From Paucibacter sp. B2R-40 (GTDB lineage Bacteria > Pseudomonadota > Gammaproteobacteria > Burkholderiales > Burkholderiaceae_C), in NCBI RefSeq assembly GCF_025717555.1, contig NZ_JAJIRP010000004.1, forward strand, positions 63,426 to 127,425: a stretch of DNA of 64,000 nt. The letters are read 5' to 3'. Position numbers and translations under genes: made by a program. The notes below the pieces were generated by a model. That model saw only the letters and a list, made by a program, of their open reading frames with translations. It was not told the origin of the DNA and did not search any database. Within the stretch, counting starts at the first letter, position 1; every line of letters begins with the position of its first letter. This document shows positions 1-64,000 of this stretch, one piece after another.

Positions 1-78
1 GCAGACAAACCCGGAAGAGTTTGGCAGGCTGCCGAAGGCTTGGGCGCGATACAAGCGGCTGAGCTGAGGCTGCGCTGG

Positions 79-498
79 CTAAGCCTTCTTGCCGGCCGCC
101 AGCAGTTCCACCATGCGCTGCTTGTCGAAGCCGACCATTCGCTGACCCCTGACCAAAAAGGTCGGTGTACCCGGAGCCATCTGCGCGCGGTATAGCTCCG
201 CGCATGCCGCGTTGGTTTCGATGAAACACTCGCTGTAGCTGATTTTCTCGGCATCCAGCCAGCTACGCGCTCGGCGGCAAAAGACGCAATCGGTACTGGA
301 CAGCATGACGATATCGCCGGGCCGTGCCAGCGTCCGCATCGAGTCGCCCTGGCTGCGGGCCTGCCAATGCTGGGCTAACTGCGAGGCTCCCATCACCAAC
401 AACACAATCAGCAGCAAGGGCGCGAATTCGCGCAAGCGCCGCAGGTTTCGGCCTTTGCGAGTCAGCGCAGGCGCTGCATTGGTGTCAGATGTAGGCAT
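79..498 (-). CDS. membrane-anchored glutaredoxin-like protein
   Basis: 139-residue protein. Residues 25-43 form one hydrophobic segment after a basic N-terminus (RKGRNLRRLR), so it is probably anchored in the inner membrane. The thioredoxin-fold part carries a CVFC redox motif (Cys71, Cys74) and a cis-Pro-type GTPTFLV motif near residue 112, as in glutaredoxins. The orientation of the redox domain (cytoplasmic or periplasmic) is not decided by sequence, although the positive-inside rule favours a periplasmic domain. It lies last in a minus-strand run after plsY and ridA, 45 bp beyond ridA. No strong ribosome-binding site precedes the ATG, so the start could be slightly internal. Substrate unknown. 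Confidence 0.8.
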   Translation of the reverse strand: MPTSDTNAAPALTRKGRNLRRLREFAPLLLIVLLVMGASQLAQHWQARSQGDSMRTLARPGDIVMLSSTDCVFCRRARSWLDAEKISYSECFIETNAACAELYRAQMAPGTPTFLVRGQRMVGFDKQRMVELLAAGKKA

Positions 499-543
499 TG
501 CGGGTCATCGGCGAGCGGCTGGGCCGGCAAACTGGGCCTGGGT

Positions 544-891
544 TCAGACCGCCGCCGTCACAACAATCTCAAGCTTCCACTCGGGGCGAGCCAGCTTGGC
601 CTCGACCGTGGCCCGCGGCGGCGTGTGGCCGGCCACCACCCAAGCATCCCAGGCGGCATTCATGCCGGGAAAGTCGGCCAGGTCGGCGATGAAAATCTGC
701 GCACGCAAGATCTTGGTTTTGTCGCTGCCGGCGCGCGCCAACAAGGCGTCAATCGCGGCCAAGACTTGCGCCGTCTGGCCGGTGATGTCCTGGCTGGCGT
801 CTTCCGGCACCTGACCGGCCAGATAAACCACTCCATTGCAAACCGCCATTTCGGACATACGGGCGCCGACGTCAAATCTCTCGATACTCAT
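544..891 (-). CDS. ridA: RidA family (YjgF/UK114) reactive-intermediate deaminase
   Basis: 115 residues, the usual size for the family. RidA proteins are trimers that hydrolyse reactive enamine/imine intermediates released by PLP enzymes. The Ser-rich start, YLAGQVPEDASQDITGQT and the C-terminal RATVEAKLARPEWKLEIVV block with its Arg and Glu fit the family. A longer in-frame reading back to 1080 exists but lies wholly inside plsY; the ATG at 891 directly abuts the plsY stop and gives the normal length. Sits between plsY and a glutaredoxin-like gene, probably co-transcribed. Which RidA subfamily it belongs to (archetypal or Rid1-7) is not settled. Confidence 0.88.
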   Translation of the reverse strand: MSIERFDVGARMSEMAVCNGVVYLAGQVPEDASQDITGQTAQVLAAIDALLARAGSDKTKILRAQIFIADLADFPGMNAAWDAWVVAGHTPPRATVEAKLARPEWKLEIVVTAAV

Positions 892-892
892 T

Positions 893-1609
893 TCAATTGC
901 CTTTCTTCTTTGGATGTTTATGGGAATGGCCATGCGCATGCGGGCCGACACCGTGCGGATGTTTCTTGCTGCTATCGGCCGCAGGCACCGCGCCGACTGC
1001 CTTCTGGCCCAAACGGCTCTCCGTGCCCTTGAGCAACTTCTTGATGTTTTCGGCATGCCGCCACACCAGGAGCAAGCCAATCACGATCAAGACGCCGACG
1101 ATAGGGCCGCTGCCCCAGATCATCATCTGGTAGATAGGCGCGAAGGCCGCCGACACCAAGGCCGCCAGCGAGGAATAGCGCGAGAAGTAGGCAATGATGG
1201 CCCAGGTCGCCAGCGTGGCGAGGCCCAAAAGCGGGTTCAACGCCATGATCACACCGGCCGCCGTCGCCACGCCCTTGCCGCCTTTAAAACGGAAGAAGAC
1301 TGGCCACAAATGACCGAGGAAAGCCGTCAAGCCCACCAAGGCCGCCGTTCCTTCACCCAAACCGAAGCGGGCGCCGAAAATCATCACCAACAAAACCGCG
1401 ACATACCCTTTCAAGGCGTCGAACAACAGCGTCAGCACGGCGGCGACCTTGTTGCCCGAGCGCAGCACATTGGTGGCCCCTGGATTGCCCGAGCCATAGC
1501 TGCGCGGATCGGACAAACCCATCAGGCGACTGATGATGACGGCAAAGGACAGTGAGCCGATGAGGTAGCCGATGATGCCGGCCAGAAGAGGGAAAAGTAG
1601 ATCTTGCAT
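893..1609 (-). CDS. plsY: glycerol-3-phosphate acyltransferase PlsY
   Basis: 238 residues. PlsY transfers acyl groups from acyl-phosphate to glycerol-3-phosphate at the inner membrane, the first committed step of phospholipid synthesis in the PlsX/PlsY pathway. The three family motifs are visible: GSGNPGATN at 39-47, [12 protein letters not shown] around 108-119 and [17 protein letters not shown] at 185-201. Several hydrophobic helices span residues 1-180. The protein is longer than the typical ~200 residues because of a C-terminal tail (212-238) with seven His and a Lys-rich end, a possible metal-binding extension. Followed immediately by ridA. Confidence 0.96.
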
Positions 1610-1684
1610 GGGGCGCTATTGTGGCTGCTTTGAGTTCAAAATTTTCTCGACCCGTCCGGCACTGCGGCCGAGCGCGCGATACGC

Positions 1685-2179
1685 CTAGTCTGCACCGGCG
1701 CAGCTGACTGCCTTTGCGGCCAGCAATTCGGGCAGGATTCTGGGGTCTATGCCGACCAAAAAGCCGCGCCGCCCGCCATTGATGCAAATGCTGGGCAACG
1801 CCAAAATAGTCGCTTCGACAAACACCGGCATCGCCTTGCGCAGGCCGAAAGGCGAGGTCCCGCCGACCATATAGCCGCTATGCCGCTGTGCCACCTCGGG
1901 CTTACAGGGCTCAATCTTTTTGCAAGGAATCTGGCGCGCCAAAGCCTTCAGGCTGACTTGCGCATCACCGTGCATCAGCACGATCAAAGGCTGCGCCCTT
2001 TCATCCTGCATCACCAAGGTCTTGACGATGCTGTGCTCGGGCAGACCGAGTTGACGCGCCGATTCGGCGGTACCGCCGCGCTCCACATAATCGTAAACAT
2101 GCTCGGTGAATGCTACTTTGTGCAGACGCAAAAATTGAGTCGCGGGCGTCTCACTGACATGGGAGGGTTTCTTGGCCAT
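1685..2179 (-). CDS. ybaK: Cys-tRNA(Pro)/Cys-tRNA(Cys) deacylase YbaK/EbsC
   Basis: 164 residues of the YbaK/aminoacyl-tRNA deacylase family, which hydrolyses cysteine misloaded on tRNA-Pro by ProRS. Recognisable features are SIVKTLVMQDE, the ..CKKIEPCKPEVAQRHSGYMVGGTSPFG block with the catalytic-region Lys and GGTSPFG, and the conserved ILPSICINGGRRGFLVGIDP-like end. Starts at the ATG at 2179, divergent from the AI-2E permease. Located 75 bp upstream of plsY on the same strand, so it may head the ybaK-plsY-ridA-glutaredoxin transcription unit. Confidence 0.93.
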   Translation of the reverse strand: MAKKPSHVSETPATQFLRLHKVAFTEHVYDYVERGGTAESARQLGLPEHSIVKTLVMQDERAQPLIVLMHGDAQVSLKALARQIPCKKIEPCKPEVAQRHSGYMVGGTSPFGLRKAMPVFVEATILALPSICINGGRRGFLVGIDPRILPELLAAKAVSCAGAD

Positions 2180-2260
2180 GGTCTGATTTTCACCGATCCA
2201 CCGGAAGGCTTGCGCGCTGCAGGCAGAATCCAGCCACCCAAGCCCGACACCCCAGCCCCC

Positions 2261-3352
2261 ATGATCAACCCCAAGCCCGAACTCACTCGCACAATGCTGG
2301 CCATCCTGAGCATCGCCCTGCTGATGTTCACTTCGCTGTGGATACTGTCACCCTTCATCGGGGCTTTGATCTGGAGCACGATGATCGTCGTGGCCACTTG
2401 GCCGATGATGCTGGCCCTGCAGCGACGCTTGTGGGGGCGGCGCAGTTTGGCGGCCTTGGTGATGGTGAGCTTGCTCTTGCTGGTCTTGTTTGTACCGTTG
2501 ACGATCGCGCTGAGTACTGTCGTGTCTCATGCCGACGAGGTGGTGGCGATGGCAGGGTCATTGAGTGTGTCCGATCTGCCGCAGCCGCCCGCTTGGTTGG
2601 CTTCGGTTCCGCTGGTGGGAGAGAACCTGGCCGTCGCCTGGCACCGCATCACGGTCGACGGCATCGCGCCATTGGTAGCCCTGGCCAAGCCCTACCTGGG
2701 CGTGGCGTTCAGGTGGACGGCGGCACAGGCCGGCAGCCTAGGCCTTGTTGGCCTGCAGTTTCTGTTAACCGTGGTCTTGGCCGGTATTTTGTACAGCAAC
2801 GGTGAAGTCGCGGCCCGCACCGTACGAGGCTTTGGTCGCCGACTCGCGGGCGAGCAGGGTGAGGCGGTGATCACCTTGGCCGGCCAAGCGATTCGCGGCG
2901 TGGCGCTGGGCATCGTCGTGACGGCCTTGGTGCAATCAGTGTTGGGCGGCCTGGGACTGTGGGTCGCCGGTGTGCCTGTTGCCAGTTTGTTGACCGCCGT
3001 GATGCTGATGCTGTGCCTTGCGCAGATTGGCGTCATACCGGTGCTGCTGCCAGCCGTTGGCTGGCTTTACTGGGGCGGTGACAACCTCTGGGGAACCCTG
3101 CTGTTGCTGTGGACCATGGTCGTGGGCACCATGGACAACTTCTTGCGCCCCTGGTTGATCAAAAAAGGCGCCGACCTGCCGCTGCTGCTTATTTTTGCGG
3201 GCGTCATCGGCGGCTTGTTCGCCTTCGGCTTGGTCGGTCTCTTCATCGGGCCGGTGGTATTGGCCGTGACCTACACCTTGCTGAATGCATGGATCGGGGA
3301 TGACTTGCCGGCATCCGAAGTCACGGCCGACAGCAAGGACCTGCCTATTTGA
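2261..3352 (+). CDS. AI-2E family transporter (YdiK/TqsA-type permease)
   Basis: 363-residue polytopic membrane protein of the AI-2 exporter (UPF0118) family. It has two N-terminal hydrophobic helices, a long central segment (about 75-150), and a C-terminal helix cluster containing the LLPAVGWLYWGGDN and GTMDNFLRPWLIKKGADLPLLLIFAGVIGGLFAFGLVGLFIGP blocks that define the family. A longer reading frame starts near 1880, but it runs antisense through ybaK; the ATG at 2261 gives the usual length. Proposed substrates in this family range from AI-2 to ions, so the substrate is left open. Its stop overlaps the convergent pbpC stop by 8 bp. Confidence 0.9.
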   Translation: MINPKPELTRTMLAILSIALLMFTSLWILSPFIGALIWSTMIVVATWPMMLALQRRLWGRRSLAALVMVSLLLLVLFVPLTIALSTVVSHADEVVAMAGSLSVSDLPQPPAWLASVPLVGENLAVAWHRITVDGIAPLVALAKPYLGVAFRWTAAQAGSLGLVGLQFLLTVVLAGILYSNGEVAARTVRGFGRRLAGEQGEAVITLAGQAIRGVALGIVVTALVQSVLGGLGLWVAGVPVASLLTAVMLMLCLAQIGVIPVLLPAVGWLYWGGDNLWGTLLLLWTMVVGTMDNFLRPWLIKKGADLPLLLIFAGVIGGLFAFGLVGLFIGPVVLAVTYTLLNAWIGDDLPASEVTADSKDLPI

Positions 3353-5483
3353 GCACGGCGCCGCGCACCTCAAAGCGCAGTTGCTGCAAGACCCGCCCCC
3401 GCTCGTCCAGCAAGCGCAGCCCGTGCTGGCCAGGCCTTGGAGCCCAAGACATTGGGCTGCCGCGCCCCAGTAGCTTGCCGTCCAATTCCCACTGACCGGC
3501 TTGCCCCTCGAAGCGGATCTTCTGCGCCTGAGGCGGTATGTCAGGGTCGAGCGCGTAAATGCTGCCGTTCAGCGGGTTGCTGATGCCCATGGCCATGTTC
3601 GAGCGCAACTGCGCTGTGGCCAGCATGCGACTCTGTTCAGTCCCCCGGATGAACCATTCCGGCCGAGCCGGCTCACGCTCACCTTCAAAATTGGCGTCAA
3701 AGTCGACGCGCTGCTGCACCAGGCCGGCCGGCGGCTGCGGCGGCTTGGAGGGCTGACCTCGGTGCAAATAGCTGGCCAGCTTGGCCCAGACGGGTGCTGC
3801 GCCACTGACCCCGCTGACCCCATGCATCGCCTCGCCGCTGGCATTGCCAACCCAAACGCCAATCGTGTAGCGCTGCGTGAAGCCCAGGCACCAGTTGTCA
3901 CGCATGTCTTTGCTGGTGCCGGTCTTGACCGCCGCAAAGCCGGCCGTGGCCAGCACGCTGTCGAAGCCGAAGGTGCGGGCACGCGCGGTGTTATCGGCCA
4001 GCATATCGGCAGCGATGAAGCTGGCCGCAGCCGTGCTGACGCGGCGCGGTGGCGGTACGAGGTCGCTCGAGCGCAAGCGCGCCGGGCTGTACTGCCCCCC
4101 ATTCGCCAGCGCGCGATAGGCATTGCTCAGCGCCAGCAGGCTGACGTCCGAGCTGCCCAGCGCCAGTGACAGGCCGTAGAAGCCGCTGGTCTCGGGCAAG
4201 GCCAGGCCCAGCGCATTGAAGCGCTCGAAAACTTGTTCGGCGCCTAACATTGCCGTCAAGCGCACCGCCGGCACGTTCAGGCTGTTGCCAAGTGCGCTAC
4301 GGGCCGACACATAACCCTTGAATTCGTGGTCGTAGTTTTGCGGCAAATACAGGCCCGCCGGCGTGCTGATCTGCGCCGGCGAATCATCCAGCAAGCTGGC
4401 CGGCGTGATCAGGCGCTTTTCCAGCGCCAGCTGGTAAATGAAGGGCTTCAAAGTCGAACCCGGTTGGCGCCTTGCCAGCACCCCGTCAACCTGGGCCGCA
4501 CTGGACAGCTCGCCGCTGGAGCCGACCCAGGCGAGCACCGCGCCGCTGGCGTTGTCCAGCACCAGCACCGCGCCGTCCTCGACATTGCGGCCCGACAACT
4601 CGGCCAGCTGCTGCTTCAGCAGCATCAAGGCATAACGTTGCAGGCCCGCATCCAGGCTGCTACGTTGCTGGGCGGGGCCGTCGGCGCGCAAGATCTGCCG
4701 GGCGAAATGCGGCGCCAATTGCTCGCCCATCGGCTTGGCCGGGCGGCGCGCCAGCAAGGCCTCGGTGTCGCCCTTGAGTGCGGCACAACCCTGCGCTTGT
4801 GCGCGCCCCATCAGTTGCAGCAAGCCGCAGGCGCGCTGCGCCAAGAGCACGGCCGAAGCATTCGGCGCCCGCAGCATTGCGGCGGCCAGCGCGGCTTCCT
4901 CGGGGCTGAGCCCGCTGGGATGCTTGGCGAACAGGGTCTGCGCCAAGGCATTGATACCGACCACTTCACCACGAAAAGGCACGCTGTTCAGGTAGGCCTC
5001 CAGAATCTGCGCCTTGCTCCATTGGCGCTCCAGGCGACCGGCCAACCAGACCTGGCCGAGCTTTTGAGGCAGGCTGCGCCCGCTTGCCGGCCGCGCCAGA
5101 CCGGCATCGATCAGGCCGGCCAATTGCATCGTCAGCGTCGAGGCGCCCTGAGTGCCTGCGTTCTTGCGGGTGTTCACCAGATTGCCCCAGGCACTGCGCG
5201 CCACCGCGCTCCAATCGACACCGCTGTGCTCGTAAAAGCGCTTGTCCTCGCCCAGCAACAAGGCCTGCAGCAAGGCCGGCGAGACCTGTTCCAGCGCCAC
5301 CCAATCGAGCGCGCGGCGTTGGTGATCCAGACGCAGCGTCTGCAGCGCTTCGCCGTTAGCGGCCAGCAGCGTGAAGTCCGAAACTCGGTGAGCCGCACGC
5401 ACTTGCTCAAAGCTCGGCTGAGCCCAGGCAGGCAATGCCAGACCAAGCCCAAAAGCCAGCAGGCCAAGCCAGCGGCCGATCAA
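3345..5483 (-). CDS. pbpC: penicillin-binding protein 1C (bifunctional PBP)
   Basis: 712 residues, normal for PBP1C. A short signal-anchor (residues 1-21) leads into a GT51 glycosyltransferase domain with the catalytic Glu in GEDKRFYEH (Glu79) and GASTLTMQLA (113-122). The transpeptidase domain has STLK (343-346), SLN (401-403) and KTGTS (520-524). The last ~90 residues match the C-terminal domain typical of PBP1C. Its start overlaps the end of the alpha-2-macroglobulin gene by 4 bp (ATGA), implying translational coupling. That gene pair is conserved in many proteobacteria and is thought to combine trapping of invading proteases with cell-wall repair. Confidence 0.96.
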   Translation of the reverse strand: MIGRWLGLLAFGLGLALPAWAQPSFEQVRAAHRVSDFTLLAANGEALQTLRLDHQRRALDWVALEQVSPALLQALLLGEDKRFYEHSGVDWSAVARSAWGNLVNTRKNAGTQGASTLTMQLAGLIDAGLARPASGRSLPQKLGQVWLAGRLERQWSKAQILEAYLNSVPFRGEVVGINALAQTLFAKHPSGLSPEEAALAAAMLRAPNASAVLLAQRACGLLQLMGRAQAQGCAALKGDTEALLARRPAKPMGEQLAPHFARQILRADGPAQQRSSLDAGLQRYALMLLKQQLAELSGRNVEDGAVLVLDNASGAVLAWVGSSGELSSAAQVDGVLARRQPGSTLKPFIYQLALEKRLITPASLLDDSPAQISTPAGLYLPQNYDHEFKGYVSARSALGNSLNVPAVRLTAMLGAEQVFERFNALGLALPETSGFYGLSLALGSSDVSLLALSNAYRALANGGQYSPARLRSSDLVPPPRRVSTAAASFIAADMLADNTARARTFGFDSVLATAGFAAVKTGTSKDMRDNWCLGFTQRYTIGVWVGNASGEAMHGVSGVSGAAPVWAKLASYLHRGQPSKPPQPPAGLVQQRVDFDANFEGEREPARPEWFIRGTEQSRMLATAQLRSNMAMGISNPLNGSIYALDPDIPPQAQKIRFEGQAGQWELDGKLLGRGSPMSWAPRPGQHGLRLLDERGRVLQQLRFEVRGAVLK

Positions 5484-8400
5484 GGTGCGACCTCCAGCAC
5501 CCCCTGCGGCAATTCGCCGAACTGCTCCGGCGCATAAAGCGCCTCGGCGCGCGTGCCAGGCAGCAAGAAGCGCCCGGCATTGTTCAAGCGCACGGTGTAT
5601 TCAAACTCATGCTTGCCGCGTGGCAAGAAGTCGAAGTAGCCGCGCCAGGCCTCAAAGCTGCGCTCCTCATAGCTAGGCCGGCGTCCAATCAGCGCCGGGG
5701 CACTGGCAGACGACTGCAAGGCCAGGCTCGAATCGCCGCCCAGCCCCGAACCCATGATCGCAGCACCGGCCGGCAGCGGGTCGGACAAGACCACCCAAGT
5801 CATATCGGCCTGCGCGTCCAGCTGCAGGCGCACCCGCACCAAGTCGCCGCGTGACCAGCGCCCGGCCACTTTTTGCTCGACCGGCAGCAGCTCGCGCGTG
5901 ATCCGGTAGCCAGCGCTCAAGGGTTCCTTCAAAGGCACGGCGGCCAGCGACTGAATCGTCACCCAGGGTTTGCCGCTACCTTGGCTCTGCAGCTTCAATT
6001 GCCCCTCGCTCCAGGGCAGCAAGAGCGCGCCTCCATCGGGCTTGCGGCTCCAGTCCTGCGTCAGGCTTTTGCCCCCGAGCGAGGCCAGCGTCTGCCCGCT
6101 CGGCTTGACCGATTCAAACTTGGCCGAAAACTTATCCAGCGCCAGCACGCCCCAGAGATTGGCCGTTGTCGTCACCCATGCACCCCTGACCTGGCGACCC
6201 AGCAGACCCTGCAGCAAACGCGGCAGCTCGTCCTTCCAGCTCGGATCATCCATGGCGGCCAGCAGCAGTCGCGCCGCATTGCCGTCGCCGCTGTCCATCA
6301 GCCACCACCAGGCATCCGAATCCTCGTTGCTGAAGCTCAGCCGGGTGCCGGCATAGTTGAGCCGGCTGCGCAGCAGCGCTTGCGCCTCAGTGATGCGCTG
6401 CTCACGCTGCGGGGCCTTCAGGTTGCGCCGGTTCAGGCTCAGCCAATCGATCACCGCTGCGGTCGGCCAGGTCGACAAGTTGCGGCCATCGACCGTGCCC
6501 ATGCCGGCCACACTAACCCGCCCATAGCGCGACAAGGCCTCCAGCGCGGCCAAACGCCGCACCTCGGCGTCCAGCTGAGCGCTGCGAGGTGACCAGCTCT
6601 TGCGCAAGACGCGGCCCTCGACGAAGGCACTCAGACCATCCAGCATGCGCTCTCTTGGCGCGGCCGGCAGCTCGCGCCCTGCCTCATGTGCGGCCGCCAA
6701 CAAATAAGCCGTCAACCTGTCACTGCCGCCGGCACGCTCACCCTCGCGCGGCGGGAAGAAGTTGGCCAGCCCGTCAGCGTCCAAATAGCCGGGCAGGCGG
6801 TTCATCAGTGCCTGCCAACGCGCGGAATCATGCAGGCCAATCGCAACCGAGGTCTGCTGCTCCAGGCAGCTATAGGGATAAGTCTCGAAGAAGCGCTTGG
6901 GGCCCGGCAAATCGCCGCCCAAGCGGGCCTGCAGCAGCACATTGACGCCACCGCGTTTGACACCGTTCTCTGGCAAGGCATCCTTGGGCGGCGCCACGGC
7001 CAGGCTCATCGCGCCATCCAGCTGGCTCAGGCTGGCTTGCAAGACCTGCACAGGCACAGCGGGCAATACGCGCTGTTTGATCTTCAACTGATCCCGCGCC
7101 GCGCCGCCTATTTCCTGCGCCTGCGCCTGCCAGGTCAGCTCGCCCTCGCCCTCGCCCTTGCCTTCGCCTTCAGGCACTAGAACCTGCCACAGCAACTCGC
7201 GGGCCGCACCGGCCGCCAGGGTCAGATCTTGCGCGGGCGGGCTTTTGGTCAGGTCCGAGGCCTGCAAAGTCACCCGCAGCTTCATCTCGCGCGTCGTGCT
7301 GTTGCGCAGCGTCATTGCAGCCTGGAATTGGTCGCCTTCGCGCACCAAGGGCGGCAGGCCGGACAGCAATTGCAAGTCCTGCGTGACCCGCACCGAGGCC
7401 TGGCCCGTACCGAATTTCTGCGCACCCGCGTCGGCAATCGCCACCAGCCTGAAGCTGGTCAGCGAATCGTTCAAAGGCACGTCGATGACCGCCTCGCCAT
7501 TGGCGTCAAGCTTTACTTGCGGCCGCCACAAGAGCAAGGTATCGAACAACTCGCGCGTCGGTGCGCGCCCGCCGCCGCCGCCTGCCGGCACGGCCTTGCG
7601 ACCGTAGTGGCGCCGGCCGATGATTTCACTCTGCGCGGTGGCCGTCTCCACCCCCCAGCCGCGCCGCTGAATCAAGGCCTGCAACAAGTCCCAGGACGCA
7701 TTACCGCGCAGCGCCAGCAGGCCCTCATCGACCGCCGCAAACGCCACTTCGGCGTCGGCCAGCGGCCGGCCGTTCTGGCTCACCTTGACGCGCGTCTGCA
7801 CGCTCTGGCGCACGTTGTACTGCGGCTTGTCGGTCGTCACCGTCACTTGCAGCTGATGCTCGGCCAGGCCGACTTGCAGCTCGGCCACGCCGAGCTTGAA
7901 GGACGGCTTGGCCAGGTCCACCATCGCCGTCGGTGCGGGCATCGCGCGGCCCTCCCTGAACGCGCGCCACCAATCCACCGGCGCGCGCCAGCCCCAGCGG
8001 AAGAAGGAATACCAGGGCACTTCAAACACCCGCCCGCGCAGCGCCAACACGCTGACATAGACGTTAGGCGCCCAGGCCTTGTCAATTTTGAGCTCCATGG
8101 TGGGATCGCTGCCGCGCAGCGTCACGACCTTGGTTTCAATCACGCCCTCACGCTCCACCGCCACCAGCGCGGTCGCCTCCCGGAACGGCATGCGCACCTG
8201 CAGCCGCGCCGTTTCACCCGGCTCATAGCGTTTCTTCTCGGCCAGCACATCGATGCGGTCGTCATTGTCTTGCTCGAACCAAAGCTCACCCTGACGGGTT
8301 ACCCAAACATTGCTGGCCGCCTGCACCGCACGGCCATCACCGTCCACGGCCTTCGCCACCAACTCCACCTCGCCGGCCACGTCAAGCTTGGCCTCGCAGG

Positions 8401-11398
8401 CCAGCAAGCCTTTATCGTCACTCTTGCCGCTGCACACCACGCCGAGCTCCTTGACCTCGTTGCGGTTGTCGTAGGCGTAGAAGCCGCCAACCATGCGCTT
8501 GCGCGAGCTGATCATTTGATTCAAACGCGCCTTCACCTCGATCGCCTGGCCGGCCAGCGGTTTGCCCGCCGTATCCAGCGCCAGCGCGCTGAAACTCAGC
8601 TTGCCGTCAGCGTTGCTGATCCAGCCCTTGCTGCGCAAACCCAGCACCACTTGGGACGGCCACAGCGGCAGCAGTTGCGCCACCGTCTTGGTCTCGCCGT
8701 TCGGATCTTGATAGCTCAACTCGGCGAGCAACTCGCTGGCACGCGCTATCTTGGGCAGCGGTTTTAGCAAGAATTCGGCCGCGCCGTTGCGATCGGTCGA
8801 GCCAGCCAGCTTGTCGACGACCAATTTGCCGTCGCGCTGGACCGGGCGGCTCTCGCTCTCGCCGTCCACTTGCTCTTGAGAGGATTGATAGGCTTGATAG
8901 GCGGACTCATTCGCACCTCGCTCGCGCGGCGGCTCAAACACAAACTCTTCAAAGCCCGCAAAGCTCAAGGCTCTGGGTCGCAACATGGCGCTGAGTTTGA
9001 GCGGCGCCTGTGCCAGCCCGCCGCCGGCCGTATAGTTCAGCTGCGCCGACATGCGCAGCTCGCTGGGGTTCACCGGCAATGCCTTGGGGCCACTCAGGCG
9101 CGCGGCTATCAAGGGCACGCGAAATTCCTCGACCCTGAAATCGCCGCTGGGCCAGCTGCGACCGCGCTGCGAGTCGACCTTGCCGCGCTCCAAGCTGATC
9201 CGATACGTACCGAGCTTGGCATTGGCCGGAATCAGCCACTGCGAGTTGCTGCTGCGCGTTGTCGGCCAAGTCAGCGGCAGCTCGATCTGCTGGCCGCTGC
9301 CCTCATGAATCAGCTTGACCCGGTCGGGCAAGAGCTCCGGTCTGGCCAAGCTGAGGCCTTGCGCGGTCTCGAGCCGGAAGAAATGTTTCATCGACACGGT
9401 CTCCCCGGCACGCAGCAGGCTGCGGTCCAGCACCGTGTGGGCGCGCGCATCGGGCTCAGGGCCATTCGAAGTGGGCAGGCCGAAGCGCCAGTTCTCGATG
9501 CCGCGGTTCCAGTTGCTGAACACAAAGGCCATGTCGGCTGGCTTCTTGATATCCAAATCGGCCTTGCGCGCGGTGATAAAAAACCCCCGCTCGGCCACAC
9601 AACGCCGATCATTCCAGTCCGGGGCCACCAGTGCCAGCGGGACCTTGGCCAAACCTTGGCTGTCGGTGCGCCCGTTCCACAGCGGCTTGCCGGTGCAGTC
9701 ATTGACGACCACATCCGCCTGCGACACCGGCCGGCCACGGTCCAGCGTCGTCACCCAGACCAGGCTGTTCTCGCGTCCCCATTTGAAATGCACGCCCAGA
9801 TTGGTCACCAGCACGCCGGTGCGCACATACATCGGCGCATCCTTGTCCAATAAGGAACGCCCGAGCTTGGCCGAACTCAGCTCGACCACGTGATAGCCGG
9901 GCTCGGCCAGCGGCAGGCCGATCACCTCGAAGGGTCGCGCCTGCGCGTCCGCAGCCAAGGGCGTCGGCGGCAGCGCCAAGACCTGCGTGCCGGGTTCACG
10001 CGACAACAACTCGACCTCGCGCGTGTGAACGTAGCGCGTCGTCGTTTGACTATGTGTTTTGCCAGCTTCGTCCACCGACTTAAGCGTTTCCTCCCATAGC
10101 GAAGGCGGCAGGCCCAGCTCGCGCGCTGTCATCGTGGCCTCGTGGTAACGCTTGAGTTTGGCGTACCAGGCCAGCACCTCGGCGTCGCTCTGCAGGCGTT
10201 TGACGCGGATTTCACCCGGCGATTTGCCGGCATTTTTGCCCCCCGCCCAATCGGCCTGTACGTGGCGCATCGTGATCGGCAGCAAGGCCGGACCGTCCGC
10301 GTCGCGCTCGATCACGCCAAACGGCGCAGCGGCAAACTTGGCCAAAGGCGGCGCGGCGCCGGTGCTGAGCTTCAAAGGGAAGCTCGCTGCATTGCTCAGC
10401 ACACGGCCACTGACGTCTTTCAGGCCGGCCGGTAACTCGAGCATGAACTGCGCGTTCTCGGCCAAGGGCGCTGGAAATTGCAACTCGCTCAGCTCGGGCG
10501 CCTTGTCCTGCGCCGCCGGCTTGGGCGCCAGCGCAGCGCCGCTCGAGGGCTTGAGCCGCACCTTGAGCGCCAGCTCGCGCGGCACCGGTTCGCTGAACAG
10601 CAAGCGCAGCGGGCGCACCGGTATGCAAGGCGCGTTGGCACGCTCGCGCTCGCAAGAAAAATCCGCCGTGAAGGGGCGGCGCACCTGGTACTCAAAGCGC
10701 TGTGTCGCGCCCACCTTGCCGTGGCTCCAGACCAAATTCAGCTTGGCCCCGGCCGGCAATGGGCGCTGGCAGTGCAGCAGCCAGTGTCGATCGGCGTTCT
10801 TGGTAATCTGCTGTGACTTAAGAATTGTCGTGCGCGCTGCTTCATCCGCCACCAAGGCCGGAACTCGTTCACCCAAACCCTCGACCTCGCACCAAGCACG
10901 CTTGGCGACTTCCGCCGCCGTCAAGGCGCCGTTGAGCTTCAACAAGAAATGCTGATCCTCTTCGATCTGGCTGCCCGACCAGGGCCAGGTCTGAACAACA
11001 AACGCTGCGCCGGTGCTAAAGCCGAATTCACGCGGGCCAGTCAAGGCGCTGCCGATGGGTTTGAAGTCGTCTTTCAGCAAGACTTGGCACTTCAAGCCGG
11101 CCGCCAAGGGTTCGTTCAAATCGAACAACCATTCTCGGGCGCTGGCCCAGCGAGGGCTGCCGCTGATGCGCTGGCTACCGGCTGCGCCGTCGCAATGCAG
11201 GGCGGCCGGCGCCGGCAAGCGCGGGTCGCCGGCGGCCACCACCGCCTCCGAGAAACCCAGCCTGATTTGCCTGACCTCAGCGACTTCACCGCTGGGGCTG
11301 ATCGTGATGGAAGTGGCGTGAGCGCTGGTCAGCGCCAGCAAAGCCAACCCGCCCAGCAAACCCGCATGTTTTGATATTTGACCCATCCAGCGTTTCAT
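5480..11398 (-). CDS. yfhM: bacterial alpha-2-macroglobulin (YfhM/ECAM type)
   Basis: 1972-residue periplasmic protease trap. The N-terminus is a signal peptide (KRWMGQISKHAGLLGGLALLALTSAHA) without a lipobox Cys, unlike E. coli ECAM, which is lipid-anchored; this one may be soluble. MG-type beta domains follow. The thioester motif is intact: YSCLEQQT with Cys1511, whose internal thioester would link covalently to an attacking protease. A short hexanucleotide-coded run EGEGKGEGEGE lies near residue 1412 before the thioester domain. It overlaps pbpC by 4 bp and probably forms a two-gene operon. Large readings on the opposite strand inside this gene are shadows. Confidence 0.96.
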   Translation of the reverse strand: MKRWMGQISKHAGLLGGLALLALTSAHATSITISPSGEVAEVRQIRLGFSEAVVAAGDPRLPAPAALHCDGAAGSQRISGSPRWASAREWLFDLNEPLAAGLKCQVLLKDDFKPIGSALTGPREFGFSTGAAFVVQTWPWSGSQIEEDQHFLLKLNGALTAAEVAKRAWCEVEGLGERVPALVADEAARTTILKSQQITKNADRHWLLHCQRPLPAGAKLNLVWSHGKVGATQRFEYQVRRPFTADFSCERERANAPCIPVRPLRLLFSEPVPRELALKVRLKPSSGAALAPKPAAQDKAPELSELQFPAPLAENAQFMLELPAGLKDVSGRVLSNAASFPLKLSTGAAPPLAKFAAAPFGVIERDADGPALLPITMRHVQADWAGGKNAGKSPGEIRVKRLQSDAEVLAWYAKLKRYHEATMTARELGLPPSLWEETLKSVDEAGKTHSQTTTRYVHTREVELLSREPGTQVLALPPTPLAADAQARPFEVIGLPLAEPGYHVVELSSAKLGRSLLDKDAPMYVRTGVLVTNLGVHFKWGRENSLVWVTTLDRGRPVSQADVVVNDCTGKPLWNGRTDSQGLAKVPLALVAPDWNDRRCVAERGFFITARKADLDIKKPADMAFVFSNWNRGIENWRFGLPTSNGPEPDARAHTVLDRSLLRAGETVSMKHFFRLETAQGLSLARPELLPDRVKLIHEGSGQQIELPLTWPTTRSSNSQWLIPANAKLGTYRISLERGKVDSQRGRSWPSGDFRVEEFRVPLIAARLSGPKALPVNPSELRMSAQLNYTAGGGLAQAPLKLSAMLRPRALSFAGFEEFVFEPPRERGANESAYQAYQSSQEQVDGESESRPVQRDGKLVVDKLAGSTDRNGAAEFLLKPLPKIARASELLAELSYQDPNGETKTVAQLLPLWPSQVVLGLRSKGWISNADGKLSFSALALDTAGKPLAGQAIEVKARLNQMISSRKRMVGGFYAYDNRNEVKELGVVCSGKSDDKGLLACEAKLDVAGEVELVAKAVDGDGRAVQAASNVWVTRQGELWFEQDNDDRIDVLAEKKRYEPGETARLQVRMPFREATALVAVEREGVIETKVVTLRGSDPTMELKIDKAWAPNVYVSVLALRGRVFEVPWYSFFRWGWRAPVDWWRAFREGRAMPAPTAMVDLAKPSFKLGVAELQVGLAEHQLQVTVTTDKPQYNVRQSVQTRVKVSQNGRPLADAEVAFAAVDEGLLALRGNASWDLLQALIQRRGWGVETATAQSEIIGRRHYGRKAVPAGGGGGRAPTRELFDTLLLWRPQVKLDANGEAVIDVPLNDSLTSFRLVAIADAGAQKFGTGQASVRVTQDLQLLSGLPPLVREGDQFQAAMTLRNSTTREMKLRVTLQASDLTKSPPAQDLTLAAGAARELLWQVLVPEGEGKGEGEGELTWQAQAQEIGGAARDQLKIKQRVLPAVPVQVLQASLSQLDGAMSLAVAPPKDALPENGVKRGGVNVLLQARLGGDLPGPKRFFETYPYSCLEQQTSVAIGLHDSARWQALMNRLPGYLDADGLANFFPPREGERAGGSDRLTAYLLAAAHEAGRELPAAPRERMLDGLSAFVEGRVLRKSWSPRSAQLDAEVRRLAALEALSRYGRVSVAGMGTVDGRNLSTWPTAAVIDWLSLNRRNLKAPQREQRITEAQALLRSRLNYAGTRLSFSNEDSDAWWWLMDSGDGNAARLLLAAMDDPSWKDELPRLLQGLLGRQVRGAWVTTTANLWGVLALDKFSAKFESVKPSGQTLASLGGKSLTQDWSRKPDGGALLLPWSEGQLKLQSQGSGKPWVTIQSLAAVPLKEPLSAGYRITRELLPVEQKVAGRWSRGDLVRVRLQLDAQADMTWVVLSDPLPAGAAIMGSGLGGDSSLALQSSASAPALIGRRPSYEERSFEAWRGYFDFLPRGKHEFEYTVRLNNAGRFLLPGTRAEALYAPEQFGELPQGVLEVAP

Positions 11399-11529
11399 CT
11401 GCCCTCCCAGGCTTGCTCACAGCAGCGGCAAGTCTAGTGCCAACTGCTGCACAGCGGGCTCGCCCAAGCACTCGCTTCAGCATTTGATGCGCAGGACCGG
11501 GCCAAGCAGCCAGGGTTCAAGCAGCGCCC

Positions 11530-11557
11530 AAAAAAAACCCGGCCGGAGCCGGGTTTC
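11530..11557 (-). terminator. rho-independent terminator after the histone-like gene
   Basis: The dyad AAACCCGGC-CGGA-GCCGGGTTT (arms 11535-11543 and 11548-11556) is followed on the minus strand by a run of Ts. It lies 22 bp beyond the histone-like stop codon at 11579 and would end that transcript before the alpha-2-macroglobulin gene. Confidence 0.85.
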
Positions 11558-11578
11558 AACTGAGGGGACGATCCGAAC

Positions 11579-12295
11579 TCAGGGCTTGTTGCCGGTAGGG
11601 AAAGGCCAAGCGGCTTGTGGGCTCAGCGCAGTCTTGGCGGCTGGGGCGGCGGCAGCTGGCTTGGCAGCGGCCTTCTTGGCTGCTGGCTTGGCGGCTGGCT
11701 TCGCTGCAGCTTTGGCAGCAGGCTTTGCCGCTGGTTTAGCCGCTGGTTTGGCTGCTGGCTTGGCTGGCGCCTTGGCAGGAGCTTTAGCAGGAGCCTTCTT
11801 CACGGGAGGCGTGTCCTTCTTGGCTGGCGTGGCTGGCTTCTTTGCAGGAGCGGCAGCCTTCTTCGCAGGAGCAGCAGCCTTCTTGGCTGGAGCTGCAGCC
11901 TTCTTCGCTGGAGCGGCAGCCTTCTTCGCAGGTGCAGCGGCCTTCTTAGCAGGAGCAGCAGCCTTCTTGGCAGGTGCAGCGGCCTTCTTCGCAGGTGCAG
12001 CGGCCTTTGGAGCAGCAGCCTTTTTCGCAGGTGCAGCGGCCTTGGTTGCAGCAGCCTTCTTCGCGGGAGCAGCAGCCTTCTTCGCAGGTGCAGCGGCCTT
12101 TGGAGCAGCAGCCTTTTTCGCAGGTGCAGCGGCCTTGGTTGCAGCAGCCTTCTTCGCGGGAGCAGCAGCCTTCTTCGCAGGTGCAGCGGCCTTTGGAGCA
12201 GCAGCCTTCACGGGAGCAGCGACCTTCTTGGCCGGAGCGGCCGCCTTAGGTGCTGGTGCGGCCTTTTTGGCCGGAGCCTTCTTTGCAGTTGCCAT
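11579..12295 (-). CDS. histone H1-like nucleoid protein (Ala/Lys/Pro repeats)
   Basis: 238 residues made almost entirely of Ala, Lys and Pro, in AAAPAKKA-type repeats followed by KPAAKPAA repeats, with a short non-repetitive end (SPQAAWPFPTGNKP). This composition matches eukaryotic H1 C-terminal-tail-like proteins of Burkholderiales (Bordetella BpH1-like, Hc1/Hc2-like) that bind DNA through charge and lack a globular domain. A clear ribosome-binding site (AAGGAG, 9 nt before the ATG) supports expression. A G+C-rich opposite-strand reading of similar length is a shadow. Repeat number is expected to vary between strains. Confidence 0.9.
   Translation of the reverse strand: MATAKKAPAKKAAPAPKAAAPAKKVAAPVKAAAPKAAAPAKKAAAPAKKAAATKAAAPAKKAAAPKAAAPAKKAAAPAKKAAATKAAAPAKKAAAPKAAAPAKKAAAPAKKAAAPAKKAAAPAKKAAAPAKKAAAPAKKAAAPAKKAAAPAKKPATPAKKDTPPVKKAPAKAPAKAPAKPAAKPAAKPAAKPAAKAAAKPAAKPAAKKAAAKPAAAAPAAKTALSPQAAWPFPTGNKP
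11972..12213 (-). repeat. 93-bp in-frame tandem repeat inside the histone-like gene
   Basis: The block beginning GGCCTTTGGAGCAGCAGCC recurs at 12002, 12095 and 12188 on the plus strand, an exact period of 93 bp or 31 codons. The copies between are almost identical at DNA level, whereas the other AAAPAKK units use varied codons. This points to recent duplication, not just biased composition. Confidence 0.85.
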
Positions 12296-12504
12296 TTTTC
12301 AGTTCTCCTTGATCAAGTGGAAAGAGCACTGCCTGCAAGGCCTAAGCCGCTGCAGCGCAGTTATTCACCACCCAGGTGTCGCTTAAGGTTGGCGCCCCGG
12401 TGCGGTGAATTGGGTTGTTAGCTGATCAAACTTCAGCCAACGAATCTTCTTGAGTCAACAATAAACTGGAACAAGGCGGACAAAGGCTCCAAGCCAATAC
12501 CTAC
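12296..12504. other. intergenic leader of the histone-like gene
   Basis: No gene seen. It holds the ribosome-binding site of the minus-strand histone-like gene and a spaced dyad ATTCACC (12363-12369) / GGTGAAT (12404-12410) that could fold in the leader transcript or mark an operator. No obvious terminator for nrdB was found in it. Confidence 0.4.
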
Positions 12505-13713
12505 TCAGTCCCAGGACAATGCGCCACCGGATTGGTACTCGATGACGCGGGTTTCGAAGAAGTTGCGCTCCTTCTTCAGATCAATCATTTCGCTCATCCA
12601 TGGGAAGGGGTTCTCCTCACCAGGGAAGAGCTCTTCCAAGCCAATTTGTGTCGCACGCCGGTTAGCGATGTAACGCAGATAGCCCTTGAACATCGATGCA
12701 TTCATGCCCAACACGCCACGAGGCATGGTGTCTTCGGCATAGGCATATTCCAGATCAACCGCCTTCAGGAACAGCGCCTTGATTTCGGCCTTGAACTCGG
12801 GCGTCCACAGATGCGGGTTTTCAAGCTTAAGTTGGTTGATCAGGTCGATGCCGAAATTACAGTGCATGGACTCATCACGCAAGATGTACTGGTACTGCTC
12901 GGCTGCACCGGTCATCTTGTTTTGGCGGCCCATCGCCAGGATCTGCGTGAAGCCGACGTAGAAGAACAAACCCTCCATCAGACAGGCGAAAACGATCAGA
13001 CTCTTAAGCAGCGTTTGATCATTCTCGGGCGTGCCGGTATTGAAGTGCGGATCCATGATCGCGCCGATAAACGGGATCAGGAACTCATCCTTGTCACGGA
13101 TCGACTTGACCTCGTTATAGGCGTTGAAGATCTCCGACTCGTCCAAGCCCAAGGACTCAACGATGTATTGATAGGCGTGGGTGTGGATCGCCTCTTCAAA
13201 GGCCTGGCGCAACAGGAACTGGCGGCATTCGGGCGCGGTGATGTGGCGATAGGTGCCCAGCACGATGTTGTTGGCGGCGAGCGAATCGGCGGTCACGAAA
13301 AAGCCAAGATTGCGCTTGATGATGCGGCGCTCGTCTTCGGTCAGCCCGTTCGGGTCTTTCCACAAGGCGATGTCACGCGACATATTCACTTCTTGCGGCA
13401 TCCAATGGTTGGCGCAAGTGGCGAGGTATTTTTCCCAGGCCCATTTGTATTTGAAGGGCACCAACTGGTTGACGTCGGTCTGGCCGTTGATGATGCGCTT
13501 GTCGGCCGCGTTGACGCGGCGGGCGGGAGCTGCAAGCGCTTGTGCAGGGGCGCTCGGCGTTATGGCCGCGGCCGCTGTGGAGGCAGTTGTGAAAGCCGTT
13601 GCGGCAGATACGGAGGCAGCCGAGCCGGCGTTCACAGCGGGGCTGGGCGCAGTAGTCGCGAAATTCGCGGGTGCTTTTTCAGCGGGCTTCAGGTCTTCTT
13701 CCCAAACCAACAT
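12505..13713 (-). CDS. nrdB: ribonucleoside-diphosphate reductase class Ia beta subunit
   Basis: 402 residues. NrdB houses the di-iron/tyrosyl-radical cofactor that NrdA uses to reduce ribonucleotides. Ligand residues can be read: Asp143 (TADS), Glu174 and His177 ([10 protein letters not shown]), Glu247 (CLMEGLFF), Glu281 and His284 (RDESMH). Tyr181 sits at the radical position (E. coli Tyr122), so this is class Ia and not the Phe-bearing class Ic. The C-terminal tail [10 protein letters not shown] would dock on NrdA. Residues 11-68 form an Ala/Ser/Thr/Pro-rich extension that is absent from E. coli NrdB. An AGGA site lies 9 nt before the ATG. It is separated from nrdA by a terminator. Confidence 0.96.
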
Positions 13714-13880
13714 AGTCTGTTTTCCTATCGAGTCGAATTATCAGAGTGTTGTGTTCAAACACCAAGGACTTCTTGACATCAACACGTCTTGCGCGTTGCG
13801 AAGTCGCAAATCACATAACTCTGAATTGGTGCATACAAAAAACAGCAGATGCCGATGAACAGTGGCATCGCAGGCGACGA
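13714..13880. promoter_or_regulatory. nrdB upstream region with two perfect dyads
   Basis: Because a terminator separates nrdA from nrdB, nrdB probably needs its own promoter here. Two inverted repeats are visible: GTGTTCAAACAC (13751-13762) and TTGCGA-AG-TCGCAA (13796-13809). Either could be an operator. Neither fits the NrdR box well, and I could not fix a convincing -35/-10 pair. Confidence 0.35.
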
Positions 13881-13917
13881 GAAAAAAGGCCACCTCAAAT
13901 CGAGCGGCCTTTTTTCT
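13881..13917 (-). terminator. terminator between nrdA and nrdB
   Basis: The dyad GAAAAAAGGCC / GGCCTTTTTTC has a 14-nt loop that itself contains a CTC/GAG pairing. It lies 10 bp past the nrdA stop codon. The A and T tracts flank both sides, so it could work on either strand, but only nrdA runs into it. Confidence 0.8.
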
Positions 13918-13927
13918 TTTCAACGAT

Positions 13928-16843
<2,916 letters not shown>

Positions 16844-17098
16844 GAATCGTCCTTTGATGTCTCGTTGAAATCTTGAAAAACAAAGCGTGGCGCGCGTCAA
16901 ACGCGCCTGAGCTTCAATTTAAATTGGGGTGTATTCGGCACATCGGCGTGGGCTTCAGCACGCCCAAGCCCAGGCTTGACCTTGCACGGCCCGTAGGCAC
17001 CGGCATTGCACCTACAACAGCCAGCTCCGCCCCTGCAATATGCCCAAAGGTGGCATGCAAACCAGTGTTGAATACAGGGCCGAAGGATAGCATGAAGC
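16844..17098 (-). other. long nrdA leader, no convincing gene
   Basis: If transcription starts near 17094, about 250 nt precede the nrdA ATG. The stretch contains a GGCGCG/CGCGCC hairpin (16889-16907), a perfect CAATTTAAATTG palindrome (16915-16926) and several GGGCTT/AAGCCC pairings near 16950-16976. Short readings of 71 and 129 codons cross it but lack ribosome-binding sites and family features. I do not see conserved cobalamin-riboswitch boxes. Confidence 0.4.
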
Positions 17099-17145
17099 AC
17101 ACTATATCTGGGGTCACCGTGCCACTCAAGCACTACAGCTAGCGT
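17099..17145 (-). promoter_or_regulatory. nrdA sigma70 promoter with paired NrdR-like boxes
   Basis: On the minus strand TTGAGT (17124-17129), a 17-bp spacer and TATAGT (17101-17106) form a good sigma70 promoter. Two 16-bp near-palindromes match the NrdR consensus ACACWATATATWGTGT. ACACTATATCTGGGGT at 17099-17114 matches 13 of 16 and covers the -10. GCACTACAGCTAGCGT at 17130-17145 matches about 11 of 16 and lies just upstream of the -35. Their start-to-start distance is 31 bp, about three helical turns, the spacing typical of NrdR box pairs. NrdR is the ATP/dATP-sensing repressor of RNR genes. Confidence 0.75.
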
Positions 17146-17397
17146 ATCTATCCCATTGACGGCGGCGGAAATTAAGGTTAGCCGAGGCAATGAATCAAAG
17201 CCGGGAAAGGGCCGACAAGGCGACTTTGCTTGATGCCTTCTGTGCCCGAGCGCGCCGAGCCGCATTCCTGCTGGCTTGGCGACCAAAAATGCCCGCTAAA
17301 CCGCGCCAAACCTTGCGCCAAAAACTTCGTACCAGAACGCTCACCTGACCAACCATGGGGCGGCGCGGCCGAACTGACGACTTGTGTTGGCGCCTGG
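17146..17397. other. intergenic, nothing recognised
   Basis: Stretch between the nrdA operator and the stop codon of pilR. No supported gene, RNA or terminator was found. The pilR transcript runs away from it and the nrdA promoter faces the other end. Confidence 0.4.
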
Positions 17398-18978
17398 CTA
17401 GTCTTCGCCTTGATCCGCCTCGTCCGCCGTCACTCCCAGGCGCGCCATGCGGTAGCGAATTTGGCGCAGCGACAGCCCCAAGCTGGCGCCAGCGGCGGTG
17501 CGGTTAAAACGGTGCTGCGTCAGGGCACGCAGCAAGATGTCGCGCTCAACATCATCCAAATAGCTCGCCAGATCGCTTGGCAAATCGGCCGGGGCGGTGT
17601 GAAGACCGAAGCCTTTGGCTGCGGACCCGGCAGGCGCCAAGTCAAACTCATCGGCCGCATCCAGGCCCGCCAGCTGAGATTCATCCAACAGCGACTCGGG
17701 CAAACCGAGATCGCCCGCATCGATCCACTCGCCGCCGGACAATGCCAGCGCGCGGTGGAGCAGATTCTCAAGCTCCCGCACATTGCCGGGGAAGGCATAG
17801 CGCGTCAATTGCGCCAACGCGGCCGGCGTCAGCTTCGGCACCGGCGAGACACCGGCGTCGGCAGCGATGCGCTCCAGCACGCGCTCGCCAATCATCGGCA
17901 CATCCTCGATGCGCTCACGCAAGGGCGGCACGCGCAGCTGAATCACATTCAAGCGGTAAAACAAATCTTGCCGGAAGCGCCCTGCCGCCACCTCCGCACC
18001 CAGATCTTTGTGGGTGGCGCTGAGGATTCGCACATTGACCGATGCTTCCGCCACCGCTCCGACCGGCCGCACCGAACGCTCCTGAATCGAACGCAAGAGT
18101 TTGCTCTGCATGGCCAGTGGCAAGTCGCCTATTTCATCCAGGAACAAGGTGCCGCCGTCGGCAGCCTGGAAGAAACCCTCGCGGTCTTCATTGGCGCCGG
18201 TGAAAGCGCCCTTGCGGTAGCCAAAAAATTCGGCCTCCAACAACTGTTCCGGGATGGCGCCGCAATTGACCGCCACAAAGCGTTGGCGCGCCCGCACACC
18301 GCTGTCGTGAATGGCGCGAGCCACCAATTCCTTGCCGGTGCCCGATTCACCCTGCAAGAGCACCGGCGCCATGCTGCGCGAAACTTTTTCGATCAAGGAG
18401 CGCAACTCCTGAATCGCTGCCGACTTGCCGGCCAGGCGGGACAGCGCCGTCAACAAATGGGCCGCGGCAGCGGGCACAGGCTTGGCCAACACTGGCCGCT
18501 CTTTGACGGTCTCCTTCGCGATCACCTGAGGGGGCTGACTTGGCGACTTCGCCGGCAGTAGGCTCGGCACCACCGCCGGCACCGTCTGCGGCTGGCGCCC
18601 CAAGGCGGAGGCCACCACCTGCCTGAACTGGCGCAGATCAACCGGCTTGGTCAGGTAGTCATAGGCCCCTGCCTTGAGCGCCTCGACGGCGTTCTCGGCC
18701 GAGCCGTAGGCAGTGATCACCAGCGTCTTCTCATCCCTGCTCTGCTGCTCCAGCCAATGCAAAATGTCCAGGCCACTGCCATCGGGCAAACGCATATCGG
18801 TGATGACGGCGCTGTAGTGGCGACGCTGCAGATGCGTCAAGGCCTCGGCCACCGACCCTGCCGTTTCCAAGTGGTAGCCCTCGCGCATCAAGGTCAGCTC
18901 ATACAAGGTCCGCAAGTCAGGCTCGTCATCCACCACCAGCAAACTGAAGGCCAAACCGTCGGAAGTCGCGCTGCTCAT
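17398..18978 (-). CDS. pilR: sigma54-dependent response regulator PilR
   Basis: 526-residue NtrC-family activator. The receiver domain has LLVVDDEPD, phosphoacceptor Asp in ITDMRLPDG, and TKPVD Lys. The AAA+ domain has Walker A GESGTGKE, the sigma54-contact loop GAFTGA and Walker B FLDEIGD. The end is a Fis-type helix-turn-helix ([21 protein letters not shown]). PilR with PilS controls pilA and type IV pili. A reading starting at TTG 18990 overlaps pilS, but the ATG at 18978 has GAAGG 5 nt upstream and is preferred. The gene lies 8 bp after pilS in the same operon. Confidence 0.94.
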
Positions 18979-18986
18979 AAATGCCT

Positions 18987-20852
18987 TCAAAAAAGAGTTG
19001 GGCTGCGCAATGAAGGCGCAGCGGACTCGATCAAGCGCAGCCGGATGCTGAACTCGTTGCCGGGCAAGTTTGCGTCTTGGCGGCGGCGATAGTCGATTTG
19101 GGCGCCGTAGCGCTCACACAATTCGCGGCAGATGTACAAGCCCAATCCCGAGCCGCGGCTGCGGGTGGAAAAGAAGGGCTCGAACAAATGACGCTCCACC
19201 TCGGGCGGGATCGCCGGCCCGGCATTGAAAACAGTCAAGCTTGCCATCGGCTGGGAATTGGCCGCCAGCTCGAGCGCCAAGCTGACTTGCACGCAGGCCG
19301 GCCCAGGCTCGGCATGGCGCAAGGCGTTGTCGAGCAAATTGACCAAGACCCGGCGCAGATGTTCGGGATCAAAGCTGACCACCAAGGCCTGCAGCGGCAC
19401 GGCGCAAGTCAAGGGGTCATTGGGTCCGGGCGCCAACTGATTGGTGCGCGCCCATTCGAGACAGGTCTCGCTGACCAACAAGCTCGCATCCAGTGGCACC
19501 GGCGCCGGCACTGCGCCGGGCGCCACTTCCAAAACATCGTCAATGATGCGCTTGAGCCGTGCCACATTGGAGGCCACCATGCGCGTCAACTGCTGCGAGC
19601 GGGGCTCGGCCAGATCCTCGGACAGCAAGGCGTTGGCTTGATCGATAGCGGCCAGCGGATTGCGGATTTCATGCGCGATGCCGGCCGACACACGGCCCAT
19701 CGCGGCCAGTTTTTCTTGCTGGCTGCGTGCCAAGACCTTGCGGTTGTCCTCGATAAAGAGCACACACAAATCTTCACTCGCCTCCGACTCCCTGCGCCTT
19801 GTGAAGCGCATGCGCAGGCGCAGGCTGCGCTCTGCGCCGCTCTCGAAGGCCAGGCCTACATCGCGCCCGGCCTCGGGCCAAGTGGCCGAGGCAAAGGCCT
19901 GCTCAACCGCCCGCACCAGCGGTTGCCAAGCCGGCACACCGCGCAGCTGAAATGGAGCCGTGCGCACCGCCGACTGGCCGTCGGCCAACAAGTCGCGGGC
20001 GGCCGGATTGGCGGCACGCACATGGCCGCGCCGGTCCACCACCAACACACCTTCTTGCATCTCGTCGATCACCAGCCGATTCAGCTGCGCTTGCTGGCGC
20101 GCGAACTCCATGCTGCCACGTGCGGCGCGCTCCTCGCGGGCCAAGCGGCTGGCCATCTCACTCGCCAACAAGCTGATGACAAAAAAGCCGCTGCCCACCA
20201 GACCTGCTTGCGTCAAGCGCAGCGCCACATCGGCGCCGTCAAGCACCGCCCAGCCGGCCACGCCCAACATCACCAAGGCCGCGATGGCCGCCGTGGCCAG
20301 GCCAAGCAAGCGCGGGGTCAGCACGCCGGCCATCAAGACCGGCATCACGAACAGCGCGCCGTAATTGACCCCGCCGCTGCGGTCCGATGCATGCAACAAA
20401 CCGAACAAGGCCAAATCCAAGCCAATGCTGGCCCACCATTGAGGGCTGCTAACACGTGCCAAGGTCTTCGCAGAAGCGCCGCGTTGCAAGCGCGGCAGCA
20501 GCCACAAGGTGAGCGCCTGCGTGGCGTAGAGCACGCACAAGATATTCGTCCACAGCGGCACCGCCGAGCCGAGCAAACCGGCGATCAGCTGCGTCGCCAC
20601 CAGCGCCAGCCCCAAGGCCGCGCGGGCGGCCAAAAAAGCCCGGTACAAACGTGTGAACGCGTTGCCACCAGCGCTCACCAAACGCCGCGCTGGCTGAAAG
20701 AAGAATTGCGAATTTGCAGCCGCCGTGTCAGCTCGCTCCTGCCCAGACTCGGCCAAATCCAGCTCTTCGGCCAAGCCCTCGGCGGGGTCTAGCGTGTCCG
20801 GCGTGTCAGCGGGAATGCCAGGGCCAAACCAAGACTGCGGCGCCACAGTCAT
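18987..20852 (-). CDS. pilS: sensor histidine kinase PilS
   Basis: 621 residues. An N-terminal cytoplasmic stretch of ~65 residues precedes a block of about six hydrophobic helices, the PilS membrane sensor. A PAS-like segment follows (VIDEMQEGVLVVDRRGHVRAANPAA), then the DHp domain with phosphoacceptor His in GIAHEIRNPLAAI, N-box NLLDNALRHA and G-box GSGLGLYICRELCERYG. The ATG at 20852 overlaps the preceding gene's stop codon by 4 bp (ATGA). It would autophosphorylate and pass phosphate to PilR. Confidence 0.93.
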   Translation of the reverse strand: MTVAPQSWFGPGIPADTPDTLDPAEGLAEELDLAESGQERADTAAANSQFFFQPARRLVSAGGNAFTRLYRAFLAARAALGLALVATQLIAGLLGSAVPLWTNILCVLYATQALTLWLLPRLQRGASAKTLARVSSPQWWASIGLDLALFGLLHASDRSGGVNYGALFVMPVLMAGVLTPRLLGLATAAIAALVMLGVAGWAVLDGADVALRLTQAGLVGSGFFVISLLASEMASRLAREERAARGSMEFARQQAQLNRLVIDEMQEGVLVVDRRGHVRAANPAARDLLADGQSAVRTAPFQLRGVPAWQPLVRAVEQAFASATWPEAGRDVGLAFESGAERSLRLRMRFTRRRESEASEDLCVLFIEDNRKVLARSQQEKLAAMGRVSAGIAHEIRNPLAAIDQANALLSEDLAEPRSQQLTRMVASNVARLKRIIDDVLEVAPGAVPAPVPLDASLLVSETCLEWARTNQLAPGPNDPLTCAVPLQALVVSFDPEHLRRVLVNLLDNALRHAEPGPACVQVSLALELAANSQPMASLTVFNAGPAIPPEVERHLFEPFFSTRSRGSGLGLYICRELCERYGAQIDYRRRQDANLPGNEFSIRLRLIESAAPSLRSPTLF

Positions 20853-21097
20853 GAGCGAGTGCCATGCGCCAACTCGAAGGCCGCCCGATGTGCCCCACTG
20901 CAAAACACACCGCCCTGGCCAGGCAATGCTTCGTCAAGCGGCAAATGCAGCCCGCATTGTGCGCAAGTCGCCATGCTCAGGGCTTGAGCCTTGGGCTGAG
21001 CGGGCGAATCGGGCTTTACGGCGGGTGGGCGGGCGCGCTTGCGTGCCAGCATCGAGAACACCAACGCCACAACAACGATAAGCAAAAGGTATTTCAT
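20849..21097 (-). CDS. PP0621 family small membrane protein
   Basis: 82 residues. Residues 2-18 are a single hydrophobic helix, followed by a basic and Pro-rich linker and a Cys-rich end (MATCAQCGLHLPLDEALP..GVFCSGAHRAAF). Three Cys and a His could bind zinc. This layout is that of the PP0621 family, commonly seen beside pilS in betaproteobacteria; its function is unknown. It lies between ypjD (40 bp) and pilS (4-bp overlap), so it is probably part of the same transcript. Confidence 0.82.
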   Translation of the reverse strand: MKYLLLIVVVALVFSMLARKRARPPAVKPDSPAQPKAQALSMATCAQCGLHLPLDEALPGQGGVFCSGAHRAAFELAHGTRS

Positions 21098-21137
21098 GAA
21101 GCTTCAAGTTCTTCCAGCGTGAATACGCGATAGACGC

Positions 21138-22001
21138 TCAGACCGAGCGCTGCAACACCACTTCCAACACAAAGCGTGAGCCGGCATAGGACAGCAAGAG
21201 CAGCAAGGCGCCGAAGTAAAGCCAGCGGGTTGCGCGGCGACCGCGCCAACCGAAGACCCGCCTGCCAGCCAACAGGCCACTCAGCACCACCCAGCCCAGC
21301 ACCGCAAACAAATTCTTGTGGTCCCAGCGCCAATGCGGGGTGAACCACCAACCCAGCACCACCGCCAAAGACAGGACAGCCACGCCGGCACCGACGAATT
21401 GAAAGGTGAGCCGCTCGAGTCGCAGCAAGGGCATCAAGGGTTCGGGTCGTGGCTCCTGCGGCTTGCCATGGCCAGGTTTCATCTGCCGCATCTGTCGCTC
21501 GGCCCGACTCAACAAGGCCGCATGCAAGACCGCCACCCCGAACAAGCCGTAAGAAGCCAGTCCCAGCACCCAGTGGATGGGGGCCCAAGGCGAGGCCGCC
21601 TGCGGCCTGCTCTCGCCGGGAAACAGCAGCGCCAATACCACCACCAGCGCCGCCAGCAGGGCCAGAACACGCCGCACGCCGGCCAAGGGCAGGAAGCGAC
21701 TCTCCAACATATAGACCGCGATCACCAACCAGACAGTCATGGACAAAGCAGGCGCGAAACCGAAACGTGCACCCGCCTGCGCTTGGCCAAAGCCGGCAAT
21801 GTCCAAAACCAAGGCCAGCAAATGCGCGGCCCAGGCCAACATCAAGACGCCATGTGGGCGCGCTGGGTTTTGAATGTGGTCTGACGTCGCTTTGGGGGTC
21901 GACACAGCGACCCAGCCATAGGCCAAAACGGACAGCAAACTGACTGCCAGCAAGACAGCGCTGACCGGTGTTTGAGAAGCGGGCGATAAAATCATCCTCA
22001 C
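21138..22001 (-). CDS. ypjD: cytochrome c assembly-like inner-membrane protein YpjD (CcsA/HemX fold)
   Basis: 287 residues with eight or so hydrophobic helices and the WWFTPHWRWDHKNLF motif (Trp and His rich, WDxK) of the CcsA/CcmC/HemX superfamily. E. coli YpjD is encoded next to ffh in the same divergent arrangement; homologues have been linked to haem handling or Mg2+/Co2+ resistance (CorE), so the role is uncertain. The ATG could be 22001 or 21995. Its upstream region overlaps the ffh leader, and another frame through 21094-22047 is a shadow. Confidence 0.88.
   Translation of the reverse strand: MRMILSPASQTPVSAVLLAVSLLSVLAYGWVAVSTPKATSDHIQNPARPHGVLMLAWAAHLLALVLDIAGFGQAQAGARFGFAPALSMTVWLVIAVYMLESRFLPLAGVRRVLALLAALVVVLALLFPGESRPQAASPWAPIHWVLGLASYGLFGVAVLHAALLSRAERQMRQMKPGHGKPQEPRPEPLMPLLRLERLTFQFVGAGVAVLSLAVVLGWWFTPHWRWDHKNLFAVLGWVVLSGLLAGRRVFGWRGRRATRWLYFGALLLLLSYAGSRFVLEVVLQRSV
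21987..21992 (+). promoter_or_regulatory. candidate -10 element for ffh
   Basis: TAAAAT lies 55 bp before the ffh ATG, inside the first codons of divergent ypjD. No good -35 hexamer at 16-18 bp was found, so this is tentative. Confidence 0.3.
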
Positions 22002-22046
22002 AGTGTACTTTTGCGCGCCTCGCCAGACCGACGGTGCCTCTCTCCA

Positions 22047-23432
22047 ATGGCTTCCAATTTGACCGACCGCCTGAGTCGTCTCGTGAAAACGATGCGCGGC
22101 CAGGCCCGCATCACCGAAACGAACGTCCAGGAGATGCTGCGCGAAGTGCGCATGGCGCTGCTAGAGGCCGACGTGGCGCTGCCCGTCGTGCGCGACTTCA
22201 TCACCCGCGTCAAAGACAAGGCGCTCGGCGCCGAGGTGATCGGCTCGCTCAACCCCGGCCAGGTGCTGGTGTCGATTGTGCAAAAGGAATTGGCCGCGAC
22301 CATGGGCGAAGGGGTCGCCGACCTCAACCTCGCCGCCCAGCCGCCTGCCGTGATCCTGATGGCGGGCCTGCAAGGCGCGGGCAAGACGACCACCACCGCC
22401 AAGCTGGCCAAGCACCTGATCGAGAAGCGCAAGAAAAAAGTGCTGACGGTCTCCGCCGACGTCTACCGCCCGGCCGCGATTGAGCAGCTCAAGACCGTCA
22501 CCAAACAGGCCGGCGCCGAGTGGTTCCCGTCGACGCCGGATCAAAAGCCGCGCGACATCGCGCTGGCCGCGATCGACTACGCCAAGAAGCATTATTTTGA
22601 TGTGCTGCTGGTGGACACCGCCGGCCGACTCGCCATCGATGAAGCCTTGATGGCCGAGATCCGCGACCTGCATGCTTTGCTCAACCCGATTGAGACGCTG
22701 TTCGTCGTCGACGCGATGCAGGGTCAGGATGCGATCAACACGGCCAAGGCCTTCAAGGAAGCGCTACCGCTGACCGGCATCGTGCTGACCAAGCTGGACG
22801 GCGACTCGCGCGGCGGCGCGGCGCTGTCGGTGCGCCAGATCACCGGCGCACCGATCAAATTCGCCGGCACGTCGGAGAAAATCGACGGCCTGGAGGTGTT
22901 TGACGCCGAGCGTCACGCCGGCCGCGTCTTGGGCATGGGCGACATCGTCGCGCTGGTCGAAGAAGTCACCAAGGGCATCGACGTCGCCGCGGCGCAAAAA
23001 CTGGCCGACAAACTCAAAACTGGCAGCGGCTTTGATCTGAACGACTTCCTGGCCCAGATCACGCAAATGAAGAAGATGGGCGGCCTGGCCGGCCTGATGG
23101 ACAAGCTGCCCTCGCAGATGACGGCCAAGACGGGTGCGGCCGATATGGACCGGGCCGAGAAGGACATGCGCCGCATGGAAGGCATCATGAACGCGATGAC
23201 CGCCAAGGAGCGCCGTCAGCCTAGCCTCTTACTCGATGGCAAGAGCAAGGCCAGCCGCAAGCGCCGCATCGCCAGTGGCGCCGGCGTGCAGATTCATGAA
23301 GTCAACCGCGTACTGACCCAGTTCGATCAGATGCAGGGCATGATGAAAAAGATGAGCGGCGGCGGCATGATGAAGATGATGAAGAAGCTGGGCGGTATGA
23401 AGGGCATGGGCGGCATGCCCGGCATGAAATAA
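22047..23432 (+). CDS. ffh: signal recognition particle protein Ffh
   Basis: 461 residues. Ffh binds 4.5S RNA and signal sequences and, with FtsY, targets membrane proteins to SecYEG. N domain (1-90), then G domain with G1 GLQGAGKTTTTAKLA, DTAGRL (G3), TKLDGDSRGG (G4), and a Met-rich M domain with the SRKRRIASGAG RNA-binding block and a C-terminal Met/Gly/Lys tail. The start at 22047 (MASNLTDRLSRL) fits the family; an upstream start at 22011 would add an atypical 12 residues. Divergent from ypjD, convergent with ftsY. Confidence 0.97.
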   Translation: MASNLTDRLSRLVKTMRGQARITETNVQEMLREVRMALLEADVALPVVRDFITRVKDKALGAEVIGSLNPGQVLVSIVQKELAATMGEGVADLNLAAQPPAVILMAGLQGAGKTTTTAKLAKHLIEKRKKKVLTVSADVYRPAAIEQLKTVTKQAGAEWFPSTPDQKPRDIALAAIDYAKKHYFDVLLVDTAGRLAIDEALMAEIRDLHALLNPIETLFVVDAMQGQDAINTAKAFKEALPLTGIVLTKLDGDSRGGAALSVRQITGAPIKFAGTSEKIDGLEVFDAERHAGRVLGMGDIVALVEEVTKGIDVAAAQKLADKLKTGSGFDLNDFLAQITQMKKMGGLAGLMDKLPSQMTAKTGAADMDRAEKDMRRMEGIMNAMTAKERRQPSLLLDGKSKASRKRRIASGAGVQIHEVNRVLTQFDQMQGMMKKMSGGGMMKMMKKLGGMKGMGGMPGMK

Positions 23433-23452
23433 GCCCCTCGCCCGCGGGTACG

Positions 23453-23486
23453 TAAAAATGGCCGGTATCAAACCGGCCACTTTTTC
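23453..23486. terminator. bidirectional terminator shared by ffh and ftsY
   Basis: TAAAAA, then the perfect 8-bp stem TGGCCGGT (23459-23466) / ACCGGCCA (23472-23479) with loop ATCAA, then CTTTTTCTT. A-tract on the left and T-tract on the right let it end both ffh (plus) and ftsY (minus). Confidence 0.88.
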
Positions 23487-23493
23487 TTGGCGC

Positions 23494-23516
23494 CCGGCTT
23501 GGGGCGGCCCGGCGCT
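23494..23516 (-). repeat. 23-bp GC-rich interspersed repeat, copy 1
   Basis: The reverse complement of this stretch (core GCCGGGCCGCCCCAAGCC) is identical over 23 bp to 63728-63750 upstream of miaB. It lies between the ffh/ftsY terminator and the ftsY stop codon. It is a likely genome-wide intergenic repeat. Confidence 0.6.
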
Positions 23517-23529
23517 CGGGCGCAAAACC

Positions 23530-24684
<1,155 letters not shown>

Positions 24685-24758
24685 CGCGCAACCTGGGAAT
24701 GACGGTGCGCGACCGTGTTTGAAGCCACGCTGTCACACACCGCCTTGTGAAGAGCCTG

Positions 24759-24840
24759 CGTCAACGCAAAAAATAACCGTCAACGCAATGACTGCGGCCA
24801 AGCCGGCCAGCAAATCAATAAGCCGGAATCATAATCGGCT
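24759..24840 (+). promoter_or_regulatory. candidate control region of the cyclodeaminase-family gene
   Basis: CGTCAACGCAA occurs twice as a direct repeat (24759-24769, 24778-24788; 19 bp apart), and a dyad AGCCG-N10-CGGCT (24821-24840) encloses CATAAT (24830-24835), a possible -10. No regulator gene is adjacent. These are candidate operators only. Confidence 0.3.
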
Positions 24841-24879
24841 GGCTCGGGCAGCCCTTTGCGTGGCCCCAGGAATCTAGCT

Positions 24880-25776
24880 ATGCGAATTCTCAATGCCGAA
24901 TCCACCGCCGATCTGCTGCCCTATGAGCGACTCATTCCAGCCGTCAGGCAAGCCATGCTCGATTTGCGTGCCGGCCTGATTCACGCCAGCGGACGCACCG
25001 TTTTGCCCCTGCCTGAGGGCGGCTCCTACTTGGCGATGCCCTGCACCGATGCGCGCTATGCCGTCACCAAGCTGGTCGCCGTAACCCCCGCCAACCGCGA
25101 ACGTGGGCAGCCGACGATTCAGGGCCGCGTGGTCGTCAGCGAGGCCGGCAGCGGCACGCCTCTGATCATTCTGGACGGCATCGTCGTGACAGCCCGTCGC
25201 ACGGCTGCCGTCACCCTGCTGGGCATGGAAACGCTGCTGGGGCAAGCGCCCGAAATCGTCGTGTTGGTCGGCACCGGCGCACAAGCGCTGACCCACGCAC
25301 TGGCCATGGGCGAGCGCTGGCCCGGTGTGCAACTGCGCTGCGTCGGCCGTGGCCGGGCGCAAAGCAGCGCCTTTGCTGCTACGTTGATCGCACAAGGCTT
25401 GAACGCCAGAGTTTTACCGCTAGAGCAAGCGCTGGAAGGCGCCACGGCGGCGGTCACCGCCACCACCTCATTGACGGCGGTGCTGCCGGACGAAGTTGAC
25501 CCGGCGACCTTGATTGTTGGCCTGGGCAGTTTCACACCACAGATGGCCGAGTTGCCGGCCAAGCAAGTGCGGCAGCGGCAAGTCTGGGTCGATGAGCTCG
25601 ACGGTGCCCGCCACGAAGCCGGCGATCTGCTGCAGGCCGGTGTCGATTGGAATCGTGTTCACATATTGGCCGAAGCCCTGTCGAACAGCGCCTTGCCGCG
25701 CGCACCGATGCTGCTAAAAACCGTCGGTCATGCCGCCTGGGACCTGGCCGCCGTGCGCACGGCCCTGATCGATTGA
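24880..25776 (+). CDS. ornithine cyclodeaminase / mu-crystallin family protein
   Basis: 298 residues. The family uses NAD(P) either to convert ornithine to proline or to reduce delta-1-pyrroline-2-carboxylate and similar imines. Visible marks are YAVTKLVAVTPANRERGQPTIQG with substrate-region Lys, the ARRTAAVTLLGMETL segment, the Rossmann VLVGTGAQALTHALAM and late PDEVDPATLIVGLGSFTPQMAELP. The exact substrate cannot be told from sequence; a pyrroline-2-carboxylate reductase is as likely as a true cyclodeaminase. The ATG at 24880 is preferred to an in-frame TTG at 24856. Stands alone between ftsY and tRNA-Met. Confidence 0.85.
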   Translation: MRILNAESTADLLPYERLIPAVRQAMLDLRAGLIHASGRTVLPLPEGGSYLAMPCTDARYAVTKLVAVTPANRERGQPTIQGRVVVSEAGSGTPLIILDGIVVTARRTAAVTLLGMETLLGQAPEIVVLVGTGAQALTHALAMGERWPGVQLRCVGRGRAQSSAFAATLIAQGLNARVLPLEQALEGATAAVTATTSLTAVLPDEVDPATLIVGLGSFTPQMAELPAKQVRQRQVWVDELDGARHEAGDLLQAGVDWNRVHILAEALSNSALPRAPMLLKTVGHAAWDLAAVRTALID

Positions 25777-25796
25777 AAACTTTTTTCGCCAAAAGC

Positions 25797-25826
25797 TTGC
25801 ATACCCAGAAAACTCGATGCTATAGT
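25797..25826 (+). promoter_or_regulatory. tRNA-Met promoter
   Basis: TTGCAT (25797-25802), an 18-bp spacer and TATAGT (25821-25826) end 11 bp before the mature tRNA. Good sigma70 fit and position. Confidence 0.65.
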
Positions 25827-25837
25827 AGAGGGCTTGA

Positions 25838-25914
<77 letters not shown>

Positions 25915-25945
25915 AAATTATCTTTGTGCGTCAAGCACTTAGAAG

Positions 25946-25975
25946 AAAAGCCACCCTAGCGGTGGCTTTTTGCTT
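25946..25975 (+). terminator. terminator after tRNA-Met
   Basis: Stem GCCACC (25950-25955) / GGTGGC (25961-25966) with loop CTAGC, flanked by AAAA and TTTTTGCTTT. Strong intrinsic terminator for the tRNA transcript. Confidence 0.88.
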
Positions 25976-26027
25976 TGGGGCGTGTATTCACCGAGTATCC
26001 ACCTCACACGCTCGCAACTCCACAGGC

Positions 26028-26240
26028 TCATGCCTTCGCAGTTGAATCCGCCGAGCCAGAGTGCAACTCCTCCCACTCATCCCATGTGGACTCCAGCACC
26101 TCCAAGCCATCCAAGGACGCGGCCTGTATTTGATCGGGGCGATGGGCGGTCAGCAAGGCCCAGACCGCCGCAGCCAAGCTCAAGCCCGCGCTTTGCTCTG
26201 GCGGCACCGATGCAATTGCAACTCTCGATGGCTGATGCAT
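26028..26240 (-). CDS. small hypothetical protein, uncertain
   Basis: 70 codons in the 370-bp gap between tRNA-Met and fbpB, on the same strand as fbpB and 105 bp downstream of it. The translation is balanced, not low-complexity: a hydrophobic centre (LSLAAAVWALLTA) and an acidic end (LEVLESTWDEWEELHSG). GGAG lies 10 nt before the ATG. I recognise no family. It may be a genuine small gene or a chance reading; the rest of the gap holds nothing identifiable. Confidence 0.35.
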   Translation of the reverse strand: MHQPSRVAIASVPPEQSAGLSLAAAVWALLTAHRPDQIQAASLDGLEVLESTWDEWEELHSGSADSTAKA

Positions 26241-26345
26241 TTCCTACTTTCTCCGCTGATATGCCATAAGCATCGACGTTAGGCTGCGTTTTCACCATCC
26301 CCCTATAGAGCGAGTTGCCGAGGCCAGCGCTTTTGCAAAGCGTTC

Positions 26346-27953
26346 TTAGCGCTGGCGCATCGCCCTTGAAAGCATCAACACCGGCACCAAGCCCACCAGC
26401 ACAATGGCCAATGAAGGCAAAGCCGCCTCGCCCAGGCGCTCGTCCCGCGCCAGTTGATACGCGACGACTGCCAGCGTGTCGCTATTGAAGGGTCGCAGCA
26501 CCAAAGTGGCGGGCAACTCCTTCATGACATCGACAAACACCAGCAAGGCCGCCGCCAAGGCCGAGCGCGCCAGCAAGGGCGCATGCAAGACCCGGAACAA
26601 TCGGCCGCGCGAGGCGCCGAGCAAGCGGGCGGTCTCGTCCACCGTCGGCGAGATACGCGCATAGCCGGCCTCGACCGATTGCAAGGCCACGCCGGAGAAA
26701 CGCACCAGATAGGCGTAGATCAGGCCGGTGATGGTGCCGGTGACGATATTGGTGAGGCCGAGTTGGGGTGCATATTCCTGCAGCCAGGCCAGCGGCAGCA
26801 AGATGCCCACGGCGATGACGGCGCCCGGCACCGCGTAGCCGAGCGAGACCACGCGCGTGGCCGCGCCCAGCAAGCGCCCGCCGGCCGAAATGCGCGCCGC
26901 GTAAGCCAGGACCAGCGCCAGCGCCACGGCCAAAACCGCCGAGATGGAGGCCAATTGCAAACTCGTCCACGCCCATTGCCCAAAGCGCGTCAAAGGCAGG
27001 CCAAATTCGCCGTAACGAGCCTCCAGCCACATCAGCTTCAGCAGGGCAAACACCGGCAATACAAAACCCAACAGCACCGGTAGACCGCATAGCGCAAACG
27101 CAGCGGCCGCCGCCCAACCGCGCAAGACCAAGGGGCGGGCCTCGGCTGCGTGTTGGGCGCCCGCGCGGCTGCTGGCAAAGCGCAGCTTGGCTTGCGCACG
27201 CCGCTCGGCCCACAACAGCAGCGCCACTGCCAGCAGCAGGGCCGAGGCCAGCTGAGCGGCAGCCATGCGCTCATTCATCACCAACCAAGCCTTGTAAATG
27301 CCCGTGGTCAAGGTGCTGAGCCCGAAATAGGCTCCGACGCCATAGTCGGCCAGCGTTTCCATCAAGGCCAGCGCAACACCGGCCGCCAGCGCCGGCCGCG
27401 CCAAGGGCAGCGCCACCTCATGCACTCGCCGCCAAGTGCCCGCACCCAGGATGCGGGCGGTTTCCATCAAGGTGACGCCGCGCTCCTGCAGCGCGGTGCG
27501 GGTCAACAAATACACATAGGGATAAAGGCACAGCACAAACAAGACCACCGCGCCGGGCAGGCTGCGCACATCGGACCACAGGGCGCCTTGAGCGCCGCTC
27601 AGCGCACGCAACCAGGTTTGCAGGGCGCCGCCGTACTGCAAGGCATCGGTGTAGGCATAAGCCGCGACATAGGCGGGCATCGCCATCGGCAGCAGCAAGG
27701 CCCATTCGAACCAGCGCCGGCCGGGGAACTCAAACAGGCTGATCGCCGCCGCCGTCATGCCGCCCAGCAAGGCCACACCAAGGCCGACGCTGACCGACAG
27801 CAGCAAAGAGGTGCCGACATATTCAGGCAGGACCGTCGCCCATTGATGCTGCAAGACCGCCCAGCTTTGCTGATCCAGACCCAACCAGGACCCCAGTATG
27901 CCCAGCACAGGAACGGCCAATAGCAGGCAAACAACGGTGACCAGACGCAGCAT
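26346..27953 (-). CDS. fbpB: ferric-type ABC transporter permease (FbpB/AfuB)
   Basis: 535 residues, two fused permease halves with about twelve hydrophobic helices, the size and layout of FbpB/SfuB. Each half carries an EAA-type ATPase contact loop: TARILGAGTWRRVHEVALPLARPAL and TARLLGASRGRLFRVLHAPLLARSAL. It would form the membrane channel for Fe3+ (or possibly thiamine or phosphonate-type substrates) with FbpC. Transcribed divergently from fbpC over a 115-bp gap. No FbpA-type binding protein is present in the window. The start at 27953 lacks a clear ribosome-binding site. Confidence 0.87.
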   Translation of the reverse strand: MLRLVTVVCLLLAVPVLGILGSWLGLDQQSWAVLQHQWATVLPEYVGTSLLLSVSVGLGVALLGGMTAAAISLFEFPGRRWFEWALLLPMAMPAYVAAYAYTDALQYGGALQTWLRALSGAQGALWSDVRSLPGAVVLFVLCLYPYVYLLTRTALQERGVTLMETARILGAGTWRRVHEVALPLARPALAAGVALALMETLADYGVGAYFGLSTLTTGIYKAWLVMNERMAAAQLASALLLAVALLLWAERRAQAKLRFASSRAGAQHAAEARPLVLRGWAAAAAFALCGLPVLLGFVLPVFALLKLMWLEARYGEFGLPLTRFGQWAWTSLQLASISAVLAVALALVLAYAARISAGGRLLGAATRVVSLGYAVPGAVIAVGILLPLAWLQEYAPQLGLTNIVTGTITGLIYAYLVRFSGVALQSVEAGYARISPTVDETARLLGASRGRLFRVLHAPLLARSALAAALLVFVDVMKELPATLVLRPFNSDTLAVVAYQLARDERLGEAALPSLAIVLVGLVPVLMLSRAMRQR

Positions 27954-28068
27954 GCGAGAAAAAAGTGGAGAGGAAGAATTGGGAGCGCAGCGGTGGGCAG
28001 CACAGCCGACGATGAATGCGAATTAGGCGCGTTCTGCGCAGCACCGGCCGCCCGCTATCATAAGGGCC

Positions 28069-29211
<1,143 letters not shown>

Positions 29212-29443
29212 AGCGCGGCGGCTTACACCCCAGGCCTAGGCCAGCGACTTGCGCAAAGACCGAGATTTAGTCTCTTTTTCACTCCAAAGCCTTGATTTGT
29301 CAGGCCAAAGCGCCGCCTTTCCGGCAGGGCTGCGCGGTGCGCCCGCATATACTGATCAAGCGAGATTTGTGCCAGCTCGGTGCTTGGCCAAAGGCGCATA
29401 GATTTTTAGGTTTTTCGCTAGACGGATAGGACGGACTCTCACC
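29212..29443 (+). other. intergenic, leader of ctpA
   Basis: No gene seen between fbpC and ctpA. It must hold the ctpA promoter, but no -35/-10 pair stands out, and no terminator for fbpC with a T-tract was found. Confidence 0.35.
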
Positions 29444-30883
29444 ATGAGTGCCAAATTCAAAGTTGCAGGCTGGCTGGCCTTGGGTGTTGTGGCCGGAGCG
29501 CTCACGACCATGCAGTTGCAGGCCAATGCACGCAGCAACCTATCACCATTGCCGCTCGAAGAGTTGCAGCAACTGGCCGCCGTCTTCGCGATGATCAAGT
29601 CCGACTATGTCGAGCCGATCGACGAGAAAAAGTTGATCAATGATGCAATCGCCGGCATGGTGGCCGGGCTCGACCCGCATTCGCAGTTTTTCGATAAAAA
29701 GAATTTCAAGGAATTCCGCGAAGGCACGACCGGCAAATTCGTCGGCGTCGGCATCGAGATCGGCATGGAAGACGGCTTGGTCAAGATCGTCTCGCCGATT
29801 GAAGGCTCGCCGGCCTTCCGCGCTGGCCTGAAAAGTGGCGACCTGATCAGCAAGATCGATGATTCGCTGGTGCGCGGCTTAGGAATTGACCAGGCGGTCA
29901 AGCGCATGCGCGGCGAATTGGGCTCCAAGGTCCAGTTGACGATCTATCGCAAAAGCGAAAACCGCAGCTTCCCTGTCACCATCGTGCGGGAAGAAATTCA
30001 CAACCGCAGCGTGCGCGGCAAAATCATCGAGCCCGGCTACGCTTGGTTGCGGGTCAGCCAGTTCCAGGACAGCACAGTCGACGACTTTGCCAAAAAGCTC
30101 GAGGAACTCTACAAGCAAGAACCGCATTTGAAGGGCTTGGTGCTGGACCTGCGCAATGACCCGGGCGGTCTGCTCGAAGCCTCGGTGGCGATTTCCTCGG
30201 CATTTTTGACCAAGGACCTCGAAGTCGTCAGCACCAACGGCCAGATCGCCGACTCCAAAGCCAGCTTCAAGGCCAACCCTGACTTTTACCTGCGTCGCGG
30301 CGGCAACGACCCGCTGCGCAACTTGCCGGCAGCGCTGAAGAAGGTCCCGATGATTGTGTTGGTCAACGAAGGCTCGGCCTCGGCCAGCGAAATCGTCGCC
30401 GGCGCCTTGCAGGATCACAAACGGGCGCTGATCATGGGCGCGCAGACCTTCGGCAAGGGCTCCGTGCAAACGGTGCGCCAGCTCAGCCCGGAAACGGCGC
30501 TGAAAATCACCACCGCGCGCTACTACACGCCGAGTGGCCGCTCCATCCAGGCGACCGGCATCCTGCCGGACATCTTGTTGGACGAGACCGCCGAAGGCAA
30601 TGTCTTCGCCGCGCTGCGCACGCGCGAAGCCGATCTGGAAAAGCACCTGAACAACGGCAAAGAAGAAGTCAAGGACGAAGCACGCGAGAAAGCCCGCGAA
30701 GAAGCGCGCGAAAAGCTTGAGGCCGAGTACGCCAAAAAGAATGAGCCACCCAAGCCGCTGCCCGAGTTCGGCAGTGCCGAAGACTTCCAGCTGAATCAAG
30801 CCTTGAACCATTTGAAGGGCTTGCCGGTGCTGGTGTCCAAGACCGCCGTGGAGCGCAAGGCCGAGGCCAAGATAGACGAGTGA
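29444..30883 (+). CDS. ctpA: carboxy-terminal processing peptidase CtpA (S41)
   Basis: 479 residues. A signal peptide or anchor (VAGWLALGVVAGALTTM) leads to a PDZ domain (about 90-175, GVGIEIGMEDGLVKIVSPIEGSPAFRAGLKSGD) and the S41 protease core. The catalytic pair is Ser313 in GSASASEI and Lys338 in TFGKGSVQ, the same 25-residue spacing as Ser430/Lys455 of E. coli Prc. The C-terminus has a highly charged helical stretch (EEVKDEAREKAREEAREKLEAEY), a likely coiled coil. Periplasmic protease probably acting on cell-wall hydrolases or lipoproteins. Followed by a terminator. Confidence 0.95.
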   Translation: MSAKFKVAGWLALGVVAGALTTMQLQANARSNLSPLPLEELQQLAAVFAMIKSDYVEPIDEKKLINDAIAGMVAGLDPHSQFFDKKNFKEFREGTTGKFVGVGIEIGMEDGLVKIVSPIEGSPAFRAGLKSGDLISKIDDSLVRGLGIDQAVKRMRGELGSKVQLTIYRKSENRSFPVTIVREEIHNRSVRGKIIEPGYAWLRVSQFQDSTVDDFAKKLEELYKQEPHLKGLVLDLRNDPGGLLEASVAISSAFLTKDLEVVSTNGQIADSKASFKANPDFYLRRGGNDPLRNLPAALKKVPMIVLVNEGSASASEIVAGALQDHKRALIMGAQTFGKGSVQTVRQLSPETALKITTARYYTPSGRSIQATGILPDILLDETAEGNVFAALRTREADLEKHLNNGKEEVKDEAREKAREEAREKLEAEYAKKNEPPKPLPEFGSAEDFQLNQALNHLKGLPVLVSKTAVERKAEAKIDE

Positions 30884-30903
30884 GCCGAGCTCAACTTGAC
30901 CGC

Positions 30904-30933
30904 AACAGCCCGCCTCCAAAGCGGGCTGTTTTA
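30904..30933 (+). terminator. terminator after ctpA
   Basis: Perfect 10-bp stem AACAGCCCGC / GCGGGCTGTT with a 7-nt loop, then TTA. The U-tract is short (TTTT), but the stem is strong. It separates ctpA from the moeB-like gene 28 bp further on. Confidence 0.75.
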
Positions 30934-30960
30934 CTTGGTGGCCGCGCTATGCTTAGGGCC

Positions 30961-31740
30961 ATGAATGACGAGCAATTACTGCGCTACTCCAGGCATATTT
31001 TTCTGGACGAAATCGGCATCGAGGGCCAGCAGCGCCTGCTGAAGTCGCATGCCTTGATCATCGGCGCGGGCGGCCTGGGCTCTCCCGCCGCACTCTACTT
31101 GGCCAGCGCCGGTGTCGGCCACATCACCCTGGTCGATGACGACGAGGTTGATCTGACCAATCTGCAACGCCAGATTGCTCACACCATGGACCGCGTGGGC
31201 ATGCCTAAGGTCGAGTCAGCGGCGCTGAGCCTGGCCGCCCTCAACCCGGAGGTGCGCGTCAGCGCGCTGCGTCAACGCGCCGACGCGGCGCTGCTGGACC
31301 GGTTGGTGGCCGACGCCGATGTCGTGCTGGACTGCTGTGACAACTTCGCCACCCGCCAGGCTGTCAATCGCGCTTGTGTCAAGCACGCCAAGCCGCTGGT
31401 GGCCGGTGCGGCGATCGGCTTTGATGGCCAGATCAGCGTCTATGACAGCCGCCAAGCCGGCGCGCCTTGCTATGCCTGCGTGTTCCCGCCCGACAGCCAG
31501 TTCGAAGAGGCCCGCTGTGCCACGATGGGCGTGTTCGCGCCCTTGGTCGGCGTGATAGGCAGCATGCAGGCTGCGGAAAGCCTGAAGCTGCTGCTGGCCA
31601 TGCCCGGCAGCTTGGCCGGGCGCCTGCAAATACTGGACGGGCGCCGCATGGAATGGAGCGAAATAGTCATGCAAGCTGATCCCGATTGCAGCATCTGTGG
31701 CTGCACAAAAATTGGATACACACACGAAACAGCCAGTTGA
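30961..31740 (+). CDS. moeB: MoeB/ThiF family adenylyltransferase
   Basis: 259 residues. E1-like enzymes of this family adenylate the C-terminal Gly-Gly of MoaD or ThiS before sulfur transfer. The nucleotide site reads GAGGLGSPAALYLASAGVG, followed by LVDDDEVDLTNLQRQIAHT with the conserved Asp, Arg and Gln. Two Cys pairs, CYAC and CSICGC, would hold the structural zinc. MoeB and ThiF/HesA cannot be told apart from sequence alone, and no moaD or thiS is near. The ATG at 30961 matches the family N-terminus (MNDEQLLRYSRHI). Confidence 0.88.
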   Translation: MNDEQLLRYSRHIFLDEIGIEGQQRLLKSHALIIGAGGLGSPAALYLASAGVGHITLVDDDEVDLTNLQRQIAHTMDRVGMPKVESAALSLAALNPEVRVSALRQRADAALLDRLVADADVVLDCCDNFATRQAVNRACVKHAKPLVAGAAIGFDGQISVYDSRQAGAPCYACVFPPDSQFEEARCATMGVFAPLVGVIGSMQAAESLKLLLAMPGSLAGRLQILDGRRMEWSEIVMQADPDCSICGCTKIGYTHETAS

Positions 31741-31827
31741 GGCAAAAATACGCACGAAAATTATTCGCAGCCTCACGTAAGCTGCGTCCCGGCAAGCCAA
31801 GCTGCCTTCCCGACCCTCACCGACCCC

Positions 31828-32721
31828 ATGAACAAGCGCAAACAGCTGATCGCCCGCAATTTCCCGACCGCCAAGGAAGAGGCCCAAAGCCTGGCGCCGC
31901 AGCCCAACTATGACCAGCCGGGCAGCGCCTACCGTTTGGCTTTTGATGACAACGAGTTCCTCTTGCGCGAAGAGCTGCGCCCGGTGCGCATGCAGTTGGA
32001 GCTGCTCAAGCCCGAGCTGATGCAGCAGGAGCTGGGCATCAAGTCGACCATCGTGATGTTCGGCAGCGCGCGCATCCCGTCGCAAGAAGAAGCGCAAGCC
32101 TTGCTGACCCAGGCGCGAGGCAGCAACAACAGCGGCGACGCCGAGCAGATCAAGCGCGCCGAGATGCAACTGGCGATGAGCCATTACTACGAGGAAGCCC
32201 GGCGCTTCGCCGCCCTCGTCACGCGAGCGTCCAATGAGCGAGATAACCCGATTTATGTTGTCACCGGCGGTGGCCCCGGCATCATGGAGGCCGGCAATCG
32301 CGGCGCCTTTGAGGCGGGAGGCAAGAGCATTGGTCTGAACATCGTGCTGCCGTTTGAGCAACATCCGAACCGCTACATCACGCCCGAGCTGTGTTTTCGC
32401 TTCCACTACTTCGCGCTGCGCAAGATGCATTTCCTGATGCGCTCGGTGGCGTTGGTGTGCTTCCCCGGCGGTTTCGGCACGCTCGACGAGTTGTTCGAAA
32501 CCATGACCTTGATACAGACGGGAAAAAGCCGGCGCCGCCCTATCCTGCTGTTCGGGCGCGAGTTCTGGACCCGCCTGATCAACTTTGATTATTTGGTTGA
32601 GACCGGCATGATTGGCCCCGCCGATGTACGCCTGTTTCACTTCGTCGAGACCGCCGAAGAAGCCTGGGCGTTGCTGGAATCCGAATACGACATGAACCCA
32701 GGCGCGCATAGCGCCACCTAA
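31828..32721 (+). CDS. LOG family protein (TIGR00730-type phosphoribohydrolase)
   Basis: 297 residues. The family cleaves nucleoside 5'-monophosphates (cytokinin-type or AMP/GMP) to base and ribose-5-phosphate. The signature motif PGGFGTLDELFE and the upstream GGGPGIMEAGNRGAF are intact. An N-terminal extension of ~70 residues precedes the Rossmann core (IVMFGSARIPS), as in the longer LOG subgroup. An insert of Ser/Asn/Gly residues follows SARIPS. It lies 87 bp after moeB and 19 bp before arginase; its substrate is not decided. Confidence 0.87.
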   Translation: MNKRKQLIARNFPTAKEEAQSLAPQPNYDQPGSAYRLAFDDNEFLLREELRPVRMQLELLKPELMQQELGIKSTIVMFGSARIPSQEEAQALLTQARGSNNSGDAEQIKRAEMQLAMSHYYEEARRFAALVTRASNERDNPIYVVTGGGPGIMEAGNRGAFEAGGKSIGLNIVLPFEQHPNRYITPELCFRFHYFALRKMHFLMRSVALVCFPGGFGTLDELFETMTLIQTGKSRRRPILLFGREFWTRLINFDYLVETGMIGPADVRLFHFVETAEEAWALLESEYDMNPGAHSAT

Positions 32722-32740
32722 ACACAAAAGGAAGACCCAC

Positions 32741-33661
32741 ATGACCACCTTGCGATCCGTATCCTTGATCGGTGTGCCCACCGATATCGGCGCCGGCGAG
32801 CGCGGCGCCAGCATGGGCCCCGAAGCCCTGCGCGTGGCCGATCTGGCCAAGGCACTGAAGAGCCACGGCGTCGATGTGGTCGACCGCGGCAACCTCAGCG
32901 GCCCGCCCAACCCCTGGCTGCCGCCGGTGGACGGCTACCGCCATCTGAACGAGGTGGTCGCTTGGAACCAGGTCACGCATGACGCGGTCTACGCTGAATT
33001 GAAGGCCGGCCGCATGCCCATCATGCTGGGCGGCGACCATTGCTTGGGCATCGGCTCGGTCAGCGCGGTGGCCAGACACTGCCGCGATACCGGCAAAAAG
33101 CTGCGCATTCTGTGGCTGGACGCCCATGCCGACTTCAACACCAGCAAGCTGACCCCCAGCGGCAATGTGCACGGCATGCCGGTCGCCTGCCTGTGCGGCT
33201 TTGGCCCTCAGGAGTTGATCGAGATCGGCGGCCAAGTGCCGGCGATCAGCCCCAAGTGGGTGCGCCAGATCGGCATCCGCAGCGTCGACGCGGGCGAGAA
33301 GCGCTTTGTCCACGAGCAAGACCTGGAGGTCTTCGATATGCGCTATATCGACGAAATGGGCATGCGTCACACCATGGAGTTGGCACTGGCAACGCTGGAC
33401 GCCAACACGCATCTGCATGTCAGCTTCGATGTGGACTTTCTGGACCCGGCGATCGCGCCCGGCGTCGGCACCACTGTGCCCGGCGGGCCGACCTACCGCG
33501 AAGCCCATCTGTGCATGGAGATGATCGCCAACACCGGCTATATGGGTTCGCTCGACATCGTCGAGCTGAACCCGGCGCTGGATTTGCAAAACCGCACGGC
33601 CAAGGTGTCGGTGGATTTAATTGAGTCGCTGTTTGGCAAGAGTACTTTGATGAGAAAGTAA
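32741..33661 (+). CDS. rocF: arginase
   Basis: 306 residues. Arginase hydrolyses arginine to ornithine and urea with a di-manganese site. The metal-ligand motifs are GGDHCLGIGS, DAHADFNT and SFDVDFLDP, all intact, and GVGTTVPGG supports arginase over agmatinase. AGGAAG precedes the ATG. The last eight codons and stop (FGKSTLMRK*) lie inside the first unit of a 49-bp tandem repeat that continues downstream, so the repeat may have arisen from, or captured, the 3' end of this gene. Confidence 0.94.
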   Translation: MTTLRSVSLIGVPTDIGAGERGASMGPEALRVADLAKALKSHGVDVVDRGNLSGPPNPWLPPVDGYRHLNEVVAWNQVTHDAVYAELKAGRMPIMLGGDHCLGIGSVSAVARHCRDTGKKLRILWLDAHADFNTSKLTPSGNVHGMPVACLCGFGPQELIEIGGQVPAISPKWVRQIGIRSVDAGEKRFVHEQDLEVFDMRYIDEMGMRHTMELALATLDANTHLHVSFDVDFLDPAIAPGVGTTVPGGPTYREAHLCMEMIANTGYMGSLDIVELNPALDLQNRTAKVSVDLIESLFGKSTLMRK

Positions 33662-33876
33662 GCTTGCCCTGCCTGCGGCAGATGGCAAGAGTACTTTGAT
33701 GAGAAAGTAAGCTTGCGCTGCCTGCGGCAGACGGCAAGAGTACTTTGATGAGAAAGTAAGCTTGCCTTGCCTGCGGCAGATGGCAAGAGGACTTTGATGA
33801 GAAAGTAAGCTTGCCCTGCCTTCGGCAGACGGCAAGAGCACCTTGATGCGTAAACAAGCTTGCGCTGCCTGCGGAA
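33635..33876 (+). repeat. 49-bp tandem repeat, five copies, overlapping the arginase end
   Basis: Units start at 33635, 33684, 33733, 33782 and 33831, an exact 49-bp period. Each unit contains GGCAAGAGTACTTTGATGAG, then AAAGTAAGCTTGC and CTGCCTGCGGCAG. The first four differ by only a few bases; the fifth has several changes and degenerates. Across each unit boundary CTTGCC-CTGCC-TGC-GGCAG-AT-GGCAAG can fold into an 11-bp hairpin with a 2-nt bulge. Unit 1 encodes the arginase C-terminus. There is no variable spacer, so it is not a CRISPR array. Short readings on either strand here are products of the repeat. Confidence 0.93.
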
Positions 33877-34707
33877 TCAAGTGCTGACGATCCAACCCTC
33901 CAAAGGATCGATCAGCGCCGGCAAGCCGTAGCCCGCCCTCCCCTGCGCCCAAGCCGCCTGCAGCAAACACAAGACCGAATCCAGACGGTCGCCGCTGGCA
34001 TCATCGACCAAGCTGTCACGCTGGGCATGGCTGAGTTTGAGGCGCAAACCTAATCGAGTGCGGCCCTGCTCCAGCGCTTCAATCAAGTCCTTGCGGGCAA
34101 TCAAGCGCTCGGGTGTCTGCTTGAGTTTTGCGTCACTTTTATAGCTGCGCCGCCCAAGAATTTCGCGTGCCAGCAGGCCAGGATAGGCCTCCAGCGCAAC
34201 CCGCCTTGAATCGCCCTCGTGCAAGCCGGGCAGCTCAACGCCGGCTTGCAGCAACAAGGGAACGCCTGCATGCAGCATGAATGCGACCGGTGGATTGACC
34301 CATTTCATGCTCGGTGACGAACCCGCCGGCCCGTCGCAAGCGCGATGGGCGAATTTGCTGCCGACCGGCCGCGCCGCGCAAAAGCCGGCAAACGCGTCAC
34401 GTATCTCAGCCCGGCTCAGAGCCGTGTAATGCCCCATCAGCGCCGGCCAACTCTGCGGCCAGTCCAGCGCCTGCACCAACTCACGCGGCAAGCCAAAGGG
34501 GAAGTCGAAGCCGCCCAGCCAAACGCCTGGCTCGGCCAAGAACTCACCAAAGCCCAGCAGGCTATCAAAGCTCAACACAGCGTCTAAGCGCAAGACCTGA
34601 CCCTGTCGTCGCCCCTGCGCCACGGTGATCGGTTTGCGGCGCGTCGGTGCGCTGCTGAAATCAACCCCCAGCAAGAGGGTGTTGGAATTTATCGAGCTAG
34701 AGTGCAT
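33877..34707 (-). CDS. DUF429 family protein
   Basis: 276 residues from the chosen ATG at 34707 (MHSSSINSNTLLLGVDFSSAP); another ATG at 34719 is possible. DUF429 proteins are predicted RNase H-fold nucleases; the early LGVDFSSAPTRRKP with its Asp, the WLGGFDFPFGLPRE block and the late DDASGDRLDSVLCLLQAAW fit the fold's acidic positions. No experimental role is known to me. It converges on the repeat array and starts 33 bp from the divergent S10 peptidase gene. Confidence 0.75.
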   Translation of the reverse strand: MHSSSINSNTLLLGVDFSSAPTRRKPITVAQGRRQGQVLRLDAVLSFDSLLGFGEFLAEPGVWLGGFDFPFGLPRELVQALDWPQSWPALMGHYTALSRAEIRDAFAGFCAARPVGSKFAHRACDGPAGSSPSMKWVNPPVAFMLHAGVPLLLQAGVELPGLHEGDSRRVALEAYPGLLAREILGRRSYKSDAKLKQTPERLIARKDLIEALEQGRTRLGLRLKLSHAQRDSLVDDASGDRLDSVLCLLQAAWAQGRAGYGLPALIDPLEGWIVST

Positions 34708-34740
34708 GCTCGCCACCATAGCGTAAACAAAGGAAGCCTC

Positions 34741-36249
34741 ATGTCCGCAGCCGAGCCGAACAGCAAAGCCGAGTCCGACCACAGCAAAAGCTCGCCCCCA
34801 CCGGTCGAGCATTTGGTCCGCACCGAACACAAGTTGATGGTCGGCAAACAGGTGCTGGAGTACACGGCCACCTGCGGCACGCTGCTGCTGCAAGAGGTGC
34901 ACAGCGAGGCCGAGGGCGAACACAAGGGCCAGTACAAAGGCAAGAAGACCCGCGCCAGCGTCTTCTTCATCGCCTACACGCTCAAGGCGTCGAAAAAGAC
35001 CAAGGGCGATCGCCCCATCACCTTTAGCTTCAACGGTGGGCCGGGCTCATCCAGCGTCTGGCTGCATCTGGGCCTGTTGGGGCCGCAGCGCGTGCCGACC
35101 GATGAGATGGGCCAGTGTGGCGCGCCGCCATACGCCTTGACCGACAACGAGTTCACGCTACTGACCGACTCCGACCTGGTTTTCATCGACCCCGTCGGCA
35201 CCGGTCACTCGCGCGTGGCCGAGGGCGAGAAGCTGGCCGAGTATCACGAGTACCAGCGCGACCTGGACGCCGTGGGCGAATTCATCCGCCTCTACCTGAC
35301 CCGCAACGGTCGTTGGGGCGCGCCCAAATACCTGATCGGCGAAAGCTACGGCACCACGCGCGCGGCCGGCCTGTCCCGCCACTTGCAGGAAAAACATAAC
35401 ATCCATCTCAACGGCCTGATGCTGGTGTCGATGGCGGTGGACTTCCAGACGCTGAGCTTCGATCACGGCAACGAGCTGCCCTACCCGCTTTACTTGCCCA
35501 CCTATGCCGCGACCGCCTGGTATCACAAGGCGCTGAAACCGGCGCTGCAGAAGAAGACGCTCAAAGAAGTCGTCAGCGAGGCCGAGGCCTTTGCCAATGG
35601 CGAGTATTGGACGGCGCTGATGCAGGGCTCGCGCTTGGAGCAAGAGCAGCGCCAGAAGGTGGCCGAGAAGCTCGCCCACTTCAGCGGCCTGAGCCTGCAA
35701 TACCTGCTGCGCTGCGACCTGCGACCGACCGAGTTCCGCTTTTTCAAGGAGTTGCTGCGCGAGCGCGGTCAGACCGTCGGCCGCCTGGACAGCCGCTTCC
35801 TGGGCCTGGACCGCGACGACGCCGGCGAGCACCCGGAAGAAGACGCCGGCATGAACAATCTTGTCGGCGCCTATGCGGTGGGCATCAACCGCCTGCTGCG
35901 TGACACACTGAAGTTCGAGGACGATGCGCCCTACTTGGTGATTGCGCCGCTGTGGAACACCTGGAGCTGGAAGGGCTTCGAGAACAAGTATGTCAACGTA
36001 GGAGACAGCTTGCGCCGCGCCATGCATGCCAACTCTGACATGCGCATCTATGTGGCGAGCGGCTATTACGACCTGGCCACGCCGCATGCGGCGGGTGACT
36101 ACACGCTCAGCCACCTCGGGCTGCACAAGAAGCTGCAGGGCAATGTGCAGGTCAGCTACTTCGAGGCCGGCCACATGATGTATATCCACCAACCCTCGCT
36201 GGCACGCATGGCGCAGGAGTTGCGGGCTTTTGTAAAACAGCCGGCTTGA
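34741..36249 (+). CDS. S10 family serine carboxypeptidase-like protein
   Basis: 502 residues with the S10 landmarks: oxyanion motif FNGGPGSSSVWLHLGLLGP, nucleophile Ser in LIGESYGTTRAAGL, Asp in GYYDLATP and His in AGHMMYIHQ. S10 enzymes remove C-terminal residues at acidic pH in secreted or vacuolar compartments. Here the N-terminus (MSAAEPNSKAESDHSKSS) is hydrophilic with no signal peptide, so it is either cytoplasmic or exported unusually. AAGGA lies 6 nt before the ATG. Ends 3 bp from the convergent pseudo-receiver gene. Confidence 0.9.
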   Translation: MSAAEPNSKAESDHSKSSPPPVEHLVRTEHKLMVGKQVLEYTATCGTLLLQEVHSEAEGEHKGQYKGKKTRASVFFIAYTLKASKKTKGDRPITFSFNGGPGSSSVWLHLGLLGPQRVPTDEMGQCGAPPYALTDNEFTLLTDSDLVFIDPVGTGHSRVAEGEKLAEYHEYQRDLDAVGEFIRLYLTRNGRWGAPKYLIGESYGTTRAAGLSRHLQEKHNIHLNGLMLVSMAVDFQTLSFDHGNELPYPLYLPTYAATAWYHKALKPALQKKTLKEVVSEAEAFANGEYWTALMQGSRLEQEQRQKVAEKLAHFSGLSLQYLLRCDLRPTEFRFFKELLRERGQTVGRLDSRFLGLDRDDAGEHPEEDAGMNNLVGAYAVGINRLLRDTLKFEDDAPYLVIAPLWNTWSWKGFENKYVNVGDSLRRAMHANSDMRIYVASGYYDLATPHAAGDYTLSHLGLHKKLQGNVQVSYFEAGHMMYIHQPSLARMAQELRAFVKQPA

Positions 36250-36252
36250 AGC

Positions 36253-36783
36253 TCAGGCGCAGCGCTTGCTCAAGCTCGCTTCGATGCTGGCCTGCAGCAA
36301 GTCGCTGCGGGCCTCCAGCCCCAAGCTGCGGCACACAACACGCAAGTCACTGACCTCATAGCGGCGCAGGAATTCGCTTTCGATACGCGTCCGATTGCAG
36401 CTCAGGAATGGTGCCGCGCCCATCAACAAGATCGCGCAGTCCCTCATCTCGTGAATGTCACGGATGTACTCCACCAGGGCCTGCCCGACCAGGCTGCTTT
36501 GGTACTCGGCATTCAGAATCACGGCGACAAAATCTTGGTCCGCGTCCAGCGCTTCCATCAGCGCTTTGGGCGACTCCGCCAGTAGCAGCTGCAGTTCACG
36601 GCCTGCAAATACCTGGCCCTGCATGGCGGTGACCAAGCTGCGGCGTGCAGCCTCGTCCGACTCCAGCACCAGAATGCGCCAAGCCTTCTGTGCTGCAGCC
36701 GCATATGCATAGTTTGCACGGCAGCTTGGAATGCGCGGCACGCTGGCGGCTGGGCCGGTGGCGACAAAATTGCTGTGGTTCAT
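36253..36783 (-). CDS. stand-alone pseudo-receiver protein (phosphoacceptor Asp lost)
   Basis: 176 residues. Residues ~34-125 align by eye with the receiver domains of the kinases and EAL protein encoded nearby: WRILVLESDEAARRSL..FAGRELQLLLAESPKALMEAL..DFVAVILNAEYQSSLVGQALVEYIRDI against [27 protein letters not shown]. The acidic pocket is altered (LESDE) and the phosphoacceptor Asp is Asn91. The conserved Lys region is also gone. It probably signals by binding, not phosphorylation. Start at 36783, with GAGGG 7 nt upstream; 50 bp after the chemoreceptor gene on the same strand. Confidence 0.65.
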   Translation of the reverse strand: MNHSNFVATGPAASVPRIPSCRANYAYAAAAQKAWRILVLESDEAARRSLVTAMQGQVFAGRELQLLLAESPKALMEALDADQDFVAVILNAEYQSSLVGQALVEYIRDIHEMRDCAILLMGAAPFLSCNRTRIESEFLRRYEVSDLRVVCRSLGLEARSDLLQASIEASLSKRCA

Positions 36784-36833
36784 TTCTTTGCCCTCGCTTG
36801 CTTGGGTTTGCTTTGAGTCCTGGGCGGCGGACT

Positions 36834-38543
36834 TCAAAATGCCGCCCAGTTCTGTGTCGCCAGTGCTGCATTCGACACCAGGGGCCGAGCGTTGCGTTGA
36901 CCACTCTGCGCGGGGGCGAAGCTGCGAACGGTGGCGCTGCGGCTTTCTTCCTGCTTGGCGGGCAAAGGCTTGCAGGCCACAGCTTGGGCAAGGTCCGCCT
37001 CCAACTTGAAGGAACCCACCGTCGCGACCAGCCCGGCCGCTTGACTCTGCAGGCTGCCGGCAGCTGCAGCCGACTCTTCCACCAGCGCAGCGTTTTGCTG
37101 GGTGACCTGATCGAGTTGGTTGACCGCCTCATTGATCTGGCCGATGCCGCTGGTTTGCTCGATGGTAGCGGCGCTGATCTCGGCAATCAGGTCGTTGACA
37201 CGGCCCACTTGGGTCACGATCTCGCCCATGGTGCTGCCGGCCGAGGCCACCAGCTTGGTGCCAGTCTCCACCTTGCTGACACTGGCGCCGATCAAGGCCT
37301 TGATCTCTTTGGCCGAAGTGGCCGAGCGTTGCGCCAGGGCCCGCACCTCGGCGGCCACGACCGCAAAGCCGCGCCCTTGCTCGCCGGCCCGGGCCGCTTC
37401 GACGGCCGCATTCAGCGCCAGGATATTGGTCTGGAAGGAAATCGAATCCATCACGCCGATGATCTCGACGATCTGCTGCGAGCTGGCATTGATGTCTTCC
37501 ATGGTACGCACCACATCACCGATCACCGCGCCGCCTTTTTGGGCCACGGCGCTGGCCGAGCCGGCGATCTGGGCGGCTTGCCGTGCGGTATCGGCGTTAT
37601 TACGCACGGTCGCGGTCAGTTGCTCCATCGAGGCTGCGGTTTCTTCCAAATTGGCAGCCTGCTCTTCGGTGCGCTGCGAGAGATCAAAGTTGCCACCGGC
37701 GATTTGCGCCGAAGCGGTGGCGATCGATTCGGCACCATTGCGAACATCACCGACCACCCGCAGCAGGTTCTCATTCATGGTCTTCATCGCCTGCAAAAGT
37801 TGCGCAGTTTCATCCTTGCCGCTGACCTCGATCTTGGCGCTCAAGTCGCCCGCGGCCACCGTCTGCGCCACCTGCACCGCACGCTGTATCGGTTGCACGA
37901 TGCTGCGGCTGATCAACCAACCCAGCAATGCCGCCAGGCCAAGTGCCACCGCGGTCAAACCCATCATGGCGCGGTCCAAGAAGGCAGCATCTGCAAATGC
38001 ACTTGCTGCATCGGCGGCGGTCTCGGTCTCCTGGAAGGCAAGCAGTTCATCCATCCGGTCCTGCCATTGTTTGGTGGCCGGCGAAGCCGTCTTGAGCAAC
38101 AAGTCACGCGCCTCGGCATCATGATTCTCACGCGCCAGCGCTTGGACCTGGCTATTGAGTGGGCGAGCCACTGCGGCGGCCTCGCGCACTTTGGTTTGAA
38201 GGGCCTGCTCTTGCGCGCTGGCCGGCATTTTTTCCATCTCGGCCAAGGCTTGGTCGTACTTGGCCCGGGCTGCATCGATCTTTTTGACTTCGCCCTCAAT
38301 CGAACTCTTGTCGTCCAACAGAATCATCGAGCGCGTCACCCGGGAGACGATATGCACCGACTCCGACATATCGTTCACCAAACTCAGGCCACGCATATTG
38401 TCCTCAACGATCTCGTGGATGGCGGCCTCAGACCGGTTGTTGCTGTAAATGCCGGCAGCAGCCACGACTGCGATCAGCGTACCCATCAGGCCAAAGCCCA
38501 GGGTCAGCCGGTTTGCGATGCTCAGATTGCTCAATGCTTTCAT
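36834..38543 (-). CDS. methyl-accepting chemotaxis protein (4HB sensor)
   Basis: 569 residues. TM1 (about 12-30), a ~150-residue helical periplasmic domain of four-helix-bundle type, TM2 (about 190-210), a HAMP domain (SIVQPIQRAVQVAQTVAAGDLSAKI) and a long signalling coiled coil whose tip is [37 protein letters not shown]-like. Methylation segments EEQAANLEETAASMEQLTATV are present. No C-terminal CheR-docking pentapeptide is visible. GGAG lies 6 nt before the ATG. The gene opposite (MerR-receiver fusion) is transcribed divergently from a repeat-rich 250-bp gap. Confidence 0.93.
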   Translation of the reverse strand: MKALSNLSIANRLTLGFGLMGTLIAVVAAAGIYSNNRSEAAIHEIVEDNMRGLSLVNDMSESVHIVSRVTRSMILLDDKSSIEGEVKKIDAARAKYDQALAEMEKMPASAQEQALQTKVREAAAVARPLNSQVQALARENHDAEARDLLLKTASPATKQWQDRMDELLAFQETETAADAASAFADAAFLDRAMMGLTAVALGLAALLGWLISRSIVQPIQRAVQVAQTVAAGDLSAKIEVSGKDETAQLLQAMKTMNENLLRVVGDVRNGAESIATASAQIAGGNFDLSQRTEEQAANLEETAASMEQLTATVRNNADTARQAAQIAGSASAVAQKGGAVIGDVVRTMEDINASSQQIVEIIGVMDSISFQTNILALNAAVEAARAGEQGRGFAVVAAEVRALAQRSATSAKEIKALIGASVSKVETGTKLVASAGSTMGEIVTQVGRVNDLIAEISAATIEQTSGIGQINEAVNQLDQVTQQNAALVEESAAAAGSLQSQAAGLVATVGSFKLEADLAQAVACKPLPAKQEESRSATVRSFAPAQSGQRNARPLVSNAALATQNWAAF

Positions 38544-38632
38544 GATGTGCTCCAGTGTCCGTTGCTGCCGCCTGCGCGGCTGAGGTTGATGTGGGTCTTG
38601 GGCTTCGCAGGTCTTGCGAATGGAGCAACTCT

Positions 38633-38686
38633 AAATCACTCAAATCATTCATTCAAGTTAAATCATTCAAATCATTCAAAATAATC
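38633..38686. repeat. 9-bp tandem array AAATCATTC (six units)
   Basis: Six consecutive 9-mers, AAATCACTC, AAATCATTC, ATTCAAGTT, AAATCATTC, AAATCATTC, AAAATAATC, in the AT-rich gap between the chemoreceptor and the MerR-receiver gene. The period is close to one helical turn, as in iterons or clustered operator sites. Confidence 0.7.
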
Positions 38687-38762
38687 CCAATCGAGAAAAC
38701 GAGATCGATAGATCAATCAAATCGGTCTTTACACTCAAATCGAGCTAAAATTTTGAACACTA

Positions 38763-38789
38763 AGAGAGCTTAGAAAGCTTAGAGAGATT
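38763..38789. repeat. second 9-bp array just before the MerR-receiver gene
   Basis: AGAGAGCTT, AGAAAGCTT, AGAGAGATT in tandem, ending 7 bp before the ATG at 38797 and overlapping its ribosome-binding region. Same 9-bp period as the array at 38633. Confidence 0.55.
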
Positions 38790-38796
38790 CGAACAA

Positions 38797-39411
38797 ATGA
38801 GCGAGCGCGCCGCGTCCTACACCACCATCGAGGCGGCCAAGCTCTTGGGGATTTCGCCGGCCAGCGTGCAACGCTGGGTTGATGCGGGGCACCTGAAAGC
38901 CTGGAAGACCCTGGGTGGGCATCGCCGGATTGATGCCGACAGCGTCAGCACGCTCTTGGCCGCCCAGGAGGCAGAAATTCCCTCGGCTCTTGCTGATCAG
39001 GCGGCGAATCAAGCCGCCAAACAGGGCGATTCGGCCCAAGCGCTCAGTCTGCTGCTGGTGGACGATGACGACATCGCCCGCGAGTTGCTGGAAATGCAGG
39101 TGCGCCTGCTGCTGCCCCGGGCCCATCTGCTGCTGGCCGAGAATGGCTTTCAGGCCTTGATGATGGCCGGCCGCAGCGCCCCCGATGTGGTGATCACCGA
39201 TATGGTGATGCCGCATATGAACGGCATCGAGATGATCCGGCAGTTGCGCGCAAGCCCCAAGCCGCCGCTGATCATTGCGGTGTCCAGCCAGTCGCGCGAA
39301 AACCTGGCCCGCCTGGGCGGGCTGCCGGACGAGGTGCTGCTGCTGGCCAAGCCGGTCGAGCAGGCTTTGCTGGCCGGCGCATTGGACAGCTTCCAGAGGG
39401 ACCGTGGCTGA
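38797..39411 (+). CDS. MerR/excisionase-type HTH fused to a receiver domain
   Basis: 204 residues. Residues 8-55 are a MerR-type helix-turn-helix (YTTIEAAKLLGISPASVQRWVDAGHLKAWKTLGGHRRI). After an Ala/Gln-rich linker, residues 83-200 form a receiver with acidic pocket VDDDD, phosphoacceptor Asp135 (ITDMVMPHMNG), the Ser-Ser switch near 163 and Lys185 (LAKPVE). DNA binding N-terminal to a receiver is the reverse of the usual order. It lies beside the big hybrid kinase (convergent, 7 bp apart) and is probably one of its phosphotransfer targets. Likely binds the neighbouring 9-bp arrays. Confidence 0.85.
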   Translation: MSERAASYTTIEAAKLLGISPASVQRWVDAGHLKAWKTLGGHRRIDADSVSTLLAAQEAEIPSALADQAANQAAKQGDSAQALSLLLVDDDDIARELLEMQVRLLLPRAHLLLAENGFQALMMAGRSAPDVVITDMVMPHMNGIEMIRQLRASPKPPLIIAVSSQSRENLARLGGLPDEVLLLAKPVEQALLAGALDSFQRDRG

Positions 39412-39418
39412 GCGGCCT

Positions 39419-42058
39419 TCAGCGACCCGCGCAGGCCACGCGCAAAGCGGCCTGCACCGCGAGCAGTTGCGCCTCGAACTGTTGCAACAAGAAGCGCCAA
39501 TCTGCTGGCCCCTCGCGAGCGGCTTCGCCAAGCTCCTCGGCGATCAAGCTAGCTTCCAACTCCCGCGCCACAGCCGACAAACGCTCGGCGCCGATGATGG
39601 CGGCCGTGGAAATGGCCGTGTGAGCAATGCGCGCGGCATTGGCCAAGTCGCCTGCCTGCATGGCCACCTGAATCTGCTGCGCATCACCCAGTCGGGTGGC
39701 GAGAAATTTGTGCAAGAACTTGTCCAGCAGCTCGCCCCGCCCCTGGCAATGCGCCAGCGCCTTGTCCAGGTCCAGCACCGCCAAGCCGACCCGCTGCGTC
39801 AGCGCCTCCTCGGCTCGCTGGGCTTGCGAAGCCTGCGTAGGCGCGGCCGGCAACCACTTGGCCAAGGCCGTGAACAGCTCCTGTGCCAACACCGGTTTGC
39901 CGACGTAGTCATTCATGCCGGCCGCCGCACAACGCGCGCGGTCGCCGCTCATCACCTGAGCCGTCATGGCGATCACAGGCAGGTCCGCAAGGCTGGCGTC
40001 TTGCCTGATCAGGCGGGTCGCCTGCAAGCCATCCATCACCGGCATCTGCACATCCATCAGCACCACATCAAAGCGCTGCTGGCGCAGCAGTCGCAGCGCC
40101 TCCTCGCCATTGCCGGCCGTCTGCACCTGCATGCCGGCCAATTCCTGCAGCAACTCGCAGGCCAGCATCTGGTTCATGTCGTTGTCCTCCACCAGCAGCA
40201 CATGGCGCCCACGCAGCGCGGCGAGCAGGCCCGCCTCCTGCGGGTCAGGCGCCAAACGCTCGGCGGCCGCCTCATGCACCGCAGCTCTGTCTGGCCTGGG
40301 GCCAATGGCTTGGGCCATGGCCTCGCGCAAGGACCGCTCAGACACCGGTTTGGCCAAGCAAGCCGCCAACTGCAGGCGCTCAAGCGAGGGCTGCAAGGCC
40401 TGGGCGTCAAAGGCGGTCACCAGGATGATCTGGTGCGGCTGCACCAAGCCCAAGGCCTGCATGCGTTCGGCCGCTTGCAGCCCGTCCATATCGGGCATGC
40501 GCCAGTCCAGCAGCAAGAGGTCAAACGGCGTGCCGGACAACTGCGCCATTTGCAGCGCGGCAATGCCGGCTCGTGCGCTGTCGGCCAGCACCGGCTGCAG
40601 GCCCAAGTTTTCAAGCCTGTGTTGCAAGATGTCACGCGAATAGATGCTGTCGTCGATCACCAGCACGCGCAGCCCGGCCAGGCCCGCATCGGCAAGCTCG
40701 CTCGGAGCCGGCTCGGCGCAGCCGCCCAGCTGGACATCGAAGCTGAATTCGCTGCCCCGGCCCAGTTCGCTTTGCACGCTGAAGCTGCCGCCCATCAACT
40801 CGACCAGCTGCTTGCAGATGGCCAGGCCAAGGCCAGTGCCGCCAAACTTTCGGGTGATCGAGTTGTCGGCCTGCTGAAAAGGCTGGAACAGCGTCGCCAG
40901 CTGAGCCTGACTCATGCCTATGCCTTGATCGCGCACGCGCAGACGCAGTCTGAGTGCTTGCGCATCGGCCAGTTCGGGCGCATCCAAGCGCTCCACCAGC
41001 ACCACGATCTCGCCGCTGTCGCTGAATTTGAGCGCATTGCCGCACAGATTGATCAGCACCTGAGCGAGGCGCAGCGCATCGCCGCTCACCCGCTGCGGCA
41101 CGCCCGGAGCGCAATCAAACAGCAACTCGAGGCCTTTTTCTTGCGCCCGCAGACCGATCACGGCGGCAACGCGGTCGAACATCTCCTGCAAGGAAAACTC
41201 GGCCGTCTCCAGCTGCAAATGGCCGGCCTCGATCTTGGAGAAATCGAGGATGTCATTGATGATGGTCAGCAGCGCATCGGCGGCCAGCTTGGTGGTGGCC
41301 AGATAGCGCCGCTGCTTGGTCGCAGCGCTGACTGCATCACGGCTGCCCGCTTCAAGGCTTCGCAAGGCCAGTTCGGTCATGCCGATGATGGCATTCATCG
41401 GCGTGCGGATTTCATGGCTCATATTGGCCAAAAACTCGCTTTTGGCGCGCGTGGCCGCCTGTGCAGCATCGCGCGCCAAGGCCAGCTCGGCGGTGCGTGC
41501 CTGCACTCTTCGCTCCAAGTCGGCGTTCATTTGCGCCAAGGCCTTGGCACTTTCGACGGCCTGCTGCTCAGCCTGCATACAACGAATAATCTGCTGATAG
41601 GCTCGCAGCGCCGCCGACAAACTGATGATCAGCCGCTCCTGACCCAACTCCGTTTTGCTGCGGTAGTCGTTGATATCAAAGCTGTTGAAAACATTGACCT
41701 CGGGCGCGTAGCCGGGCTGTCCGGTGCGCAAGATGATGCGGCAAGCCGCCATGCCGCAATGCTCACGGATATGCGCGACCAGCTCCAAGCCGGCGCGCTC
41801 GCTTTCCATCACCACATCCAGCAGGATCATCGCAAAGTCACGGTCGGTCGCCAGCAACTCCCGGGTGGCCTGGGCCGAGTAGGTATGAAACAAGCTCAAT
41901 GGCCGGCCCAGAATCACCGCCTGACGCAAGGCATAACGGGTCGCGCTATGGACCTCCTCGTCATCGTCGACCACCAATACCCGCCAGGGCGGCGGCGCAG
42001 CGGATGTCGCGCCAGCAAAGGGCTCATCGCTGAAAAAGATATTGGCTTGCTGGCTCAT
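39419..42058 (-). CDS. hybrid histidine kinase (REC-HisKA-HATPase-REC-REC-HPt)
   Basis: 879 residues, no membrane segment. N-terminal receiver ([31 protein letters not shown]), coiled coil, HisKA ([24 protein letters not shown]), HATPase ([28 protein letters not shown]), two further receivers ([40 protein letters not shown]) and a C-terminal HPt-like helix bundle with [17 protein letters not shown], where the usual Lys-Gly after the His is replaced. The ATG at 42058 (MSQQ) parallels the MSQ start of the DUF3369 regulator at 53137; a longer start at 42181 has a better ribosome-binding site and is possible. Confidence 0.9.
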
Positions 42059-42198
42059 CGAATCTGTGTGCGTGCAATGGCGGCAGCCGGCAGTGTGCCC
42101 CAATTCCAAGCCGGCAGGCGTGAAGACACTGACATGGCGGCTTTCGAGTTCCAGCGCCCAGATCCGTTTCAACATCATCACGCCTCATTGCCCACCCT

Positions 42199-42753
42199 AT
42201 GAACCGTTTCGCGGCCACCCCCTTCGCGATCCTGCTGGCACTGAGTCTGCTGCTCACGGCAGGGACAGGTGGTGCTCAAACGACCGCACAGCGCATGAGC
42301 CCAGAGACCGCCAGGGCCAACTATGTCGCAGCTTTTGGCAGTTATGTCGAATGGCCGGCAAGCGCTTTCGCTGACGCCGAGGCGCCTTTCGTGATCGGCG
42401 TGATGGATGACGAAGTGACGTTGCGCTTGCTCGAGGCGGGCTTTAAGACCCGCCGTTTGCAGGGCCGGGCGGTGCAGGTGCGCCGCGTCGACAACATCCT
42501 GCAGGCCATCCATGTGCACCTGCTCTACACGCCCGAGGGCAATGCTGCACCACTGCGTCCGCTGAACGGCCTGCCCATCCTGACGATAGGCTCCGGCACC
42601 GGCTTCCTGGACCGCGGCGGCATCATCGGTTTGCTGATGCGGGAGGAGCAACTGCGCTTCGAGCTCAACGCCAAAGCGGCCGAACGCTCGGGCCTGAAGG
42701 TTTCGGCCAAATTGCAGCAACTCGCACTCAGAACCTACGAGGAGAGCCGCTGA
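42199..42753 (+). CDS. YfiR family periplasmic protein (DUF4154)
   Basis: 184 residues with a signal peptide (FAATPFAILLALSLLLTAGTGGAQ) and the DUF4154 fold: NYVAAFGSYVEWPASAF, FVIGVMDDE, LHLLYTPEG-like and PILTIGSGTGFLDRGGIIGLLMREEQLRFELN with AAERSGLKVSAKLQQLA. In Pseudomonas, YfiR sits in the periplasm and represses the membrane diguanylate cyclase YfiN. Here its stop overlaps the ATG of a membrane histidine kinase (TGATG), so it probably controls that kinase. No YfiN-like GGDEF membrane protein or YfiB lies next to it. Confidence 0.88.
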   Translation: MNRFAATPFAILLALSLLLTAGTGGAQTTAQRMSPETARANYVAAFGSYVEWPASAFADAEAPFVIGVMDDEVTLRLLEAGFKTRRLQGRAVQVRRVDNILQAIHVHLLYTPEGNAAPLRPLNGLPILTIGSGTGFLDRGGIIGLLMREEQLRFELNAKAAERSGLKVSAKLQQLALRTYEESR

Positions 42754-44318
42754 TGGGTTGGAGATTTTCCTCACTCGGCCTGCAGCGCAAGCTGCAGCTG
42801 GCGCTGTTGCTGGGCACGCTGCTGGCGCTGTTGCTGGCCGGCTTGGCGGTGCTGAGTTATGAAACCAGCACATTCCGGCCGCGAGTGGCGGCGCAACTGA
42901 CCGCCGTGGCCAAGGTGATGGCCGACATCAACCAGGCCGCGCTGGATTTCGACGATGCCAAACAGGCGCAAGACAACCTCGCTTTGCTGCGCCTGTATGA
43001 AGGCATGACCGCCGGCGCGCTCTACCGCGCCGACGGCTCCTTGTTTGCCGAATGGGCCGACAGCGGCAAGCCCAGCAGCCCGAGCAGGCCCCAGTCCACC
43101 GGCATAGACTTTCAGGCCAATCAAGCCAGTCTGAGCCTGGCCGTGATGCGCGATGGACGGGAGCTCGGCCATGTCTGGATCCGCGTGCAACTGCCCCCGC
43201 TGCTGCAGCGCCTGCCGCAATACGGCATCATGTTTGGCGCGCTGGCACTGGCCGTGCTGGTGCTGGGGGCGGTCTTGCTATGGGCCGGGCGGCGCCTGGT
43301 CAGCTTACCAATGGAGCAACTCAGCGCGGCAGCAAGCGAGGTTGGCCGTACCGGGGATTTTTCGCTGCGTGTGGCCAAAACCAGTGGCGACGAAATCGGC
43401 CAACTGACGGATGAGTTCAACCGCATGCTGGGGGTGGTCGGTGAGCGCGATAGCGCACTGCAGCTGGCCAATGACCAACTGGAGCAGCGCGTGCAAGAGC
43501 GCAGCCAGGAACTGGAGCAGGCGATGACGCTGCTGATGCAAAACGAAAAGCTGGCCGCCCTGGGCAACGTGGTGGCCGGCGTCGCGCATGAGCTGAACAC
43601 GCCAATAGGCAATGCCTTGCTGGCCGCCACCAGCCTGAGCAAAAGCAGTCACACCATGCGCGAGCAAATCACCGGCAACTCGCTCAGCCGGCGCGGGCTG
43701 GATGATTTCATGGCCTCGGTCGAAGAGGGCTCAGGGATTGTGACGCGCTCGCTGGAACGCGCGGCCGGTCTGGTGCGCAGCTTCAAGTCCGTCGCGGTCA
43801 ATGAGACCAGCGAGGCGCGCATGGACTTTGACTTGCGCCATGTGTTGGACGACTGCATGGCCTTGCTGGCACCAGGCCTGAAGCACCGCCCCATCGAGGT
43901 GAGTTTGGAGTGCGCCGCCGGCATACGCTGCAACAGCTATCCCGGTGCGTTGACGCAAATCGTCAGCAATCTGGTCGAGAACGCTGCCCGCCACGGTCTG
44001 GAGCCGATTGGCGGTGGGCGCATCGAGGTGCAGGTCCTCGAATCAATCGACACCGGCAAGCCGGACAGCGGCGAGAGCTGGCTGACGCTGAGCGTGCGTG
44101 ATCATGGCGCAGGCATCCCGCCCGAACACCTGCACCGCATCTTCGAGCCCTTCTTCACCACAAGGCTGGGCCAAGGCGGCTCAGGCCTGGGCCTGCATGT
44201 GGTGCACAGCCTGGCAAAAATCCCCTTGGGCGGCTCGATTGAAGTGCGCAGCCAGGTCGGCCAAGGCACCACCTTTGAGCTGCGCTTCCCGCGCCGCGCG
44301 CCGATAGGTCAGCTCTGA
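42753..44318 (+). CDS. membrane sensor histidine kinase (CHASE8-like sensor)
   Basis: 521 residues. TM1 (about 9-30), a ~120-residue extracytoplasmic domain with the pattern of CHASE8 sensors (ALDFDDAKQAQDNLALLRLYEGMTAGALYRADGSLFAEW), TM2 (about 155-178), HAMP (SLPMEQLSAAASEVGRTGDFSLRV), a coiled coil, HisKA with GVAHELNTPIGNAL and HATPase with LVENAARHG and GQGGSGLGLHVVHSL. It has no receiver, so it must signal to a separate one. It is translationally coupled to the YfiR-family gene, whose product could bind its periplasmic domain. Confidence 0.9.
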   Translation: MGWRFSSLGLQRKLQLALLLGTLLALLLAGLAVLSYETSTFRPRVAAQLTAVAKVMADINQAALDFDDAKQAQDNLALLRLYEGMTAGALYRADGSLFAEWADSGKPSSPSRPQSTGIDFQANQASLSLAVMRDGRELGHVWIRVQLPPLLQRLPQYGIMFGALALAVLVLGAVLLWAGRRLVSLPMEQLSAAASEVGRTGDFSLRVAKTSGDEIGQLTDEFNRMLGVVGERDSALQLANDQLEQRVQERSQELEQAMTLLMQNEKLAALGNVVAGVAHELNTPIGNALLAATSLSKSSHTMREQITGNSLSRRGLDDFMASVEEGSGIVTRSLERAAGLVRSFKSVAVNETSEARMDFDLRHVLDDCMALLAPGLKHRPIEVSLECAAGIRCNSYPGALTQIVSNLVENAARHGLEPIGGGRIEVQVLESIDTGKPDSGESWLTLSVRDHGAGIPPEHLHRIFEPFFTTRLGQGGSGLGLHVVHSLAKIPLGGSIEVRSQVGQGTTFELRFPRRAPIGQL

Positions 44319-44324
44319 CCGAGC

Positions 44325-46547
44325 TCAAGCACGCGCGCTCATCCAAGCCTTGAGCTCCTCCAGCGGCATTGCCTTGGCATAGAGCCAGCCCTGCACAATC
44401 GGGCAGCCATGCTGGCGCAGGAACTCGGCTTGCCCAGGGGTTTCAACGCCCTCGGCGATGATCTCCGCACCGATGTGCTGGCCCAAGGCCAGCACCGTTT
44501 CGACAAAGCCTTCGCCCTTTGCTGCGCCGATCTGGCTCACAAAGGCGCGGTCTATCTTCAAGGCATCGATGGGCAAGGCGCTCAGTTGAGACAAGGACGA
44601 ATAGCCGGTGCCGAAGTCATCCAGCGCCACCCGCACCCCTTGCTCGCGCAGCGCAACCAGGGTCGACACCACCAACGCGGGTTCATCCATGGCGATGCTT
44701 TCGGTGATCTCCAACTCCAGCGTACCGGCGGGCAGGGCGTGGCGAGCCTGCACCTCGGCCACCTGCTCTTGCAAGTCGCCGCTGCGGAATTGCGGCATGC
44801 TGACATTGACGCTGATGCGCGGCGGCGCGCCGGCAAAGCCCTGCAAGTAGCGCCAGTCCTGCGCCGCCCGGTGCAGCGCCCATAGCCCCAACTCCACGAT
44901 CAAGCCCGCCTGTTCGGCCAGCGGCACAAACACCGCCGGCGACTCGACCATGCCGCCAGCACCATCCGGCCAGCGCATCAAAGCCTCGAGGCCGACCAAA
45001 CGGCCATCCTGTAGCCCCAGTTGTGGCTGATACCAAAGCTCCAAGCGCTGGGCCTGGATCGCCGCGCGCAAGGCACGCAGCAAAGCCAGGCGCCCGGCCG
45101 TCTGCTCTTCCATGATGGGATCAAAAATCACCAATTGCGCCTGCGCACCGAGCCGCGCCCTTGCCAGCGCAATATTGGCGCGCCGCAAAGCGGCAAGGCC
45201 CGATCCTTGATGGCCAGGCAAAGCGTAATAGCCGGCCGCAAAAGCCACCGGCAGCCGGTGCTCACAGGCCTGCACCCCGGCCTCAAACAGCGGCCGTGAT
45301 TGCTCGGGCCCGAGTTCGGCCACGGGGCCCACCAAACCAAACACATCACCACTGAGCCTCGCCACCCGGGTTTGCGCCGAGAAACTCGCGCGCAGACCTG
45401 CGGCAATCGCTTTCAGATAGGCATTGCCGATCTCATGACCGAGGCCGTTATTGAGCTCCGAGAATCGTCTGACGTCGAGCAGCAACACCGCTTGCGCAGG
45501 GCCCTGCCCCGCGTCCTGGGCAAGTGCCAGCGACTCGACATCCTTGACAAACTGCACCCGGTTGGCCAGGCCGGTCAGCCCGTCCATAAACGCCAGCCGA
45601 TTCAACTCACCGATCAAATGCACATTGCCAAAATAGGCCGACAAATTGGTGGCGAAAACTTCCACCAATTGCCGGTCAATGGCCGCCAGGGGTTGATGCG
45701 CACGCATATAGACGGCTGCCTCATGGCCGTCTGCAGACAGATATAAAACCGTGCAGGCAGCGCCAAACTGATGCTGGCGCAAGCGCAGCGCCTCGGTCAC
45801 CGCCTCACGCACAGCCGTATCGGCCAACTTGTCCAGGGTGCAGCTGAGGTAATCCGCCAACTGCCCGCCTGCGCTGATGACATAAAAGGTATCGGCTCGC
45901 TCACCACGCTTTTCCTCGCCGCGGTGCACGCACACCAGGCCATCGCGCGGCAGACCCAGGAGCGCAGCCAATTGCGTCAGCACGCCCTCGGCGAAGCTCA
46001 GCATCGCGTGCCGCTCCATCAAGTCGGCCGAGGAGCGCACGATCAGCTCCAGCCCACGGCGGCTCTCGGCAATCATGCGGATTTGATCAAAAGAGCGCAG
46101 CGCCGCCGTCACAGCCGTGATCAGCCGGGTCTGCGTCAACTCGCTTTTGGTGCGGTAATCATTGATGTCATAGGCTTCGATGATGGGCAACTCGGGCGCC
46201 GAACCGGGTTGGCCGGTGCGCAAGATGATGCGGGTCGACAGCATCTGACACTCGCGCCGGATGTACTCCACCAGGTTCAGCCCGGCTTGTGCATCTTCCA
46301 TCACCACATCCAACAACACGAGCGCGAAGTCACGGTCATGCGCCAACAGCGCGCGCGTCTCGGCACCCGAATAGGTGTGCAGCAAGATCAAATTCCGACC
46401 CAGGACCCGTGCGCGCCGGAACGCATAGTCGGTGGCCCGGTGCACCTCTTCATCGTCATCCACCACCAGGACCCGCCAAGCAACTTGCCCGTCCAGCTCG
46501 GGGTCATTCGGTGCATCGGTCAGGATGAGTTGGTCTTCATCGGGCAT
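44325..46547 (-). CDS. REC-DUF3369-GGDEF*-EAL c-di-GMP phosphodiesterase
   Basis: 740 residues. Receiver ([31 protein letters not shown]), DUF3369 (about 145-310), a GGDEF domain whose active motif is RLSGDVFGLV and so lacks the GG[D/E]EF signature, and an EAL domain with LEALMRW, ELEITESIAM, DDFGTGYSSL and EGVET intact. Expected activity is c-di-GMP hydrolysis, with the GGDEF part regulatory. ATG 46547 has GGAG 9 nt upstream; an in-frame GTG at 46580 lacks a site. Convergent with the YfiR-kinase operon, 6 bp apart. Confidence 0.9.
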   Translation of the reverse strand: MPDEDQLILTDAPNDPELDGQVAWRVLVVDDDEEVHRATDYAFRRARVLGRNLILLHTYSGAETRALLAHDRDFALVLLDVVMEDAQAGLNLVEYIRRECQMLSTRIILRTGQPGSAPELPIIEAYDINDYRTKSELTQTRLITAVTAALRSFDQIRMIAESRRGLELIVRSSADLMERHAMLSFAEGVLTQLAALLGLPRDGLVCVHRGEEKRGERADTFYVISAGGQLADYLSCTLDKLADTAVREAVTEALRLRQHQFGAACTVLYLSADGHEAAVYMRAHQPLAAIDRQLVEVFATNLSAYFGNVHLIGELNRLAFMDGLTGLANRVQFVKDVESLALAQDAGQGPAQAVLLLDVRRFSELNNGLGHEIGNAYLKAIAAGLRASFSAQTRVARLSGDVFGLVGPVAELGPEQSRPLFEAGVQACEHRLPVAFAAGYYALPGHQGSGLAALRRANIALARARLGAQAQLVIFDPIMEEQTAGRLALLRALRAAIQAQRLELWYQPQLGLQDGRLVGLEALMRWPDGAGGMVESPAVFVPLAEQAGLIVELGLWALHRAAQDWRYLQGFAGAPPRISVNVSMPQFRSGDLQEQVAEVQARHALPAGTLELEITESIAMDEPALVVSTLVALREQGVRVALDDFGTGYSSLSQLSALPIDALKIDRAFVSQIGAAKGEGFVETVLALGQHIGAEIIAEGVETPGQAEFLRQHGCPIVQGWLYAKAMPLEELKAWMSARA

Positions 46548-46669
46548 TGGCTTAAGCTCCACAACAAGAGGCGAATCCACGCGGCGAATCAGATGTTATG
46601 CCAATCCTTGCGCCACTCGAAGCGTTGAAAAAGGGCCTCAATACAAATGTAATTTCAGCCTTTTCGGCC

Positions 46670-46698
46670 TTGACCCTTGGCGAGCAAGGGTCAATACT
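46670..46698 (+). promoter_or_regulatory. operator-like dyad overlapping the TonB-receptor promoter
   Basis: Perfect 10-bp inverted repeat TTGACCCTTG (46670-46679) / CAAGGGTCAA (46685-46694) with a 5-bp centre. TTGACC also makes a -35 hexamer, and AATACT (46693-46698) sits at 17 bp as a weak -10, so the dyad covers the promoter. The receptor ATG is at 46740. A dimeric regulator is likely. Confidence 0.55.
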
Positions 46699-46739
46699 AG
46701 CCGCCATTCATTCATGGCTGCGGCCAAAGGCATCGCCCG

Positions 46740-48827
46740 ATGAAAAATACCGGTCTGGGCTTGTTGGGGCTGATGGGGCCGCCGGGGCTGGTGGGGCTCT
46801 TAGGGCTGATAGGGCTGTTGCCCGCCAGCTCGCTGGCCCAAAGCCCGCCGCCGGAGCCCGCGCAGTTCGGCATGTCGCTGGAGCAGTTGGCCGAGATCAA
46901 GGTGGAGTCGGCCAGCTTGGTGGCCACCAGCCTGGCGCGCGCACCGGCCATCATTTCAGTGATTGCGCGCGAGGAAATGGAAGCCTGGGGCGACCGCTCG
47001 GTGGCCGATGCACTGGCCCGGGTGCCAGGCCTCTACCGGGTCGACACACAAGGCTTTCAAGATGTCGGCGTGCGCGGCCTGTTTGGCGGCCAACGCAGTT
47101 GGAACCGCCAGTTCAAGCTCCTGATCGACGGCCAGCCGCAAGCCTTCCGACCCGACGCCAGCAATTTCCTCAGCCCCGGCTTGCTGCCCATGAGCAGTGT
47201 TGACCGCATCGAAGTGGTGCGCGGCCCCAGCTCGGCGCTCTACGGCGCCGACGCTTTTTTGGCCACCGTCAATGTGATCACGCGCAAAGACCATGTCGGC
47301 GCCAGCGAGGCCAGCGCCAAGCTGCGGGCCTATGCAGGCAGCGCAAATGGTGTGGATGCCAGCATCAGCGGCGGCAATGGGCGCTTAGGGCTGTTGTTCG
47401 CCGTACAGGCCGAACACTACGAACTCAATGGCCTGCAACTGCCAGACAGCTCGCCGCTGTTGGGTGCGCTGCCGGCGCTGCGCGGGGTCGAGTCCAGCGA
47501 CGCGCGCCTGCAGCCGATCTCGCTACTGGGCCGCGCCAGCTTTGAGACCGAAGCGCTCAAACACCAGTTGGAGCTGAACTACTCGCGCATCGACAGCGTG
47601 GCAGAGTTTCTCGACTTCGGCGTGCTCAGCCACAAGAATCGCTATGCCCAGTACCGCGCTCAACTCGGTTGGCAAAGCCAGTGGGACATCGGCCCGAGCT
47701 GGCAGGCCAAGTTCCGCTGGAACGTCGCCCGCTCCGGCCCCGCCTCCACCGAGCGGCTGGAGACCGGCACCAGCAGCTACCCCAAGCGTGAATTCTCCTC
47801 CACGGCCAATGACCTGGGCCTCAACTTCAACTGGGCACTCAACCCGGAGCATGGCCTGAGTTTTGGCGCCGACCGCACCGTCGACAATCAAGACAGCATG
47901 CAAGTGCTGCTGGTGGCGCCCAATGGCAGCCGCAGCCTGAGCGGCAAAGCCAGCACCGCCATGCACCTGAGCAATACCGGCGTGTTCGCCCAGTACCTCT
48001 GGCAAACCACCGACAAGCTGGGGCTGAGCGCCAATTGGCGGCTGGACGATCACAATCAATTTGGCCGCAATACCAACTGGCGCGCCGCCGCCGTGTATGA
48101 ACACAGCCGCGAACTCAACGCCAAGCTGATCTGGAGCACGTCTTACAAAGCGCCCAGCGTATTTGACCTCTTGGCCCAGCCGCTCTACGGTGGCGACGTG
48201 ATCGGCAACCTCAAGCTACGCGCCGAAACCGCCAGCAACACCGAGTTGCAAGTCAATTGGCGGCCCAGCCCCAGGCTGCAGCTCACGGCCAATGTCTACC
48301 AGCTCGAAGTGAAAGACAAGATCGAGCTGCAGCAGACCGGTCTCAACTACCAGCCTGTCAATCGGGGCCGCTTCTCTGGCCAAGGTGCAGAGCTGGATGG
48401 CAGTTATGAAGAAGGCGCGCACCGCTTTGGCATCGCCTGGACAGGGCTGAACATGAGTGAGCGAGATCCGGTCCCGCTGGTCGGCGACTTGGTCAGGCCA
48501 CCCGAGCGCTTCCCCGAACAGTCGGTACGTGCCGAGTGGCGCTGGCATTCGGGCAAATTTGGTCAATGGGCGACCGAGTTGCTGTATGCGTCCAAGCGTC
48601 ACGCCAGCTTCAGCAATGCGTTCGCCAATTTCCTAACGCCCTATTCACTGGCCCCGAGTACCCGCCTGAACTTGGTCTGGACGCAGGTCTTTTTCAGCAG
48701 CCACGAACTGCAGCTGCGCTTGGACAACCTGCTCAACGCCAACTACTCCGAGCCCGGCTATGGCAGCGTCGACTTCCCCGGCAAAGGCCGCAGCGCGTTG
48801 CTGAGCTACCGCTACCGTTGGAATTGA
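46740..48827 (+). CDS. TonB-dependent outer-membrane receptor
   Basis: 695 residues. The signal peptide is oddly collagen-like (GLLGLMGPPGLVGLLGLIGLL), coded by GGG-CTn repeats. A plug domain follows (FGMSLEQLAEIKVESAS.., RVPGLYRVDTQGFQDVGVRGLFGGQ, MSSVDRIEVVRGPSSALYGADAFLATVNVITR), then a beta-barrel to a terminal aromatic-rich strand (ALLSYRYRWN). The ligand is unknown; it could be a siderophore, a sugar or an amino compound. Followed after 5 bp by an amino-acid-type binding lipoprotein, which probably shares the transcript. AAAGG lies 9 nt upstream of the ATG. Confidence 0.93.
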   Translation: MKNTGLGLLGLMGPPGLVGLLGLIGLLPASSLAQSPPPEPAQFGMSLEQLAEIKVESASLVATSLARAPAIISVIAREEMEAWGDRSVADALARVPGLYRVDTQGFQDVGVRGLFGGQRSWNRQFKLLIDGQPQAFRPDASNFLSPGLLPMSSVDRIEVVRGPSSALYGADAFLATVNVITRKDHVGASEASAKLRAYAGSANGVDASISGGNGRLGLLFAVQAEHYELNGLQLPDSSPLLGALPALRGVESSDARLQPISLLGRASFETEALKHQLELNYSRIDSVAEFLDFGVLSHKNRYAQYRAQLGWQSQWDIGPSWQAKFRWNVARSGPASTERLETGTSSYPKREFSSTANDLGLNFNWALNPEHGLSFGADRTVDNQDSMQVLLVAPNGSRSLSGKASTAMHLSNTGVFAQYLWQTTDKLGLSANWRLDDHNQFGRNTNWRAAAVYEHSRELNAKLIWSTSYKAPSVFDLLAQPLYGGDVIGNLKLRAETASNTELQVNWRPSPRLQLTANVYQLEVKDKIELQQTGLNYQPVNRGRFSGQGAELDGSYEEGAHRFGIAWTGLNMSERDPVPLVGDLVRPPERFPEQSVRAEWRWHSGKFGQWATELLYASKRHASFSNAFANFLTPYSLAPSTRLNLVWTQVFFSSHELQLRLDNLLNANYSEPGYGSVDFPGKGRSALLSYRYRWN

Positions 48828-48832
48828 ACGCT

Positions 48833-50164
48833 ATGAAATCAGATTGCAAACTCAAGCCTGGGGTCGCGGCCATTTTTTTGAGCGCTGCCGGCCTGCTGAG
48901 CAGTTGTGGCGGCGGTGGAGTCGATGGCAGCTCGGCCCGGGCCGAGGGTGCGACCGGTAGCCTGCGCCCAGGCATTCAGGGTGAGCTGATGTTGGGCTTC
49001 ATGCTGCCCTACAGCGGCACAACGTCCGCAAGCTACGACGTTCGAGAGCGCTATTTGAGGCTGGCCGTGGCCGAAATCAATGCGGGCGGAGGCGTCAATG
49101 GCAAGACCCTCGGCTATATGGTGCGCGACACCAAGGCCGGCACGGCTGAAGGTGCCGCTGCCGTCGCCGGCGAATACCTTGATTTGGTCAACGCAGGCTG
49201 CTTTGGCATCATCGGGCCGCTGACGAGTGCGGAAGTCCTGCCGCTGGTGCCGACCGTTGTCAAAACCGGCGTGCCCATCATCACCACCGGTGCCAGCTCT
49301 TCGGCCCTCAGCAGCCTGGACCGGGGAAGTCCGGTGATGGTTTACCGCATCATCGCGTCCGACGCCTTTTCGGGGCAAGTGGCGGCACAGATCGCCCGCA
49401 AAGAGGGTAAGCAAACGGTAGCCCTGATCTATTCCGACGACACCTTCGGTCGCTCAATCAGCGCCTCCTTTGGAAATTCGTTCGTCGCCCGAGGCGGCCA
49501 GGTTATCGCCAAATCGGCTTACCCCGTGGGCAAAACATCAGGCTTTGCCGATGTGGTCGCAAAGGCTTTTGCGAACGGCAATCCGGATGCGATCTATGTC
49601 GGCGGTCTGTCAGCCGAGATTGTGGGCTTGAGCAAGGACTTGGCACTCAACAACAACCGCCCGCGCCCTGCGCTGTACGGTGTCAGCTCACTCAGCAATG
49701 CCCAATTCGTTTCAACGGCAGACGCATCCGTGATTGAGAACATGCTGATCATGGGCGCCGACAGCAACCCCAAGCGACCGGAGTATCTAGCCTTTGTTGA
49801 TCTCTACACCAAAGCCTATGGTGTTGCACCTGAAACGGGCGTTAGCCCATCCGGCTACGACGCGGCCTATCTGTTCGCGCTCGCTGCACAAGCAGGCGGC
49901 AGTACGGCAGGGGCCTCGATGGCGCAATGGCTTGGCCCGGTGTCGCGGGCCGACACGGCCACGCCCTTGAAAATCATCCCCGGTCAGTTTTCAGTCGCCC
50001 GCAATTCGCCCGGGCAAGACTGGGACTACGACGGCGCCAAATCTGGCATCAATTGGGATAGCACCGGTGATGTCAGCACCGGCTCCTTCATCGTATACCG
50101 GGTCTTGCGCAACTCAGCCGGGCAACTGATCTTGACGCAGGTGGATCAAGTCACGCCGGATTGA
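48833..50164 (+). CDS. branched-chain amino-acid-type ABC binding lipoprotein (Peripla_BP_6)
   Basis: 443 residues. Lipobox LLSSC with Cys25, then a Gly-rich spacer and a type I periplasmic binding fold: GELMLGFMLPYSGTTSASYDVRERYLRLAVAEINAGGGVNGKTL, YLDLVNAGCFGIIGPLTSAEVLPLVP, VALIYSDDTFGRSI, DAIYVGGLSAEIVGL, SGYDAAYLFALAAQ. LivJ/AmiC-like. No permease or ATPase genes are near. The 5-bp link to the TonB receptor suggests it takes a ligand from that receptor and either feeds a distant transporter or reports to a sensor. A longer in-frame start near 48536 lies within the receptor gene and is not used. Confidence 0.88.
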   Translation: MKSDCKLKPGVAAIFLSAAGLLSSCGGGGVDGSSARAEGATGSLRPGIQGELMLGFMLPYSGTTSASYDVRERYLRLAVAEINAGGGVNGKTLGYMVRDTKAGTAEGAAAVAGEYLDLVNAGCFGIIGPLTSAEVLPLVPTVVKTGVPIITTGASSSALSSLDRGSPVMVYRIIASDAFSGQVAAQIARKEGKQTVALIYSDDTFGRSISASFGNSFVARGGQVIAKSAYPVGKTSGFADVVAKAFANGNPDAIYVGGLSAEIVGLSKDLALNNNRPRPALYGVSSLSNAQFVSTADASVIENMLIMGADSNPKRPEYLAFVDLYTKAYGVAPETGVSPSGYDAAYLFALAAQAGGSTAGASMAQWLGPVSRADTATPLKIIPGQFSVARNSPGQDWDYDGAKSGINWDSTGDVSTGSFIVYRVLRNSAGQLILTQVDQVTPD

Positions 50165-50263
50165 GCAAAGCGGCAAGGTTTGAATGGCGCTGTTGCGCGC
50201 ACCTGGCCCGTGAACACCCTGAGCCGCTCGACTTGAGAGCAGTCGCCATGCTGCTCCACCTCC

Positions 50264-51808
50264 TCAGCCGCGCAACTTGAACGCAGCCACCGACGCCACC
50301 AACTGCGCGGCCTGATCGCGCAGGCTTTGCGCGGCCGCCGCCGATTCCTCCACCAGCGCGGCGTTTTGCTGCGTCATCTTGTCCAGCTCATTGACCGCTT
50401 GCCCAATCTCGCCCAAGGTCAGCGCCTGCGCTGAAGTAGAGCTGGAAATCTCGGCCACGATCTGCGTCACGCGCTGCACGCTTTGCACCACTTCGCCGAT
50501 GGTGTCGCCGGTGTCTTGCACCAGTTTGGCGCCGCTCTCCACCTTGTCCACCGAGGTGGAGATCAGGGTCTTGATCTCGCGCGCCGCCTGTGCGCTGCGT
50601 TGCGCCAGCGAGCGCACTTCGCTGGCCACCACCGCGAAGCCGCGGCCTTGCTCACCGGCGCGCGCTGCCTCCACCGCAGCATTCAGGGCCAAGATATTGG
50701 TCTGGAAGGCGATACTGTCGATCACGCCGATGATGTCGGAGATTTTGTTCGACGACTGTTGAATCTCATTCATCGTCGCCACCACTCTGCTGACCATCGC
50801 GCCGCCCCGGTCCGCCACAGCGGAAGCCGTCTGCGCCAAGCTGTCCGCTTGGCGCGCCGCTTCCGCGTTGCTGCGCACGCCCTCGCTGAGCTGCTGCATC
50901 GCCGCACCGGTTTGCTCCAGGCTGCTGGCGGCATGCTCGGTGCGGTTGGAAAGGTCCATATTGCCGGTGGCGATTTCGGCCGAGGCAATGCGCACCTGCT
51001 CGGCGGCGCTGCGCACGCCCGAAATCGTGCGGGACAACTGCTGCTGCATCTGCTGCAGCGACTGCGTCAAGCTGGCCATCTCGTCCCGGCCTTCAATCGG
51101 CACTTCGTGCGTCAGATCGCCGTCGGCGATGCTCTCGGACAGCACCTGCGCACGCTCGACCGGGGCCGTCACGGACCGCGTGATGGCCAGCGCAATGCCG
51201 ATGCCAATCAGCGTCGCGGTACCCGACAGCAGCAATACCCAACTCACCACAGAATTGGCCTCATCGCTGGCTTGCTGGCGCGCATCCTGCAGGCGCTCGC
51301 GCTTGTATTCGGCATAGTCATTGATCGCGTCGGTATAGGTATCCATGGCGGGAATCAACTCAGCCACCACCCGCGCACGAATGTCTTGCCCCTCTTTTTT
51401 AGCCTTGGCCAAGTCGTCGCGCAGGGCTTGGTACTGCTTGCGGGTCATGGCAATTTTGTCGCTCAAACGCTCGCTTTGCGGCGTCTTGCTGAGCTGCGTT
51501 AATTCCTCTTGAACCTTGTCCACCCTTGCGCTGGTCTCTTTGGACTTGCGGGTGAATGCCTTGACGAATGCCTCGTCGTCAATTGCCAGCGTGGCGATGC
51601 GACGCTGAATATTTGACTCGGACATGCCTGCCCATTGGCGCGCCAGATCCAGCGCGTGCGAGTCCACATCGACAAGGTGCTCGATGCTGGCATTGAGTTG
51701 TTTGACCCGCAACACGCCTATCAGCGAACCCACCAATAGCAAACCCATCACGACGGCAAAGCCCGCCAATACTCGGGTTCGCAGCTTCATGTTTTGGATA
51801 GTTTTCAT
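50264..51808 (-). CDS. methyl-accepting chemotaxis protein
   Basis: 514 residues. TM1 (about 9-30), periplasmic four-helix-bundle (IEHLVDVDSHALDLARQWAGMSESNIQRRIATLAIDDEAFVKAF), TM2 near 190-212, HAMP, and a signalling domain with the hairpin [48 protein letters not shown]. The last segment reads [32 protein letters not shown]. An upstream in-frame start at 51931 would add 41 atypical residues; ATG 51808 has AAGGA 7 nt upstream. It is followed by the convergent binding-lipoprotein gene. Confidence 0.93.
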   Translation of the reverse strand: MKTIQNMKLRTRVLAGFAVVMGLLLVGSLIGVLRVKQLNASIEHLVDVDSHALDLARQWAGMSESNIQRRIATLAIDDEAFVKAFTRKSKETSARVDKVQEELTQLSKTPQSERLSDKIAMTRKQYQALRDDLAKAKKEGQDIRARVVAELIPAMDTYTDAINDYAEYKRERLQDARQQASDEANSVVSWVLLLSGTATLIGIGIALAITRSVTAPVERAQVLSESIADGDLTHEVPIEGRDEMASLTQSLQQMQQQLSRTISGVRSAAEQVRIASAEIATGNMDLSNRTEHAASSLEQTGAAMQQLSEGVRSNAEAARQADSLAQTASAVADRGGAMVSRVVATMNEIQQSSNKISDIIGVIDSIAFQTNILALNAAVEAARAGEQGRGFAVVASEVRSLAQRSAQAAREIKTLISTSVDKVESGAKLVQDTGDTIGEVVQSVQRVTQIVAEISSSTSAQALTLGEIGQAVNELDKMTQQNAALVEESAAAAQSLRDQAAQLVASVAAFKLRG

Positions 51809-51979
51809 GATGATGTCCTTGGCCTGTGCTTGGGCTTGCATGGCTGTCTGCACCGCGCGTCCTGAGCGTGAGCCAGCAGCGGGATTGTGGCGCTTTACTG
51901 GATCTCGGGCTCCACCGAGCATGGCCGGCAAAGCCTTTCACTTCTTGCATACCCGCGCGTGGCGGCAAAAAATCGACAA

Positions 51980-53137
51980 TCAGGGCCGCAGCGCGCCCAT
52001 CGCCAGTTGCAGGCCCCGCGCCAAGCCGTCCGCGTCATAGGAGCGGCCACTTTGCGCAGACAAGCTCGGCAGCAGGGTGGCCAGCGCATCACCCAAGGCC
52101 GACTTTTGCCCCGCTTGCAAGGCATCAAACAATGCCGCCACCGCACGCGTAAATTCAGCTTGCGCCTGCTGCTGCTTTTCAAAGTTATGCAGATTGTCAA
52201 ACGCCCAGGTGATCTTGCTGCAGAACAACTCCAGCAGGCTGCGCTGGGCGTCCACCAGCGGCCAGGGCGCTGACACCAGAATGACAAACTCATGGCCCTC
52301 GGGCGTGGCCACAAACAACACATCCAGCGGGTGCTCAAAATGGCTCTTGTGATCGACAAAGGCGCGCGCCGTGGCCGCAGCGATCGGCGCCGGCACCTGG
52401 CTCATTTGGTTGATGCCGGCATAGCTGCCGGTGGCCGCCATCACCACCGGCGCGATTTCGCCATGCACGCCGGTCTGGCGCAAGCAAATCACACCGTCGG
52501 CGCCGACATCCAGGATCGCACTGATCTGATTCAGCACACCGGAGGCAAATTCGCGCAGCGAGCGCACGTGATAGAGGTCGCTTGAGGCGTCCAGAATGCG
52601 CTCAAGCCCGCGCCGGTTGCGCTCTATCATGACCAGGCTCTCGTAGGTGCGCAGCGAGGCGATCACCGTGGTGAAGAGCTTTTGCTGGCTCATATCGGTC
52701 TTGCACTTGTAGTCGTTGATGTCGTACTGCACGATCACATCACTCTCGGGCGCCTGGCCCGGCTGACCGGTGCGCAGGACGATGCGCGACAAATGATTGC
52801 CCAAATCTTCCCGCACCTGACGCGCCATGCGCAGGCCGGCGTCGTCGGTCTCCATCATCACGTCGAGCAGGATCAGCGCAATATCGGGCTCCCGCCGCAT
52901 CGTCATCACGCCTTCCAATGCCGAGTAGGCCGACAACACCTGCAGCTTGCGACCTTTGTAGCTGACAGACATCAGGGCCAGCTTGGTGGACGCGTGCACA
53001 TCCGGCTCGTCATCAACAATCAAGACCCGCCAGGGTGCAGCGTCCAGCGGATTACTCTTGCTCGCCGCGCCCGCCTCTGGTGGTTCATCCAACAACCACA
53101 TTTCATCGGCCGCGTTCGGTTCATTGACTTGACTCAT
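51980..53137 (-). CDS. response regulator with REC-DUF3369 and no output domain
   Basis: 385 residues. The receiver (WRVLIVDDEPDVHASTK, LILLDVMMETDDAGLRM, DINDYKCKTDM) is followed by DUF3369 (about 145-330) with the RNRRGLERILDASSDLYHVRSLREFASGVLNQISAILDVGADGVICLR pattern. In relatives DUF3369 precedes HD-GYP or EAL domains, but here the protein ends in a short helical tail with no enzyme. It may signal by protein contact. It lies 31 bp downstream of a histidine kinase on the same strand, probably its partner. Start at ATG 53137 (a GTG is two codons upstream). Confidence 0.88.
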   Translation of the reverse strand: MSQVNEPNAADEMWLLDEPPEAGAASKSNPLDAAPWRVLIVDDEPDVHASTKLALMSVSYKGRKLQVLSAYSALEGVMTMRREPDIALILLDVMMETDDAGLRMARQVREDLGNHLSRIVLRTGQPGQAPESDVIVQYDINDYKCKTDMSQQKLFTTVIASLRTYESLVMIERNRRGLERILDASSDLYHVRSLREFASGVLNQISAILDVGADGVICLRQTGVHGEIAPVVMAATGSYAGINQMSQVPAPIAAATARAFVDHKSHFEHPLDVLFVATPEGHEFVILVSAPWPLVDAQRSLLELFCSKITWAFDNLHNFEKQQQAQAEFTRAVAALFDALQAGQKSALGDALATLLPSLSAQSGRSYDADGLARGLQLAMGALRP

Positions 53138-53168
53138 GGGCACGTCTCTTCTCTGCTGAAGTGGGGCC

Positions 53169-54629
53169 TTAGCCCATGCTGCCGAACTTGGGCGCCACCC
53201 TGGGCAGGCTGATCAAGAACTTGGTGCCCTGGCCAGGCTGGCTGAGCAAGCGCACCTGGCCGCCCAGGGTGTTGGTGATCAGGTTGTAGACAATGTTCAA
53301 CCCCAAGCCGCTACCGCCTGCATGGCGCTGGGTGGTGAAGAAAGGGTCGAAGACCCGACCCAGATGCTCGGGCGCAATGCCCTGGCCATTGTCGGCAAAC
53401 TCGATGTCCAGCTGCTCGCCGCTCTGGCTGATGTCTATCGTGACCAAGCCAGCCGCAGCCCCATCAAAAGCATGACGCTGAGCATTCAGCAGCAAATTGG
53501 TCAGAACCTGCGAGAAGGCACCGGGGTAGCTGTCCATCTCCAGGCCTTCGGGGCAATGCAACTCAATCTGCATGGGGCTGCGCTTGAGTTCGGCGCGCAA
53601 GCTCAACAGCAACTCCTCGATATAGGCGCGCACACGGAAGCTGCGCCGGGCTTCACTGGTCTGGTCCACCGCGACTTGTTTGAAGCTACGCACCAGGCTG
53701 GCTACTTTGTGGGCATTGGAGGTCAAGAGTGCACTGCATTCCATGGCCGTCTGCACATAATCATGCAAGACTTGCTTGCGCAAGCTGCCTCCCGCCATTT
53801 GACTGGCCAGGTCCTTGGTGGCCGCCTCCAAGGTGGTGGCGCAGGTCAGCGACACCCCCACAGGCGTATTGATCTCATGCGCCACGCCCGCGACCAAGCC
53901 ACCCAGGCTGGCCATGCGTTCAGACTGCAAAAGCAACTCCGACGTCGCCGCCAATTGCGTGAACACCTGCTCGGTGGGGCGCAACACCGCGCGGCGAATC
54001 ATCACGAAAAAGGTGGCCATGCCGCCCACAAGCCCGAGCGCCAAACCACCAAGGGCGACACGAACTGCCTGTTGCGCGCTTTGCTGGGCCTCGTGATCGG
54101 CCAACTTGGCGCGTTCGGCAGCGCGATCAGAGATCGCATCCAAGGCGTCCAGCAAGGGCCGATCGGCGCCGCGCACCGAAGCATCCGCGCGCTGAGGGTG
54201 GAATCCATCGGCCTCAAATTGCTGCCGTGCCTGTGCGTAGGCCCGGCCCAGAGCTTGGTGCGCTTGCAAGGCGGCATCAATCGCCGAGATATCCGAAGCC
54301 GGCTGCAAGCTCGACTCGCGCAAGGCCAGCAGCCCCTTTTGCACGGCCTGTTCGCGCGCCTGCACCACCTCCCAGAGTAGTGCCGCATCGGCGCTGCTAT
54401 TGCTGCGCAGCAAGAGGTTTTTCCACTCTTGCACCTGCCATTTGAATTCGAGCGCCACGTCCAGCATGCGCTCGGCCCGCTCATGCTCGGGCAAAGCCTC
54501 GCCGCTGTATTGCTCCAAGGCTCGCCAAAGTCCATGGCCGCCGTAGATGGTGAAGCCGGCGATCATGGCGAAAGCCAGGGCTGCGATCAGCAGCAGATCA
54601 CGAAAAATTCGTTTGGCGCTTTGGCTCAT
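53169..54629 (-). CDS. membrane sensor histidine kinase
   Basis: 486 residues. TM1 (about 12-32), a helical extracytoplasmic region of ~155 residues with a 4HB-like pattern (ALPEHERAERMLDVALEFKWQVQEWKNLLLRSN), TM2 (about 192-212), then directly the HisKA (MASLGGLVAGVAHEINTPVGVSLTCATTL) and HATPase (LTNLLLNAQRHAF, AGGSGLGLNIVYNLI). No HAMP with canonical spacing is obvious and there is no receiver. Its periplasmic start resembles chemoreceptor sensors nearby. Paired with the REC-DUF3369 protein downstream; 42 bp after a chemoreceptor gene. Confidence 0.9.
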   Translation of the reverse strand: MSQSAKRIFRDLLLIAALAFAMIAGFTIYGGHGLWRALEQYSGEALPEHERAERMLDVALEFKWQVQEWKNLLLRSNSSADAALLWEVVQAREQAVQKGLLALRESSLQPASDISAIDAALQAHQALGRAYAQARQQFEADGFHPQRADASVRGADRPLLDALDAISDRAAERAKLADHEAQQSAQQAVRVALGGLALGLVGGMATFFVMIRRAVLRPTEQVFTQLAATSELLLQSERMASLGGLVAGVAHEINTPVGVSLTCATTLEAATKDLASQMAGGSLRKQVLHDYVQTAMECSALLTSNAHKVASLVRSFKQVAVDQTSEARRSFRVRAYIEELLLSLRAELKRSPMQIELHCPEGLEMDSYPGAFSQVLTNLLLNAQRHAFDGAAAGLVTIDISQSGEQLDIEFADNGQGIAPEHLGRVFDPFFTTQRHAGGSGLGLNIVYNLITNTLGGQVRLLSQPGQGTKFLISLPRVAPKFGSMG

Positions 54630-54671
54630 TGATGCAATCCGCTATTCAGCGAGAGCCAAAAAAACCTTGCA

Positions 54672-56222
54672 CTAGAGCTTGAACACCGCCACCGAGCGGG
54701 CCAACTCATCCGCCTGTAACTGCAAGCTCTGCGCCGCAGCGGCAGACTGCTCCACCAGCGCCGCGTTTTGCTGCGTCATGGTGTCGAGTTGCGTGATGGC
54801 CATGCCGATCTGCGAAATGCCGCTGCTTTGCTCACCGGTGGCATGGCTGATCTCAGCCACTATGGAACCCACCCGGCCGATCGAGGCGATCACTTCTTGC
54901 ATGGTGTCGCCGGCCCGGCCCACCAAGGCCGCGCCCGCCTCAACGCTCTCGCCGCTGGCGGTAATCAGACCTTTGATCTCTTTGGCCGCCTCGGCCGAAC
55001 GCTGTGCCAGGCTGCGCACCTCGCTGGCCACCACCGCAAAGCCGCGCCCTTGCTCGCCGGCACGCGCCGCTTCCACGGCCGCATTCAGCGCCAGGATATT
55101 GGTTTGAAAGGCGATGCCGTCGATCACCGAGATGATGTCGCTGATCTTGTTGGACGAGGTACTGATGCGGCTCATCGTTGCAACCACTTCACCCACCACT
55201 TCACCGCCGCGCTGCGCCACCTGCGCGGCATCCACCGCCAGCTGATTCGCCTGCCGCGCTGAATCGGCGTTATGCCTGACGCTGGCGGTTAGCTCCTCCA
55301 TCGCCGAGGCGGTTTCCTCCAGATTGGAAGCGGCCTGCTCAGTGCGGTGGCTGAGATCATGCCCACCCGCCGCGACCTGGGCGGAAGCGGTGGCGATACT
55401 GTCGGTCGCATTACGTACATTGCTCACTACATCGCGCAGCGAACTCTGCATGGCCTTGACGCCACGCATCAAGTCGCCGGTTTCGCATTTGCCGTGCGCG
55501 ACGATGTCCTCACTCAGGTCCTGCGCGGCGATGCGCTCGGCCGACTGCTGCACTTCGTCCAAAGGCTGCAATATCGAGCGCAGATTGAAGAAGGTGTAAA
55601 CACCAATCATCACCATGCCGCCAATCAAGACAAAGATGAGGCTGCGCCGAACCGTGACCTCGTTAGCAGCGATGGTCTCCACCTCGTGCACCGCATCTTT
55701 GTCGATGGAGGCCACCATTTCGTCCAGCTTGGCCTCCATGGGCCGAATCGCCTTCTTTGCGGCGCTCAGGGCCTTGTTCGCGCTGGCCGGGTCGGCAAAG
55801 GCCTTTTCCCCCAGCTTGACCGTAAAGCTGTCCATCTCATTCTTGTAGGCCTTCATGCCGGCGACGATGTCGCGCAACTCATCCTGCACGTCTTTGGGCA
55901 CATCCAGCTTATTCAGCCCGTCCAGCGCCTTGTCCAGCGCCGCATAACTTCTAACCCAATCGGCGCGATATTTGTCGACCGCTGCCGCGTCGTCGAGGTT
56001 GAGCGCCATGTCTTTTTCATAACGGCGCAAATTACCGGCCTCGGCCCGGATCTTGGAGGTGAAGTTCAGCGACTGGTTGTCGTTGTCCACAAAATGCACG
56101 AAGGAATACTTGGCTTGGTTCAGGCTGTAGAGGCCGGTGAGTCCGACGATCAAAAGCATCATCATCGAAATGCCGGCCAGGGCATACAAACGGGCGCGTA
56201 CAGTGAAATCTTGCAGATTCAT
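54672..56222 (-). CDS. methyl-accepting chemotaxis protein, tandem paralog A
   Basis: 516 residues. [22 protein letters not shown]1, a ~160-residue helical sensor ([38 protein letters not shown]), TM2 (about 188-208), HAMP and a full signalling coiled coil ending [13 protein letters not shown]. It is a close paralog of the next gene upstream, with nearly identical cytoplasmic part and a diverged sensor. AGGAG lies 8 nt before ATG 56222. Sits between that paralog and the kinase/REC-DUF3369 pair, all on the minus strand. Confidence 0.94.
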
Positions 56223-56299
56223 GAACCACACTCCTGGGCAGAAGAACTCCAGCGACCAATATATTTGATTCGCCTATCGCACGGAAGAGGCTTGAAAAA

Positions 56300-56317
56300 A
56301 TAACTTTGGAAAGTTAT
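56300..56317. promoter_or_regulatory. dyad ATAACTTTGGAAAGTTAT upstream of paralog A
   Basis: Perfect 8-bp inverted repeat with a 2-bp centre, 78-95 bp before the ATG of chemoreceptor paralog A and after the stop of paralog B. There is no T-tract, so it is more likely an operator than a terminator. Confidence 0.45.
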
Positions 56318-56359
56318 GTGCTCCAGCCACAAGGCAAGACCTGACCCTACGCACTGAGT

Positions 56360-57910
56360 TCAGAGCTTGAACACCGCCACCGATTTGGCCAAATCCTCGG
56401 CTTGCACCTGCAGGCTCTGCGCGGCGGCAGCGGACTGTTCGACCAAGGCGGCGTTCTGTTGCGTCATGGTGTCGAGTTGGGTGATGGCTTGACCGATTTG
56501 CGCAATGCCGGTGCTTTGTTCGCCCGTAGCATGGCTGATTTCGGCGACGATGGAGCTGACGCGCCCGATCGAGCCAATCACTTCTTGCATGGTTTGCCCG
56601 GCGCGCTCCACCAGCATGGCGCCGTTGTCCACCGCCTCGCCGCTGGCGGTGATCAAACCCTTGATCTCTTTGGCCGCCTCGGCCGAGCGCTGCGCCAGGC
56701 TGCGCACCTCGCTGGCCACCACCGCAAAGCCGCGCCCTTGCTCGCCGGCACGGGCCGCTTCCACAGCGGCGTTCAGCGCCAGGATATTGGTCTGAAACGC
56801 AATCCCGTCAATGGTAGAAATGATGTCGCTGATCTTGTGCGAGGACGCGCTGATGCGCTTCATGGTGTCGACCACCTCTCCCACCACCGTGCCGCCGCGC
56901 TCGGCCACTTGGGCAGCGTCCACCGCTAACTGATTGGCTTGACGGGCCGAGTCGGCATTGTGTTTGACGCTGGCCGTCAACTCTTCCATCGCGGAGGCCG
57001 TCTCTTCAAGGTTTGACGCCGCTTGTTCGGTGCGGTGGCTGAGATCTTGCCCGCCGGCGGCCACCTCGGCCGAGGCAGTGGCGATGCTGTCGGTGGCATT
57101 GCGAACATTGCCGACCACATCACGCAAAGAGGCCTGCATCGCCTGCACGCCGCGCATCAGGTCACTGGTTTCGCTTTGACCCCGCGCCTGGATACTCTCG
57201 CTCAAGTCCTGGCCGGCAATGCGCTCGGCCGACTGCTGGACTAGCCGCAAGGGCTGCAAAATCGAGTGAATATTGAAGAAGGTGAAGGCGCCAATGAAGA
57301 GCATCGCCAGCAATGACACCGCAATCAAAGCAACGCGCGTCCTGTCTTGCAAGGCCAGCGTCGCGCTCACCGCCGCAACCCCGGCCTTGTCCAGCGATTC
57401 GACCATTTCCCTGAGCTTTTGCTCGATCGGGCGAACCGCCTTCTTTGCGCCCTCAAGCGCCTTGTTGGCCGCGTCCGGGTCGGCAAAGGATTTGGCGCCA
57501 AGTTGCTTCATGAAGCTCTCCATCTCGGACTTGTAGGCGCCCAACAAGCCGTCGATGTCGGTATCGAGACGGCGCGTTTCGGGTTCCAGGTCCAGCTTGG
57601 CCAGTTCATGCAAGCCCTTGGTCGTAGCGGCATAGTTGGCGGCCCAGTCTTCACGGTATTTTTCGATCGCTTTTTCGTCTGCGAGATTGATCACCATGTC
57701 TTTCTCAAAGCGACGCAGATTGCCAACGCTGGCGCGAATGCCAGAGATCAAATTGAGCGATGCGTTGTCATCGTCGGCAAAGTGAACGAAGGAGGCTCTG
57801 GCCTGATTCAGGCTGTACAGACCCGTGCCGGCTACGGCAGCCAGCATCAGCATGGCGAAGATCGCTAAGGCATACAAGCGGGCACGTACCGTGAAATCCT
57901 GCAAATTCAT
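56360..57910 (-). CDS. methyl-accepting chemotaxis protein, tandem paralog B
   Basis: 516 residues. Same layout as paralog [21 protein letters not shown], a helical sensor ([38 protein letters not shown]), TM2, HAMP ([22 protein letters not shown]) and signalling domain to the same VAVFKL end. The cytoplasmic halves are almost the same, while the sensors differ at many positions, the pattern of duplication followed by change of ligand range or sensitivity. The 5' ends share the same CCCAGGAGTG ribosome-binding context. No pentapeptide tether. Confidence 0.94.
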
Positions 57911-57943
57911 GACCAGCACTCCTGGGTGACATTCGAGACACTC

Positions 57944-57971
57944 AATATAGGCGCATCACCCAGCACGCCAA
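57944..57971 (-). promoter_or_regulatory. candidate sigma70 promoter of chemoreceptor paralog B
   Basis: On the minus strand TTGGCG (57966-57971), 16 bp, TATATT (57944-57949), ending 34 bp before the ATG. I found no good sigma28 (TAAA-N15-GCCGATAA) match here or before paralog A. Confidence 0.35.
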
Positions 57972-58095
57972 AGCGCGTTAAAGCAACACTTCGGGCGCCT
58001 ATTTCCGCGTTGTCAGCGTCGCCAAGTCCGCCACCCGGACCAGGGTCAATCCGAAAATATTCATTGAAAAGTAATATTGTTATAAATACCAATCA

Positions 58096-58137
58096 AATAC
58101 CCCTCATACAAGGGGGTAGTTAGAACAAAGCAGTTCC
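58096..58137 (+). promoter_or_regulatory. paired dyads upstream of the PEP-CTERM gene
   Basis: TACCCC-N9-GGGGTA (58098-58118) followed at once by GAAC-N6-GTTC (58123-58136), 72-110 bp before the ATG. Probably regulator sites or leader hairpins. The upstream 58050-58095 is strongly AT-rich (TAATATTGTTATAAATACC), consistent with a promoter. No sigma54 -24/-12 was recognised. Confidence 0.45.
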
Positions 58138-58207
58138 CTAGAATGCGACACGGCCCAAAAAGCACATCAGCGAAGCGGCTACCACAACGACGCCCAAGGG
58201 GAGCTCC

Positions 58208-59269
58208 ATGAATCGCAAGACTTTGAATCAATTTTCCGGACTTAAATTGGTATCTATTGCCGCCGGCCTCTTGATGGCTGCCGGTGCCAACGCTGCCGTC
58301 ATCGACCTCGGCGCTGCCCAGGGCTTCAGCGGCTTTTTCTTCGGCAATGTGAGTGCTGCGGCCGACGTTGAAGGCCGCTTGGCCGTCGGCGGCGATCTGA
58401 CATCGGGCTTCGACATTGGCTATCGCAACGCTTATGGTTCGAGCGCGCCGTCGTTGATCGTCAAGGGCGGCGTATCGCTGACCAATGCGGGCGGCGTCAA
58501 AACCGGCATGATTTACAACGGCCCGAACTCCAATATCGATACCAACGCCTCGATTGGCCCCAGCGCGGCCACCTGGGTGCCCGGCGAGGTCAAGACCGGT
58601 GGCATCGTCTATGGCAGCAGCCTGACGGCAGCCGACTGGCAATACAGCTCGGCCACCAAGAACGCCAACTACATCGACTTCTCGGCCGCTAAGAACCAGT
58701 TGACAGGTTTGTCCACCCAACTGTCCGGCTTGGCGCAGAACGGCAGTTGGGCGATCGAAAACGGTGGACTGAAGCTGACCGGCGACGGCACAGACAAGCC
58801 GCAAGTCTTCAATATCGGCAACAGCTCGCTGGCGTTTGGCCTCTCATTCGCCAACATCAAGGCCGGCGCCGCTGTGGTGATCAACAGCACGCTGAAGAAT
58901 GTTGACTTCAACGGCGACTTTGGCGGCGACAAGGCCAACAGCCCAGACGCCGTGGCGCAGCACCGCGACCGCATCATCTTCAATCTGGGCCAGGCCACCG
59001 ACTTGAATGTGCGCACCTTTTTGAACGGCAGCGTGCTGGCCGTTGCCGCCAACGTGATCGGCTCCGGCCACCTGGAAGGCACTTTGATCGCCAATTCGCT
59101 GCGCGCCGGCGCGCCGGACGCGAACAACCCGAATGGTGCCAAGCTGGAGTTGGGCTACGAGCCCTTCAAAGGCATCACCAGCGCGGTCCCCGAGCCAGTC
59201 AGCTATGCGCTGATGCTGGCCGGTTTGGGAGCGCTTGGCTTGGTATCGCGCCGCCGCTTGAAGATCTAA
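58208..59269 (+). CDS. PEP-CTERM choice-of-anchor A family exported protein
   Basis: 353 residues. Signal peptide (LKLVSIAAGLLMAAGANA), then the choice-of-anchor A domain (AQGFSGFFFGNVSAAADVEGRLAVGGDL.., late DRIIFNLGQATDLNVRTFLNGSVLAVAANVIGSGHLEGTLIANSL) and a PEP-CTERM sorting tail: VPEPVSYALMLAGLGALGLVSRRRLKI. Such proteins are cut by an exosortase (EpsH/XrtA family) and often belong to the exopolysaccharide matrix. No exosortase gene lies in the window. AGGGGAG is placed 4 nt before the ATG. Confidence 0.92.
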   Translation: MNRKTLNQFSGLKLVSIAAGLLMAAGANAAVIDLGAAQGFSGFFFGNVSAAADVEGRLAVGGDLTSGFDIGYRNAYGSSAPSLIVKGGVSLTNAGGVKTGMIYNGPNSNIDTNASIGPSAATWVPGEVKTGGIVYGSSLTAADWQYSSATKNANYIDFSAAKNQLTGLSTQLSGLAQNGSWAIENGGLKLTGDGTDKPQVFNIGNSSLAFGLSFANIKAGAAVVINSTLKNVDFNGDFGGDKANSPDAVAQHRDRIIFNLGQATDLNVRTFLNGSVLAVAANVIGSGHLEGTLIANSLRAGAPDANNPNGAKLELGYEPFKGITSAVPEPVSYALMLAGLGALGLVSRRRLKI

Positions 59270-59290
59270 GGCAACAGGTACTTTGAATTG

Positions 59291-59317
59291 CAAAAGGCTC
59301 CCCAGGGAGCCTTTTTT
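59291..59317. terminator. bidirectional terminator after the PEP-CTERM gene
   Basis: AAAAGGCTCC (59292-59301) / GGAGCCTTTT (59306-59315) with a CCAG loop, then TTTCG. It lies between two convergent genes and can serve both. Confidence 0.88.
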
Positions 59318-59337
59318 TCGTTGAAGCCAATCGAGCT

Positions 59338-60342
59338 TCAAACGCTGCGTCGGCGCCGCACGAAAAAGAATGCCGCCGCCACGACCGCGACCGCAATGCC
59401 GGCGATCAAGGTATTCAACCAGTTCTGCGCGCTGTCACGCGCAGCCAATTTGGCTTCGAGTTGCTCCATTTCCAGCTTCAAGGCCTGATGATCAGCCTGC
59501 AGCGCGCTGAACTGCGCCTGCGCGCGCTGCAAGCGGGCGGGGCCATCTTGTGCCATCAACAAATCGGCCGGCCCGGCGGCACGCCCGACGTCAATCGACA
59601 TCAAGAGGCTGGCTCCAGGTGCATCAGGGCGCACATAAAAAGGCTGCTCCTTGGCCGCTTTCAGGGGCTTGCGCGAGCTCAAAGCCAAGGTGGCCGAGCC
59701 ATCGAGGTCACTGTCAAAGCGCCAGCGCAAGCCCGGTGTTTCGGCATCCATCATGGTCAGCGGCGGCAGGCTTGCATCACCCAAACGCAACAGACTGCGC
59801 GGCCGCGCTGCCCGCTGCTCGGAGCGAAGCTTGTGAGCACGCGCTGGGCGGGCCGCCTCGCCAGGCAAGTTGAATTGATCGATTGCGGCAGGCTCGCCGG
59901 AGACAAGCTTGAAGCCCCCCGCAGGCGGCGTCATTGAATGCACTGGATCGACCAAGGCCATGACCTGTTGGGCCGGGCAACCCAAACTGAGCACCAGCAC
60001 CGGCTCCTGCATCACGAGCTTGGAGCGCACCCAAATCAGCGCCGAAGCGGCGTCAGCGCCCTTCAACAAACTCTGCTGCACATCGCTGCCAGCCAAGCGG
60101 CTGTCGCCCGCATCGACCGCGAGCCTCAAACAGTTGAGGGAGCGCGCCTCACCGGGCGCCCAGCGCACCGGCAACTGCAAGGACAGTGGCTGCCCCAGGC
60201 CGGACAACATTTGCACCGCCCCGATCTCCAGGCCCTGGGCGGCCGACCAACTGCTCAAGGCCAGGACCCCGCATATCAGCCGCGCGCCACCGAACTTGGC
60301 CCATGCTGCGGACTGAAAAATCAAAGCGGGGCAGCGATCCAT
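59338..60342 (-). CDS. FimV/HubP-like membrane protein
   Basis: 334 residues. Signal peptide (about 1-36), then an N-terminal domain with LEIGAVQMLSGLGQPLSLQLPV, the pattern of the conserved FimV N-terminus (..VLSALGQPL..). The middle is Ala/Arg-rich. A coiled coil (ARLQRAQAQFSALQADHQALKLEMEQLEAKLAAR) leads to one C-terminal TM (NTLIAGIAVAVVAAAFFFV) and RRRRSV. FimV/HubP proteins organise cell poles and type IV pili; the usual LysM and TPR parts are missing, so this is a short relative. The role is inferred only from the N-terminus. Confidence 0.65.
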   Translation of the reverse strand: MDRCPALIFQSAAWAKFGGARLICGVLALSSWSAAQGLEIGAVQMLSGLGQPLSLQLPVRWAPGEARSLNCLRLAVDAGDSRLAGSDVQQSLLKGADAASALIWVRSKLVMQEPVLVLSLGCPAQQVMALVDPVHSMTPPAGGFKLVSGEPAAIDQFNLPGEAARPARAHKLRSEQRAARPRSLLRLGDASLPPLTMMDAETPGLRWRFDSDLDGSATLALSSRKPLKAAKEQPFYVRPDAPGASLLMSIDVGRAAGPADLLMAQDGPARLQRAQAQFSALQADHQALKLEMEQLEAKLAARDSAQNWLNTLIAGIAVAVVAAAFFFVRRRRSV

Positions 60343-60502
60343 GCAGGCAGGTAGATGTGGTCAAGGCTGAAGAAAAAATTATGGGCAAAACGTTTCAGTC
60401 AGGCCCATGTCCGGCGGCCACTCTAGCATGCAAGCAGCCCGCTCGAGCGGCTTCGCACACGGTGTCGCCACTACAATCGCTCCAAACCATTTCAGCCGCG
60501 CC

Positions 60503-61735
60503 ATGACTCCATTCACCGCAGTGTCGACCCCTTTCTCGCTTCGCTCGATTTGCCTAGCGGCTGCGCTGCTGATGAGTTCCGCTTGGGCTTTGGCCGATGA
60601 AGTCAGCGATGTGCAGGCCATACTGGCCAGCGGCAAGTCGGCCGAGGGGCTGAAAAAGGTCGATCAACTCTTGCTGGCCAAGCCCAATGACCCCCGCCTG
60701 CGCCTGCAGCGCGGCATCGCGCTGTCGATGCAGAACCGTCAGGCCGAGGCGATCGTGGTGTTTCAAAAGCTGATCGAGAGCCATCCCGAATTGCCCGGGC
60801 CGTACAACAACTTGGCCGTTTTGTACGGCAACCAAGGTGACTACGAAAAGGCTCGCCAAGCGCTGGAGCTGGCGATTCGCACCAACCCGACCTATGCCAC
60901 CGCCTTCCAGAACCTCGGCGACGTCTATGCCCGGCTGGCAGGTCAGGCCTATAAAAAGGCCTTGGCCCTGGACAAGTCCGACGGCAGCCTGCCGCTGAAA
61001 TTGTCCGTGGTGCAAAACGTGTTTGAAGCCAGCGTTGACCCGCGCACGGGCAAGCCGGTGATGCCCGCAGCTGCTCCGGCGGCTGTCCCCACTCCAACAC
61101 CCGCGCCCTCGGCGACCATGCTCGCCGCAGCGCCGGCGCCGACACCCGCCGCACCCCCTGCAGTTGTGGCCAAGCCCGCTGCATCGGCAATTGCCGCGGC
61201 ACCAAAACCTGCACCAGCAACTGCACCTGCTCCAGCACCAGCACCCACACCATCGGCTGCACCAGCGCTTGCGGCAGCTGCAACCACGGTCGCGGCCGCC
61301 AAGTCCACCGCCGCACCGGTGGCCGCGACTGCATCCGCGCCCGCAACTGCGCCGCCGGTGGCCAAGGCCGAACCCGTGCGTCCCGATGCCGCCGAGCTGG
61401 ACAAGCAGGCCGTCGAGAAGGCTTTGCGTGAATGGGCCAAGGCCTGGAGCTCGCGCAATATGGTGGCTTACTTCGACGCCTACGCGCCCGACTTCAAGGG
61501 CAAGGCGGCCAGCCGCAAGGCTTGGGAGCAAGAGCGTCGCGACCGCATCACCGGGAAGAAAAAAATCACCGTGACGCTGTCCGACCTGCGCATCAAGGTC
61601 AGTGGCAACAAGGCCACAGTTCACCTGCGCCAAGACTACAACTCGGATGCCTTGAGCGTGAAGAGCGGCAAGAATATCGAACTGGTGAAAAACAAATCCG
61701 GTGATTGGCAGATCACGCAAGAAGCATCAAGCTGA
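60503..61735 (+). CDS. TPR protein with Ala/Pro linker and Cds6-like C-terminal domain
   Basis: 410 residues. Signal peptide (SLRSICLAAALLMSSAWALA), three or so TPR units (about 28-180, PGPYNNLAVLYGNQGDYEKARQALELAIRTNPTYATAFQNLGDVYARL), a ~140-residue low-complexity Ala/Pro linker, and a C-terminal NTF2-like Cds6-type domain (ALREWAKAWSSRNMVAYFDAYAPDFKGKAASRKAWEQERRDRITGKKKI). The same domain type ends the L,D-transpeptidase encoded 30 bp downstream, so both act probably in peptidoglycan trimming. TACAAT at 60473-60478 is a plausible -10. An upstream start at 60407 would hide the signal peptide. Confidence 0.82.
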   Translation: MTPFTAVSTPFSLRSICLAAALLMSSAWALADEVSDVQAILASGKSAEGLKKVDQLLLAKPNDPRLRLQRGIALSMQNRQAEAIVVFQKLIESHPELPGPYNNLAVLYGNQGDYEKARQALELAIRTNPTYATAFQNLGDVYARLAGQAYKKALALDKSDGSLPLKLSVVQNVFEASVDPRTGKPVMPAAAPAAVPTPTPAPSATMLAAAPAPTPAAPPAVVAKPAASAIAAAPKPAPATAPAPAPAPTPSAAPALAAAATTVAAAKSTAAPVAATASAPATAPPVAKAEPVRPDAAELDKQAVEKALREWAKAWSSRNMVAYFDAYAPDFKGKAASRKAWEQERRDRITGKKKITVTLSDLRIKVSGNKATVHLRQDYNSDALSVKSGKNIELVKNKSGDWQITQEASS

Positions 61736-61765
61736 TTCCCGAATTCTCTGCATGCTTTGACTGAC

Positions 61766-63184
61766 ATGAACGACGCGCAACAAGTCCCCGATCCAAACGC
61801 CAAAGTCAAACGGCCAGGCCAGGTTCGGGCCGCAGCGGCCCTAGCCATGGGCGGCACCGTCAAGCCGGTGCTGCTGGCCTCGCTCGGGCTGGTGGCCGTG
61901 TTGGGCGCGGTGGGCTATGTGTTTGCCAAAGTCGACTTCAAGGCCGGGTCCCCGGCCCTGAACTTTCCTTTGCCGACAAGTGACAGCTCGCCCACGCAGG
62001 CCATGTCCAAGAGCAGTCCGGCACAACGCCTGCTCCAAACCGACATCGATGGACAAACGCCCGAGGGTCAGTTGATCCTAGCCTATCAACATCTGGCGCG
62101 CGGCGACGAAGCTCAGGCCTTCAGCACCGCCGAGCAATTGGTCAAGCGTCAACCTGACTTTGCGCTGGCGCAACTGCTGCATGGGGACTTGCTGCTGGCC
62201 CGCAGCGGCCTGGCCGGAGCCGCCGCGCTCGGGCCCGAGGCCACGGCGAGCGCCGCCAACGGGGCCGCCGCTGCTGCGGCAGCTGGCAGCATCGAAGGTT
62301 TGCGTGCCGAGGCCAAGCTGCGCTTGGCCGCGCTGGTAGAGCGCCCACCCCAGAACGCCCTGCCTCGCCAGTTGTTGAATTTGTCGCCGGCGGTGCGCCA
62401 TGCAGTCGTGGTCGACACCAGCCATGCCCGCCTGTACTTGTTTGAAAACGGTAGCGATGGCCTGAAGCTGCTGCGCGACAGCTATGTCTCGATCGGCAAG
62501 CTGGGCACCGGCAAGCTGCAGGAAGGCGATCAGCGCACGCCGCTGGGTATTTATCACGTCGGTGTGCGGCGTGACGAGGCGGCGGCCCGCTATGGCGCGG
62601 CCGCCTTGCCGCTGAACTACCCGAGCGAGTACGACCGCCTGCTGGGCCGTGGCGGCAGCAGCATCTGGCTGCACGGCGAGCGTGCCGGCAACTATGCACG
62701 CGGCCCGCAGTCCACCGATGGCTGCATCGTGCTCAGCAATGACGAGATGCGGGCACTCGCCGATGTCGTCGCCGCGCGTGAAACGCCGGTGGTGATTGTA
62801 GAAAACATCGACTGGGTCGACCGCAAACTGGCCGTCAAGTCGCCGCTCGATACGGGCTTCGAGCGGGCCTATCAGGCTTGGCAGCAGGCGCGCCTGAGCC
62901 AAGACGCGACCAGCCTGCGCGGTTTTTACGAGACCGGCTTGGAGCGTGGCTCGGACAGCGCCGCCGCCCGTCTGGATGCCAACCTCGCCCACATGGCCAA
63001 GCAAGAGCTGCCCGTGCAGTCACTCGAGCGCTTGAGCCTGCTGCCCTGGCCCGACCAGCCATCGGTGAAAATCGTCACCTACCGGGAACTGAGCCCGAAC
63101 GGCGGCGCGCCCAAGCTCAAGCGCCAATACTGGCGTGAGAAAGACGGCCACTGGACAATCTTCTTCGACGGCTTGGTCAGCTGA
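61766..63184 (+). CDS. L,D-transpeptidase (YkuD) with Cds6-like C-terminal domain
   Basis: 472 residues. One N-terminal TM (VKPVLLASLGLVAVLGAVGYVFA), a helical linker with a tail of Ala, and the YkuD domain (about 205-340): RHAVVVDTSHARLYLFENG, GTGKLQEGDQRTPLGIYHV, and the active-site block IWLHGERAG..STDGCIVLSNDEM with catalytic Cys320 and His in WLHGE. The C-terminal Cds6-like domain (FERAYQAWQQARLSQDATSLRGFY..) probably binds peptidoglycan or substrate. L,D-transpeptidases form 3-3 crosslinks or attach proteins; this subgroup may instead act as an L,D-carboxypeptidase. ATG 61766 is used; a TTG at 61757 is three codons upstream. Confidence 0.9.
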   Translation: MNDAQQVPDPNAKVKRPGQVRAAAALAMGGTVKPVLLASLGLVAVLGAVGYVFAKVDFKAGSPALNFPLPTSDSSPTQAMSKSSPAQRLLQTDIDGQTPEGQLILAYQHLARGDEAQAFSTAEQLVKRQPDFALAQLLHGDLLLARSGLAGAAALGPEATASAANGAAAAAAAGSIEGLRAEAKLRLAALVERPPQNALPRQLLNLSPAVRHAVVVDTSHARLYLFENGSDGLKLLRDSYVSIGKLGTGKLQEGDQRTPLGIYHVGVRRDEAAARYGAAALPLNYPSEYDRLLGRGGSSIWLHGERAGNYARGPQSTDGCIVLSNDEMRALADVVAARETPVVIVENIDWVDRKLAVKSPLDTGFERAYQAWQQARLSQDATSLRGFYETGLERGSDSAAARLDANLAHMAKQELPVQSLERLSLLPWPDQPSVKIVTYRELSPNGGAPKLKRQYWREKDGHWTIFFDGLVS

Positions 63185-63233
63185 ACGGACAGCGCCCGTG
63201 CGAAAGGCACGTCGGCCGCAATAGGCGGCTCGA

Positions 63234-63239
63234 CTACAA
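63234..63239 (+). promoter_or_regulatory. candidate -10 TACAAT
   Basis: CTACAATC 55 bp before the small secreted protein gene, the same context as CTACAATC at 60472 before the TPR gene. No good -35 hexamer was found for either. Confidence 0.35.
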
Positions 63240-63293
63240 TCAACCCGTCCCCGCCCTGCCCCTGTCCCCCATTTACAGCCACTGGAAAATACC

Positions 63294-63692
63294 ATGTACC
63301 GCTGTGCCAAGTCTTTGATCTTGTCCGTCTGCGCAGCCACAGCGCTGAGCCTCAGCGCTCAAGCGCAGGCGCAGACCCACCGCCCCTTCCCTGCGCAGGC
63401 CTTGCGCGGCGACTTGGTGATTTTGCAAACACCCGATATCAGCCTCAACGGCCACTCTGCCAGGCTGGCACCCGGCGCCCGCGTGCGCGGCGACACCAAT
63501 CTTTTGCAGCAACCGGCCTCGCTCAGCGGCGAAAAGTTGGTCGTGCACTACACACTGGACCCGTCCGGTCTGCTGATGGACGTGTGGGTACTGAACCCGG
63601 TCGAGCTGGCCAACAAGCCCTGGCCACGCAGCCAGCAAGAAGCCGAGAACTGGTCCTTCGACCAGGCTTCACAGGTCTGGACCAAGCGCTAG
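63294..63692 (+). CDS. small secreted hypothetical protein
   Basis: 132 residues. Signal peptide ([22 protein letters not shown]), then a small beta-rich domain ([67 protein letters not shown]) and an acidic, Trp-containing end. I recognise no named family. It stands between the L,D-transpeptidase and miaB, as in a conserved-looking cluster, but no function can be given. Confidence 0.75.
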
Positions 63693-63727
63693 CCTGCGCC
63701 CATTTTCATTAACTTGCGGTCGGGCCA

Positions 63728-63750
63728 AGCGCCGGGCCGCCCCAAGCCGG
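63728..63750 (+). repeat. 23-bp GC-rich interspersed repeat, copy 2
   Basis: Identical over 23 bp to the reverse complement of 23494-23516. Self-complementary flanks (CGGGCC..GGCCCG) let it form a hairpin. It lies in the miaB leader. Confidence 0.6.
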
Positions 63751-63757
63751 CCCGCAT

Positions 63758-63797
63758 CCCCTCGGGGGATCGGTCGGTGTACTCACCGAACGAGGGG
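63758..63797 (+). promoter_or_regulatory. hairpin hiding the miaB ribosome-binding site
   Basis: CCCCTCG (63758-63764) pairs with CGAGGGG (63791-63797), and inside it TCGGTG (63774-63779) pairs with CACCGA (63784-63789) over a TACT loop. The right arm contains the Shine-Dalgarno GAGGGG 4 nt before the ATG at 63802. Confidence 0.55.
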
Positions 63798-63801
63798 CAC
63801 C

Positions 63802-64000
63802 ATGTCCAAAAAAGTCTTCATCAAAACCTTCGGCTGCCAAATGAACGAGTACGACTCGGGCAAGATGGCTGACGTGCTGGGCGCGGCCCAAGGCTACGAG
63901 AAAACCGACGATGTCGAGCAAGCCGATCTGATTCTATTCAACACCTGCTCGGTGCGCGAGAAGGCCCAGGAGAAGGTCTTCTCCGATCTGGGCCGGGTCA
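63802..64000 (+). CDS. miaB: tRNA-2-methylthio-N6-isopentenyladenosine synthase MiaB, 5' part
   Basis: Only the first 66 codons are inside the window. The reading [22 protein letters not shown].. with Cys12 and [15 protein letters not shown] with Cys49 is the N-terminal UPF0004 domain of MiaB, which coordinates the auxiliary [4Fe-4S] cluster. MiaB adds methylthio to i6A37 of tRNAs. A strong GAGGGG ribosome-binding site lies just upstream within a predicted hairpin. Confidence 0.95.

Follow-up and report, generated by a model that had tools for sequence, protein, structure and literature searches.

A signalling island of Paucibacter sp. B2R-40 may combine two accreted modules, one of them a candidate YfiR-controlled two-component system with a predicted c-di-GMP phosphodiesterase as its output

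YfiR is known as the repressor of one diguanylate cyclase. In the YfiBNR (TpbB) system of Pseudomonas aeruginosa this periplasmic protein adjoins its inner-membrane partner, a CHASE8/PAS-HAMP-GGDEF diguanylate cyclase whose CHASE8 domain it binds and represses, and the third component, YfiB, is an OmpA/Pal-like lipoprotein. Neighbourhoods that join a TonB receptor, a YfiR-like protein and a kinase are also already known, as NCBIfam models exist for a TOL_0244 TonB receptor (NF053590), a TOL_0243 YfiR-like protein (NF053591) and a YfiR-associated kinase (NF053592). Pseudomonas YfiR takes a redox input through disulfides, which passages of PMC4887326 give as Cys71-Cys110 and Cys145-Cys152. For REC-DUF3369 proteins, passages of PMC4212101 describe VCA0210 of V. 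cholerae (REC-DUF3369-HD-GYP) as an active phosphodiesterase.

Here we describe a signalling island at 36253-57919 of a 64,000-nucleotide stretch of the Paucibacter sp. B2R-40 genome (the window). A sequence-only reading had counted 13 genes of dense signalling character; the density holds, the count becomes 14, each gene being signalling or ligand-handling, and every domain type it had named is present where it had been placed. The right end lies at 57919 using an upstream GTG, or at 57910 using ATG. The inventory comprises four chemoreceptors (MCPs), two sensor kinases, one hybrid kinase, two REC-DUF3369 proteins, one degenerate receiver, an HTH-receiver protein, YfiR, a TonB receptor and a binding lipoprotein:

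36253..36837, minus strand: T1, stand-alone pseudo-receiver, 194 aa (receiver alignment; 4-base overlap with T2)
36834..38543, minus strand: T2, chemoreceptor, 4HB-HAMP-MCP (Pfam; C-terminus NWAAF)
38797..39411, plus strand: T3, HTH_17/MerR-like + REC response regulator (Pfam)
39419..42181, minus strand: T4, hybrid kinase, REC(DUF3369-type)-HisKA-HATPase-REC-REC-Hpt (Pfam)
42199..42753, plus strand: T5, YfiR-like periplasmic protein, DUF4154 (PF13689, 1.2e-30)
42753..44318, plus strand: T6, CHASE8-HAMP-histidine kinase, HELNTP type (Pfam)
44325..46580, minus strand: T7, REC-DUF3369-GGDEF(degenerate, SGDVF)-EAL, predicted phosphodiesterase (Pfam, alignment)
46740..48827, plus strand: T8, TonB-dependent receptor, plug and barrel (Pfam)
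48830..50164, plus strand: T9, Peripla_BP_6 lipoprotein (Pfam on the longer frame 48536-50164)
50264..51931, minus strand: T10, chemoreceptor, start codon uncertain (Pfam)
51980..53143, minus strand: T11, REC-DUF3369 without output domain, helical tail (Pfam)
53169..54629, minus strand: T12, two-TM histidine kinase, HEINTP type, chemoreceptor-like sensor region (Pfam)
54672..56231, minus strand: T13, chemoreceptor (Pfam)
56360..57919, minus strand: T14, chemoreceptor, tandem paralogue of T13 (Pfam; 74% identical)

Four chemoreceptors in 21.7 kb compare with about 0.12 expected from the 31 MCP matches in the 5.61-Mb genome, although the four are not independent because T13 and T14 are a tandem pair. 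The genome holds four DUF3369 genes; its REC-DUF3369-HD-GYP gene lies elsewhere (C34:366801).

The YfiR comparison falls within module A, which consists of T5-T9 with T4/T3 as a branch. As in YfiBNR, a YfiR-family protein adjoins a CHASE8-HAMP inner-membrane protein. T5 matches PF13689 with 106.9 bits (cut-off 24.9), begins with a hydrophobic segment and weakly resembles the YfiR structures that have been solved (E=0.0019). It shares one overlapping base with T6, whose Pfam domain order is CHASE8-HAMP-HisKA(weak)-HATPase, and this pairing of DUF4154 with a CHASE8-HAMP-kinase counts for a reading in which YfiR gates the kinase. The predicted end point, c-di-GMP, is also shared. In contrast to the Pseudomonas protein, T5 has no cysteine and so lacks the disulfide feature; the CHASE8-HAMP part is joined to a histidine kinase rather than to a cyclase; and the end enzyme is a separate predicted phosphodiesterase carrying a receiver. 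Furthermore, the island has a TonB receptor and a periplasmic-binding-protein (PBP) lipoprotein without a recognised YfiB-like lipoprotein, there being no OmpA-type Pfam match among its 14 genes. The three NCBIfam types do occur in one neighbourhood (42199-48827), but all score below their cut-offs (T5 113.6 bits against 125 for NF053591, T6 188.5 against 194 for NF053592, T8 68.3, far below 645 for NF053590), and the T7 gene lies between kinase and receptor. T8 has no STN domain match in Pfam. The lipobox Cys of T9, read from sequence, is residue 26 of the frame starting at 48830 (ATG at 48833).

By sequence, T6 itself is a two-part kinase in which a YfiR-type front end is joined to a DUF3369-type catalytic half. 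Its front half is 28-36% identical to CHASE8 kinases of YfiR/TonB loci, whereas its catalytic half shows 41-43% identity to DUF3369-linked kinases and 25-32% to five CHASE8 kinases of YfiR/TonB loci. The own genome contains 22 paralogues of this catalytic type at 36-45%, T12 included; hence the type alone is no mark of a DUF3369 partner. Against a YfiR-gated T6 acting on T7, a kinase tree fails to resolve T6 together with DUF3369-adjacent kinases, and T6 and T7 are convergent rather than in one operon, T7 lying between T6 and T8.

The EAL, DDFGTG and AEGVET sequences are functional motifs of EAL phosphodiesterases. All three are kept in T7, while its GGDEF site aligns as SGDVF, and T7 is therefore predicted to be unable to make c-di-GMP. 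T7 and T11 share with VCA0210 the REC-DUF3369 front end (DUF3369 matches of 2.7e-46 and 2.6e-40 in Pfam, phospho-Asp present in both), but in place of HD-GYP T7 ends in EAL and T11, which gives an AF2 pLDDT of 86.3, has no output domain. The crude hydropathy scan found no TM segments in T4, which is probably soluble.

Four related receivers had been proposed for this stretch, and they are indeed present, as the whole of T1 and at the N-termini of T4, T7 and T11; DUF3369 itself, however, occurs in only two of the four, T4 having a DUF3369-type receiver without the domain and T1 having neither the Asp nor DUF3369. The T4 and T7 receivers are 65% identical over 133 residues and form an exclusive clade among 80 receivers (support 100/98); T7 and T11 are 45% identical over 143 residues. 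The T1 receiver groups with a sister of the T7 protein, which bears out the idea of a family expansion; three of the four receivers belong to one local duplication family. T1 has no receiver match in Pfam (one chance hit, E=0.33). Its AF2 model has a mean pLDDT of 72.1 and its nearest folds are mostly receivers, weakly matched, with one match under E 0.001. Its relatives are an orthologue in the related genome G297 (67% identical) and the receiver of a longer, 781-aa protein at the same position in G298 (40%). T1 carries Asn at the phospho-accepting Asp site and therefore cannot function as a normal receiver; it is a phosphorylation-dead remnant of a duplicated T7-type (REC-DUF3369-GGDEF-EAL) protein. 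A pseudogene is ruled out by the open frame in two species and by a dN/dS of 0.34 against G297, the highest among the 14 genes measured.

We then consider what accompanies DUF3369 genes elsewhere. Of 53 DUF3369 genes, 25 have a kinase of the T6/T12 type no more than 3 kb away, compared with 0 of 40 matched shifted regions; the other 28 of the 53 lack one. Leaving out the four counted loci (5 anchors) that seeded the kinase profile gives 20/48; by BLAST with T6 and T12 alone it is 19/53 within three genes. The 53 anchors derive from 55 regions (L175, L184 and L186 gave none, L166 two; five lie near a stretch end), and exclude the T11 orthologue L047, where the 3 kb to either side contain an MCP and no kinase of this type. 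Most hits of a scan of named genomes by EAL patterns were unrelated EAL proteins; after the first 12 loci had been read, the remaining 68 were used as a control (66 with an anchor). As these 68 loci span mixed phyla, the control was supplemented by the 40 shifted regions, taken from the genomes of the DUF3369 genes themselves. PBP genes were not significantly enriched against the matched control (P=0.07), and their count leans high because the PBP profile was seeded from three of its seven.

A chemoreceptor is present within 3 kb for 9 of the 53 DUF3369 genes and for 1 of 40 matched regions, and this lends something to the proposal of one integrated circuit, in which a ligand entrance feeds both chemoreceptors and c-di-GMP. 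So do the overlap of T2 with T1 and, in G298, a 4-base overlap between the T2 homologue and a full-length EAL protein. However, the enrichment is modest (P=0.024, uncorrected, one among three features tested), no CheA, CheW or CheY-type gene was recognised by Pfam among the 14 island genes, and modules A and B are found apart in relatives. We regard such a circuit as unlikely.

Module B, the chemoreceptor(s), kinase T12 and the output-less REC-DUF3369 protein T11, is separable from module A. The T12 sensor is 27% identical over 221 aa to an MCP adjoining a REC-DUF3369 gene (E=4e-13, set of 197 sequences). Orthologues of T11 occur in 3 of 18 genus genomes (G297 90%, G304 74%, G296 59%). A T13 homologue lies near a conserved S10 peptidase gene in eight of ten regions read, and T13 is likely the ancestral chemoreceptor resident of the site. 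Around the S10 gene six genomes have a single MCP; G303 has an MCP and kinase, G304 an MCP, kinase and REC-DUF3369 (RD) gene, G302 two MCPs, G298 a larger set and G297 the full set. Gene calls on these fetched loci follow a simple open-frame rule and are approximate, and G297 T8 and G298 T6 are cut at the boundary of the fetched stretches. Hence modules A and B accreted near the S10 gene, around an ancestral chemoreceptor gene. A single horizontally acquired circuit is ruled out by this stepwise assembly at one site and by a G+C inside the range of the window itself.

At least 4 of the 18 genus genomes carry module A, one of them at another site; in this count the REC-DUF3369-GGDEF-EAL genes of other members were individually placed only in G162 and G291, and the search for absence of T8 scored at most four candidates per genome. 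Its five genes are grouped in each of G297, G298 and G304, the last of which has them at a locus of their own. The proposed co-occurrence in relatives thus holds within the genus, where G297 has the whole island, and fails outside it for YfiR with DUF3369. Compared by eye, YfiR matches had no DUF3369 match within 20 kb in the 18 other-genus genomes of the family sample, nor nearby in its one same-genus genome (G162), nor within 20 kb in the seven genomes of the order sample with a CHASE8-kinase match above 100 bits; an old DUF3369-YfiR pair is thereby ruled out on the sampled genomes. A trio of REC-DUF3369-GGDEF-EAL protein, Peripla_BP_6 lipoprotein and HELNTP-kinase does recur outside the genus. 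With the modules separate, growth by accretion, an island in which no che gene was recognised and this absence from the genomes sampled outside the genus, the single ligand-chemotaxis-c-di-GMP circuit first proposed is not upheld.

Accretion need not imply common function. It could be that only T5/T6, T12/T11 and T4/T3 cooperate and T7 is driven by another kinase, as the varied gene sets near the S10 gene and the independent gain and loss of modules would allow; but module A stays together at its other locus in G304, with order and orientations unchanged, and dN/dS against G297 is 0.09-0.24 for T2-T7 and T9-T14. We consider this rather improbable. More doubtful is a signal running from T6 to T4 (and on to T3) only, T7 being a constitutive or otherwise controlled phosphodiesterase: T4 flanks T5-T6 on the other side and has a receiver of the T7 clade, yet the G304 module A has T7 and no T4 homologue was recognised beside it in the 19-kb stretch L040.

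Our preferred reading is an island of two accreted modules with module A as a two-component system under YfiR control whose end enzyme is a c-di-GMP phosphodiesterase, a model we judge to be evenly poised. In its favour stand the T5/T6 overlap, the grouping of the module A genes in relatives, the kinase enrichment beside DUF3369 genes, the trio found outside the genus, the composite T6, the T4/T7 receiver clade, the motifs of T7 and the activity of VCA0210. Against it stand, besides the kinase tree and the convergent T6 and T7, the commonness of this kinase type, the absence of a YfiR-DUF3369 neighbourhood in the genomes sampled outside the genus, the NCBIfam scores below cut-off, the missing cysteines of T5 and the 28 DUF3369 genes that lack such a kinase. 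Gene content, intact domains, modularity, receiver ancestry, the make-up of T6 and the kinase-DUF3369 linkage are shown by the sequences, whereas the ligand, the direction of YfiR control, phosphotransfer and enzyme activity are inferred. A ligand would enter or be sensed at the outer membrane by T8 and T9 and, by analogy with YfiR-YfiN, alter the action of periplasmic T5 on the CHASE8 domain of T6. T6 may then phosphorylate the T7 receiver, changing the EAL phosphodiesterase activity on c-di-GMP, and also the receiver of the hybrid kinase T4, from whose Hpt domain phosphate would go on to the DNA-binding T3. In module B the chemoreceptors would work beside T12 and its partner T11, which probably acts by binding a partner.

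More broadly, and somewhat short of an even chance, YfiR-CHASE8 may be a portable periplasmic input for GGDEF-EAL proteins, for kinases both hybrid and simple and, in the single case of G099, for a chemoreceptor. In this genus it would have been grafted onto a DUF3369-type kinase, recasting YfiBNR as a branched phosphorelay from TonB receptor through YfiR and T6 to the T7 phosphodiesterase and T4/T3 transcription. The natural receiver duplicates, intact in T7 and T4 and dead in T1, offer material on the evolution of phosphorelay specificity and pseudo-receivers. If YfiR gates a kinase here, and elsewhere a chemoreceptor, through CHASE8, then one periplasmic sensor logic would serve outputs as different as c-di-GMP, two-component signalling and chemotaxis, with the TonB receptor as a place to seek the YfiR ligand.

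Pfam domain matches and gene calls place 14 genes in the window at 36253-57919 (T1-T14, left to right), one more than the sequence-only reading had counted; its domain calls for the island genes were correct.

Genes of the island, in order
T1: degenerate receiver
T2: chemoreceptor, 36834-38543
T3: HTH-REC
T4: hybrid kinase with an additional N-terminal receiver
T5: YfiR
T6: CHASE8-HAMP-kinase
T7: REC-DUF3369-GGDEF-EAL
T8: TonB receptor
T9: Peripla_BP_6 lipoprotein
T10: chemoreceptor
T11: REC-DUF3369
T12: kinase
T13 and T14: chemoreceptors

Genome-wide, MCP matches number 31 and DUF3369 genes four, so the presence of four of the MCPs and two of the DUF3369 genes within 21.7 kb represents a real cluster. 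T2 ends in NWAAF (GWSQF in its counterpart in G298, same genus), which resembles the xWxxF tether of some chemoreceptors; the remaining three island MCPs (T10, T13 and T14) have no such ending. Adjoining the island, 58208-59269 encodes a PEP-CTERM-motif protein with a putative ice-binding-like adhesive domain (pAdhesive_15). Open frames at 17398-20903 match genes for response regulators and kinases from other loci and are probably another two-component pair.

Among 18 genus genomes, close T11 orthologues occur in G297 (90%) and G304 (74%). T1 has a single orthologue, in G297 (67%), and a longer relative occurs in G298. G297 keeps all island genes in unchanged order, its T8 reading as two pieces (92% and 86%), with one extra gene between T9 and T10, a TPR-GAF-HD (HD-GYP-like) gene (locus L035, 12316-15036) that is likely another c-di-GMP enzyme at the island site. 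G298 lacks T10-T12, has two additional signalling frames between T4 and T5, and in place of T1 carries a full-length 781-aa pseudo-receiver-DUF3369-GGDEF(degenerate)-EAL protein (L038, 10943-13288) whose gene overlaps a chemoreceptor gene. In G304, T13-T12-T11 adjoin the S10 peptidase gene and T5-T6-T7-T8-T9 lie at a separate locus. These layouts define two modules, A (T5-T9, accompanied by T3/T4 in three of four genomes) and B (chemoreceptors, T12 and T11). The S10 gene was found in 17 of the 18 genomes. In ten further S10 flanks, a T13 homologue (59-88% identical) was found in eight (G299, G300, G301, G162, G302, G303, G307 and G308) and was absent from G306 and G309; G303 also has T12; in G302, T13 and T10 lie between a FimV-like gene and S10. 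Taken with G304, G298, G297 and the window, these flanks suggest that the site was built up step by step about a single ancestral chemoreceptor.

A tree of 80 receivers (140 columns, a small number for 80 rows, bootstrap not settled) places T4 and T7 in an exclusive clade (100/98) and T1 with the G298 protein (100/98, on long branches); T11 belongs to a separate lineage. When the receiver is left out, T7 and the G298 protein are sisters among 49 proteins (SH-aLRT 100), and the phospho-Asp is replaced by Asn in T1 and Pro in the G298 protein. Hence a T7-type gene was duplicated locally, and one copy lost phosphorylation; in the window and G297 this copy was later shortened to the receiver alone. 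T1 has a dN/dS of 0.34 against G297, compared with 0.09-0.24 for its neighbours (T8 not included), and is thus under weaker constraint.

Linkage was examined in a family sample of 150 genomes, our own included. Of its 53 DUF3369 genes, 25 have a kinase of the T6/T12 catalytic type within 3 kb, 9 an MCP and 7 a T9-like binding protein, against 2, 0 and 0 at 66 unrelated EAL loci and 0, 1 and 1 in 40 control regions, each shifted to another place in the same genomes (Fisher versus shifted regions, uncorrected: 3e-8, 0.024 and 0.07). After exclusion of the loci used to seed the kinase profile, 20 of 48 genes retain the kinase (P=5e-7). The order REC-DUF3369-GGDEF-EAL, binding lipoprotein, kinase is repeated in L166, L167, L202 and L073 (a Pseudomonadaceae record outside the family sample), marking T7, T9 and a HELNTP kinase as a recurrent set. 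This supports T6-T7 and T12-T11 as candidate pairs, although linkage does not prove phosphotransfer. Over 221 residues, the sensor region of T12 shares 27% identity with an MCP adjoining the REC-DUF3369-GGDEF-EAL gene of L202.

DUF3369 matches occur in 37 family-sample genomes and YfiR matches in 45; 19 besides our own have both (18 genomes from other genera, and G162 from the same genus), and in none of the 19 do they lie within 20 kb (match positions compared by eye). In the order sample (150 genomes), seven other genomes combine DUF3369 over the cut-off with a CHASE8-kinase match of more than 100 bits; in none are the two less than 20 kb apart (nearest about 31 kb). No close T8 homologue was found in 273 other class-sample genomes (E 1e-60; at most four candidates scored per genome). 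Hence YfiR adjoining a DUF3369 output is particular to this genus within the genomes sampled.

T6 itself is made up of two parts. The closest matches to its front half are CHASE8 kinases of order-sample YfiR/TonB loci (the seven best outside the genus are 28-36% identical; the 197 sequences compared were partly picked by that same domain). Its catalytic half is 25-32% identical to five of those kinases, in some cases over short stretches, versus 41-43% over 282-290 residues to DUF3369-adjacent kinases (L166, L167, L171 and L202) and 39% to the own-genome CHASE8 kinase of L066. In 20 CHASE8 neighbourhoods, BLAST with window proteins found a TonB-receptor-like gene in at least 16 and a YfiR-like gene in at least 10. 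By Pfam, five of the CHASE8 proteins from these neighbourhoods carry CHASE8-HAMP fused to GGDEF-EAL (L067), kinase (L066), hybrid kinase (L056 and L068) or MCP (L062); YfiR and TonB-like genes adjoin those of L056, L062, L066 and L067, and likewise L068 (YfiR match C23:81036). In L062 (genome G099, 6252-8844) YfiR and the CHASE8-HAMP-MCP, behind a TonB-receptor-like gene (4336-6264), are possibly a YfiR-gated chemoreceptor. Our genome has at least three TonB receptor/YfiR/CHASE8-kinase sets, two of them elsewhere (L066 4863-10134 and L068 4405-9401). NCBIfam families exist for the YfiR-like protein, associated kinase and TonB receptor, so curators already know this neighbourhood; a literature search, with most subscription journals outside its reach, found no paper on a YfiR-controlled kinase. 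Passages of two papers describe CHASE8 with GGDEF only (PMC8294551, PMC7232144).

On the output side, T7 keeps the EAL, DDFGTG and AEGVET motifs and has SGDVF for GGDEF, and is thus predicted to hydrolyse, rather than make, c-di-GMP. The T11 model (pLDDT 86.3) contains a receiver, a domain whose element order we read as GAF-like, and a helical tail; as the best PDB match, the dual-sensor histidine kinase 6oaq, covers 319 columns at TM 0.45 of query and rmsd 7, the GAF-like assignment is tentative.

As regards input, P. aeruginosa YfiR crystals are reported to contain bound tryptophan and vitamin B6 (PMC4887326), which makes a small-molecule input to T5 plausible. Unlike P. aeruginosa YfiR, T5 contains no Cys, so cysteine-based redox input is implausible. 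Most likely, T8/T9 would report a putative ligand to T5, which would alter T6 via CHASE8, with a presumed sign of control; T6 would then drive T7, by presumed phosphotransfer, towards c-di-GMP hydrolysis and, likewise, T4 and then T3 towards transcription. Module B would operate alongside module A.
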